Shown: positions 1 through 64,000 of the stretch, piece after piece
Position numbering within the stretch: position 1 is the stretch's first letter
How the letters are laid out: the number at the start of each line of letters is the position of its first letter
Assembly: GCA_021292105.1 (NCBI GenBank)
Contig: CM037874.1
Span: 58,506,539-58,570,538, forward strand
Reading direction: 5' to 3'
DNA: 64,000 nucleotides
DNA from: Anadara kagoshimensis
Taxonomy: Eukaryota > Mollusca > Bivalvia > Arcoida > Arcidae
Position numbers and translations under genes: made by a program
The notes under the pieces: generated by a model
Databases searched by the model: none
Told to the model about the DNA's origin: nothing
What the model saw: only the letters and a program-made list of their open reading frames with translations

Positions 1-203
1 GAAATACTTCAGGTAAATCTTGCAAATGCAATGAACCGCAAAAGCCTCATGTTTCCAGTAGCAACACACCACTGAACCCAGAAAAAGTTCCTACTCTACT
101 GATTACTGATTATACAATAGCCATGAAACTTTTACCAACTTCATATTTTAAAATTGAAAACATCTTACGCACCTGTTTGATATGCATGTACCCAGAGATT
201 CAT

Positions 204-238
<35 letters not shown>

Positions 239-3200
239 TTCATTCATTCATCTATTTTTTGTATTTTTTCAGTCCAACACAACAGTATTAAAGTTAGATT
301 TGAGTGATAATTGGTTAGGTTACCATGGAGGCATGTCAGTTTGTGAAATGTTAAAAGAAAATTGTTTTATTACAGAATTGGTAAGTCATTATAGATCAGA
401 ATGGTAGAGTGTGACAATTGAGCAATTAACATCACAAACTCATAGTCCAAGCCTCTTGGGTTTTAACCCCATCAGGACTTCTTGGTATGTCCTTAAGCAG
501 GCCATTTAATTTCACAATTCTACAGAGTGTAAAACTGATGATTTAAAAACTACATGAGTTTAACTTGTGATGGTATGATATCCCATAAGAAGGGGGGGGG
601 GGGGGGGGCTTGAAATCTCAGCTGACTTTTTCCTTGTTAAATACTGCACTGGGAAATAAAAGAAGTAATTTGGTACAGATTTTGAAACCAATTACCCATA
701 TCACAATAAGAATGGTGCAATAATGGACCCTCCATATAGTCAAATAGTCCAAATCTTGATTCAGTCAGAACACATCATTACATTCCCTACAGAATTCATG
801 ATTAGACATAGACTCTGTAATGGGTACATTTACTGCATCACCCACCAAAGCAAATGTTGTCATGACTACATTGTCCTTGATGATGTCCCAAACACTAAAG
901 GCCATTTGTTATGTATGGGGAGATGTCTGTTGGTATTTATATATAAGTGTTATTTTTCTAGACTTTTTGTTCACCCCTCAAACACTAGAATCATTATAAC
1001 TTCATCATGATTATTTAAGGATTGACATGTGTTTTTTAATCATTCATCAAGGTATGAATTGATGTATTGCCGGCCATGCCTTTTATGTTCCGACACTGGC
1101 TGCCATCACGGTACCAAAGCAGCGTTACACAACTAATGACGTACTAGTGTCAGTGATGTCATTAAATGACACAATTCAGGCCGAGTTTTCATTCTTTTTG
1201 TGTGTAATTTAAGAATGCCGGGATTTTGTTGGAACATTGTGGGCATGGCTGACGATCCCTCAATTGTTAAAGCAGACTTTTGCAAATCATATAAATTGCG
1301 AATCATTTAAGTGTTCTTTTTTTTAAATGTTAATTAATAAAGAATACTAGATTGAGAGGAAGACATTAGAACTAGAAATATCAATTGGCATTATTTGTGG
1401 AATATGTGCATTATTACATTTCATATGTCATGATGAAACTATTTACACTTTACAGTTCATCAAACAATAATGTCAGTCAAAGAAAAGAGATGATAGAGAG
1501 TGATACTTAGATTGTAAACATGTAATATGTAATTGTCCTGTTTATTTCAGAATTTATCAGACAACAGATTAGGTCCAGGGTGTGCCGAGGCTTTAAGTAA
1601 AACAATAATAAACAACACAACAATAACACATATTACGCTATCAGGAAATAACTTTGATGACAAAGCCGCAGTGTTCTTAGCAGAAGCAATAAATGTGAGT
1701 ATCTGTCTGTTACACCCATAGATTACAGTCTTGATCTTTCTCACTTGTACAACCCCTACCCTATATACATACATTGAAACACTTTGATGACAAAGCCGCA
1801 GTGTTCTTAGCAGAAGCAATAAATGTAAGTATCTGTCTGTTACACCTCATACATAGTGACCCACACATAACAGTCTTACACTTTCTAGCTTGTACAACCC
1901 CTAACCTCAGACCTATACATATATTGAAAATCTTTGATGACAAAGCCGCAGTGTTCTTAGCAGAAGCAATAAATGTGAGTATCTGTCTGTTACACTCATA
2001 CATAGTGACCATCACATTACAGTCTTACACTCTCTTGCTTGTACAACCCCCTACCCTCAACATTTAAATACATTAAAACACTTCAATGACAAAGCCGCAG
2101 TGATCTTAGCATAAGCAATAAATGTAGGTAACTCTCTATTACACTCATACATAGTGACATCACATTGCAGTCTTACACTATCTCACTTGTACAACCCCTA
2201 CCCTCAAACATATACATACATTAAAACACTTTGATGACAAAGCCGCAGTGTTCTTAGCAGAAGCAATAAATGTGAGTTACATGCACACATAGCAACCTGC
2301 AAATTATTGGAATTGTCTCTGGCTTAAGGGGCCATCAGTAACTGAGTGGTATACGTCACATGCTTACAGATTACATCCCCTTTAACTGTGTTTTAATCCC
2401 AGATCGTGCAGATTCTAGTGTCAGAAGGTTTCAGTTTGCTTGCCAAAAGGTTGGTGGTTTTCTCTGGGAAACTCTGGTGTTCTCCATCATCCCAGAACTG
2501 ACCACCTTCATATAAGTTAAGGCATCTAGAGGGTATACAACTCCATTAGTCCATTCCACTTTCTCTGGCTTGTGCAATCCACTATACAATCCGTGAAACA
2601 CTTTCGTTACAAACAGAAGAAAACTCAGTAAATGTGAGTTTCTTTCAGCCACATGCACACGAACATGTCCACACATTATTCTGAAAGTTTGCAGCTCTCT
2701 AGCATACATATATATTGGTTTCTCACACCTGTGACATGGAAATTCCTTGTTTTTACCCATGTGGTATTTCCTTGTCTCACCCTAGGGTTGAGTACAGACT
2801 ACACGCTGAATTTCCCTCATAGTTATACCTGCTCTTGATTTATTGTTGAGAAGACTTGATAAGTTGAGAAAAGTTCCGAAGTCAACCGCCAAAATCACTT
2901 ACACACGCAGAATTGATGACGTCATAATCTTTGACGTGAGAATGTCAACAAAAATCGATTATGTCATTTTCAGTAGGCACGGATGATGACATGAAAACTG
3001 AACATTTGATACAAATCAAGCTTTAGTGTTGCAAATGTGTGAGAAAAAGAATCTTACACCGGTAACAGGGTAAGACAGAGACATCGCAAACTCGAATGAA
3101 TATTATGTCCAGAACGAGCTTTAAGGAAAATATTCATCCTCGTTTGATATATCCCCGTCTTACCCTGTTACCGGTGTAAGATTCTATTAATCTCCCCCTT

Positions 3201-6200
3201 ATCTTCACATACTCACAAATTTGTTGTTTGTAAAAGCAATAATTAATAAATGTGAGTCATATATGCACCTCTCTTAATTTTGCAAAAATTTGCTAGATAA
3301 CAATACAATGAACTTCAAATAAATGAGTTAGTTTTTGAATTTTTTAAAGAATGATTATTTTATTTTTTTCAGACTACACAGAAATTAGAATATTTAAATT
3401 TAAGCCATAATTTGTTTGGAGAATTAGCTGGAATACTAATTGGTCCTGCCATAGGGGAAAATATTTCAATAAAAGATATGGATTTAAGTTGGAATTCATT
3501 CAGGAGAAAAGGTGCTGCAGCGATAGCTGACGGAATCAAGGTACATAATATAATTTATGATTGGTTGGATTAGTCTTATTATCCAATCCAGATTATTTCA
3601 ATTACAATTTCCAGAGCAGTCAGTTCTGGGATGGCTGATAAAGTTTGAGTACCCAAATAAACCCCCAGATTTAAACTTTCTCTCCTAGGGTCCGTCCTTA
3701 GGAGGATTTGGACCCTGAGGCAGTGAGAAGGGCTGCAATGATCTTAAGTATGTGGTTTTCAGTGGCCCAGCTGCATGGGATGCTGTGTAGTAACAGTCTC
3801 TGTCCCTCGTAATTTCCATTTTAAATTTATACATTGAAATTTAATAAAAAAAAATATTCTAAATGCACACAATTATGTCATTATCCACACTTTTTTATCA
3901 TTCAGAATAATGTTGCTTTAAAGAAGATAAATTTATCATGGAATGGATTTGGACTTGAAGGATCTCGGGCACTAGGAGATGCTCTCAAGGCTAATGGAAC
4001 GTTAGAAGAATTAGATATTGGGTAAGTTGTGAGTGTTACTTGCAGGGCCATTCGTTATTTCTTAACCAACTGATATGTACATAGCTAAGCAGATCTTGTC
4101 TTTGAATTTGATTGGTTGAATTATCTCCCTTTGTTTGAAGATTAAGCTATGTGTTTAAAATAATTTGTTGCCAACTATAAATTGTAATTAAACATAGACA
4201 TATCTAAGCAGATCCTGCTTTTGAATTTGATTGGCTGATTTATCTCCCTTTGTTTGAAGATTAAGCTTTGTGTTTGAAAGAATTTATTGCAAACTATAAA
4301 TTGTAATTGGACATAGACATACAGCTAGTCATATAAGAGTGTTGTTTGTGTTAACTATTCCATTCACTCTGGAATGACCAAGTTATATATGTGACAAATC
4401 AGGTATAAAACCATACTTATAGGTCATTTCATCAATTTAAAGATTATTGTTCCTTCTCAAACTATATCAGTTATAATGATTAAAGATGTTTTACAATATG
4501 TACACATTCTCTTAACATTATGAGTAGAGACATTAGTACCAGTGATCGCGAAGTATTAATTTTATTATAACTGTTTTGTGATTAAATGCTCTTTATATTC
4601 TTCTAATTTGCAGCAATAACAGATTAACAACAGAATGTGCAGTGTTAATTGGTAAAGGGCTTTCTGCAAATGAGACTCTAAAAATACTAAAGGTAAGGAA
4701 GATGGAATATGGTTAAGAGGATTTTTTGGAAGGGATGTTGAAAGACATAATAAAGTGGGAACAAGCAACAACAATGAATGCTGTGACAGTGACCAAGTTT
4801 AACAATCAATTTTCAAATTCTAATATAAGGGTATCTAATATAATCAAAATGTTGACCAAAATACATATAATAAAGTGTGTGTGAGTGACTGACGGAAATT
4901 TAACTTCCAAACCAAGATTACTACAGGAAGTCACCACATTAACAAAGATCAAGCGAGTTATACCTGTATCTAGACATCACAATTAAAACACTTAAGTTTG
5001 GCAGTGTATGATTATAAACTGTGTGTAAAGTAATTTTTTTAATGAATAATGAATATATGTCACATTTTCCCAAAATAATATAGAATTACCGGTATGCCAT
5101 TCTATAATATACCACAAATGTAACAGGATATATGTCATATGGTATAATGACACAATCCAAACTTTACTGAGCACTTCTGTTTAATAAACTTTTGATAGAA
5201 GACAAAGAACCATTCATGAACATCAAATCAGATGATTTATTTGTTTGTTTAATTTCAGATGGGTAAGAACCCAATGCAAAGTTCTGGTTGTTATGGTATC
5301 TGTGCCGCTATACTACGTAATCCAAACTGTATACTACAGCAATTAGATTTTACAGTAAGTATTGTATATATTAACTTTGATAGACTTTGAGGGAACCATG
5401 TAGTTTAGGACCCCTTGTCTATGTAGCATACCTGTTAGTGAAGGAGCCCCAGGCTATGTAAGACCACTGTCTATGAAGGAATCCAGTCTATGAATGACCT
5501 ATTAAGGACCCCATGTCTATGTAGGACCCCTGTCTATGTAGGGTCTCTGGCTATGTAGGACCACTGTCTATGTAGGGCCTCTGTCTATGTAGGACAAGGA
5601 CCACTGTCTATGAAGGAATCCAGTCTATGAATGACCCATTATCTATTAAGGACCCCATGTCTATGTAGGACCCCTGTCTATGTGGGGCCTCTGTCTATGA
5701 AGGAAGCCTGTCTATGAAAGATCCGAAGGACCCCTGTTTATGTAAGATGCATGTCTTATTGATGCCCCTTGTAGTTCATGTAGTTAAAGGACCATGTCTA
5801 GGTAGGATCCCTGTCCATGAAGGACTCCTGTCTATAAGGGACCTCTGTTTAACAAAAGCCCAGTCTATAAAAGACCCTTGTACTTTGTCTATGAAGGATA
5901 CCTGTCTATGTAGAACCCATATCTATGAACACAGTGAAAGGCCTGTTTTTTTTTGTAGAAGGCCTATGCAAGACCCCTTTTACTACCAAGTCTACAGTCC
6001 TGACCATTCAGACACACTTTTTATATACTCTTAGCGACTAGTAGACAAGAAATTTACAACTTTATCAATGATTTTTTTTTGTATTTTAGGATATTTTAGT
6101 AAACAAAGACTTTGAGGAAGTTTATAAACAAGTGGCAGAGCAATTACCTAGTTTGAAAATGAAACACGGCGGCATGGAACCCGAACTTAAACCCAAGGCT

Positions 6201-9200
6201 AAAATACATCCAATGGTTAAACTAAACAATTACATCAAGAAAAATAACCTACGTCTTGTAGATTTCTTTAATAAGTTTGACAAAGATGGAAGTATGAGTG
6301 TTACCTATGATGAATTTGAACAAGGATTAGAGGTAAGTTACGCTTTGTTACCTAAAGATTGTCAGTCTTCGTCATTAGGAGCCTGAATATTGGACCCATT
6401 TTAAAAAGTCCAAAAGTTATGCATTTTTTTTCAAAAATATTATGCACACTATAATTATAAAAATACATTTGTATGTTAGCCACAAGTGTCAAAAAATGGC
6501 ACTAATTTAAATGTTTACAAAATACAATTTATATATACAAATGTAACTTATGTAACATGTACATGTATATCTAAATTTATTTACGTCAATTTCTGTATCT
6601 TTAAAATGAAAACTTTTTTTTCTCATTTTGTCTCACTGGGTTTGATTTCCAATCAGGCAGGTCCTAATATGGAATGTTTTACAGTTAACTTACTGAAGTC
6701 CATCTTTCTTGAACTGACTTTTGGTACCTGGGTAATAGTGAAATATTTTCTAGGTTATAAATACTCTTTGAACCTACCAACAAAGTCACTACAAAATGGT
6801 GAATTATTTTGCTATGAAAACCATGGGTCCAATGCCACACCCAAAGTAGGATGGGGTAATTTCTGTCAACGTTTATTTTGGAGTTAGTTATTGTTATTCT
6901 ATAATTTGTACTTCTTGTTTATCATAGTGTGCAAAAGCAGCTTTATCTAAATATGCAAACATGATTCAGGTAAAATGCACAGATGTTAAATAATGTTTGT
7001 TGTCGTAACACAGTCACAGACCATTGTTTGAAGAATTAAAGTGTGCATGTGTTAATTTTATATCACATAAAAAAGTCTGTAAAGTAAAACCTGCTGTAGT
7101 GATGATTTCTGTATGAAGAGCTAGCACATATCTCATGTATCTATTCCCTAAAAACTGCTAAAGTGTTCGAAATTTTGCTGAAATTCCAACCAGCCCTGAT
7201 CTGCAGTGGAGTTTGTTAGGGATGTGTTGAAAAAGTTAACTGTCCTGCCAGAAAATAATCATTATCGGGCTGGTGGACTGGCTGTTATTTCGAACAGTGA
7301 CCTGCTATATGGATCAGCTCAAATCAGATTAAAAACAAATTCTCTAAATAAAACCTGCTATAGTGATCACTTATGTATGAAGACCACTTCAGAAGACCTA
7401 GCAACCACCTTTGTTTAAATACAACCTGTATAGTAAAACATGTTATAGTGACCACCTTTGTATAAAGATCTGTAGCAACCATCTTTGTTTAAATACAACC
7501 TGTATAGTAAAACATGATATAGTGACCACCTTTGTATAAAGATCTGTAGCAACTATCTTTGTTTAAATACAACCTGTATAGTAAAACATGATATAGTGAC
7601 CACCTTTGTATAAAGATCTGTAGCAACTATCTTTGTTTAAATACAACCTATATAGTAAAACATGATATAGTGACCACCTTTGTATAAAGATCTGTAGCAA
7701 CTATCTTTGTTTAAATACAACCTATATAGTAAAACATGATATAGTGACCACCTTTGTATAAAGATCTGTAGCAACTATCTTTGTTTAAATACAACCTATA
7801 TAGTAAAACATGATATAGTGACCACCTTTGTATAAAGATCTGTAGCAACTATCTTTGTTTAAATACAACCTATATAGTAAAACATGATATAGTGACCACC
7901 TTTGTATAAAGATCTGTAGCAACTATCTTTGTTTAAATACAACCTATATAGTAAAACATGATATAGTGACCACCTTTGTATAAAGATCTGTAGCAACTAT
8001 CTTTGTTTAAATACAACCTATATAGTAAAACATGATATAGTGACCACCTTTGTATAAAGATCTGTAGCAACTATCTTTGTTTAAATACAACCTATATAGT
8101 AAAACATGATATAGTGACCACCTTTGTATAAAGATCTGTAGCAACTGTCTTTGTTTAAATACAACCTATATAGTAAAACATGATATAGTGACCACCTTTG
8201 TATAAAGATCTGTAGCAACTATCTTTGTTTAAATACAACCTATATAGTAAAACATGATATAGTGACCACCTTTGTATAAAGATCTGCAATTATAACTCTA
8301 TGCTTCATAGTTTAACCAGATAATTTATGTAAGGACTAGCTGTCTATATTTCATAGGTCCTGTAGATGGTTTTAATATACAGGTTTTCATTCTTGTCCGA
8401 TACAAAATAGTGTTCAAGTGTTCACAAAAAGCATGTATATTGTAAATGAATTGCGTTTTTTCTTTTCCAAGATTTAAAATTCACAAAAAATGTATGTGTT
8501 TTCCCTTAAAAGATTTGGTTTTCCAGCCATAATCTCCTTCTACACACTCACTCAACCAGTAAAATGCACATAATGTTAACTCTTTGTACATGTGTGTTGT
8601 AACTTAGTCCAGTTAAGTGTGTGTTCATATATTGATTTTAAGTAAATTAACATGAAAGTAATCTAATAATTTTATCGTATCAAGTTTTGAAAGAAAAATG
8701 CTACAACTATTTTATAATTTGGCGTAATGGATCACTGTGACGTCATTAGTTTTCATGGTTTCTGAATTTCTGTTATTTTCATGGACTCCCTAGGCCCCTG
8801 AATTTCTGTTATTTTCGTGGACTCCCTAGGCCCCTGAATTTCTGTTATTTTCATGGACTCCCTAGGCCCCTGAATTTCTGTTATTTTCGTGGACTCCCTA
8901 GGCCCCAAATTTAAATGTCAGCCAAATGATATATATAGTGAATTGTCGTTAAAGGGTAACAAGAAACCACAAATATATTGACCCACAAAATGCCATTTTT
9001 TCGTAGAACTATGAATATTGGACACTGGAATAATACTGGTAAATGATTTCACATTATGCAAATGTGATAGATTTTTTGTCAGTTTGCTTTTTGAAGGTTG
9101 GTGGTTTATTCCCATGATTTCTTTACTCAGGATTCCCCATTATTCCAGAATTGATCACCAGGATATTGAAGAAATAATTTTATTGATTGCAGCATAAACA

Positions 9201-11471
9201 TCATACCAACTAAACAACCTGTTAATTTAAGTTATCTCCTTTGATCTGGAATATTACATTTTAAAGTTATATTCAAAATCATCAAAGTGGAGTAGGGGTT
9301 TTGTATATAAAGCCTGGTGCACTACCAAATAAATAAATTATATATATATATAATCAAAGATGCTTTTCGAAAATTATTTTATCAACAGTCATGTGTTAAG
9401 AAAATTTAATCTGGCATTTACACTGGGATTGCTCATGTAAGATATGATTGACACCCCATAATGTTTGTGTTTAACATGCTGAAGTTGCAATTTTTTTAAA
9501 ACAATTTTATTACGGGGAAGATCAACTTTTGTGATTCCAAATTGGAAAAATAGCTTTGCCCAAATGTTATGGATATCACATGGAACTGGTATGCTGGTGA
9601 ATTCTATTACGAAGAGGATTTTATATTTCTATTTATTATATACTTTTTATACACCCCGCTTAAAAAGTGGGGGGTATATAGTGATAGGGGTGTCCGTCCA
9701 TTCTTCCGTTACACCTTAGGGTACCTATCTCTTATCCCCAACTCCTCCTAAACCCTTATATGGATTTTCATGAAACTTTCACACAATCTTTGTGATATAA
9801 TGTAGATGTGCACCTCCTATTTAAAAATTTGATCCGATGGATTTTTGGGAGCGGGAGTATTTTTTGTGAGCTTGTGGCTTACAGTTTTTCTAGTTTGAAT
9901 TGTTACATGGCTGTTTTTTATCAGACATGTTCTATGTTACTTGTAGGAGACAGGTATAAAACTAACACATGATGAAATACAGCTCCTACTTCAAGAATTA
10001 GACGCTGATGGTGATGGTGAAGTTAATTTTAGGTAAGGGAAAATCTAAATATACAGTCATACCTGCCTTAAAGCCCACCTCTGTATAAGGACCCTCTGTT
10101 GTTACAAGGCCAGTAAAATTTTATAACATTTGCCCTTATTCATGTCATTCAAACCTTTATATATGAGCCACGTGCTCATAAAGGCCACTTTTACTAGTTC
10201 CTTTGGGAGGCTTATATATATATAGTCAGGTTTGAAATTTTGAAAATCAACTAAAGTGGTCATTCTTAAGAAAGCGCCATAGGGACATTGATCCTTTATT
10301 ATGCAAATGACCCTATTGTTCCGTCCTTAGTGCAGGGCTTCGATTATTCACTCGTCCACCCGTTCTGACGAGTGAAATGTGTACTGGGACGAGTGATGTT
10401 GTTATTGCACTCGTTACAGTGCCTAGTTAAATTTATCAGACATATTCATCATGGGCTTGTTACAATTAATAAATAATAGATAATTCAGTGTAGGTCTGGA
10501 AAATTGTGTATAAGAAGATCAATTGTAACGATCCGGGCCCCTTTGTTAAAATCTTGCTGTTCTGTTACAGGCGTGAATCAACAAAATCATTTGAATGTTT
10601 GCATCACATGTGCAAATCATTTCGCATTCGGAAGGCACTCGGTGTAATGTAAAATCCAACTGATGTTCCGAGTGTTTATATATTTGTCAGTCGTATGTCC
10701 TATCTTGTACATATATCACAATATTATCTTTTACACTTGTGGTGACTGTGCCGAGTTAAATTTCCAAGTGCCAAGTGGTTTTCTTATTCAACTAGGCATT
10801 GTGCCAAGTGGAAATATTTACAATATGACTGTACCTGTCTTCGATGAAACATACAGAAGCAATTGTATTTCAATTCCCAATGAAAGACAATGGAGGTCAT
10901 GACTCTTGATGTGTATCAATTTTCCCGCAATATTACGTCATGTCCTACACAGCGGGTTGTGTGGTCATGTGATATACGCCGATCTCGCATGGCTAAAAAC
11001 TCTATATCACACGCGCAGATATGGAAAAAATAGCGCCAAGGTACAAAATATTTATTGTAAATATAAGAAATGACATTTCTGTTCATGGTATTTCAAGGGG
11101 TAATGAAAGATAGTGTGGCATGTGCCAAATTCAAAATGAAGGGCTTTGCCCTTCATCGAATTTGGCACGCGCCACACTATCTTTCATAACCCCTTGAAAT
11201 ACCATGATCAGAATGTCATTTTTAAATTAAAAATTCTATCTAAGGCCTGTAGTGGCTCATATTTAACATTACATGCCCCTTATGATCTGGATAAAATACC
11301 TGCAGCTGATATTATGTAGTTGTTTTGTTATCAATAAAAACTTTTCTCTTAAAATTTAATTAATTTAATTTCAGTGAACTTGTTGTGGGACATACTGGAT
11401 TTGAAGACAAACAAGACTCCATTAATACCATATTAACAGCTACACAACCTGTCCGACCCATGACAACGTGA
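1..11471 (+). CDS. LRRC74-like leucine-rich-repeat protein with two C-terminal EF-hands (5' partial)
   Basis: Exons, all with consensus splice sites and matching phase: 1-12 (tentative), 273-380, 1551-1694, 3373-3540, 3906-4021, 4614-4692, 5259-5354, 6090-6332, 9947-10032, 11375-11471 (stop TGA). The visible part is 382 aa. Residues 1 to about 240 are ribonuclease-inhibitor-type leucine-rich repeats of about 28 residues (LxLSxNxLGxxGxxxLxxxLxxN), such as LDLSDNWLG, LNLSHNLFGE and INLSWNGFGLEG, usually one or two per exon. A basic linker (KPKAKIHPMVKLNNYIKK) follows. Then come two canonical calcium-binding EF-hand loops, DKDGSMSVTYDE (about residues 305-316) and DADGDGEVNFSE (about 341-352). 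The repeats resemble the LRRC74/NOD-like repeat class; the role is probably a cytosolic calcium-sensitive scaffold, which is inference from domains. Upstream exons are outside the window. Exon ends at 1694 and 11471 have degenerate tandem copies downstream. Confidence 0.8.
203..242. repeat. (TTTA)n microsatellite
   Basis: About ten TTTA units lie just upstream of the polypyrimidine tract of the exon starting at 273, in an intron of the LRR gene. Confidence 0.95.
592..608. repeat. 17-base G homopolymer
   Basis: An uninterrupted run of 17 G in the intron 381-1550. Apart from this the intron shows no feature I can name. The length of the run may be a sequencing estimate. Confidence 0.9.
1652..2285 (+). 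repeat. Tandem copies of an exon 3' end plus its 5' splice site
   Basis: The last 43 bases of the exon 1551-1694 together with its splice donor and about 100 bases of intron occur five times. The copies begin at 1652, 1782, 1932, 2081 and 2229, spaced 130-150 bp. Each ends in a potential donor: gtgagt at 1695, gtaagt at 1825, gtgagt at 1975, gtaggt at 2124 (decayed) and gtgagt at 2272. Only the first copy has the rest of the exon and an upstream acceptor at 1549-1550. A more decayed sixth copy ends with a donor at 2634, and a possible remnant has one at 3252. Confidence 0.9.
2395..2625 (-). repeat. tRNA-type SINE fragment (family 3)
   Basis: This stretch matches, inverted or direct, pieces at 9075-9165, 16185-16440, 19780-19880, 36859-36960, 49296-49535, 55640-55970, 57400-57560 and 57885-58060. 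The shared text includes 'tttgcttgccaaaaggttgg', 'ctccatcatcccagaactga' and 'atataagt'. It is a dispersed short element. The copy at 49296 has a tRNA-like head, so I class the family as a tRNA-derived SINE. Confidence 0.6.
3049..3184. repeat. 136-bp foldback with perfect 28-bp inverted ends
   Basis: Bases 3049-3076 and 3157-3184 are exact reverse complements (28 bp; core TTACACCGGTAACAGGGTAA). The inner part is also partly palindromic (aaactcgaatgaatatt against aatattcatcctcgttt). This is a MITE-like or cruciform-forming element in the intron before the exon at 3373. Confidence 0.85.
5370..5960. repeat. Degenerate short tandem repeat (unit about 18 bp)
   Basis: Dozens of variants of 'tgtctatgtaggacccc' fill the intron 5355-6089 of the LRR gene. 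Open reading frames here are low-complexity by-products of the repeat. Confidence 0.85.
6928..6969 (+). other. Possible 42-bp cassette exon of the LRR gene
   Basis: A stretch flanked by 'tcatag' and 'gtaaaa' gives 14 in-frame codons (CAKAALSKYANMIQ) with phase 0 at both ends, so it could be included between the exons 6090-6332 and 9947-10032 without shifting frame. The EF-hand pair has normal spacing without it, and its donor is weak. If real it would be an alternative exon that lengthens the linker between the EF-hands. This could be chance. Confidence 0.2.
7398..8287. repeat. 74-bp satellite, about 12 copies
   Basis: The anchor 'gatctg' recurs at 7467, 7541, 7615, 7689, 7763, 7837, 7911, 7985, 8059, 8133, 8207 and 8281, an exact 74-bp period. 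The middle copies are almost identical, while flanking copies from about 7077 are more diverged. It lies in the 3.6-kb intron 6333-9946. Its text (tagtgaccacctttgtataaag) resembles the dispersed CAGTCAAACCTG element listed elsewhere. Confidence 0.97.
8764..8907. repeat. 36-bp tandem repeat, 4 copies
   Basis: 'gaatttctgttattttc' recurs at 8764, 8800, 8836 and 8872. Alternate copies share a T/A difference (catgg or cgtgg), which suggests doubling of a 72-bp pair. Confidence 0.95.
9650..9897. repeat. Dispersed repeat 'CCCCGCTTAAAAAGTGGGG', copy 1
   Basis: About 248 bp closely matching 29903-30147: a short hairpin at the start (ccccgcttaaaaagtgggg), then 'ttccgttacaccttagggta' and 'tcatgaaactttcacacaat'. 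It sits about 50 bp before the EF-hand exon at 9947. No coding capacity was seen. Confidence 0.85.
10051..10220. repeat. CAGTCAAACCTG-type MITE, copy 1
   Basis: This short element begins 'cagtcatacctgccttaaag' and ends near 'atatagtcaggtttga'. Together with the copies at 12645, 14986, 19456, 39837 and 53824 it defines a family of about 160-180 bp with terminal inverted repeats and a probable TA target site. This copy lies in the LRR intron 10033-11374. Confidence 0.75.
10325..10445. repeat. Possible CAGGG-ended repeat
   Basis: The text from 'gtgcagggcttcgattattc' with repeated 'actcgtc/gacgagtg' resembles the ends of the elements at 20700 and 43895. It may be a decayed hAT-type terminus. The rest of this intron up to 11067 shows nothing I can name. 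Confidence 0.35.
11068..11221. repeat. 154-bp long hairpin
   Basis: Two arms of about 75 bp (from 'aaatgacatttctgttcatg' to 'aatgaagggc', and from 'gcccttcat' to 'aatgtcattt') are nearly perfect reverse complements around a loop of a few bases at 'gggctttgccc'. It lies 150 bp before the last LRR-gene exon. If transcribed it would form a stable hairpin. Confidence 0.9.
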
Positions 11472-11584
11472 TGGATTGTCGTCATAGAATATAGATGGAC
11501 AATTTAGAAAACAAGTTTGAAATCAAGCTATGGATGTATGATGCTTGGTGAAAAAATATAAAAATTCACAGGAATATATTGAAC

Positions 11585-12028
11585 AGAATTCAATTAATAC
11601 AATACTAACAGCTACACAACTGGTCAGATCGATGACAGTGTGATGGATAGACATCTTAGAAATTACCACAGATGGACAATTAAAAAAAAAAATAATAAAA
11701 ATATCATGAATTTTTTATGTTTAGCAAAAACAAAACAATTTTTACTCTGGAAGGGGTCATTAATAATAATCCCTTATTCTAACAAATGACCCCATTGTTA
11801 GGGTATTAGCTGGGCTTATTTTTACATGAATGCGAAAATGATAATTTTATAGTGTTTCAAAGGAAAGTTTTTGAAAATGAATTCATCTGATTGAACACTG
11901 ACAAAATATTCACAGGAATATATCCAGTAGAATTTCAATTATACCTTACTTTCAGCTACATAACTTGGATCTGACTAATGACAATCTCTGATCCAACAAC
12001 AAAATGGATTAACAAAATGGACAACAAA
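11585..12028 (+). repeat. Two decayed copies of the terminal exon of the LRR gene
   Basis: The last exon and 3' flank (about 11415-11515; 'attaataccatattaacagc', 'tacacaacctgtc', 'gatggacaatt') recur at about 11585-11682 and again, more diverged, at about 11930-12028. Each is preceded by a related 'ttcacaggaatatat' segment. No acceptor or open frame makes them obvious exons, so they are read as 3'-end duplications. Confidence 0.75.
11694..11699 (+). terminator. Candidate polyadenylation signal of the LRR gene
   Basis: AATAAA 223 bp after the stop codon, in an A-rich stretch. Other AATAAA sites exist further on, so this choice is tentative. Confidence 0.4.
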
Positions 12029-12644
12029 ATTAAAAAGATAAAGACAAAACTAAAGAAGTGTTGCCAGAATATTTAAATTGATTAGAAAGATTACCATTAT
12101 CTGTTCGAAATACATATGTGATATTTTGGATATAAAAATGAAAGACTCTAAGGAATATTCTTATCAGTAGAAAATTGTCAATATTTTAAGGGATCATAAA
12201 GATTCTTACCAAGTGCAAATGATAATTATTGTTTCTTTGTCTGAATGATGGCTGATTATTTCATGGAAATGAAAGGATTTCAACAGGATGATGCATTAGC
12301 ATATTATAATAATATTAATATCAATTTAACAGCTTAAATTTGGATGAAAAAGGGAATTTCTTGAAAAGAACATACAATAATAGTTGCAATCTTTTTTAAA
12401 TATCAGTTTATTGTCATTTTAATTCTAGTTTTGGTGCTTAGATATGTTTAAGTAATTTTGTTTATTTTGGAGAAATGTTTCAATTTCTTTTTAGTCTGAT
12501 TTACTTGTAGTCCACTGAACCAACATTTTATTTTTGTGTAACTGGAGATTTATAGGAAAAAGTGGACATTGCTTCATAAAACAAAGTAATCTGGCCAATA
12601 TCAATCGATATTAATTAAAAGTCGAGCATGGATCAGTAGAAATA

Positions 12645-12828
12645 CAGTCCAACCTGCCTTAAAGACCACCACTATATAAGGACCACTTGCTTATAAAGGT
12701 CAATACAATTGTATCACAATTGTTCTTTATTCATATTATTTGAACCTGTATGTAAAGGTCATCTGCCCATAAAGGACACTTTTACTGGTTCCCTTGGGTG
12801 GCCTTTATAGACAGGTTTGACTGTATAG
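12645..12828. repeat. CAGTCAAACCTG-type MITE, copy 2
   Basis: It starts 'acagtccaacctgccttaaa' and ends 'ctttatagacaggtttgact' followed by 'gtata'. The ends are imperfect inverted repeats of about 28 bp. This is the clearest complete copy. Confidence 0.85.
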
Positions 12829-14555
12829 TTTAGGTAGTGTCCCACGCTGCCAGTAAGAGTATGGTAAGGAAGTAATCATTGTTTTTAATATTTGTTATCC
12901 TTATTACCATTTTTGCCGAGAAATTTCAAGATTTTACTAATGGAAGTCATCAGACCAACCAAGACTCTCTCTTTCTCCACTAACAAGACCAGACATAAAA
13001 TGGGGGATTTAGTGGGCTGGTATGTCAGACTCTTTAATAACAATTTTGTTGTGTTGTTATATTGTTCTGTCTATAATTACAAATGTACATCTTTATACTT
13101 GTGTTTAAAAATTGAACATGTATATGTAGGCTGTATGTTTTTAGAAAAATTCAAAAATTTTCCCCAAAAAATTATTTTCTTAAAATGTTGTTCATATTTG
13201 CTTTATTTATTTATTTATTAATTCAAAGTTATATATATTTATTAACTTATTGATTTATGTCAGTTTATTTATTTGTGTATTTATCTATTGATATATTTTC
13301 ACTATCACATTGTTATATTTAGCTCACCTGCGCAAAGCCCAGATGATTTGATTCATGCCCAGGAGTGAACATTGTGAACATGATGGGTACCTAATGAATG
13401 TTTTTCTATATTTATAACCCCCACAAACTAGTTTGAGGGGGTATATAGGAATCATTTTGTCTGTGCATCCATGTAAAATAGTGTCAGGGCCTTGAACCAA
13501 GGTCATATCAGAAAAGGTCAAGGTCGTGGGAAAACATTAAATATTGGGGGCAGGGGAGAAAGTATTTGGCTCTCAAGAGACAGTTTTAGTTTCATTTGTT
13601 TTTGGCTAGAGTTGATGGTGAGATTATTTTTAAACAACTGCATCATATGTCCGGCCACTTTCAGATCTGGATGCTGTGTGGGTGGGTGGGTATGTGTGTG
13701 TGTGATTTGCATGGCATTTATATATATGTGGGTAGTTAAAGTGTCAAATTTATACTTTATATTACAATTACATTGTTTTATATTTCCTGTAAGTTTCCTC
13801 TGCAATATTCCCTTTAGCAATACAATACATATTAACTAAGGGATTGTGCATTACAGAATTATGAGGGTCTATAGGGCTCGTAAGAAATCTTTGATTGTGT
13901 TTCCGGATATGAAAGCCTTCCCTGCAATTTGATGTTGGACAACAGACGTTATAATTAGCTTCTTCAAATGATCAATTGATTAGTTATGTAATTCCTTATA
14001 ATTTCAAATCAGACCTAATGTTCATGTATTCAGAAATCACAATTTAACAAATTGGTCAGATGACCTGACATACAGACCAGACTGTCTTGGAGATATTCTT
14101 TACTTTTCTTTCTTATTTTTTAAACTACATTGTATATTCGATAATTAATTAAAGTACATGTATTAAAAGAGAGAACCTGGATTAAATCACTGACACCATA
14201 AATAAATAAATATGAACAAACACAAGACAAGGGATTTTATGAATTTATATAACTATATCACTCTCAAATGGACTAAAGTCAATGTAGTTATCGTGACAAT
14301 AGACTGTCTAGTAGTCTTTAAGCCAGATCATTCCTTGATCAGGATGAAAAATTATAGAAAGTTTATAAAAATCTGACCTGTTTTTCCCACTTATTTATTA
14401 TTCAAAATACAAACTTGTATAATAATTTTGAAAGATTTTAAAAAAAGAAACATTGTTAACTGTATAAAACAGAACAAGTTTATTTTTATTAAAGATTTTA
14501 TATGGTATTATTGTTATAAAATAAATATTTTGTGACATTGTAATGAAGATTTGTG

Positions 14556-14655
14556 ATAAACATTTGTATAACTTTGACTCTATTATAAACGTTTGTACGA
14601 CTTTGACTCTGTGTTAAACGTTTGTACGACTTTGACTCTGTGATAAACATTTGTA
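14556..14655. repeat. Short tandem repeat (unit about 33 bp)
   Basis: Three to four copies of 'aaacgtttgtacgactttga'. Confidence 0.85.
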
Positions 14656-14864
14656 TGACTGTTACCATAATTGTATGACAAAGATTAGTGTGAATAAATT
14701 TATGATCTTATGTATTCTGTTGTACATGGTTATTATTATACCTCATATAAATCCTTTCTCCCATGCTTCACTGAGTTATTGGTTGCTAGGTGCAAGATAT
14801 ACCTGTCTTACACCCCCACCCCTCTTGTGTAAGACAAGCTACACTCTCTGTTTGGCTCGTCCTG

Positions 14865-14967
14865 ACGTCACTAAATTGATGACGTCATAGTCATTTTGTG
14901 CAAGAAAGCCAACAAAATTTGACATCATTTTCAGACGACATCAATGGTGGCATGAAAACTGAACATG
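14865..14967. repeat. Dispersed repeat shared with 2914-3008
   Basis: Both places contain 'gatgacgtcata', 'gtcaacaaaa' or a close variant, 'catcattttcag', and 'catgaaaactgaacat'. Here it is preceded by a small palindrome, 'gtcttaca...tgtaagac' (14801-14832). Confidence 0.65.
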
Positions 14968-14985
14968 CAAAATTGAAATCTAAAC

Positions 14986-15165
14986 AGTCCAACCTGCCTT
15001 AGAGGCCACCTCTATATAAGGGCCACCTGCTTATAAAAGCCAGTAGAATTCTATCCCAATTGTTCTTCATTCATATTATTTGAACCTGTATAAAGGACAC
15101 TTGCCCATAAAGTCCACTTTTACTGGTTCCCTTTAGTGGCCTTTATAAACAAATTTGACTGTAAT
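14986..15165. repeat. CAGTCAAACCTG-type MITE, copy 3
   Basis: From 'cagtccaacctgccttagag' to 'ctttataaacaaatttgact'. Same internal order as copy 2, with decayed right end. Confidence 0.8.
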
Positions 15166-15384
15166 AATTTTTCAAAATATGAAATAAAATTAATCACATC
15201 AACAGAGGACAACCACACAAAAAGTTCCTCTGCACTTTATGCAGACAAAAATTTGAACTAGATTAAATTTAATCTGTCTTCGATACTCTTTACCAAATGA
15301 TTTGGTTATACATCAACATTCTATATTGTATCCATCAATGTTAGGTCAACATCTGTAGTCAGATTGATTTATTGATTAAATAGG

Positions 15385-15712
15385 GTGTTATGTCTCAGTC
15401 AAGAATATTTAACTTATATTGAGATGTCACCAGCTATAGTTGAGGTGGCAGAAATTTTTACCTTTGCGATACACTCGAGGCAATATGCAAGGAAAGTTCT
15501 TTTGTATGCCATGCCTGTAGTGACATGGGACATAAGTATTTAAGGTCTCTTCCGAAGGAACCTGTGACTTTCATTAGTACCAATAAATGTTGATGGCTTG
15601 GCGAAAGAACAGGTACTACCCTTGGTCAGACTTGGCTGGGGTTTGAACACATGACCTCCCACATACAAAGCAAGTAATTTTTCAAACCAAGCTACTGTAG
15701 TGGTCTCTACAG
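15385..15712 (-). repeat. tRNA-derived SINE (family 2), inverted copy
   Basis: Read on the minus strand it starts with a tRNA-like head (gtagcttggtttgaaaaat, then a B-box-like ggtttgaacacat written inverted). It continues through 'gaaagtcac', 'ggtctcttccgaagg' and 'ctggtgacatctcaatataa'. The same order is found at 31895, 41160, 46972 and 48598. Confidence 0.75.
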
Positions 15713-15741
15713 TCAAAGGGCAGATAACTCTGGAATAACAT

Positions 15742-16115
15742 GGTTGGTTGGTTGAATGTTGCTTAACGTCGCATCAGCAATTTTTCAGCTATTCGCGACG
15801 AGAACTATTTAATTAATCTCTATGGATTAATCTATGAACAATTTGTGTATGCATGTGAAGTGCTAGTGTGTTGTATGGTCTGCCTTGTACTAGCGCGCAC
15901 TCAGGGCGACTTTACCGTGCTAGCTCACAGAGTCAGTACGCCGCAGACAAGCGTACCACTCCCCCAGTCCATTATACTGATACCAGGTGAATCAGTAAAG
16001 GCCAACGGTAAGGAAAATTCACTTTCCCACATGTGGTCCGAGCGGGACTCGAACTCACAGCGGTGAGAGACCCTGGATTTGAAGACTGACGTCTTATCCA
16101 TTAGGCCACCGCACC
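15742..16115 (-). mobile_element. tRNA-Arg-like SINE (family 1) with 14-bp target duplication
   Basis: A 374-bp insertion whose minus strand begins with a tRNA-like head (A box around gtggcctaatggataag; B box gagttcgagtccc). It ends in a ccaaccaacc-type tail. It is flanked by identical 14-bp repeats CTCTGGAATAACAT at 15728-15741 and 16116-16129, which is the target-site duplication of a retroposed element. Near-identical relatives lie at 32826-33202 and 58295-58664. Confidence 0.93.
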
Positions 16116-17158
16116 CTCTGGAATAACATAGTAATTATGGTACAAATTACAGGTGGTATTGGTTAGAATGCTCCTTTACACAAGTTAAGATGGAATGGTG
16201 GAGTTTACATCCTAGTCACGATGCTTTCATCAATATCGAGGCCGTCAGTTCATGGATGTTGGACAAATCTGGAGTTCATGGAGAAAACCACCAACTTTTG
16301 GCAAGCAAACTGATAAACTTTCACTAGGATCTGTCACCAGTGGTATTTGATCTTAGGCAATAAGAGAGTGGAATCTGAACCTAGGTGATGAGAGGTGTCT
16401 TGATCCTTAAGTCCATGCTTAGGAACACTTAGTTACTATGGCCCAAAGATGAAATGGTAGAGAAAACCAGAACACCCAGAAATAACCACTATATTTCATC
16501 TGAATTGATAACATTTTAGCCAAACCACAATAATAAGAAAGAGTGACAATGTATGAATTTTACAATTTTTATTTTCAAAATTATAAATACTTTAAAAGGC
16601 AGTGAATTCAAATTCTAAGAATAAATTCTGTACCTACATTACGAAAAGTAAATTCTATGTCTGAAATCATAACCCTTTACCAGATTTAAATTTATCTAAA
16701 TTTATTATCATCTTCAATTTTGTTTCTGATGATTTTGTTGTAATAAAAACAAGTATGTAAACAAACAAAGTCTTGTATTAAATGAATAATTCATAATTAT
16801 TTTTTTTTAAAAAACTTCAATTTCTTGTTTTGTTCATGCTATTTCAGACAATGAATTTTTGATTTAGTGTGTAATTCAGTGTTTCTCGAAAAAACCAATA
16901 ATCTCTGTAGATACTTTCACAGATAATTTTGTGGTGTATTTGATTTAGCATTCTTATTGCTGTGCTAAATTCACTAAAACACACTGCTAAAGTAGCTATA
17001 CTACCACTTAGATAAAACAAAACATAATTGCTCAATACAAATCAAATGTCTCTTTGGATGTAAGATATTGCAAAGTTACATAATGGAAGTCAACATCCGA
17101 CTTCACCGAAAATGAATTTTTTCACAGTTTTACAGTATCACAATTTTCAAGGCATACT

Positions 17159-20100
17159 TTAAAGTTTTTCATCACCTTCCTCAATGTCTTTCAAACTAAC
17201 AACCTCTAACTGGCCACGCCCCTTTGTACCCTGATGGATAAGTTCATCAAGTTCTCTGAAACAACCTGGATCAACCAAAATCACCTGTTAAAATGATAAA
17301 ATAAATACCATAAAGAGTTAACTTTAATCTTATTAATCTGGCAAGGAAAGAAATGCCACTGAATGGACTAGCTGATACACAGGCAAAGCAGCAAAATGGA
17401 AGGATAGCTTTGCGGCCTCTATGGCATGCCTTCTGGTGTGGAGAGAATTAAGGTTAAGGTAAGGTAATCGAGCAACAATTTTTTTGGGGGGGATAGGATC
17501 TGCAAGTCTAGTTTGAAAGCTTTCATTCGATTCTGGATATGAAACTGTTTTCTGCAATTTGACATCAAACAACAGAAATTCTTGTCAGTTACAATTAATG
17601 ATCAACTGTATGTTGATGACATTTGAAAATTTATATAATTATTTTGATGCTTATAATCACATTGGTTGTGATCAGAAATTCACATTGGTCACATAACAAG
17701 ACTTACAAACTCTAATAATAGGAAGCCAAACTTTATTTTTTGTGATAAGAAGTTTCTGTGTTTCCAATCCATGATGACCAGCAGTTCTTTATTACAGTAT
17801 GAAAGTTTCTTTGCTCGAATCACAAGTACATATACTGATATGTATATATGATTCAAGCAAAAAAAGTTTCAGATATAACAGGACATTAAATTTAATGATG
17901 CTCTGGTATGGAGCAATAAATTGTAAAAACTATAAAAAAAAATCTATTGTTTTATATTACATGTCTGTATTTTTCGATTTTTTTAAAACTAAAATCAAAC
18001 AACTGCAAAGTTTGAAAAATTAATCCAAAGAACTTGCATGGATTCATATTTCAAAGTTTCATATTATGAATAGTTTCATGGACTAAGTAAATTGTATAGC
18101 TTAGTGGGGCCTACAAAGTGTAACACAGAATTTTACACTTTTTACAACACATTTCTGAGGTCAACTGGTAGCTGAAAATCACAATATTTCATGTATTGGG
18201 AATATTTTGATTTATGGAGTATGTTTAATTTACCATTTCTAAATCATCATCAAATTCATCCTCTTCAACTTTTGTTGCAATTTTACGAACTTTTTCTCTA
18301 ATCTTTTTACCTTCTTTCCCTGAAAAAATAAAACCTTATCAATAAAATGGATAAATCTAAAAAATAAATCATTATAGAAATGGAAATTACCGTATTTGTC
18401 TTTTGTTACAGAAAAATTAATGACATACTGCACACTGCGAAATTTGCATTTCAAAATGTCCAATTATTTCATTTTTTCAAAACAAAAGTACAATTGTTTC
18501 TTTTCTTGTAATCAATTTATAGAATTTAAAAAAAAAAGCGAGAAAAAAAAGAAGAAATAAACAAGAATGTAGCATTGCCACTCGGCTCAATTCCCCTTAC
18601 GTCAAGCCAACCCACCTGGTAATTGTATTTACCATAGCCAAAGGTATGGTTTTCTACATATGCTCTGGATTATGCCAACCATTCAAGAACTGACTGCCTG
18701 AATATAAGTGATAAAAAATCTTGACTGACGAGTAAAAAACACTATAATCAAACTCCGCTCCACTCCATCAGAGTCAACCTACCTGGTACTCGTATTCTTA
18801 GCTTCATTAATGCCCTCTGTATCTTTATTGTGTCTGTTTCCTTCATTTGTTTTATTACTTCCAATGCCTAAAATAATTAATATTTATTTATTATTTATAC
18901 AATTAATCTCCAATCTACAAAACTACAAAGAAAATAATCTTGTTCAGATTTAATTCAAGATTTATTTTCAGTTATCTCCCTTTAACCTCAGGATAATGCA
19001 TGCTTTCGTAGACATATCATAATTGAATCAACAGTTTTGAAGCAGTGTGTTTATTTTGATGAAATGCTGTTCATTTTTCTTCCTTTTAACAAAAAGTTTA
19101 CAAAACATTTGATATTTGGTCTGCTGTAAAATACAAATTTTGACTAATCTTTTGAATAAATTAACTATGTAACTCCAAACAACTGGGTTCTGATAATTTT
19201 TAATTTTGTTCAACTCACCTGCATTTTAGTGCTTTTGGTTGGTTTAACAGATATATGTAGATCTTTCATTGCCTTTTCTATCAGTGTCACTGGATATGGG
19301 CGGTTTGTCTCCGGATTCACACATTTTTCGGACACTATTGTCGCTATGTCTCTAAACATAGACTCTAACTGTGAATGTCGTTCTTTCTCAGACACTTGTA
19401 ATTCACCTTTTGCCAAGATCTGAAGAGAGAATGTTTTCATGTTTTAAGACTGTATACAGTCAAAATTGTCTATAAAGACCACCCAAGGGAACCAGTAAAA
19501 GTGGCCTTTATATACAGGTTCAAATAACCTGAATAAAAAACGATTGGGATACAATTCTACTGGCCTTTATAAGCAGGTGACCTTTATATAGAGGTGACCT
19601 GACTGTACATGAGATTTACAAATAAAACTTTACTTTGGAAAGGAGTTGACACAGGACTAATCATTCTACTCATTACAAAGAAGCTGTTTAATAAAACCAA
19701 AGATCTTCTTGGCCCCAATTCTCCACCAGGAGAGATGAAATAAGTCTGGACAGGAGCTAGATGAGTCAAGTGTAGTAATGGAGTTTTAAGCCCCAGTCAA
19801 GATTCTTTCACTTATATCGAGGCCGTCAGTTTTGGGATTGTGGATACAATGCATGATGGTTGAACTGTGTTCTCCAGGTAGACACCAGTGTGACATAAAG
19901 TTTGGTAAGTTTGGTAAATAACTGAGCAGAAATGACTGAAAATTTGAATATGGACTTTTAACCATTTCAGGAATGCAATGATAGGTTTATTTTTTGGTTT
20001 ACAAACCTTCAAAAAATTGTAATTTTTTGGTACTATGAGATAATAGATTGTATTTGAAATAACCAATGTGTGACAGTCAGTCAGTAATGTGTAACACATT

Positions 20101-22394
20101 AATACATGTACAGTATAACCTTGATTCATCGCCACCATTTGTTCAGTCAAATTTTGGCGTTATAAAGGGGTTGGCGATAAAATGAGGGAGGCTCATAAAG
20201 AAAAAACATAAACAAAATGGATTTTGGGACTTCAAAATAGTGTGGCGATAAGCAAGGTGGCAAAGTTATCGAGGGGCATTATAACGAGGTTTTACTGTAG
20301 TTCAATAAGTAGCATGTCAAATCACTCAAGTGGCCAAAAAACTGATTAATGTAAACAAATGTGCCACTCCATTTGTAACAGAAGTAAAGACAGTTACAGT
20401 AGTATAGAGAGTATAGATAAATTACACAAATCAAAACGTCAGAAATGCAACATTTTGTTATACAAGTGGTACTAGAAGCAAATTAAACTGACTGTAAGTT
20501 GTATTATCTTCTCAACATACCTTTATACAGATTTCATCATGGCTGTCTGTTTGGAAGATTTTCTTTAAATCATCAGTTTTAGCTACCTCTCCCTTAGATA
20601 CATTTGTAAACACAGTGTGTGTTTGTAACACTTCATCTATATCCGTCTCTCTGAAATAGAAAAACACAATTATCTTTAGAGTCACTCAATCATTATGATG
20701 TCAGGGATTGATTTTCCCATTTTTTATCACTTGCTAAAAAAAGCAAGTGCTGATTTTTTCTACTTGCTAAAATAAATTTTCACTTGCTAAATTTTTTAAT
20801 ATGTAATTAAACAATTTAAACAGCTAAAATACAACAAACAACTATTGGTTAGGGCCATAAGGTACAGTATTTGGCCTCTTTGTTTTCTGTCCATTATACC
20901 ACCACCGTGTAACAAATGGCCTTGGCTCAAAATTGTCCAGTGCCTTCCCACTTGTGTCAATTCTCATTCTCATGGTTTCATTGTTCAGTCTACACGTTAC
21001 TAAAAAAAGTCATAATTTGTTGACTCATGCTGGCATTGACCTTACAAGGTCGTTTAATTTTCTTGTGTATTACTCTGGGTCCATAAAACGATTTAAGGCA
21101 GGTGAAATAATCCTTGCATCAAGTGTTCTAATGATCCTGACGCTCAAAAGTGAAACTTGGCATTGAAAAAAAAAACACTTGCTAAAATTTGCCGACATGA
21201 TGTAGCTTCAACTCGCTAAATTGAAATTCCACTCGCATTTGGCGAGTATTTCCACTAACATTTGATCCCTGTGATGTATGATTGATCGTCAATCATGGGT
21301 TCCATGAAAACCAGTCAAAGGGAGATAAATCTGTCTATTAGATACATTTGTGAACAGAGCATCACTTCATCTATAACTGTGGATTTATTTTACATTCTGG
21401 ATACATCACTTACTGACCACTAATTTTAAAGTGGCATATTTAGATTATGAATATTTGATCAGGGCCACTAAGTTTTGAAAAGTTCATGGTACTCCTGGGA
21501 CATCTTTTCATTCTACCTTATTTCATGCACTGTACAGAATGTGATGTAAATTGCTCACTAAGTAATACAAGTACAGGCTTGATGATTCAATAACCAATGT
21601 CAATACAGCATTGGTCTTTAGCTTTTTAGTTTATTCTTACAATTGCATTTGGTGGTGAGACTCAGAAATTGCCAACCTTTAGAAAGAGCGGTTCATTTGG
21701 TGAATTTAGATACATGTACAATTATACAAACTATTGAGGCAAAGCTTAGATAGTCGTGGTGTTGACTTTTTCATGCCAGTCTTTAGCCTTGTGGTCACTA
21801 TGGAATGAGTTTAATCTTCATACAAGCTGCATTAGTCCCGATGCATATATTATCTAAAATACTACCAGACTTTTTAGTTGGGACCTTTTAGTCTTGAGGC
21901 AGCACTATCGCTGTTCACCTTGTAATGTTGTGTTGATCCTCTGCCAGGGTTCTTGGGGGGGATTTTTATGTGTGCCTCTACCTCCTGTTGCATGACAGGT
22001 GTTCCTATCACAGGAAGATGGTGTACAAAGATCAAGAAGAATTCAATCTGGTATTACGTTAGCATGCAGAAAAATAAAATGCCAACTAATGTGTTTGATT
22101 TTATCTTCATTGTTTCACTGCACATATATAATGTTCTACAGCCTTATGCGCCTCCAGGCGCGAAGAGGATAAGTAAGTAATATAATGTTCAGCCACAGAC
22201 ATGTTAGCTGGCAGCTTGTAATAAAAAACTGAAGAAAATAATTTCAGACTATAATTAACTCACACTTTGTTTCTCCAGGACACGACCTTATTTGGATAAC
22301 ATGCTATTTCAAAACGTTTTCCTCCTTTCTTAAGTCGAACAACAGCTACATTTGTCAAACGTTTTTGATTCGTAGGCTGGACAAGTCGAGCCAT
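17159..22394 (-). CDS. SBDS: Ribosome maturation protein SBDS
   Basis: Six exons on the minus strand, in transcript order: 22264-22394, 20521-20650, 19219-19419, 18783-18867, 18234-18319, 17159-17284. All have GT..AG sites and consistent phase, giving 252 aa (human about 250). The start [20 protein letters not shown] aligns with the family N-terminus. [14 protein letters not shown] is the conserved segment of domain [21 protein letters not shown] that of domain II, and [13 protein letters not shown] with [11 protein letters not shown] that of the C-terminal domain. SBDS works with the GTPase EFL1 to release eIF6 from late cytoplasmic 60S subunits. The gene looks intact. It is head-to-head with the clathrin-like gene and tail-to-tail with the LRR gene. 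The start was chosen because it opens the conserved domain just upstream of a compact promoter. Confidence 0.97.
19456..19606. repeat. CAGTCAAACCTG-type MITE, copy 4
   Basis: From 'cagtcaaaattgtctataaa' to 'gaggtgacctgactgta'. Inserted in SBDS intron 2, 37 bp upstream of the exon 3 acceptor. Confidence 0.85.
20700..21272. repeat. Element of about 570 bp with CAGGGAT..ATCCCTG ends
   Basis: It starts 'tcagggattgattttcccat' and ends 'acatttgatccctgtga', giving short inverted ends CAGGGATyrA. Inside are many 'cacttgctaaa' motifs. The CAGGG terminus and the similarity to 43895 suggest a non-autonomous hAT-type transposon. It lies in SBDS intron 1, which otherwise (21273-22263) shows no recognisable feature. 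Confidence 0.55.
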
Positions 22395-22627
22395 TAAATA
22401 TCTTCACCGAAGTGCGTTCTCATTTCACGATTTTGTAAATATTGAGAAATACCGGAAGTGATTAGAGATTGACATTTGTATCTCCCATCACTGAAGAGTT
22501 CTGATTGGCAGGTGCGCCAAGGATGCTGAGTTTATTATGACATTTGTGTATTGCACTGTGCATACTTGTATGTTCTCTACAAAGTCAAATCATGTCGATG
22601 CAATTTGAGGAGTTTGGCTAGTTGAAA
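22395..22627. promoter_or_regulatory. Bidirectional promoter of SBDS and the clathrin-like gene
   Basis: Only 233 bp separate the two divergent start codons. The region holds a perfect ETS/GABP-type site ACCGGAAGTG (22451-22460) and an inverted CCAAT box (attgg, 22504-22508). No convincing TATA box was seen. These are typical of divergent housekeeping promoters; that both genes use this region is inferred from geometry. Confidence 0.75.
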
Positions 22628-25600
22628 ATGGCAGAAATAAAGCCACCGATCTTAATACAGGAGTTAATTCAGGCAAGTGAATACTATTTTTGTAAATTAG
22701 CAGTCTAAATATGTCATTATTTTGATTTTGTAACACTGTGTATGGAGATATATGTCTATGGTGAGGATGTTTGAGAAGTTACTCAACCTTATAGATAAAT
22801 TAAGTCTTAAAACTTAATTAGATTGGTGCAATTGGTTTATTATTTACAGAAAGAACGTGTTTTATTGTTTTCTAAATTTTATTTTCAATAATTTTGTTAC
22901 CATTTTCAAGTTGTTTATTATTTAAAAATAATAAATGGCTTTAAGAAAACATGAGGTGCCTATAGTTTTTTGTGAAAGAAGTGAAGACAGATTTAGGTTT
23001 CAATTGGGTGTTGAATTGGGCACCTTAACAACGTGCTATATTAGCGGCTTTTTTAACACCCGAGTCATGACATTAGACATCTATATTTCTGATCTGGTTT
23101 TCCTAAGTTTCCCATAATCCTGTTCCCACATATGAGAAATCTTGTACATACAAATTACCGTGGTTAGTCTTTGACAATTGGTTAAAATTCCATACCATAT
23201 GCCACTAATCTCTGCTGCACTGCTGACCAAGCGTAAGACTTCGAACTTCAGGATTCTCGGGTCATATGAAAATTTGCGGGTGAATAAATGGGTGCGGGTG
23301 TTATGCGGGTCATGGTCTTAATTTCCGGGTGTGACCCACACGATGCAGGTGACTTGAGAGCCCTGCCAAGGCACTACTCGTTGTAGACGAATAATGCTGT
23401 GACAAGAATAGGGCTTGAACTTTGGATATCAAGAACTGTAATATATTTTGTAAGTGTTAGTATTATGTTACCAAGTCACTGAGCTACCCAAACCATTTAA
23501 CCCATTCAGAACTTTTTTATCACATTGATTCCTAGGTAGGAATCTGATTAGATAGAGATCCTAGTGTAAGACAATTTGTAAGTTTCAACTTTGTTTAGAA
23601 AAGGTTGATGGTTATTTCAGACACTCTTGTTTCCTCTACCATAACCTAGGTTTCCACAAATTTGAAATAATTAGTAGCCAAATTTCCAAAATTTGTGAAA
23701 ATATAGTCCTTTTTAAAGTATTTTTCCACAAATTTGCTAAAATAGGTTACTTTTTGAAAGAATTTCTCAGAAATTAGTAGCCAATGGCGATTTTGGCTAC
23801 CAGGAATGGAAACATAGACCATAACTAACTGCCTTGATACAAGTACATGTGTAATAGAATCTCAACTGAGGTATAAGTTGTAGCCAATTTGATTCTTTTA
23901 CTGCATATAGAGACTCATATTAAAATTGTCTTACATTCTACATTATAAAAGCATGGTGTGATTTGTATGACATAAGTAACATATTTGAGGGCCATGTGAA
24001 TTTTTCTTCCAGTATGAAATGTTTTAAAAATTTTGTAAAGGCATGAGAAAGAAGGTGATAATATCCAACAGTCACACATAATGCAAATGTGCTGCCGAGT
24101 TAGCTACTCTGATATAACTGAGCTCATCACCTGAGCGAGAAATGATTAAAAAGAGTAAATACCTCAGTAATATATGTATATTTTATGATATCATCATTTT
24201 GAGAGAGAGAGACAGTATTATGAAAATACCTGTATACCTTAATTTTTGGAAAAATATTTTCCTGTTCTTCAAGGTGTTTCAGATTTTGTTTCTAATGGGC
24301 CAGCATCGTCCATTCAGATAGACATTGATGGCTTATTGTTTACACCAATCTTGACTATTGGTCATAAAAAAGAAAACATCTATAAAAATAAGAGGAATAA
24401 CTTTCACATATTTAAAATAAAAATATTAAGTTTATTATTACACAAGTAAATGTCAATTCCTCTATTTTTTTTAAGACATTGAATTGTCAATAAAATTAAC
24501 AAATTTGTGTCAAAAAGTTGATAAGCAAAATTGATCAATTTGTTTAAAAATCAAGGGCTTTTTAGGTTTTCATGTACAAGATGCAAATTTATTCAAACTT
24601 TCTGAATTTTAAATAAAATATTAAAAACATCCATGTCTCAGTAATGTATTTAAAAACAAACTAAGATCCTTTTGTCATATAAATATGTGCATTAAGACAG
24701 TTAAAACTTTGTTTACTAAGCGCGTAAATTGTAAACAACGGCTGTAATCTGTGTATGTTTACAAGGAAGTGTGTTGATATTAATATTAAAAAGGAGAGGA
24801 AATAAGCAGTTAGAATGACAGTAAATTTATAGCCACTTAACATGTTTAATTAATTACTATTGTCCTAAGGTTGAGATGATTTAAATTGATCATTTATGAA
24901 TGAGAAAAAACTACTGGTAAATACAGTTAAACTGGTATATAAAGACCATCAATGAATACAGGACTTATATGAAATATGAACTTTATAGACAGGTGGTTTT
25001 TATATAGAGATTCTTCTTATTTTCACAAAATTTTTGGGCTATTGATAATAATAAATTTGTAAAAAATCTAATCTTGTGTATACAATTTATTTAATTAAAT
25101 AATATTTAAAATAAGCGGGGGTTCTCTCTTATTCCCTGAAAATCCCACTGCCAATAACATCCCTCTTTTTCCTGCTTATTCCCACTTCAAAAAAGATGGA
25201 AAAATAAGGTATTTCCCTGAAAATCTTGTAAAGTCCTACTTAAAAGTGTCTCTAATTCCATGGATATCCAGAGAAATCCCTTTTATTTTCGCAGGGGTTA
25301 AGTTCCTCAATTAAAGTTTATTGTGACAAATATTTTATCTATGGCAAAACACACTTAGTTTAGTTTAAAGGTCACCGGTCACCAAATTTATCAATTTTGT
25401 ATTTTGCATTCCAATGGTAGAATAGTTAATATGTGATGTGTCCTGACGGTTTCCCACGCCTTACATTTACCTGCAATACACTAAAACCTTACCTGAACGA
25501 ACTGCTAATACTCGGTAGTTTCCGACACCGCTCGTAACTTTCCGGCGACCTAATTGATGACGTACATGGTGTTAAGCTGCTGAGGAAAGACACATTACCT

Positions 25601-26515
25601 ATATATGTATCCATATATTACATGTGGGTTTGTGTGGCGTTTTGACGGGTTTTAAAGTTTGATTTCAAGTCAAAATGCTATATTTTGTGACGTTTGGAGA
25701 TAATAAAATCACAATGACCGATAAACATGTTTTTTTTCCACAAATTTCAGAACAAATTAAAGCCAGATTTACACAAGTCCTTCATGCAGCTTTCTAATTG
25801 TTTTGAATGTATTCAGATTAAATATTACGAGATAAGTCAGGAAAATATGAGTGGTATAAATTATTATGAATAAATTCAGTCAAATAAATAGATTTTAAAC
25901 AATTTTAATTTTCAAAATTAATTTAATTCCGTAATTCATTCAGTTCACACGTTCAAACAAAGTCTTGTATGCCCTGTTCAAATTAACCAATCTCATTTAA
26001 CTTTAATTTATTCGATTTTCAGAATCCATCAAAAATGACAAATAGCATTTACTGGGTATATCATAAAGATAATCACACATGTCAATTAATGTTGCATATT
26101 GTAAGGTAAATTGTTGATTACAGGTGGTAGATGTCTACTTCTAAACAGGATGTTTCCCAATGGACTGTAGCATATTGATAATCTCTTAATTACTGGTATC
26201 TGAGGGGTGTAAATCACGCTTTGAATGATATTAATTTATTGTGAATAAATGTAAGAAAGTTACACTCGAGTTTTGAGTCCTTAGTTAGCTGGTTAGTTGA
26301 GCATAATCTCACTGGTATCACATTTTGACAAAGTTCTTTTCATCCCATTAAAATTAAAGCGTAATAAAGTTATTATATAAAAATTTTTATTATTTTTTTT
26401 TTCATCATGAAAACAGTGAAAATAAATGAGAATTAGAATTCTGATCAGTACTCCATCGGAAAATATCAACAAATATTTTTTTTTTAAATTACCCACTGAC
26501 GTAAACTTCAATTTC

Positions 26516-26554
<39 letters not shown>

Positions 26555-26757
26555 ACTTACTGCAAATAAGGAATAAGAACCTATTGAATTGAAATTACTT
26601 CCATATTTAAGTAATCCTGGGATGAAATATTTTATTTGAGAGACAATAAGAAGTTATTTTTAAACCTGTATTTTGATATTTTCGTTGTACAAAAAACTGC
26701 AGGTCTTGAATCTAGATTCTATCCGAAAACGTGTTCTTTTGATTAATTACATGGGTA

Positions 26758-26791
<34 letters not shown>

Positions 26792-27254
26792 CATTGATTT
26801 TAATCTAACTTGAAAGAAATTAAAAATGGGACACTTTCTAAAACAAATATAAATTAAAATCAATTTGAGGTCATAATATGGCTGTACTAGAGAGAAGAAA
26901 AGATTTTTTTAAATAAAAAACAAAAAATTGGGTTCTTTTTATTATTCCTTAGGATAAATAGATAAAAATAAATAAATAAATAACTTAATTAATTAATTAA
27001 TCAGAGATATGTAAAGATAATTAAAATGATATTAAATATTAATAAAAATTAATGTGAACAATATTTTAAATAAAAAACGGAAATTTGGGTTCTTTTATTA
27101 TTTGTTGTGATAAATAGATATAAATAAATAAATAAATAAATAACTCAAAGAGATATGTAAAGATAATTAAAATGATATTTAATATTAATGAAAATGAATG
27201 TGAACAATACGGAAATTTGGGTTCTTTAATTATTTGTTGTGATAAATAAATGAA

Positions 27255-27309
<55 letters not shown>

Positions 27310-27450
27310 CTCAGAGATATGTAAAGATTAAAATGATATTAAATATTAATGAAAATTAATATGAACAATATTTTAAATAAAAAACGGAAATTGGGGTTCT
27401 TTTATTATTTGTTGTGATAAATGGATATAAATAAATAATTAAATAAATAA

Positions 27451-27502
<52 letters not shown>

Positions 27503-30500
27503 ATATCAAAAGAAATGTAAAATTATGTTTTGTAAAAGTATTAGTAAATAGTATATCATACTTAGAGCAAACACAAATATAGTTTTTTTTCCTTATTTAT
27601 TTCTCATTATTATGTTTATTTTTTATTAATTTTTTTCTGCTGAAGTCAACTGAAATACCCAATGCTAAAAAATAAATAAATATGTAAAAACACTAGAAGT
27701 TATTTCCGAATAATCTGGGTAATAAATGCAGTTCACTATACAAGCTTCATTTACTAAATAGCTGGGATAACACCTTCTGCGTCACTTCCGGTTTTGTGCC
27801 CTTTTACTGCCAAAGGGAGATAACACAGTTTTTCAACAGTTTCAGGACTTTAATTTACGCTGTAGAAAAGGATAGAAATGATTAAAAAATGTTATTTGTG
27901 GCTAAATCGACTTTTTATGATGTAATCTTTCGGAAAATAGTACTAAAAAAAAATCGGTTTTTGGTGACCGGTGACCTTTAAACAATATTTATTCATCATT
28001 AAATACAAATAATATAATTCATAACAAACCTTAAACTGGATTCAGGAACAAGCAAAACACGTAACAAATTATCAGCATTGACTCCTATCTGTGTTTTTTC
28101 TCAGTTAATTAACTGCTAATTTTGTGATAATTAAGGTCTTCCTAATAAGTGTATTAATTGTTTTTTAACATAGAACTATGTTATGTTATTTACCAGTATT
28201 CTTCACAACTGGCATCTCTAGTCAGAGGTCAACCTTTATTCTTTTTTTTGGACTACCGGTAATTACAAACTTTGTCCAAAGTATATAGTTTTCTGATTTT
28301 TACTAATTACCTTTGAAAAATTTACCTCAATAATGATGCCCACTAAAGGCTACATTTGAAGCTGTTTGACAAACTTAATGACTTCATTTTTTCCATTGTA
28401 AACTTTCCTGTTCTGTTCAGCAATATACCTGCTTCTCCTGCTTATGGTGTATTTGTTTTACAATATATACACTATGGTAGAGCTTGATTTTACTATGGGA
28501 ACTTTCTACAACAAAGCAAACTTGTTGAGGCAGGGATTTTGAAAGCCTAGGCTTATCAGGGCCCTCAAAAAGTTTTGTGGTCGCCACCACAGTATTGTTA
28601 ATAAGTATGATGTCTCTATGTTCAAAATTACCATGGATATATTTAACGCCTCATAGTTCCATGTTCATTTCATTATCAATTTTCACTTCACCTGGCAGAT
28701 GTAGTTAGCTAAACAGTATGTGCTTATCCTTCCAGAGCACACAGCCTCACTTTCCTAGTGGAAGATCACATGTTTAACTTAATTTGCCAGTTTTAAAGTT
28801 TTTTTACTTTGCAAGTTGGGATTGTGAATCTGACATGGGTTGGTATATTTGTATTTTGTATTTGATTTGCCAGTTTCAGAATTTAGTAGCACATATTTTG
28901 GGTTTTTGTTTATTTTGGTATTTAGTAAAATCTGTTGTAGTAACCACATTTATATATGACTACCAGTCCATTAAGACTAGGATCCCTCTGCTTCATATTG
29001 CAACCAAAAAACTATATAAAGTCAATATTAGTTCCGTTAGTTAGTCTTTATATATACTAGTGATAGGAATCGGTTGCATTTTCATAATCGATTAATCGGT
29101 TATAATTGAAAGATGATTTTGATTGATTTTCCGATTATAATCCGTTAATAAATTGAAGTGGGAATTACAAAGTAAATTTGATTAAATTCTAATTTTTAGT
29201 CTTGATAATATCTGCAATATATTCATATCTCAGTTAAGACTTAAAATATCCTCCATTTTTCTGATCATTTACTCTTCCTTACATTTGTGTTAGTTTTCTT
29301 TTCCAAGTACACTTATTTCAGCTACAATTTCATACTTATTTTATAAGAGACGTTTGTCTCAGTCAGTGTGGAATCAAACGAACCGTTCCGTTTTTCCATA
29401 AACGAACGTCAGTAAATAATCGAAATTGATCGATTATTAGATATTAGAATTGATTATCACTAATCAGATGATTAGATATCGATTTAATTGATTAATCGGT
29501 CCAACACTAATATATACATGTTTAACTGTAATTTATTCTGTTTTTGTACAATCTATTTACAGTTAGCACACATTGGAATTCCATCTGACCAGGTGACATG
29601 GAATCGTGTCACTATGAATTCAGATCGTTGGATCGCAGTTCGTCATGGCAACAAGGAAGACAAGACAGCAATGGTAAGAGATTTTATTTGTTTTACAAAC
29701 ATTTTTCATTCTGTGCAACTTGTGATCTTTTATTAATATTTGACTATGTTTGTTTGGTCATGATGTAGAAAACAGGAAAATGTGTGATGATAATAGTAGC
29801 ATGTTGGGATTCCAGTTCCATGATGCTCTTGTCCCAAAAAAAATGAAACATTATAATACTTGGTTTAAGGGACATTTCTGGATTACTTAATATCTGTATT
29901 TATACCCCCCGCTTAAAAAGTGGGGGGAATATAGTCCGTCCGTGTGTCCGTCCTTCCGTTACACCTTAGGGTACCTATCTCTTATCCGCAACTCCTCCTA
30001 AACCCTTTAATGGATTTTCATGAAACTTTCACACAATCATTATGATATAATGCAGATGTGCACCTCTTATTTAAAAATTTGATCCAATGGATTTTTGGGA
30101 GCGGGGGGTATTTTTTGTGAGCTTGTGGCTCACAGTTTTTGTAGTTTATAATACATTTCCGGGAATAAATTTTAGGCATGCCTATTTCCGGTTTTGTTGT
30201 CAATGACGCATAGTCGCAAATACTGGGAAATTTGGTTGATTGCCAATATGCAAAGGGCAAAGTTTTGGTTGCGGTACCGGGATGCAATTCAGATGGAAGG
30301 AAATACCCCAGAAAATGTTCTTTCATGAAAGATATTATTTTTTTCACTGTTTCCAACTAAGAAAGACACAAAAAAAGGAGGAAATGGTTAAATGAGCCAG
30401 TGCATGCGAAAACCTACAACTTGGTCAAAATTTTCAAAATTGAGATTTTTACATATTATGAAAGTCCATAATGTTTTATACATGTAAACAAATTTTTAAA

Positions 30501-33500
30501 GTAAAACACAAATCCTAAAATGTAAAAATGACGTCATAAAAACTTGGATGACGTCACAATTTATTGGTCAAGTGTTCATGAGTGCTTTCAATTTTGCATT
30601 CAATTTTCAATACTCGAACATCGTTTAACAAAATGATTGTCACTCTTCCGACGGTGCTGGACATGTGATATCTTGATACATTAACCTGGCATGATCTAAC
30701 TGAGTTTAATCAGTATTTTTTTTTATTTTGTCGGTCTCTGCTTTATCGACTTGGTGCAACTTGATCTGGTACATGATCAACAGACCTCTTTACAAGTGTA
30801 AAGGTAGTCTTAGAACCATCGATATTACGAACTCTGGTCTTCATTTTTTTAACCGGGTTCTATAGTTGAAAATCTTAAATGTATTGGATGTTTCTGTTTA
30901 CAAATTCAGAATACTTATTACAGATAAATGTTATTACCTTTTTAAATCTCCCTACAAACTCAATATCATACCAACACCCACCATAAAGTTTAGTTATGAT
31001 TGGTCATTTTACAAGAAAAGTTGTTTCAATTATTAAAAATATTTTGTTTACAATTTTTGAAACCCATTGTATTTTATAATTCTTGACTTATGTGGTCATT
31101 TAAATGAAGCGCGTGCATTATAATAAATAAATAAATAAACTTCTTGAATGCACTGGTGCTTGTGCATTCCAATAAACATGCTATCGATTTGATACTTTGA
31201 TCTTTTATCGCAGTTAAATTTTATACTTTATTAAATGTGCTGATAAAAATTATCCAAAATAATACAGAACCGATCAGAAATGAGCTGATTAAAATAATTT
31301 CCTATCTTTCAATTCCCGATTTCTGGGTCCATAAAACACTGTATGCAATGCTTTTTATTGTTATATGCAGATTTTGTAAAAGTACTAGTATTCAAGAGTG
31401 CCAACATTGATCCGACAGCATTGGCCCTTTTAATTGCTCAAATCCTATAGAACTCCTGTCTATGAAGCATCGTGCATGTCCTGCAATCTGCATTTATTAA
31501 AAAGTGATTGCAGTGTTGAGTCCCGCCAAAATGCACCATTCGAAATAAGTCATTGTATACATATTTTTATTCTGTCTTGTAAAATATTCTCAATTTTTGT
31601 AATAGCAAACACAAACTGCTCTATATTTGAAATTCGTCCGTATCAGTGTAAGACATCGGAATCAATACATTTATTAAAAATAATAAATTATTAATAAAGT
31701 TCGGTACTGTTTGCCATCTTCATCCAGTGCCTGGTTCACGTCTATTAAGTGATTCAGATGCAATTGAAAACATAATAGTACATAAAAAATCTGGATTTTA
31801 CGGGTGTCAGAAAATAAATTGCACCCGCCTGTCTATCAAAATATGGTTTATTGATCGATTGATTAATTAACTGATTGATTGAAAGGCGATCTACGTCCTA
31901 GTTATGAATATTTCACTTATATCGAGGACGTCTCCAGCTATAAGTGAAGTAGTAGAATATTATTTTACCTTTGTAGTGTGTATGTTATATGAAAACATAT
32001 ACTCCTTGTACCATCTCCAGTGGTTTAGAGTGAAAAAAATTTGAATTGAATTGCCAAGTGCAATGTACAGGGAATATTTTTAACGATGCCTTCGATGATA
32101 CGGGTCATCGGTGTTTGTGGTCCCTTCCGAAGGACTCCGTGACTTTCATTTCTAAATACCGAGACCCTGTCTGAAATCGAACACACGACCTCTCACATAA
32201 GAAGCGTGCACTCTACCAACTAAGCTACTGTTGTATACATACATCCTGTGCGAAGTCAAAAGTAATATTTTGTTTTGGTACAAAGGCGCAACTGGTAAAC
32301 TTGGTATTGAGATTTTGGATACTTCTTCGTGTGTCTTTGTAAGACAGTTCTTAAAAACACATGTTCTTTTTTTACAAGAATGAGGGAAAAAAGAAACGGA
32401 AATTCTTTTTTTTAGAAAAGCTGCATTCCTTCTGTTTTGCCCATTATATCCAAAATTAAAAACAAAACATACAGATGTGGGCGTTTAATCAAGGAATGTT
32501 TAAAACGCCCTAATGCATTTCTTAGCATAGTATGCGCAAGTGACCAAATTTTTTTCGCCGATACAAAGTACATAGATACATGTGGTATTTAAAACAAATA
32601 GTTTATAATTAAATAGATAAAATTTAAACAACAATTATGAATAACATAGGCAAATGGCCCTTTATCCTTTTGCAAAACACGTTTTCTGATATATTTCATG
32701 AATTGACATCCTTCTGTATTGGTGGAATTTCACCTCGACCTCTAAGTGGGAAGGAAATGGCACCTCGTTCTCATCTGCATAATTAATTATGTAATTCACA
32801 ATTATATCAACGCCATTAATATTGATTAAGAGGCCGCGGTGGCCTAATGGATAAGACGTTAGTCTACAAATCCAGGGTCTCTCACCGCTCTAAGTTTGTG
32901 TCCCGCTTAGACCACATATGGGAAAGTGAATTTTCCTTGCTGTTGGCCTTTACTGGTTAACCTGGTATCAGTTAAATAAACTGGGGGAATGGTACAATTG
33001 TCTGCGGCGTACTTCGTGAGCTAGCACCTTAAACGTCGCCCTGAGTGCGCGCTAGTACAAGGCAGACCATACAACACACTCGCTCTTCAAATGCATACAC
33101 GAACTTGTTCATAGATTTATCCATAGAGATTAATAAAATAGTTCTCGTCGCGAATAGCTGAAAAATTGCTGATACGAAGTTAAGCAACATTCAACCAACC
33201 AAGCCATTAATATTGAAGTCATTGTGAGGTTTTTGAACCCTGTTCCCATGCGTTCTTGGATCATTTAAACTAGTCTTGACATGACGGATGACGAAGCTTA
33301 AAACAATTTCTCTGATGGCATACCGTATTTTAAATACTACCCGACAAATACTGTAGGTTTAAAGTGAAATTATGGTGCTATCTGTCTCTCTCCTCTCTCG
33401 TTTTGTTTGTGTTCTTTGGTTGTCTTATACTTTATACTAAAGGACCCTATCATGCAACCTTCCCGCTCCAGTAATTAATTAAAATTATGTAAAAAAAAAA

Positions 33501-36500
33501 AAAAAAAAAAAAAAAAACACGTCAGAGGGATTTGAACTCTCGGAGCCTGTGTTTGATAAAATTGTAAAATTGTAAGTCCAATGTCGTATCCACTACACCA
33601 CGACGACCACATATGAATCGCAAAGTTATACAATGTATAAAATTTGTTATGTTACCGCTAAGGCCAGTAACTCTTCATTTGTTTACATTCACAGACGTAC
33701 TCACGGTACTGTTGCTGGATCTTGTTACCGATAATATTTAATCTAGTTGCTATATTTTCATTGAAAAGACATATAAAATCGTAAGACACATTTTATTAAA
33801 CATGTTGTATGTTATTCAACAACTCACATAACCCTGGGCCTGGGTGATACACACATCTTCCCGGACCCGGATCATCTCTCTCTTATTTAGATAAAATTGG
33901 GAAGATGTTTGTATTTATTATAATTTTGTATTATATTATTAATATTGATATAAAGATTTATAAGACGTGGCCAATATCAGTTTCGAAATATTTTTAATAC
34001 AACCATCTCCATACTTCTAAATACATGACCGAACTGAGTGCTCGTCTACATCGACTTTAAATTAACCCGTATAAATGCTGTAAAAACACATGGATTAATT
34101 AAAAAAACTCAACCTCATCTGTCTCTCCTTCAGTTACCATATTTTATCACCCCAACACTTAAAATCACTCCGCTAAAATCAGTTTTAATTTCAATTCGTT
34201 CTAAAAGTTAAAACGTCAAACTTGTAAATTGACGCACAATACTTGAGGTTGACCTCCGTGTTTGTGACGTAACTTCGTCGCGATTTTTCTCAATTGTGAC
34301 GTAATTGCCAAGTTGTAGGTTTTCGCATGCACTGGCTCAAATGTCATTAGACATCCTCTTGACTACGATCCAAAACCTTGACAAAGGGTGTGTAGTCAGG
34401 ATTTCAGTGGGTCAGATTATCCAGAACTATTCCCATGGAATAATTACAGTGATGATACACCGACCAGGGCCACCACTTCAATTTTCAAAAGAAACCGCCA
34501 TCAGCAATTATTGAGCTATTTACAAGGCAATTTTCCTTATTAATCTCAGGGATTAATCTAAACATGGGTTAATGTGTTGTATAAGGTTTTTGCAAATGTT
34601 CCATATCTGGTTATTACTAGCATGTCTTTAGGCAACTTTTAGAGTGCTAGCATACTAGCCAGCAATGTCACAGATAAACACCACCGATTTACATGGGATT
34701 TCAGTTTTATAGATGTAAATTACATGATAATTGTAAGAGACAATGCTATGGTGTGTTGTGTGTTACCATTGTTGTGATACTGTTCCCTGTAATTTGTACT
34801 GGTGTGCACTTATTGGACCTTTAGATTGCTAATGTACTTGCCAGTAATGTCACAGGTAAGCACCACAGACCTCTTAGTCCAATATACTGATACCATACAA
34901 CTAATGTACTTGCCAGTAATGTCACAGGTAAGCACCACAGACCTCTTAGTCCAATATACTGATACCATACAACTAAGAGGTTATGATGATGACAAGGTAG
35001 AAATCAAAATTCTAGTGTCCATTTAAACAACTTTTATAGTGCTAGGCTAAGCACACTTGCAACAGTGTCACAGATAAACACCGCAGACCTCTTAGTCCAA
35101 AATACTGGTGCCATAGAGGTTTTATGATGACAAGGTAGAAAACTAAATTCTCGCTTGAGTTTGACTGGAGTTAAACCCACTGCAAAGTAATGTTATCTGA
35201 CTTGGTCCCAGTTTCACAATAAAACTGAAATGTCCGACTACACAGACAAAGACCAGGTCAGAACCAGTTTATCACACAGTCCTGGCACCAGTTTCACAAT
35301 CATTTCTTAACTAAGATTTTCCTTCACTTAAATTTGGCAAAATTTCAAAATCTTATTAACTTGTTTATTTTTTTAAGATATTCAGGAATTTAGGTGTAAT
35401 TTTCAAAATAACTTTTAGCTTAAAGAATCTGTATTTAGTTTTGTCAAAAAATATTGATTAGTACATGTAGTTTCAAGAAATGATTTACAAAATTAGCTAA
35501 ATTTAAGTTAAGGAAACTCTTAGTTAAGGGATGGTCGTGAAGTGGAATCAGAGCTGTGTGATAAACTGGTTTTTGTGATAAATAAATGTCTGTGTAGTGT
35601 GTAGTGGTACATTTCAGTTTTATTTTAAAATGATCATACATGTATAATAAAAAGAGGATATCATTTTAGACAGGCTATATGTAAAATTTGATGTGTGATT
35701 AAAGGACAAATACAGGATGTTATTGTAATTATATCTATGTAGTTTACGTGTGTGTCAGACATCTACAGGCTTCCTGAAGTCCCACAGGAATTTAAATTAT
35801 TTTCCATGTAGCTCACCTGGTACAGAGGCCCTCTTGATAAAATTTTGTGTAATGTTATATCTGTGTAGTTTACATGTGAGATACAGGCTTTCTGAAGTCC
35901 CACAGGAATTTAAATTACTGTCCATATAGCTCACCCGATACAAAGGCCCTCATGAATAAATTTTGTATAATGACAGGACAAATATTCATTTTATTGTAAT
36001 TATATCTGTGCAGTTTACATGTGTGATATAGGCTTCTTGTTATTGATGAACAGAAGTCCCACAGGAATTTAAATTACTTTCCATGTAGCTCACCCACACA
36101 AAGGCCCTCTTGGTTAAATTTTGTGTGATGACAGGACAAATATAGGATGTTATTGTAATTATGTAGTTTACATGTGTGTGTCAAACTTGGCTTCCTGTTA
36201 CATGTATTGATAAACAGAAGTCCCAAAGGAATTTAAATTTACTGTCTGAATAGCTCACTTGGTACAAAGACCCTCTTGATTAAATTTTGTGTGATGAATG
36301 GACAATATAATGTTACTGGAATAATTTCAGTTTCTCTAAATGTTTGTAAAACATACAGAGGCTTTATGTTATTGACCCTGTATGAACAAAAGAATAAAAA
36401 ATTTGAATTATTTCCATGTAGCTCACTTGGCCCTCTTGATGAAATATTGTGTGATTAAAGAATGTTACTGCTCAACATCCAGAAGCTTTTATGTTATTAA

Positions 36501-39500
36501 CTGCATATGAACAGAAAGTCTCACAAGAATTTAAATTACTTTTTATTTACCTCACCTATATGATACATTAGGGCCTCTAGGTCCAATTTTTTATTATTTA
36601 AGGACATACAGGGTATTATTGTAATTCTTTCTATATGCTGTTTATGTTAATTACAGTGATCTAATTATGATACTGGTAATTAGGTTTTATATGGCTGGTT
36701 TGTGTTATTCTTGTTATTGATTTATAGATAAATACAAGTCCCATAGGAATTTGAACTATATTTTTCTGATTGAACTCCATTTGACCATAGTGGTCTAATG
36801 TTTGGATCATATTTGTTATACTTTAGACTTCTGTAAATATATTCTAGTATCTCAGATTAGTGGTTTTCTCCAGGCATTTTTGATATTCTCCATCATTCAT
36901 GAACTGACCACCTGGATATAAGTCAAATACACTTGATCTGGGTATAAAACACCATTACTCCAATCATACCACACCACACCACACCACACCACCCACACCA
37001 CACCACACCACACCGCACCGCACCGCACCGCACCACACCACTCCACACCACTCCACACCACACCACACCACACCACTCCACTCCACACCACACCACACCA
37101 CTCCGCACCGCACCACACCACACCACACCACACCACACAACATCACATCACATCACATTACACCACACCACATGACACAACATTACATCACATTACACCA
37201 CACTACACCACAACACATGGCACAACATCACATCACACCACACCACATCACACCATACCACACCACACCACACCACACCACACACACCACACCACACCAC
37301 ACCACACCGCACCGCACCACAACACACCACACCACAACCATACCACACCACACCACACCACACCATACCATACCACACCACACAACACCGCACCGCAACA
37401 CACCATACCTTACCATACCACATCACACCATACCATACCACATCACACCACACCACACCACACCATACCACACTCCTTTCCATTCCATTGCATGGCACTG
37501 ACTACACTCCACTGTCTACACTTGAGTCCACTCCACTTTCCACCTCGCTCCAGTCTACTCTGCTCAACTCTATTTCAGGTATAAAGGTTTAGATCTTATT
37601 AAAATTTCTAAAGTGAACATGATGAAGATATATTAAAAGGCGTAAAATCTATGCACTTAATTTACAAAAAACAAGTAAATAGTACCATACAGAGATAATT
37701 ATAAAGAAGCATCACAGAAGCAGAAGGAATTACTTACAACGATCTCTATCTACGTAAGAAAAGTTGATGAGCATTAGATGGTTTGTTAATTTTGATTAAA
37801 TGTTTTAAGTATGTATGGTGTTAATTTTGTAACATTTAAAGATAACTTTGATATGTGTTGGAATTAAAAACAAACCTATGATGGATGAATCAGAGATAGA
37901 GACCTGTGATAACTTTCTAGTCACTAGTATGTACTAAGCACCTGCAGATACAAGTGTTAATAAGTCATACAATGTTTATACCGGTATATTAACTTCAAAA
38001 GGAGAGGTGGGTTATTACAGTTGTGTTAATAGCATTGGATGTAGTTTTCAATGTCTTTCTCATTGCTATTTTATTACAACCAGAAATTAATATGTGTACT
38101 AATATATGACATCAGTACACACTTCACACAGAATTAGGTTTAATACAAGTTGGGTTTACAGTATTGAATAACGGTAGATTTGAATGTCTTTTTCATTACT
38201 ATTTTATTAGAACCAGAAATTTATACCAATATATGACATCATTACAATTCACACAGAAGGTTTAATATAGTATTGTATAATGGCAGATTTGAATGGCTTC
38301 GTTAGTATTTACTGTAAACCGCTTTATATTGGCGCATACTTATTTTAGCGATTGATGACTGGTAAACATATTAGCGCAGTTTAATTTTAGCGTAATCAAT
38401 TCCAGACTGAGACATATAATACGTCTTTATATTACCGCAACTTTTAGCCAAAAAAAAAACCAAAAATTTAAGAAGGGGTGCCAGTATTCGGCAAGTTACA
38501 GGAAAAAAATAAAAATAACTTTGTAATAAATGGTGTTTTAATTTGTTTGACTTTTACTGAGAGAAAATCTCGGTAAGTCACAAGACAGACAGTTGTCTGC
38601 AGGACGCTTGCATTATAATTTTGCGCTCTCGTCGATTACACATTTTACTGAAAACATATTTAAATCGACAATTACCTATTTTTCATTTAAATACCAACGG
38701 TTTGAATTTCAAATACAAATGTTTCGACACATTGTCGATGTAACCCCGATAATAGCCGCTTAGATCATTAGAGGTCAACAATGAGGACTTACAGGATGTT
38801 GCCGACCTCACAGAAAAAAAACAATTTCCGAGCAATGGGTCTAATTGTTGATATTCATTATTAGAATTTTAATTATTGAAGTCAATTACTGTTAGGTGAA
38901 CTGGTCAATTAAACTTCATTACCTGACAATAAGACTTGTCACAATGTAAGCATCACAATGACAATGATTAACATCACCTATTTTATCCGTTAATCCGCTT
39001 GTCGGTGGTCAGTTTATTTGGTCATTAATCCCTAATTACTTAACATACGTGAGGATATTGATGGAAGCCATACCACTATTTTCACACCTGTGACATCCTA
39101 TTATTTGAAAAGTGATTAAGTAACCATTCAACGTACGTTCATACCCGTTTTAAGCGCTGTACAGTACCTATTTAGTTTGAATTTTTAGCGACAGTTTTAT
39201 TTTAGCGCCGTCACTCTTATCGCCAATTGCGCTAAAATAAAACTGCCGCTAAAAAAACACGGTTTACAGTATTACAACCAGACTTGTTACCAATATTTAT
39301 CTAACATTAGAAAAGTTTTTCTATCTGATTTGACGAAATACATGTTTTATCGAACATGTATGATACAGAATCTTGTATCACCACAGTGTGGTGATACAAC
39401 ATTGGCAGTAAAGCGCATGTGCACTTTCTCATTGTTACGTCATCAGGGAGTCTTGACTTTGTCGGTCATAAATAGTTCAGTGGTTTTTTGTGGTAAAATG

Positions 39501-42500
39501 TAATTTTTTCACATAAAGTATTGTTTTTTTTTCCATTATTTTAAATAACCTAAATGGAATTGTTAGATAAAAATATTATATACACAGTGTGTATGTACAA
39601 CCTTCGTATCAGGTCTCGTCCTTTTTTCATAGCTGTATCACTACTCGTTGTGCAAGCGCGACTCGTAGTGATAAGGCTACGAAAAAAGGACTTGACCTGA
39701 TACTGAGTGTTGTACATAAACACTGTGTATATAATATGTATATATCATCAGTTCACTTTAGATGGAAGGTTTAATATAGCACTTACATTTACAGTATGAA
39801 ATAGGTTTTATAATCCACTGAGTCATGATTTTAATTACAGTCAAACCTGTCTATGAAGGTATCCCAAGAATACCTGTAAAAGTGGCCTTTATGGACAGAT
39901 GGCCCTTATATACAGGTTCAAATAACATGGATAAAGAACAATTGGGACAAATTTTGACTGGCCTTCAAAAGCATGTGACCTTTATATAGAGGTGAACTTT
40001 AAGACATATTTGTCTATATAACTAGAAATCACCAAAAAGAGGCTTTTCTACTTATTCACTCGGATCTAGAATAATAGATATTTATCCTAGTCATAAATAA
40101 ATAGTGGGTAAATGTATCAGCACTTCTCAAAGTAGCTATAGGCAGACATAAATAAAATGCAAACTTGAGAAACACTAACACAAATCTCACGCACAACATG
40201 AATTTGCACAAATCACACACACAACATGAATTTGCACAAATATCACACACAACACGAATTTGCACAAATCTCACACACAACATGAATTTACACAAATCTC
40301 ACACACAACATGAATTTGCACAAATCTCACACACAACATGAATTTGTTTTTAAGAAAAAAATCGACAGGCACCACTGCCACACCAGGGTGCAATTTCATA
40401 TTCTATATGATGTGTAATGAAAATACAAAATTTTAGTTCAATGTCTGCAAATTTAGTAAAAAGTCTGGAAAACTTCTAAAAAGTCCATGCTTGAAGACCC
40501 ATAGTTTCATTTAAAATCATTGAGCAGGAACAAAATTCAAACTTGATCTGTAACTTACCATAATGTACCACCATTATTGTATTCTAAAATATTTAAGTAC
40601 CCATAAGTGTATGCTTACAGAATAAAGAATTGAACTCATGATGGTAGACTCGCATACTAAATGCTAGTTCAATATTTTCAGGCATTTTAAAGAAAAAGTC
40701 TGGAAACCAATTCTTGCCCACTCGCAGGCACACCAACATGTGCATTGCAACTTTGCTAAAAATTGTTTCATTGCTAACACTGCTGATGTATGTTATTCTG
40801 TTTGGCAGGAATAGCTATTGCAGTTACAACTTTAATTACTATATTACATCAATTCAACATATTCAATGCTAAAACCTTACTCATTGAACAAAAAAATTAA
40901 AATTGATTTCTTTAATACCGATCAATTCCCTAAATAACACTTTCACGTTCATCATGTCATGTTCCCAGCATGTGAGAACAATTTTCATGATTAAAAATTG
41001 ATAAAATTTCATTAAAATTGATTGAATTGCTGTAATCAAGCGTAATGATGTCAGCTTACAGGGAATATTCTTATGTACAGGTATGAATCACTGTAGTCAG
41101 ATACATGTAGTTACTAACATACCTTATTGTCGAGAATATAATCCAGTTAGTAACATAAGACAACTACGATAGCTCAGTTGTAGAGTGCTCACTTCATATG
41201 TTGTAGGTTGTGGGTTCGAATCACAGCTAGGGTCTGACCAAGACTCAAGAATAGGTAGTGACTGTTCTTTCGTCAAGCCCTTGGCACTTAGAAATGAAAG
41301 TCATAGTTTCTTTCTGAAGAGACCTTAAAAACTGATGACCTGTCACAGGGTGTTTCTTAGCAAGGGTGACAAGTTAACTAACCGTAGCAAGGGTGACAAG
41401 TTAACGAACCCTCCCTGCACATTGCTCTGAGTGTAAATATAACCAAATATCTTATGGAAGGTCCTTGACTGATGGTTATTAAATATTATATCTTGCATGT
41501 TCGTTGGAAATTTAAAATGGCCACCATTACTACAAATAGCAAAGTCAGATAAATTGCAATTACAGGTATATTAATAATACTGGTTTAGTTGAGTAATACA
41601 TGGCCTATTGCACCAGCCTATTGTTATTCCATTGTAAGCTTTGTTACAAATTTTGCTGCTGTTTGTTAATAACTAACAACAAATACATCCTTGAAAATTG
41701 TCTTGCTGCGAACAACTGAAAAATAACTGATGGCACATAAAGAACTATTCAACTAAATAACTGAATACTGTAGATCACTTATTTTTCGCGAGTAGAAAAT
41801 TTCGTGTCAGGACCATCTTGGCCTTATTTGCGAACATTTGAATTCGCGTTTGGAATCGTATTGAATACAACATATGTATGTCAACATAGAAATATCTGTT
41901 TGCTGGAAATATTCGTGTGATATTTGAATTCGCGAATGGGATAGGTCGCGAATTTATGCGGAAATAAATTTCTCGCGAAATAAAAGTGATCTACAGTAAT
42001 AAGGGTTTTTACTTCACAAAATTACCTGACTGAAATGGCCATTAAAGTATTATTTTATTTTTTCAGCTCAAAATCCTTTGATTTATGGCATTAAGACTAT
42101 GAAACCAATTATTTTTCCCTTTCTTATACAATCATATACTGTATATTATAAGTTATACAGGTCTTTGGCAGGTTACATGGCCCCATGTACCCCGTCAAAG
42201 ATTCATGTACCCTGAGCTGCAGGTGAAGGGTACATTCATCTTTGACGGGGTACATGGGACCGTGTAACCTGCCAAAGACCTGTATAATGTTTTTGTGGCC
42301 CTTCAAAGCGTTACCAGTTGGATCTTTTTATTTTCCATTTCGTATTTTCTGTGACTTGCGTGCGTTGTCGCCATGTTTGTTTACTGTAACTAGACGTCAG
42401 AGATGTACGAGTTAATCCCCTTTTACCGCTAAACGTCGCGTGCTCTCATGTACCCCGGCAGATTTCCAAACATCGTTCCATGTACCCCGGCAAGTTAACC

Positions 42501-45500
42501 AATCGCCATACGAGAAATTTCTTTGAAGGGCGACAATCCAGCATATAGGGTGTCCCAGTATATACATCACACCTCTGCTTGAGACATTAAATCCAGTATT
42601 TTCTACATCACAGGTCACAGCCAAAAACTTGCCAGATTCAATGATTGCTCAGCAAGAGACATTTTTCTTATTTATATATTTGTATTTTTGCAGGTGACAG
42701 TTCTAAATCCTAGAGATGGTAGTATATCCTATGTTGGACAGACAAGTGCTGACTCGGTACAGATGAACCCAACAAAGCCACTCATAGCTTTACAAGGTAT
42801 GAATTACATGAACTTAATAATGAACTACCTCGGTTCCAACTTTACAATAAATCATTTTTAATGAAGATAATCCTTTATTGGAGAAAATTATGGCAATCTA
42901 GGAATGTACTGTATATTAATGATATTACAGTATTAAAAAAATCTACAGATGTCATATGTTCCTGAAAACATATACATGTATTTCAAAAATGTACAGTTTC
43001 AAAATTATTAAGACTGTTTGTGTGTTAAAAGTATAGATGGTGGAAAAAATTGCTTAGTTTTGGAAAATTATTAATTGACAAACTATATCACTCTAAGGCC
43101 TGGGAAAGTGAGATTTAAAGATTAGAGTAGGTCTTCCAATTTGGGGGGAGGGGCCAAATTATAACAACGCTGAAAGTCAGGAAAAAACTTTTCTGACAGA
43201 CTGTATCAGGTACCAGATTTATTTTGACGGTAGGAAACCATGCTAATTATTTTGTTCTTTTTTTTCAGCTGAATTGCGGTTTGAGGTGTTTAACTTTGAA
43301 ACTAAACAACTAATTAACAAAACAAAGTTATTTGAACGCGTGGTATATTGGACATGGTTGAACTCGGATATCATTGCCATGGTAACAGAAACTGCTATCT
43401 TCCACTGGGAATTATTTCAGGGTAAATATTGAGTTTTTATTCGCGAATGATCTTGATCATTCTCGAATGTAGCTGTTACATGCAGATTTCTCAACCCGAA
43501 TATTCTTCCGTTACAGAAAATAAACTCTCTCTGGTATGTAGGTCGAAGTTTGAATAAAGGGAGATAATTCAAATTTCAATAACTTTTGTATTCTATGGAT
43601 TTGATGGGTAAATTGTCATGTAAATGGGGTTTATTTATTGAGTAATATTGATTTAGTGAGAAATTGATACGAGATTGAAAAGAGAACGCTGCATTTTGTT
43701 GTATTTGAGGATAGAATATGTTGATGACGTCACGCGGATCCCCCTCCCGGTTAACAGATTTTCTTCCTTGTATATATTATAATCTGAAATCTGATTGGTT
43801 GAGATCGTCATCTTGACCCAGATGTTAGCTATTTTTAGCAGTATTTAACTTTTAATGGTTTTATCATACCTGCCAACCCTCCCGATCAGGGATTGAGATT
43901 AACGGGCGCCCAGTTTTTCGCTCTGGCGATAAATGTATCATACACAGGTCGCCCAGGGCTGCCAGGTGGCGATTAGAATTTTCAGTTCGGTGTATTTGAC
44001 ATTCCGATCCGTTTACCGATTTCCTGTTTATTTGACTGGCGACAATAATAGTAAAATTGAAAAATGGGTATCATATAGTTAACAAGTGTAAATGGACCGG
44101 TGTTCCGACCGGAATTCAAATACGGTGCCATTTCGTTTCCTTTTCTGATATTTATGTATAAAATGATACTTCCGGCTTTCTGCCATGTGTAAAATTTTTA
44201 GGAGCATCGACTCCAAAGGCTAAACAAGGACCTGCGGAAAAACGAAAGTACTATCAAGAGTATGATAAGTCCAAACGCATCGGAGCATATAAAAAACCAT
44301 GGGAAGATGGCAGGCCTTGGTTGTATGATACGCAGGACGGAATGAAGTGTGCCGATTGTGTAGAGTTCGACAGGAAAAAAATCTGTATTTACCGAGGGTT
44401 GCACTAGTTATAAACTTGACAGTGTAAATAAACATGACATTTCTGAATCTCACAAACAGGCCCAAGCCTTTAGTAATGCAAAACAAGTTCCTGCTAATAA
44501 ATCAAAATCTGCCAAAATTATACAGTCATTGACATTGGCAGTACCTATAGATCAACATTTTCTGCAAAACCATTCGTCAATGTAATTACAGATGTTGAAT
44601 ATCGAAAAGTAAAGCAAGGGATAGAATAATCCAAATGTATATGCCTGATATATTCAGATCAACCATCACTCTTGACAGTTCATGGTATGGCTCATCGAAA
44701 AGTTAAGCTCAATCCCTGCTGATGTGAGGAGTCTCCCCATATTAAGACAAAAATTTTGGAATTTTGTGCTATCATACTGCTTTTCCCGTTTTTCAAAGCA
44801 TTCCGTGAAGTCATCCTTAAAAAATTATAAATTGACTAGAGTGAAATCTGGGATAGCGATCACTTTGTAGAGTGGTCATCTGTCAACTACATTTTTATCA
44901 TGTACAGAACCTTTGTAGAGGGGTCACCTGTCAAACCCAGTCAGCGGGGATCCTAACGGCCACCCGATTGAAAAAATTGTTGTTTACAAGATTTACTAAA
45001 ATTATGCTGGTCTCGGGAATAAAAAGTCTTCCAAAAATTATCGAATTCTTAAAACACAACTCTGGTGATATAAATAATAATAAAATAATAGTTAATTTTT
45101 TCAAGTTATTAATTTATTTAAAAAATATCCTCAATTATGACATGAAAGATATCAGAAGCTTATTAGCTCACCTGAGCCAAAGGCTCAGATGAACAATTGT
45201 CATCTATCTTCATCTGCATGTCTTGTATAAACTTTTTAGCTCACCTGAGCCAAAGGCTCAGATGTGCAATTGCCATCTATCTTCGTCCGATGTGCGTCAT
45301 GTATAAACTTTTCACATTTTTTATCAATTCCTCCAAAACTACAGAGCCAAATTGGATGATATTTGACAGTAATGGTCAAGTAAGGGGTTTTCAGATTTGC
45401 ACAAATGAAAGGATTATGTCCCCTTGGGGCCCCATAAAGGGGAAATTTGTGAAAATCTGTAAAAATCATCTGCTCTGAACCTACAAGAGATATAACTTAG

Positions 45501-48500
45501 ATATTTCATGTAAAACACTATGGGCACCTAGTTTTAGATTTGCACATATTGTAGCTTTAGGGGCCAAAATGAGATAATGGCAAGGTACTTGAGGGGGAAA
45601 TTGCAAAATTAATGTATTTGTCAATATATTTGAAAACTATAAGCTTTTTGTATGGGCATCATCATCATGTGTATTGGAATACTGTAGGCATTTGCACAAC
45701 GGTCATTTTGATATATGAATAGAGGTCATAAGTTCAAAGGTCAAGGTCATAGATGTAAACGAATACTGAAATGGTTAATTATCTCAAAAACTTTGAACTC
45801 TTTGTGTAGGCATGTATATTAGAATATTGTAGGCATTTGCCATACGGTCATTTCCATATATGAACGAAGGTCATAGGTTCAAAGGTCAAGGTCATAGATG
45901 CAAACAAATACTGAAATGGTGAATTATCTCAAAAATGATAAACTTTCTCTATAGGCATGTATATCAGAATGTTATAGGCATTTACACAATGTTCATTTTG
46001 ATATATGAATGTAGGTCATAGGTCTAATGGTCAAGGTTATAGATGCAAATGAATACTGAAATGATTAATTGTCTTAAAAACTATAAACTTTTTGTATAGG
46101 CATATATGTTAAAATATTGTAGGTATTGGCCTAACGATCATTTTGATATATGAATGAAGGACATGAGTTTAAAAGTCAAGGTCACTGATGCAAACAAATA
46201 CTGACATGGTTAATTATCTCAAAAACTATAAACTTTTTGTATAGGCTTCTAAATTGTAGGTATTGACCTAATATTCGTTGCGATATTTAGATTAAGGTCA
46301 TGGGTTCAAATTTTTCTTTACCTTTTTAGTTGTTTATAAACAATATATTGTAGCTAGATTTCAGATATATTATATGTAGCACTCTTATGACTAGTTATGT
46401 TATAATAAATTTGCAAAAAATCCTTACATATAATTGGCCCTTACTGCTGAAAATTTATTTGGACATTCTCTTTAATTAATGTCAATGACCATTGAACCTC
46501 TGCATGAGACATGTACTCAGCTGCATGTGAGCATTAAGGCTCATGGACCTCTTGTTTAATATTAGGGTCTCCATGACGATGGAAGTAACTTTGACCATCC
46601 TTGATGGTTCCATACATGCATTTATTCGGATTGAACTATTTCCTACATGAATCCTTAATATTGGTCCAATGTGTGAATATTAAAACAGCCCCATGCTCAT
46701 AGTCTGCACATTGCACACTACATGAACCCGCTATGTTGTGTTGGGAGCAATGCAAGGTGAACATAACAACCTCCTTTCAGTTACCTGACAACTTCATATA
46801 CCTGACACTACATTGATGGAGACACTGAACTCCCTGTCTTTCTAATCTTTCGCGAATTTTAGTACTTTCAGTACTTTGATTATTGATTTACTAATGAATT
46901 TCTTGTCATCAAATTTTTCTTATTTACTAATATGTAGTTTGAATTTGAAATGTGTCTCTAATATTACATTTACCACTATGATAGCTCAGTTGGTAGAGTG
47001 CTGGCGTTATATGTGGGAGGTCATGGGTTTGAACCCCAGCCAGGGTCTGAACAAGACTTATAAGAAAATAAGTAGCGACTGTTCATTGCCAAGCACTTGG
47101 CATTTAGAAACGAAAGTCACGGGGTCCTTTGGAAGAGAGCTTAAAAACAGATTCCCCATCCTTTGACAAGTTAACTGACAAACTTCTTCACTGATCTTAT
47201 CCTCTTTTTTGCTTAAATCCATGTGTGTTAAACTTAATATGCTAAACCCTTTTAGTGTCTCTATGGTGATGCCATTTCTTTATATTTTTTTTAACAGATC
47301 GTTCACCAGAAAAAATATTTTTACGACATCACAGGTTAACATTTAGCGAAATTATAAGTTACAAAGCGGACCCAAGTCTAAAATGGATGGCTGTGACTGG
47401 ATTAACTCCTGAGGTATGATTATAAGTGGATCATGGTTAGACATTACAGACAGTCCATTTCAAAAGAAGTTCAAAATGGGAATTAATAGGATGTCAATAG
47501 ATTATGATGTCACTTGTTTTGTTGTCTTATGACATCAGTAGGATATCAACAATAGATTATGATGTCACTTGTCTTGTTGTCTTATGACATGAGTAGGATG
47601 TCAACAGTAGATTATGATGTCACATGTTTTGTTGTCTTATGACATCAGTAGGATGTCAACAATAGATTATGATGTCACTGGTTTTTTTGTCTTATGACAT
47701 CAGTATGATGTCAAGAATAGATTATGATGTCACATGTTTTGTTGTCTTATGACATCAGTAGGATGTCAACAATAGATTATGATGTCACTGGTTTTGTTGT
47801 CTTATGACATCATTAGGCTTTGGTAGTTTTTAATCCCAAAAGTCAACATTTGCATTTTTACTTCACAAATTGATTATATAAGTCTATCTTGTAAAGGAGA
47901 GTAGTCAGTACCATGTGTGTCCCTGTGGCAGGCTGGTAGAGGAAACATATTATGTCAGCGTGGGTTATTGGTAGAGGACACACATGCCTGTATGGCAACA
48001 AGAGGGTTAAAAGGTCTTTTTATGATGAAAAAACTTGTTATAAAAGTTAAACCTTTTCAAATATAATTGGTCTTTCATATTTACTTACAGGAGGATAAGA
48101 TATCAGGTTTGACTCAGCTCTATAACTGTGATGAAGATATCACTCAGTGTATAAGTTCTCATGCAATATGCTTCAGTGATTATCACTATGACGACAATCC
48201 ATCCTCGTCAACAGTAATGTGTGTAGCAAGCAGAGATTCTAACGACACTGGAAAGGTAAGCACTTAAACTTATCGTTAGTAGTCTTTAACTAGCTTCAGA
48301 TAGAGCTTGGGCTTTAGTGAGGAATACATCCACTCAGCACTCAGAAATAATAAAGTGTCTGTTACCATGGTGTACCTGCACTTTCTGCTAAAGTGGAACC
48401 ATGTTTGTCAGTCATCACTTTAATTATTTCAAAATACTTACACATTCTCTTTTTATGAGATTATTGATCTAATATTTGCCAAAAAATGAAAGTATGTCAG

Positions 48501-50847
48501 AGAATTTTTTTCACTTTTGTCTGTATATACAGTAGAGGATTTACTTAACACTGATGAGTTACTATAAAAAATAACACTTGTCCCAACAGGATTTTAAATC
48601 ACTGTGGTAGCTCAGTTGGTAGAGTGCTCACTCCGTTAGTGGGAGGTTGTGGGTTTGAGTTGCAACCGGGTCTGACCTAAGACTTGAAAGTGTATAGTGA
48701 CTGTTCTTTCGCTAAGCACTCCACATTCCGAAATAAAAGTCAGGGTTCTTTCCAATGGGAGCTTAAAATAAACAAGGTCCTGTGTCACGGTGGTCTTGGC
48801 AGAACCCTGCCATCAGCGCAACACACAGGCAAATTCCTGCATCTTCGCCTATAGCTGGAGACATCTCGATATAAGTGAAATATTCTTGACGGGGACGTTA
48901 AACACCATTACTTAACTTAACTCCAACAGGATTTTACCGATCTGGACGAGTACTAGTACCTAGATGTTTTATAACTTTATAACATTCTGTAAATTATTTT
49001 AACGTTGTTTAATGGTACATTATTACTTTTCTTCCAGATACATGTGATAGAACTAGGTCCCTATAAGCAGGGTAATTTTGCACCAAGAAATACCTATGAT
49101 GTCATACAGTTTATGGATGATGTCAATCGATATGACTTTCCTGTCTCACTGCATGTAAGTATAACATAAACAATGGTAAATGTTTTCTCATACATATTAT
49201 AAAATGACCTCCTTGTATGTTGGTAGCCAAGTGATTGAAAGTGCTGACTGAACAATCACTTGGTCTCTAATTATTAATACTATGCCTACGTTAAGGGACC
49301 AGGTGGTTGAGTGGTCAATCTTGCTCACTTGTGGATCACAGCACCTCTCGCTGACTCGGTTTGAACCCAGGAAAGGTTCTGTTGTGAGAAAGTTTGTTAT
49401 TTCACTTGCTAAAGGCCAGTGGTTTCTTGGCACTCTTGTTTCCTCCACCATGCCTGAACTGACTGTCTCGATATAAGTGAAAACACTCTTTACTGAGTGT
49501 AAAACATCATTACTCTTCTTCATTCCATTCCATCTTGTTATTGACCATTGGGCTCTCGGCTAGGCGCATTCGCAGCAATGTTTGTGCCCTGTTGTTGTCA
49601 TGGTTCTTTCTAACCTCATAATACTACAACCTGGAGATTTTTGACTGATTATATTTGATATAATCACAATTAATCACTTGGACCTTTTTCTTGGAACAGG
49701 TCTTGTCTTATTGCACTGTACAAATTTTTATTTATGGTCACCAAAATAAGGACATTTGCAACCGTGTTTGTAATGTTGTTGTCAGGGTTATACTAAGTAT
49801 GTGACAGAACAATACCAAAACCTGGAGATTATGACCAATCTACAATCACAATTAATCTCTTGGATTCTTTTCTTGGAACAGGTCTCGTCCAATTACAAAC
49901 TTTTATTTATGGTCACAAAATATGGACACATGTATTTGTGTGACATGGAAACGGCAGCCTGCCTATGTTGTACCAGAATCTCGCTCAGCATCGTATTTAC
50001 CTCAACGTTAAACAGCGAATCACAGGGCATTATGGGTGTAACTACCAGTGGTCAGGTATGACAGACATGTATTTTATTTCCTGTCGTAATTGTTGTTTTT
50101 AAGAAGCATTTACAAAAATATGAATGAAATGCAGTTTAAAGATTATACATTACTAAAATATATATTACACTTACAGTTTAGGTACTGTAAGCATATTTAT
50201 TTTCGCGGTGCACTAATTTTCGCTTATTTCGCAGTCGATTTTTTTGCGCGAAAATTAATACCAGGCAAAAATCATATTATGCTTATTGTGTAATAATGCA
50301 TATTTCAAAAACACAAAAATTTAACTATGCCAATATGTCTAAATTGCCTTTACCGCGAAAATAAATACACACAAAATTAAATACGTTAACAGTATTCAAT
50401 CTATGATTTTTCAGAGGGGCACATTTTTAAAAACTTTACATTTCCTCTTAAATGCCACATATCAATATTTTTGGCATTCTTATGCTGAATAACTAGTATT
50501 GTGAAATATAGCCCTATAAGTCCTTTTTAGTGGGACCATTTGGCAAAATGAGGATAAATGACCTCCATCCAGAATAAACACTTGGATGGCCTTTATAGAC
50601 AGGTTTGACTGTACATTGTTAGTTTTCCATGGAAACATTTTTTTCTCACCAATAACAAACTTTGAAAGAAGACATATTTCTCAAGTTTGGATAAAAAATG
50701 ATGATTTTATTAAATTTGAAAATTTTATGTTTTATGTTACAGGTCATGACAGTCGATATAAAGAAAGAAGGTCTAATTTCATATGTACGGGACACTGCTA
50801 AGAAGATGAATCAAGCTAATAGACTGGAAAAACTTATAGCTAGTTGA
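22628..50847 (+). CDS. Stand-alone clathrin heavy chain terminal-domain (beta-propeller) protein
   Basis: Nine exons: 22628-22672, 29563-29673, 42694-42796, 43269-43421, 47298-47413, 48091-48255, 49038-49154, 49882-50055, 50743-50847 (TGA). Every junction keeps phase; 362 aa. It aligns along its length with the first ~330-350 residues of clathrin heavy chain: MAEIKPPILIQELIQ, SADSVQMNP (family SADSAIMNP), VFNFETK, VTKYGHMYLCDMETAAC and GIMGVTTSGQV. After the last propeller strand the family continues into the linker and leg helices. Here the protein instead ends within about 30 residues in a polar helix (TAKKMNQANRLEKLIAS) and a stop, with an AATAAA 51 bp later. It therefore cannot trimerise or form a lattice, but could bind clathrin-box peptides or act as a competitor. 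Divergence from true clathrin is high, so it is an old paralogue, not a fresh fragment. Intron 1 uses a GC donor. Confidence 0.9.
24925..25015. repeat. Decayed CAGTCAAACCTG-type MITE fragment
   Basis: 'acagttaaactggtatataaagacc' in part, then 'ctttatagacaggtggttttta'. Right end lost. Confidence 0.5.
26516..26552. repeat. (ATT)n microsatellite
   Basis: About twelve ATT units inside the 2.6-kb element. A complementary (ATA)n run lies at 26758-26790. Confidence 0.95.
27245..27504. repeat. Two (AAAT)n arrays
   Basis: AAAT arrays at about 27245-27309 and 27425-27504, each expanded at the same place within the tandem unit of the 2.6-kb element. Confidence 0.95.
29062..29512. repeat. Possible hAT-type MITE with ATCGATTAATCGG motifs
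   Basis: It begins 'agtgataggaatcggttgca', ends 'attaatcggtccaacact', and is rich in 'tcgattaatcgg' and 'gattatta' motifs on both strands. The outer ends are only loosely complementary (AGTG..CACT), and I found no convincing target duplication. It ends 50 bp before exon 2 of the clathrin-like gene. Confidence 0.45.
29903..30147. repeat. Dispersed repeat 'CCCCGCTTAAAAAGTGGGG', copy 2
   Basis: Closely matches 9650-9897 over its whole length, in the same orientation. Confidence 0.85.
31895..32235 (-). repeat. tRNA-derived SINE (family 2), inverted copy
   Basis: On the minus strand: tRNA-like head (gtagcttagttggtagagtg), then 'gggtctcgg', 'gaaagtcacggagtccttcg', and 'atagctggagacgtcctcga'. Nested in the 3.9-kb element. 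Confidence 0.8.
32826..33202 (+). mobile_element. tRNA-Arg-like SINE (family 1) with 14-bp target duplication
   Basis: Head 'ggccgcggtggcctaatgga' with a tRNA-like A box and a decayed B box (gtttgtgtcccgc); tail 'caacattcaaccaacc'. GCCATTAATATTGA occurs at 32812-32825 and 33203-33216, a perfect 14-bp target-site duplication. It is inserted into the 3.9-kb DNA transposon and is therefore younger. Confidence 0.93.
33491..33517. repeat. 27-base A homopolymer
   Basis: Directly adjoins the tRNA-like sequence on the minus strand, where it reads as T27. Confidence 0.95.
33519..33607 (-). tRNA. tRNA-like sequence followed by T27 (likely pseudogene or SINE head)
   Basis: The minus strand reads 'ggtcgtcgtggtgtagtgga' (A-box-like), then about 45 bases, then a good B box, gagttcaaatccc. 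It runs straight into T27, which would act as a Pol III terminator. The acceptor stem and anticodon arm pair poorly and no anticodon can be assigned, so this is probably a decayed tRNA or tRNA-derived element. Confidence 0.4.
34829..35130. repeat. 72-bp tandem repeat with degenerate third copy
   Basis: Two nearly identical copies start at 34829 and 34901 (ctaatgtacttgccagtaat ... gataccatacaa). A diverged copy lies at about 35045-35115. Confidence 0.9.
35690..36600. repeat. Long-unit tandem repeat (about 120-170 bp, 5-6 degenerate copies)
   Basis: 'cacaggaatttaaatta', 'catgtagctcacc', 'aaaggccctcttg' and 'ttattgtaattatatct' recur in fixed order. The copies have diverged and vary in length through deletion. 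Confidence 0.85.
36859..36966 (+). repeat. SINE family 3 fragment leading into the ACCAC array
   Basis: 'gtggttttctccaggcattt', 'ctccatcattcatgaactga' and 'aaaacaccattactcca' match the 3' half of SINE family 3 (compare 49420-49530). The SINE tail passes directly into the pentanucleotide array. Confidence 0.7.
36967..37475. repeat. (ACCAC)n pentanucleotide satellite, about 500 bp
   Basis: A period-5 array of ACCAC with variants ACCGC, ACTCC, ATCAC and ATACC. The plus strand is almost free of G and the minus strand is runs of GGTGT. It is open in several frames on both strands because a five-base unit rarely makes a stop. Confidence 0.97.
38310..39271. mobile_element. MITE-like element with TACTGTAAACCG ends (962 bp)
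   Basis: TACTGTAAACCG at 38310-38321 is mirrored by CGGTTTACAGTA at 39260-39271. Sub-terminal 'ttttagcg' motifs (gcgcagtttaattttagcg on the left; gcgctaaaataaaactg on the right) are also inverted. No coding capacity. Shorter relatives are at 41766-41998 and 50175-50394. Confidence 0.8.
39373..39399. repeat. Perfect 13+1+13 palindrome
   Basis: TTGTATCACCACA, one base, TGTGGTGATACAA. Confidence 0.95.
39575..39735. repeat. 161-bp foldback element
   Basis: Arms of about 70 bp, from 'attatatacacagtgtgtat' and 'cacactgtgtatataat'-type ends inward through 'gtatcaggtc', 'cctttttt' and 'tatcactac', are nearly complementary around 'tcgttgtgcaagcgcga'. It is MITE-like and non-coding. Confidence 0.88.
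39837..39996. repeat. CAGTCAAACCTG-type MITE, copy 5
   Basis: Starts 'cagtcaaacctgtctatgaa'; contains 'gtaaaagtggcctttatgga', then 'aagcatgtgacctttatata'. In intron 2 of the clathrin-like gene. Confidence 0.85.
40170..40347. repeat. 28-bp tandem repeat, about 6 copies
   Basis: Unit 'aacatgaatttgcacaaatc' plus 'tcacacac'. Confidence 0.95.
41160..41455 (+). repeat. tRNA-derived SINE (family 2)
   Basis: Head 'gatagctcagttgtagagtg' with B box 'gggttcgaatcac', then 'agggtctgacc', 'gactgttctttcgtcaagc', 'gaaatgaaagtca'. This is the best preserved Pol III-like head of the family. A 26-bp internal duplication is present (tagcaagggtgacaagttaac twice in part). Confidence 0.85.
41766..41998. mobile_element. 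MITE-like element with TACTGTAGATCACTT ends (233 bp)
   Basis: 'tactgtagatcactt' and then 'tttttcgcgag' at the left; 'ctcgcgaaataaaagtgatc' and then 'tacagta' at the right. Together these form near-perfect inverted ends of about 27 bp. Confidence 0.88.
42153..42287. repeat. 135-bp foldback element
   Basis: Arms of about 60 bp (ttatacaggtctttggcagg ... against ... cctgccaaagacctgtataa) surround 'gtaccctgagctgcaggtgaagggtac'. Further 'catgtaccccggca' motifs occur at 42447 and 42480, suggesting a wider element to about 42500. Confidence 0.88.
43890..44620 (+). pseudogene. Decayed zinc-finger/hAT-like (ZNF862-type) fragment
   Basis: An open stretch from 44202 reads KRIGAYKKPWEDGRPWLYD, then GMKCADCVEF. 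After a frameshift near 44400 it continues as SYKLDSVNKHDISESHKQAQ. The W..DGRPWL, C..C and H..S..HK spacing is that of the N-terminal TTF/BED-like zinc finger of ZNF862-type proteins derived from hAT transposons. A stop then ends it near 44584. A CAGGGATTGAGA terminus-like motif (43896) lies upstream. It is a relic in intron 4 of the clathrin-like gene. Confidence 0.55.
44836..44962. repeat. Fragment of the 'gatcactttgtagagtggtc' repeat
   Basis: Two partial units ('actttgtagagtggtcatct gtcaa' in two pieces, and 'cctttgtagaggggtcacct gtcaa') related in wording to the 74-bp satellite and the CAGTCAAACCTG family. Confidence 0.45.
45163..46558. repeat. 1.4-kb 'AGCTCACCTGAGCCAAAGGCTCA' element
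   Basis: The head occurs twice (45163 and 45237), each with the small hairpin 'tgagccaaaggctca'. The body carries four or five tandem versions of about 170-180 bp ('aaggtcataggttcaaaggt caagg', 'ctgaaatggttaattatctc'). The tail is 'ggctcatggacctcttgttt'. No intact frame was seen; the origin (LINE 3' end or large MITE) is unresolved. A short relative lies at 13320. Confidence 0.75.
46972..47195 (+). repeat. tRNA-derived SINE (family 2)
   Basis: Head 'gatagctcagttggtagagt' and B box 'gggtttgaacccc', then the family body 'gggtctgaacaagac', 'gaaagtcacggggtccttt'. It ends about 100 bp before exon 5 of the clathrin-like gene. Confidence 0.85.
47490..47815. repeat. 55-bp tandem repeat, about 6 copies
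   Basis: 'gttgtcttatgacatcagta' recurs at a 55-bp spacing (47521, 47576, 47631 and on). It lies in the intron after exon 5 of the clathrin-like gene. Confidence 0.95.
48598..48935 (+). repeat. tRNA-derived SINE (family 2)
   Basis: Head 'ggtagctcagttggtagagt', B box-like 'gggtttgagttgc', body as in other copies, then 'gctggagacatctcgatata' and tail 'gacgttaaacaccattactt'. It is one of the longer copies, showing the full 3' part. Confidence 0.85.
49296..49535 (+). repeat. tRNA-derived SINE (family 3)
   Basis: Head 'ggaccaggtggttgagtggt' with B box 'ggtttgaaccc'. The body is 'aaaggccagtggtttcttgg' and 'ccatgcctgaactgactgtc', with tail 'aacatcattactc' passing into pentamer-like 'cattccattccat'. 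Confidence 0.8.
50175..50394. mobile_element. MITE-like element with TACTGTAA..TTAACAGTA ends
   Basis: 'tactgtaagcatatttattt' and 'tcgcgg' on the left; 'ccgcgaaaataaatac' and 'gttaacagta' on the right. Related to the elements at 38310 and 41766. Confidence 0.8.
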
Positions 50848-50897
50848 ACAGACAAGACTTAGATCTCTGGGAGTTATAGTTATAATACAAACTTTAT

Positions 50898-50903
50898 AAT
50901 AAA
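50898..50903 (+). terminator. Polyadenylation signal of the clathrin-like gene
   Basis: AATAAA 51 bp after the stop codon, supporting a true 3' end here, directly after the propeller. Confidence 0.7.
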
Positions 50904-51746
50904 GTTTATGCTAGTAGAGTTAGTGGAAACTCGTCTGTGACTGTCTGTTTGTCGTTAGATTGAGATGTTGAAAACCCATCGATATCGCTAGCTTGCTAGT
51001 TCATCAATCAATATATGCCAGAAGGTGATGGCATTTTTTCAGGTGTAGCTGACGGTTTTTAAAACGTCATAATGGAGAAACTAGTCATAACATTTTTCTT
51101 TTTTTCATAAACTATCATGACATAAGAAGTATTAACTGGTATACACTGCAGCACTGCAAATCACAATCTTGAGTGTATCATCAAAATATGACTGTATCAT
51201 ACACTGGTTAATGTTGGAATTGTCATGGCAATGCATTTTCCAGTGTACCATGTGACCAATACCCTGTAATATGTATGCGATTTCCAGTGTGATAGGTAAT
51301 CAATAAGATGTACATGTGGTTCTCAGCGTAATATTTGACCAAGAACCGATAACAAATGTTTGGAATTTTATAGAAAACGTTTACCTAAAAAATTCCATAA
51401 TAACAACATTTTAATATAGAATGTCAAATAAAACAATGAACTATTTAATTGAAAATAATATTTTCGCATACATGTTACTGGACACCACACGGAACAATGG
51501 TATAAAAATGTACACATTATGTGACATGTTACAGGGTATCACATTGAACCTTTCATATCAAGTTAATGAAGTCCAACTGCAGTTTTCAAGCAAATTTATA
51601 CTTTCTACACTATTTTATAGTATTTATTTTATTGAGGAATTATGGGTGTCGTACTTGAATCTCATTATTTTAAATTTTGATGAGTTGAAGTTGTTAAATC
51701 AAATCAAATTATTTACTGTTCAGGGACTTAAAGCTTTATGGTGTCA

Positions 51747-51890
51747 CACACACATACACACACACACACATGCATGAACACACATGCATGCCTGCATTGA
51801 CACACACACATACAATCACACACATGCATGCACATACACACATGCATGAACACACATGCATGCATGCATTTGCACACACTCATACAATCA

Positions 51891-51925
<35 letters not shown>
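51747..51925. repeat. (CA)n / (ACACATGCATGC) microsatellite
   Basis: CA runs interspersed with 'acatgcatg' units. Confidence 0.97.
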
Positions 51926-51929
<4 letters not shown>

Positions 51930-53823
51930 ATGCTTGAAAAACACTAGTCAGTTCATAGTTAAGCAATAATATCCTTCATTGTACATGTGTACTGCATACA
52001 AGTATTTACATATAAAACACATTCATTTCAATCTAGAAAGGGCTTTTGTCACATTGGAACCAAAATAATAATTTAGTCCCGTATAAATACGGTCTCAGAG
52101 CCAATCCTTGACTGTTTCATTTCAGTTTTAAACAAACCCCGTTCTGCCTCTTTTGTGTTTTTATTGTACTTAATACTGATCCTTGAATCAAGTTATGTTA
52201 TGTCAGCTTCATTTTAAGAAAACATGGCTTTTGTTTTCTTTTAAGACCTGTGGCATGATGACCCCAATCACTACATTACTGGATTGAACACAAGCATTTA
52301 ATGCGACATGGGTAAACTATCTATAGGCAAACAACATTGACCTGTTTGTTTGACCTTTCATTACGACTATTCATATAGAAGAGTCCATCCTATACATAGG
52401 TAGTAGTAGGATTCAAACTTAATACTGTGTACATAAGACAAGTGATTAGTGTTCTCATTATGTATACAAAATAAACCCGTGTGATTCCTATATATAAATG
52501 CAGTCACCCATGATAGATATTTAAATTATAGGTCGAACGGACAGGTCAAAGCTGTTTACCTATACTTGGCACCCAGCTTTTTATTAATTTTTTTCTCTAG
52601 GTTTGTAAATTTTTCTCTCGGTTGGACGGTTTTGTCCTGTCCAACAGATTACCGAATAAATACATATACTAGTATTTTGGAAATCTCAATAAATCACGGG
52701 CACAAAAAAAAATTCAATGTCTCTTATTAAATGTTGCTAGAAGCCAAGTGAGCATCACAGACCCATAAGAGTTTTTCTTTCATTGTGTGGTAAATTCGTT
52801 TTAAAATCCTGTGCAGGTAATTTTAAAGCATAAGTCAGATATGAATTTGATATTTTTACATAATTTAAATAAGAATTATACAATGTACCCATAGAAAGGT
52901 ATTACATATATAAGTTTTAGTTGTTTAAATGTATGTGTACATTACATGTTTGAGATTTTTAAATGTTTATTGTATATTTAATAAGTTATATAACATAATT
53001 ATACAGAGTTAATTAGTTACTATGGTTACAACATTTGTTTATATAAGTTTTGTTTTATTTTTGTAAATGTTGATGTTGGTGCATTCAAATGAATAGGGTA
53101 AGTGTCAACCCCCTAAACAGTGTCTATCTTCTAGCTCTGTATATAGGAACTATGGCAAGTGTTTTGACAAATTATTATAAATCATTTTATATATCAGTTA
53201 TTTTAGAGATTTTACTTTACAGTGCAGATTTTAGTGCACCATTTTTTGTGTGCACACTGAGTCACTTATTTAATTTAGCGCAGTTTTATTTTAGTGGACA
53301 GGTAAGATAGCAAAAAGTGCTAAAATAAAACTGTGCTAAATTTATCTGTTTTCAGTATTTTGCTGGACAAAAAGGCTGTAATTCTGGTCATGTTGCCAGC
53401 CTGAATTCCCAATATTAGTGTACAAGACTTGCATGAGACTGGATCATGTGACATCATTAAACAGTTGATGGTTTGATGTAACCAATAGCAACACCTATCC
53501 TCTGCTGATGTCAAAATACTGAAAGCATTTGTACCTTGCTGGTACCTTATCAATAAGTCCAGAAAATCTGACACAGACTATAATCTATCAAATCTAAAAT
53601 CTTGATTTTAGTCTTGGTCAGAGTTTTTGGACTACTAATTATTCAGTTCAAACAAAACTTCAGTCTTGAGACGTGTGGACATGCTATGTTGATCTTAACA
53701 CAAAATTATTTGCATGATATTATAACATTGTTCAATGAACATATTTATTTATACATAATTATATCTATATATTTTAGATGAATTAAGTAATTTTAAGCTA
53801 TAAATGTAATTATACATCATGTC

Positions 53824-54132
53824 CAGTCAAACCTGTCTATAAAGGTCGACCAAGGGTTCCAGAAAAAATGGTCTTTTTTGACAAGTCGTCATATACAAGT
53901 TTAAATTACATCACTAAAGACAGGTTAATAAAACATGAATCAAGTAAAATTACACTGATCTTTATAAGCAGGTGACCCTTATATAGTGGTGGCCTCTCAG
54001 GCAGGCAGGTGACCCTTATATAGTGGTGGCCTCTCAGGCAGGCAGGTGACCCTTATATAGTGGTGACCTCTAGGGCAGGCAGGTGACCCTTATATAGTGG
54101 TGGACCTTAAGCCAGGCCGGTTTGACTGTATT
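53824..54132. repeat. CAGTCAAACCTG-type MITE, copy 6, with internal expansion
   Basis: From 'cagtcaaacctgtctataaa' to 'ggccggtttgactgta'. An internal unit of about 45 bp ('caggtgacccttatatagtg' plus 'gtggcctctcaggcagg') is repeated three to four times, so this copy shows a MITE turning into a tandem array. Confidence 0.88.
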
Positions 54133-54204
54133 ATTAGTATATGTTTGGAGAGATATGATATTATTAGCTTTCATGGTTTGTTATGTAATGTTAGCTTAGG
54201 CCTA

Positions 54205-54850
54205 GATGGTTAAGAGTGCTGGGGTACACAACAGGGATGGTTTAGTGCTGGGGTACACAATGGGGAAGGTTAAGAGTGCTGGGGTACACAATGGGGATGT
54301 TAAGAGTGCTGGGGTACACAATGGGGATGGTTTAGTGCTGGGGTACACAATGGGGAAGGTTAAGAGTGCTGGGGTACACAATGGGGATGGTTTAATGCTG
54401 GGGTTCACAATGGGGATGTTAAGAGTGCTGGGGTACACAATGGGGATGGTTTAAAGTGCTAGGCTACACAATGGGGATGGTTTAGTGCTGGGGTACACAA
54501 TGGGGAAGGTTTAGAGTGCTGGGGTACACAATGGGGATGGTTTAGAGTGCTGGGGTACACAGTTGGGATGGTTTAGAGTGATGGGTACACACTGGGGATG
54601 GTTTAGTGCTGGGGTACACAATAGGGAAAGTTAAGAGTGCTGGGGTACACAATGGGGAAGGTTTAGAGTGCTGGGGTACACAATGAGGAAGGTTTAGAGT
54701 GCTGGGGTACATAATGGGGAAGGTTTAGCATTTTGGTGGATACACAATGGGGATGGTTTAGAGTGCTGGGGTTCACACTGGGGATGGTTTATTTAGAGTG
54801 ATGGGGTACACAATGGGGATGGTTTAGAGTGTCGGGGTACACAATGGGGA
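54205..54850. repeat. Minisatellite, unit about 26-32 bp
   Basis: About 22 units of 'gtgctggggtacacaatggg' followed by 'gatggttta' or 'gaaggttaaga'. Confidence 0.97.
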
Positions 54851-55599
54851 TCACCATATCACATGATGCCCCATAATTCTGTGCAGAAATGTTATTTCGT
54901 TTGCATACAGCATTATATTGCTTTGAGTTTTGCTATACAAATAACATTGATATCATTTTTTTCAAACTTTCTGCACTGACTTTAAGAGGCAGTGGTCATT
55001 GTACTCTGGTGAACCCCACTTTTAAGCTGTCATTACAAACCATTGTTGTTAATATTTATCCTCATTAAAGAAATAAACAAAAGCTATGTGTATTTTTGCA
55101 AGCTACCGTGTATATTTAAATTTCAGGTCAAATGTCAAGGTTGAGCTTCCTAATTTAAAAGTGCTGGGCACAGATTGAGAATGATGCAGTGTTATGTTGA
55201 ATTAACTACATTTATCTTAATATAATATTGTAGCTAGTTAGCTAGTATTGTTTAAATAGATTTACTACAAATTATATATAACATTGTTTTAAAGCAGATA
55301 GCTTATGTGATATTAAATTTATTGAGAAATAAAGTTTTCTTATGCAGTCAAAGAATTAAGTTTTGAAAGCTTTAAGCCATTAAGCCAATAACAGAGCCTG
55401 GATAAGATTTCACAGGCAAACTAGCAATTTCTGTTCCGTGTTAGGATTTTGTTTCAATCCAGCCAAGCTTCGTGGAATTCAATATTCACTGCCAAACCCC
55501 GGGCCCCCATTGAGCCAAAAACTGGTCTCTTGTTCAATTTTAAAGACTGATCGATAATGCTCCAATTTATACAGAGTAAGCTTTCTCTTAAAATACAGG

Positions 55600-56280
55600 G
55601 GGGAGTATAGGAGTAAAGGTCTTTTATGTCCCAGTCAAGATTTTTTTGACTTACATTGAGACTGACAGTTCTAGTGGAGAGGAGTTATGGTGTTTTACAC
55701 CTCATTCAAATTGTTTTTTATTACGGTATATCAAAGCTGGCAGTTCTGGAATGTTGAAGTGTAGTTTTATGCCCAAGTCAAGATTCTTTCACTAACATTG
55801 ACACTGACAGTTCTGGGGTGGTGGAGAGGAGTATTTTATATCCAAATCAAGATTTTTTCACTTATATCGAGTGTTAATTCTAGGATAGTGGATTACTTGG
55901 AGAAAAACCTGACATATGGCAAGCAAATAAAGAACCTTTCTCACAATAGGATCTGATCAAGCGAGATTTGAAATGTTTCCAATTTTCTTTGTTCTAGTGT
56001 ACCCTGGTACACTTATCAAGACTTGTTGCTTTTCATTTTTCAAGCATCAGCATTTAGAAATGAAAGTCATTTGGTCCTTTGGAAGAGACCTTATTAAGTG
56101 ATGGTCCATGTCATGACAAGTGTGGCACGATAAAAAATTTCCCTGCACACTGCTCTGAGCGCACTGCAAGGCCATTTCAACTATAGCTGGTGACGCAAAA
56201 CCACATTTAATTAAACCCACAGCTACTGATAGGTAACTTGAGTTAATGTCTTGACCACTCAACCACTGTGGCCTCACCTA
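55600..56280 (-). repeat. Cluster of SINE fragments (families 2 and 3), mainly inverted
   Basis: Three successive pieces with 'cagtcaagattctttcact' and 'gacagttctgg' (family 3) are followed by an inverted family 2 body ('gaaatgaaagtcat', 'ggtcctttggaagagacctt', 'ccctgcacactgctctgagc'). It ends in the tRNA-like 'ccactcaaccactgtgg'. Confidence 0.7.
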
Positions 56281-56736
56281 AATTTATTCAGGTTTCTTGT
56301 TAAGGGAGTTTTCACTGCATCGATAGAAGACAATAAAATTGTGAATTTATTATTTTTATTACATAAAATATCACATTCAAATAATTAACAAGAGGTCTAA
56401 TAAACATGAAGGCTCACTTATCTTTGCATTATCAGCTGTAGAAATGCTTGAATTCTGTCAAGAATGTTTAGATGTTCAAATGTCAAGATTCCAATTTTCT
56501 TGAGATTTAAAACAATGGGTCCACCTGTGAATCGGGTGATACCTAGAAAAGCTGTTCTAAAATGTCAAGAAAAATAATCATTTCAACTTCATGGAAGGAA
56601 ATGCTGTGCTAATACTGTAATATGCACATGTATTAAAACAAGGCTACCAAACTTTGTATAAAATAGTTGTTTATTTCAATGGACGGATTAGTGAAGCTAT
56701 ATTACATTTGAGGCCTTGTCACAGGTGAGCTACATG

Positions 56737-56742
56737 TTTATT
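56737..56742 (-). terminator. Polyadenylation signal of IFT20
   Basis: AATAAA on the minus strand, 30 bp after the IFT20 stop codon. Confidence 0.65.
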
Positions 56743-56772
56743 CTTCAATAAATAAAGAACACATAACTCTGT

Positions 56773-59700
56773 CTATTTCTGTAATATAAACTGTTCTATG
56801 AATTCATTTTGTTCACTTTCCTCTTTCTGTAAGGCTTCATACTGTATCCGTAATCTGAAAGTATAAAAATAGTTCATATACATGTATTACAAAATAAAAT
56901 ACATATAATAAAAAATACACAAAGGGAAAGATATTGTATAGGTCAACAAAGATAAAATGGTGCACAGCTTATAAATTGATCGAGTCTAATCAACATTATA
57001 GTATATAGTCACATTCTCACAGTTTACTTGTTATAATATCCCCTATGTTTCCATTTCTGTTAGCCAAAATCCCCACTGGTAACTAATTTCTGAGAAATTC
57101 TTTCAAAAAGGAACCTATCTGTCAAAGGAATTCGCTGTAATTTTCAAAAATTTTGAAAATTTGGCTACTAATGATTTTAAAATTGTGAAAATCTAGTAAC
57201 CCTAATATAAAAATAGACTCCCTTATACATTGTCATCAGAGACAAGCAATGATTGTTGATACATGGTGGAAAACAAGACAAGATACTTCTTGTCTTAATA
57301 AAAAACTATACAACAAGCATCCCTGATCATCATGCGAGGTCATCCAAACTAGGTTTTATAGTGTTTTTTTACAGGAGTTAGACATGATTTTTTGAGTGAA
57401 ATAATGGTATTTTATGCCCTAGAAAAGATTCTTTCACTTACATCAAGACATTAAGTTCTGTGTTGTATGGAAACTAGGAATACCCAGTGAAACCTCTGAG
57501 CTTTTGGCAGGTGAACTCGCAAACTTTCTCACTACTAGGATTCAAACCTAGGCAGTAAGAGGCACCCTTTATAACCACTTGACCACAGTGTGTGTATTAT
57601 TCCTTACTAACCTTTCTAACTGCATTTTCCTTTCTGTTATTAAAGCTTGTAATTGTTGTTGTTGTGCTTCTCTTTGTTTTGCTATGGATTTCAATAAGTT
57701 TCTTGATCCTATTGCCTGTAGGAAAGACAAACAGTAAAGATTATATAGATTCAACAAAAATCATCAGAATTTTAGTCAGTCCTGATCCAAAATTCCTTTA
57801 AAAATTTAACATACATGTACATGTATAACCATACAGTTTTTTTCAAAATTTAGCTGCAATGCTAAAATTGCATGAAATTGGAGTGGTGAAAAGGTGTTTT
57901 ACACCCCAGTCAAGATTTTTTCAGTTAAATATCCAGGTAGTCAGTTCTGAGATTTTGGAGAAAACTGGAGTAAACAAATAAAACTTTGGAAAGTCAAATG
58001 ACAAATCTTCTCACAACTGAATCTGCATGAGTGTGATTCAAACCTGTCTGAAAAAGAATCCTCATACCAACAAGATTTTTCCTTGTCTGAACGAGTGGAT
58101 GAATAAATAGTCTGAACTCTACAATGAGAATTACACCCTACCTTCATCTTTTCTTTTTCTACTTCTTTGGACACATTATCAACAACTTCTATAAAGGTTC
58201 CAACAATCTTCTGAAACTCGTCTATCTCTGTAATAAAAAATATAATGCATGTAAGAACTACTTTTTATGATTTTAATTTGTCTCTCCATCCTCGTGTGAG
58301 GTCGCAGTGGCTTAATGGATAAGATGTCAGTCTACAAATCCAGGGTCTCTCACCACTCTGAGTTCAAGTCCTGCTCAGACCAAATGTGGGAAAATGAATT
58401 TTCCTTGCCGATGGCCTTTACTGATTCACCCAGTGTCAGTATAATGTGACTGGGGAGTGGTATGCTTGTCTGCGGTGTACTGACTCAGTTAGCTAGCACT
58501 TAATTTCACCCTGAGTGTGTACTGGTACAAGGCATACAATAAAACACACTCACACTTCACATGCATACACAAACTTTTACATACATTAATCCATGGAGAT
58601 TAATAAAGTAGTTCTATAAGTGAATAGATGAAAATTTGCTGATGTGGTGTGAAACAACAATCAACATCCTCGCACCACTTTGAAAATATAAACTTAACAC
58701 AAAATCTGACATAATTAATTTTATCCTGACAACAGTCTTTCAGTCATAGTCAAGGGGGAATAACTTGTGCATTAATGTGGTGTTTTTATGTTTTGTACAA
58801 CACCACGTTACCAGTTCTTGCTTAGTTAGTTTTTCTGGGCAAGAATATGCTTTTAAATGTATTGTAAAACAATCATATTATTCCATCTGAACATTAAAAA
58901 CTTCAACAAGCAATTTTATTGAATTAAGTTTTCTGGAAAATTGTGTTTTCATTAAATTGCAATATAAAATGTATTTTTATTTCAACAGCAGGACAAAAGA
59001 ATAATTTTAGATTATTTTAATTTAAGGTCTCAGTGGCATGGCTATATTATCCCGAGACCAGGCACAACATTATGAACATAGAAGAAAAAGAAGACATCAC
59101 ATATTACTACATACACAAAACAGCCATCATAAACAAACCGATCTCATCATCATGGACTTTGCTAAAGCTTTTGACAAAGTACCCCACCAGCGACTACTTT
59201 ATAAACTACAATACTATGGAATAAATAACAAAGCTCTCCACTGGATATCAGCATTCCTATCTGACAGAACACAGACAGTTGTATTAGATGGTCAAGCATC
59301 AGACACAGTACCAGTTACATAAGGAGTCCCTCATGGAACAGTCCTAGGACCAGTACTCTTCCTGGTATATATAAACGATCTGCCGGACTATGTCAAACAC
59401 AGTAAAATCAGATTGTTTGCAGATGACAGCATATTATACCTACCAGTAAAGACCACCAGTGACTGCCATAAACTACAAGAGGACCTTAATGCAGCAGCAA
59501 AATGGGAAAAAGACTGGCTAATGGCTTTCCACCCAGATAAATGCACTGTCCTGTCCATAACCCAGAAGAAACAACCAATCCACTACAACTATATCCTCCA
59601 CAGCCACAGCCTCGAACATGTCACATCCGCAAAATATCTTGGTTTAACATTACAGTCAAATCTCAAATGGGACAGCCATATAAACAACATCACTTCAACA

Positions 59701-60590
59701 GCAAATAAAACCTTAGGATTCATCAAAAAAAACATCAAAACAACAAAAGAAAACATCAAAAGTCGAGCATACCAGGCACTAGTGAGACCGAAACTGGAAC
59801 ACTGCTGCTCAGCCTGGGATCCACACCATTCGGACCAAATAAGTAAAATAGAAAAAATTCAAAGAAGAGCAGCCAGATACACCTGCAACAGATACCACAA
59901 CACCAGCAGTGTATCTGATATGTTAACAACATTAAAGTGGCCAACATTACAAGAACGCAGACTCAAAACAAGACTGGTCATGATGTACAAAATTACTCAC
60001 ACACTCGTTAAAATTGACACATACAACATACTCATCCCAGTAGACAACAGAATACGTAAGTCCCATCCCTACTCCTACAGACACATCTACACATCAAAGG
60101 ACAACTACAAATATTCATTTTTTCCATTTACAATTATTCAATGGAATCTCTTACCGGCCTATATAATACAGTCACCAACCATCGACACCTTCAGAGAACA
60201 ACTATCCTACGTTGTCCTGAACAAAATCCAAAGAAAATAAACCCTTAACAACATGTACATAGTTTTAATCACTATTAAGTTTTTTTTTCACTTGCACGTC
60301 AAACTGCATACTTAAATCAAAACATTTTTCTTTATTCCACGCATGCGAACAGTATGTAATCTTCTATTAAGAAGGAATATTGTATATTGAAAGAAGAAGA
60401 TATTAAATGGTCACTTTATGTTTGAAGATGTTTAACAAAAAATCGTGCATAAAAAATACAAACTATCAACAAAATCTTTGCATTCTTCTTTCAATTCAGT
60501 AGTCTGTTGAGCAACTTCTGGTTCTAACACTCGTATTTTGTTTAATTCATCGAAATGGAGTCCAGCTCTAGCTAGTGCTTCGTCGGCCAT
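56773..60590 (-). CDS. IFT20: Intraflagellar transport protein 20
   Basis: Four exons on the minus strand in transcript order: 60464-60590, 58142-58227, 57612-57715, 56773-56854 (stop TAG). Phases agree, and the protein is 132 aa, the same length as human IFT20. Conserved segments are [35 protein letters not shown], the very strongly conserved [25 protein letters not shown], and the C-terminal [16 protein letters not shown]20 is a coiled-coil subunit of the IFT-B complex that links Golgi sorting of ciliary membrane cargo to the cilium. Exon 1 ends with a gtttgt donor, and a second identical exon 1 lies upstream at 63033-63159. Intron 1 carries a SINE and an antisense non-LTR retrotransposon remnant. 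The start is fixed by alignment ([10 protein letters not shown] against MAKDILGEAG). Confidence 0.96.
57400..58060. repeat. SINE family 3 fragments in IFT20 introns 2 and 3
   Basis: 57400-57560 ('gattctttcacttacatcaa', 'cttttggcaggtgaactcgc') and 57885-58060 ('cagtcaagattttttcag', 'tcagttctgagattttggag') flank the third exon. Confidence 0.6.
58295..58664 (+). mobile_element. tRNA-Arg-like SINE (family 1)
   Basis: Head 'gtcgcagtggcttaatggat' and B box 'gagttcaagtcc'; tail 'gaaacaacaatcaa'. CATCCTCG flanks it at 58287-58294 and 58665-58672 as a probable target duplication. The 2.57-kb tandem duplication begins inside it, at 58399. Confidence 0.88.
59013..60240 (+). pseudogene. Jockey-like non-LTR retrotransposon reverse transcriptase remnant, copy A
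   Basis: The conceptual protein holds [19 protein letters not shown] (RT motif with the first catalytic Asp), [20 protein letters not shown], and [10 protein letters not shown] (the FADD form of the catalytic YxDD box, at about 59413-59427). A thumb and C-terminal part follow, with [13 protein letters not shown] and RRAARY, as in jockey/CR1-type elements. It lacks the 5' half (endonuclease). An in-frame TAA at 59320-59322 lies just before the GVPHG motif, and the first 100 bp read poorly in this frame, so it is dead. It lies antisense in IFT20 intron 1. The 275-codon block from 59413 is still open. Confidence 0.92.
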
Positions 60591-60805
60591 CTTTCAACAA
60601 ATGGAATGCTAAGGAATCTTGGTCTTGATCAACAAAACGCTTCACAATGACGTATCGTCGAGTGCCCTGTTTCGGTGCGGGTCCACTTTCGGTGCCCTAG
60701 TTTTTCCGACATGCGTACTACAAATATACGGTGTTTTGACGTCATCAGAAGTTGTGTAGCGATTGTAAACATTGATTCAGAGGTTCTTCTCGCTCGTCTT
60801 GGAAA
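60591..60805. promoter_or_regulatory. Bidirectional promoter of IFT20 and the helix-turn-helix gene, copy A
   Basis: 215 bp between divergent start codons. It contains a perfect CRE, TGACGTCA (60737-60744), and a second CRE-like TGACGTAT near 60648. No TATA box was evident. I did not find a clear RFX X-box, which is often present in ciliary gene promoters. Confidence 0.7.
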
Positions 60806-60820
60806 ATGCGTCAAAAACAG
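60806..60820 (+). CDS. First coding exon of the helix-turn-helix gene, copy A
   Basis: ATG CGT CAA AAA CAG followed by gtaagt. Identical to 63375-63389. Splicing from here to 63850 would give the same protein start (MRQKQ|VNPQQ) with a longer first intron. Confidence 0.6.
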
Positions 60821-61582
60821 GTAAGTAATCTCAAAATATATTTTCAACCATATAAAATGTCTATTTTTAACTAACACCTATTTTTGCACTTTTTAAATAT
60901 CCCGTAAAATAAGAAAAAATGCAGTTTTCTGGGAAATGTACACCGTAGATGGAGAGGCTGTCGTCTGTTTTTCCTTGCCGATGGCCTTTACTGATTCACC
61001 CAGTGTCAGTATAATGTGACTGGGGAGTGGTATGCTTGTCTGCGGTGTACTGACTCAGTTAGCTAGCACTTAATTTCACCCTGAGTGTGTACTGGTACAA
61101 GGCATACAATAAAACACACTCACACTTCACATGCATACACAAACTTTTACATACATTAATCCATGGAGATTAATAAAGTAGTTCTATAAGTGAATAGATG
61201 AAAATTTGCTGATGTGGTGTGAAACAACAATCAACATCCTCGCACCACTTTGAAAATATAAACTTAACACAAAATCTGACATAATTAATTTTATCCTGAC
61301 AACAGTCTTTCAGTCATAGTCAAGGGGGAATAACTTGTGCATTAATGTGGTGTTTTTATGTTTTGTACAACACCACGTTACCAGTTCTTGCTTAGTTAGT
61401 TTTTCTGGGCAAGAATATGCTTTTAAATGTATTGTAAAACAATCATATTATTCCATCTGAACATTAAAAACTTCAACAAGCAATTTTATTGAATTAAGTT
61501 TTCTGGAAAATTGTGTTTTCATTAAATTGCAATATAAAATGTATTTTTATTTCAACAGCAGGACAAAAGAATAATTTTAGAT

Positions 61583-62809
61583 TATTTTAATTTAAGGTCT
61601 CAGTGGCATGGCTATATTATCCCGAGACCAGGCACAACATTATGAACATAGAAGAAAAAGAAGACATCACATATTACTACATACACAAAACAGCCATCAT
61701 AAACAAACCGATCTCATCATCATGGACTTTGCTAAAGCTTTTGACAAAGTACCCCACCAGCGACTACTTTATAAACTACAATACTATGGAATAAATACAA
61801 AGCTCTCCACTGGATATCAGCATTCCTATCTGACAGAACACAGACAGTTGTATTAGATGGTCAAGCATCAGACACAGTACCAGTTACATAAGGAGTCCCT
61901 CATGGAACAGTCCTAGGACCAGTACTCTTCCTGGTATATATAAACGATCTGCCGGACTATGTCAAACACAGTAAAATCAGATTGTTTGCAGATGACAGCA
62001 TATTATACCTACCAGTAAAGACCACCAGTGACTGCCATAAACTACAAGAGGACCTTAATGCAGCAGCAAAATGGGAAAAAGACTGGCTAATGGCTTTCCA
62101 CCCAGATAAATGCACTGTCCTGTCCATAACCCAGAAGAAACAACCAATCCACTACAACTATATCCTCCACAGCCACAGCCTCGAACATGTCACATCCGCA
62201 AAATATCTTGGTTTAACATTACAGTCAAATCTCAAATGGGACAGCCATATAAACAACATCACTTCAACAGCAAATAAAACCTTAGGATTCATCAAAAAAA
62301 ACATCAAAACAACAAAAGAAAACATCAAAAGTCGAGCATACCAGGCACTAGTGAGACCGAAACTGGAACACTGCTGCTCAGCCTGGGATCCACACCATTC
62401 GGACCAAATAAGTAAAATAGAAAAAATTCAAAGAAGAGCAGCCAGATACACCTGCAACAGATACCACAACACCAGCAGTGTATCTGATATGTTAACAACA
62501 TTAAAGTGGCCAACATTACAAGAACGCAGACTCAAAACAAGACTGGTCATGATGTACAAAATTACTCACACACTCGTTAAAATTGACACATACAACATAC
62601 TCATCCCAGTAGACAACAGAATACGTAAGTCCCATCCCTACTCCTACAGACACATCTACACATCAAAGGACAACTACAAATATTCATTTTTTCCATTTAC
62701 AATTATTCAATGGAATCTCTTACCGGCCTATATAATACAGTCACCAACCATCGACACCTTCAGAGAACAACTATCCTACGTTGTCCTGAACAAAATCCAA
62801 AGAAAATAA
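61583..62809 (+). pseudogene. Jockey-like reverse transcriptase remnant, copy B
   Basis: Same as copy A, including the in-frame TAA (61889-61891), plus a one-base deletion near 61796 that adds a frameshift after [11 protein letters not shown]. The 275-codon block from 61982 is identical to that in copy A. Confidence 0.93.
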
Positions 62810-63032
62810 ACCCTTAACAACATGTACATAGTTTTAATCACTATTAAGTTTTTTTTTCACTTGCACGTCAAACTGCATACTTAAATCAAAACATTTTTCT
62901 TTATTCCACGCATGCGAACAGTATGTAATCTTCTATTAAGAAGGAATATTGTATATTGAAAGAAGAAGATATTAAATGGTCACTTTATGTTTGAAGATGT
63001 TTAACAAAAAATCGTGCATAAAAAATACAAAC

Positions 63033-63159
63033 TATCAACAAAATCTTTGCATTCTTCTTTCAATTCAGTAGTCTGTTGAGCAACTTCTGGTTCTAACACT
63101 CGTATTTTGTTTAATTCATCGAAATGGAGTCCAGCTCTAGCTAGTGCTTCGTCGGCCAT
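63033..63159 (-). CDS. IFT20: Duplicate first exon of IFT20 (copy B)
   Basis: Identical to 60464-60590, with the same ATG and gtttgt donor. It has no second copy of exons 2-4. A transcript starting here could splice over copy A to exon 2 at 58227 and would encode the same protein. If so it is an alternative first exon; if not, a dead copy. Confidence 0.8.
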
Positions 63160-63374
63160 CTTTCAACAAATGGAATGCTAAGGAATCTTGGTCTTGATCA
63201 ACAAAACGCTTCACAATGACGTATCGTCGAGTGCCCTGTTTCGGTGCGGGTCCACTTTCGGTGCCCTAGTTTTTCCGACATGCGTACTACAAATATACGG
63301 TGTTTTGACGTCATCAGAAGTTGTGTAGCGATTGTAAACATTGATTCAGAGGTTCTTCTCGCTCGTCTTGGAAA
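63160..63374. promoter_or_regulatory. Bidirectional promoter, copy B
   Basis: Duplicate of 60591-60805; CRE at 63306-63313. It is the copy nearest to the helix-turn-helix gene body. Confidence 0.65.
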
Positions 63375-64000
63375 ATGCGTCAAAAACAGGTAAGTAATCT
63401 CAAAATATATTTTCAACCATATAAAATGTCTATTTTTAACTAACACCTATTTTTGCACTTTTTAAATATCCCGTAAAATAAGAAAAAATGCAGTTTTCTG
63501 GGAAATGTACACCGTAGATGGAGAGGCTGTCGTCTGTTTTTATTAGTCACGTGATTGTCATGTGGTCATGTTACACACAAGTTTAGTAGGGGTCGTCTCA
63601 AAATATGCATCTGCTTATATATTTTTAAAATATTTTTTCTCAATTAACAATCCATTTATATATATATAAAAGATTTTATTTAATATAAAATTAATATAAA
63701 AATATAGAGAAAGAAATATATACATAAAAAGTTGTTTTATTATAGTCTATAAATAATAATAACTTTTTATTTATATATTTTTCTGTATATATAATATATA
63801 TTTATATAAGAGTGGAATTTAAAAAAAAATATTTATTTATTTTTTGCAGGTTAATCCACAACAAATTAAGAAGCTCTATAGAGTATACTCACCTTCTTCA
63901 ATGACCAATGCATTTTTAGCAGTAAAGGAACAGAATATGTCTGTAAAAAGAGCCTCTCGACAATATAATGTTCCAGAAACAACTCTAAGGCAGAGGATTT
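63375..64000 (+). CDS. Pipsqueak-type helix-turn-helix protein (3' partial)
   Basis: Exon 1, 63375-63389, encodes MRQKQ with a gtaagt donor. Exon 2 begins at 63850 after 'tttttgcag' and continues past the window. The joined frame reads MRQKQVNPQQIKKLYRVYSP, then a stretch AVKEQNMSVKRASRQYNVPE and TTLRQRI, which matches the HTH_psq DNA-binding motif (A..A..G.S...A...+.VP..TL..R). This motif is used by pipsqueak-family regulators and by CENP-B/pogo/tigger-derived transposases. The missing C-terminus decides which. The spliced first exon and shared promoter favour a host or domesticated gene. Intron 63390-63849 is very AT-rich. Confidence 0.7.

Follow-up and report, generated by a model that had tools for sequence, protein, structure and literature searches.

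A putative free-standing clathrin terminal-domain gene without a leg in the bivalve Anadara kagoshimensis

Background

Clathrin heavy chain (CHC) consists of a coat-building leg and an adaptor-binding head, and the question raised by the locus described here is whether the head can be kept as a gene of its own. The locus lies in a stretch of 64,000 nucleotides of the Anadara kagoshimensis genome (the window), in which a sequence-only reading had found nine exons encoding the N-terminal propeller of CHC and no leg, and had proposed that the product could bind adaptors or inhibit clathrin. A head-only gene would be a natural tool in which adaptor binding is separable from lattice assembly, and if the head alone has been kept long enough to drift to one-third identity, it would have a use of its own.

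Results

Structure of the gene and of its surroundings

The nine exons of the sequence-only reading were confirmed at 22628-50847 on the forward strand of the window and join in frame to 1089 nt, including the TGA stop codon, encoding 362 amino acids (Table 1). Reading phases match at every exon junction, and an in-frame stop stands immediately 5' of the ATG. Splice sites are GT-AG at seven of the eight introns, intron 1 being GC-AG (exon end CAG, intron start gcaagt). The AATAAA that had been noticed 51 bp past the stop is present; since such a hexamer occurs in about 15% of the 80-nt stretches downstream within the window, it is weak support for the 3' end.

Table 1. Features of the clathrin-propeller gene, with positions in the window
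Feature	Position	Strand	Content
Exon 1	22628-22672	+	Start codon, amino acids 1-15 (MAEIKPPILIQELIQ); GC splice donor; intron position and phase equal to intron 1 of own CHC
Exon 2	29563-29673	+	Amino acids 16-52; next intron (phase 0, after amino acid 52) absent in own CHC
Exon 3	42694-42796	+	Contains SADSVQMNP
Exon 4	43269-43421	+	
Exon 5	47298-47413	+	
Exon 6	48091-48255	+	Arrestin-box L186, Q195 and I197 retained (human L183, Q192, I194)
Exon 7	49038-49154	+	
Tandem copy of the end of intron 7 and the start of exon 8	49620-49755	+	Unconstrained; coding part has 7- and 1-base gaps against exon 8
Exon 8	49882-50055	+	VTKYGHMY, GIMGVTTSGQ; 174 nt, equal to CHC counterpart
Exon 9	50743-50847	+	Final 34 codons, then TGA; intron position at its start as for own CHC exon 8 (66 codons)
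AATAAA, possible polyadenylation signal	50898-50903	+	51 bases 3' of the stop codon

The tandem copy upstream of exon 8 corresponds to 49811-49929, a stretch that spans the exon 8 acceptor, and 102 of 135 aligned positions are identical. It retains an acceptor-like ggaacag, the use of which would shift the frame. Intron 2 contains a long simple-sequence array (36908-37589) that translates as His/Thr/Pro repeats.

An IFT20 gene (56776-63159, minus strand) lies tail-to-tail with the propeller gene, about 6 kb downstream, and was recognized by the Pfam IFT20 model, above its cut-off in one frame, and by four exons in tblastn with human IFT20. A head-to-tail duplication of 2,574 bp (58399-60972 and 60969-63541; 99.96% identical, one gap) includes exon 1 of IFT20 as well as a reverse-transcriptase frame, and is either very recent or an assembly duplicate. 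A leucine-rich-repeat frame, below the Pfam cut-off, and an EF-hand frame, with EF-hand_6 above cut-off, are found at 1-6383 on the forward strand, and we take them to be perhaps parts of one LRRC74-like gene.

Identity and fold of the product

When the 362-residue product was compared with the sequences of solved structures, the best match (E 1.9e-69) aligned residues 2-353 with residues 2-348 of a clathrin heavy chain terminal domain, and each of the 18 matches with E up to 0.001 bears the name clathrin or clathrin heavy chain. The product is 33% identical (116/348) to the solved terminal domain and 34% identical (120/352) to the clathrin of the species itself. The Pfam model Clathrin_propel matched the spliced protein with 30 bits (cut-off 21.3); CDC20-type WD40 and Hira models also matched, weakly and below their cut-offs. 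Homology over nearly the whole product agrees with the claim of a complete N-terminal clathrin propeller followed by an early end, and the stop at codon 363 is close to the end of the isolated mammalian terminal domains that have been crystallized (357-369 amino acids). The single-sequence AlphaFold2 prediction was uninformative (mean pLDDT 35.7), so that the propeller fold of the product rests on homology. These comparisons support the view that the gene would encode a clathrin terminal domain as a free-standing product, without the leg.

Search for the leg

The linker, the leg repeats and the trimerisation region of CHC were not found in the product or at the locus. Using human CHC as query, tblastn revealed no credible leg exon in the window and 50 kb downstream, where the best non-exon match had E 1.5 in a frame that holds a stop, nor in the upstream direction as far as 50 kb ahead of the window, where the best match (E 0.065) was on the minus strand and its frame also holds a stop. 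Since tblastn detected only four of the nine known propeller exons in the window, the leg search was repeated with phmmer, which was run on the open stretches of all six frames between 22601 and a point 50 kb past the window. In this region phmmer recovered seven of the nine propeller exons at E < 0.5, and the best leg match had E 6.4.

The search was extended to the whole genome (1.115 Gb, 36 contigs). PF00637 gave 17 matches, 15 of them in the CHC locus and two below cut-off on contigs C8 and C16, and both matches of PF13838 were in the CHC locus. With these two models the genome shows no further leg or linker gene that passes the cut-off, in exon-wise searches that may miss diverged exons: PF01394, a 37-position propeller model, listed just two CHC exons and missed the propeller gene. 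The earlier claim that the gene lacks the triskelion leg agrees with both the local and the genome-wide results.

CLHC1 is a partial clathrin heavy chain relative that has linker homology and is not known to have a propeller, with a TSNAXIP1_N and/or a Clathrin_H_link domain. The product has three Pfam matches at E up to 1, and neither domain is one of them. TSNAXIP1_N matched the genome four times, twice on C19 and twice on C9, none of the matches being near the window, and a 40-kb stretch around the C9 matches gave no clathrin match in tblastn at E up to 5. No CLHC1 was identified in the genome from the PF13838 and TSNAXIP1_N matches and the C9 stretch. We rejected the idea that a second CHC split into a propeller gene and a separate gene for the leg, such as CLHC1, because PF00637 and PF13838 found no other leg or linker gene above their cut-offs. 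The two C19 matches (C19:2773457 and C19:1092594) are strong and perhaps paralogues.

The normal clathrin heavy chain and the origin of the paralogue

The sequence-only reading had asked for a full-length CHC elsewhere in the genome, and one is present on the same contig as the window, 32 Mb away (C18:26.18-26.21 Mb), where tblastn matches span residues 15-1675 of the human protein with no gap between matches. The first eight exons of this gene were spliced for comparison, and its first 362 residues are 84% identical (304/362) to human CHC. The normal gene has seven introns in its terminal domain, and each of them recurs with unchanged phase in the propeller gene, six at an identical codon and one shifted by a codon in our alignment; an additional intron after residue 52 brings the propeller gene to eight. 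The introns common to both genes indicate that the propeller gene is a DNA-level paralogue and rule out a retrocopy. It arose at the DNA level, by duplication either of only the 5' part of a CHC gene or of a whole one that then lost its 3' part.

A genome search for further copies of the propeller gene, in which only the best candidates were scored, gave 16 matches: eight at the window gene (8/9 exons), five at CHC and three weak ones, two on C11 and one on C7. tblastn at E up to 1 did not recover the two on C11. Within this search of best candidates, the propeller gene appears to be single-copy. No relatives were found in viral contigs and prokaryote genome contigs.

To place the duplication in time, the propeller gene was compared with CHC of the species itself, of human and of yeast. 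Own and human CHC differ at 55 sites, and of these the propeller gene agrees with the own sequence at nine and with the human sequence at nine. The best tree of the four sequences sets the window gene outside the pair of own and human CHC, the alternative placements as sister to own CHC and to human giving p-AU of 0.024 and 0.089, respectively; the window-gene branch is long and the yeast outgroup distant, and long-branch attraction to yeast could yield the same placement. This suggests that the duplication may have been early, as a lead only, given that branch and that outgroup.

Signs of maintenance

Identity to own CHC is.50,.63 and.34 at first, second and third codon positions, respectively, against.27 by chance. 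The NG86 estimates against own CHC are dN 0.67 and dS 3.9, the latter being saturated. There are no stops, frameshifts or dead splice sites in the 362 codons, and all splice sites are usable. In neutral simulations, which introduced substitutions only, none of 500 copies was stop-free at any of five distances, even at the mildest, which left 66% amino-acid identity. The tandem echo of exon 8 carries frame-breaking gaps, whereas exon 8 itself keeps the length of its CHC counterpart, 174 nt. These tests, which are indirect and come from one genome, argue for a probable long maintenance of the propeller gene, and are compatible with a very recent loss of function. The earlier description of an old, maintained paralogue thus apparently holds, on the open frame, the simulations and the tree placement with its long-branch caveat.

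Conservation of the peptide pockets

Four peptide pockets of the clathrin terminal domain have been described from structures in two papers, which supply 30 of the 31 residues in our pocket set (PMC5182127, PMC11543927). We added F27 to the set, and took the clathrin box as nine residues, five of them listed in the papers. Fourteen of the 31 pocket residues are identical in the product and CHC, against a background of 110/296 (37%) at sites common to own and human CHC (P=0.22), and 21 of 31 are identical or similar. At the sites that are also shared with yeast, the pockets keep 12 of 24 and the other sites 59 of 112. By box, 3 of 9 residues are identical in the clathrin box, 6 of 14 in the arrestin box, 1 of 3 in the W box and 5 of 9 in the Royle box, and no box stands out.

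According to the yeast-structure paper, each of three boxes has an anchoring glutamine (PMC11543927). Two of these are changed in the product (Q89E and Q152E, human numbering), and Q192 of the arrestin box is kept, together with W164, L183, I194, H229 and I231 of the same box. Three of the five clathrin-box residues listed in the papers are changed (R64G, Q89E and K98L), F91 and K96 being kept, and a further pocket change is F9I. The interpretation offered by the sequence-only reading stood in part: a free-standing terminal-domain gene, with no leg found, old and apparently maintained, was recovered, whereas adaptor binding or clathrin inhibition was not established, the pocket residues being no better conserved than the others.

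Discussion

The explanation that we prefer, with about as much confidence as doubt, is that the locus is an old, intron-bearing, partial CHC paralogue whose product is the seven-bladed terminal-domain propeller alone and serves to read peptide motifs in solution. The gene would be transcribed, and its product would fold like the clathrin terminal domain and stay monomeric, because the trimerisation and leg parts are missing. In solution it would then recognise short hydrophobic peptide motifs, with the blade 4/5 (arrestin-box) groove as the likeliest binding site and with an altered motif preference, because the anchor glutamines of the clathrin box and the W box are now glutamate. Such a product could not join a lattice; its role would then be to rival clathrin in binding certain adaptors or, separately, to act as a scaffold. 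A peptide-reading propeller of changed preference, with the arrestin-type groove as best candidate site, is the likeliest reading of these sequences.

Several points speak against it. The pocket residues are not preferentially kept, either over the whole set (14/31 vs 110/296) or at the sites shared with yeast (12/24 vs 59/112), and intron 1 has a GC donor. The fold prediction from the sequence alone was uninformative, and the exon-wise genome searches may overlook diverged exons, as PF01394 did with this gene. A precedent comes from laboratory work, in which overexpression of a clathrin terminal domain truncated by a stop at T495, and hence lacking the distal leg, is reported to suppress the initiation of coated pits (PMC7480105); that inhibitory construct reaches residue 494, however, and the product has just 362 residues. 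Since a free head is reported to disturb coated-pit formation, a natural free head would be a candidate regulator.

A bolder form of the preferred explanation, which we consider doubtful, is that a clathrin lineage without legs branched off before own and human clathrin diverged and has since been kept as a free peptide-reading propeller. The change of glutamine to glutamate in two of the three anchored boxes would have shifted its motif set, making it either a regulator built into coat-adaptor traffic or an arm of that traffic in its own right, one that was lost in vertebrates.

A serious rival, to which we give appreciable weight but clearly less than to the preferred explanation, is that the propeller is maintained outside the clathrin system, the fold being kept as a scaffold while the adaptor pockets drifted and the partners became unrelated ones. 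The pocket residues drift like the remaining domain, also at the sites invariant among human, own and yeast CHC, and the changes Q89E, Q152E, K98L, R64G and F9I fit such a loss; however, the residues that remain in the arrestin and Royle boxes (6/14 and 5/9) would leave peptide binding possible.

As a special case of the preferred explanation, the product could naturally inhibit contacts between clathrin and adaptors by competition, as had been suggested by the sequence-only reading. Part of the pocket residues are kept, and terminal-domain overexpression inhibits clathrin-mediated endocytosis, but the clathrin box is altered at R64, Q89 and K98, and the reported inhibition in cells came from overexpression of a longer construct (PMC7480105). 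A pure inhibitor is possible, to which the sequence lends no special support, and we regard it as rather unlikely.

It is less probable still that the locus is a recent pseudogene or a dying relic of a second CHC that is open by chance. The leg-encoding part was not found between 22601 and 50 kb past the window, and the GC donor of intron 1 would suit a decaying gene, but 362 codons free of stops and frameshifts, usable splice sites throughout, the best conservation at second codon positions and the failure of every neutral copy to stay stop-free all point the other way.

We give very little credence to a longer gene spliced alternatively from exon 8 to unseen leg exons, for although exon 9 begins at a CHC intron position, so that an alternative last exon is conceivable, and tblastn was not very sensitive here, the more sensitive phmmer search gave no leg match better than E 6.4, the best tblastn non-exon matches on either side hold stops, and the PF00637 and PF13838 matches fall in the CHC locus except for two below cut-off on other contigs.

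Comparison with known systems

The closest known relative is the terminal domain of CHC17 (CLTC), represented in this species by the copy at C18:26.18-26.21 Mb. The two are alike over the whole propeller, with 33-34% identity and seven common introns; in contrast to CHC17, the propeller gene stops early in the linker, no sequence for the leg or for trimerisation was found, and the clathrin-box and W-box anchors are changed. CLHC1 would be the reverse of the propeller gene, having linker homology and no known propeller.

CHC22 (CLTCL1) is full-length and known from vertebrates. In genomes that retain CHC17 it is described as an additional clathrin heavy chain gene (PMC6548504). The propeller gene resembles it in being a second gene of the CHC family beside a normal one, and differs in consisting of the propeller only.

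Laboratory terminal-domain constructs (1utc and others) are also free terminal domains and of similar size, 357-369 amino acids in the mammalian crystal constructs against 362 in the product. These constructs are man-made, and the terminal domain used in cells extends to residue 494 (PMC7480105). In agreement with the sequence-only reading, which knew of no described gene of such architecture, none with the propeller only was found in the literature searched, which covers part of the field; orthologues may sit in databases under clathrin-like names. The locus holds a clathrin terminal-domain paralogue without the leg, in a genome that also has a normal clathrin heavy chain.
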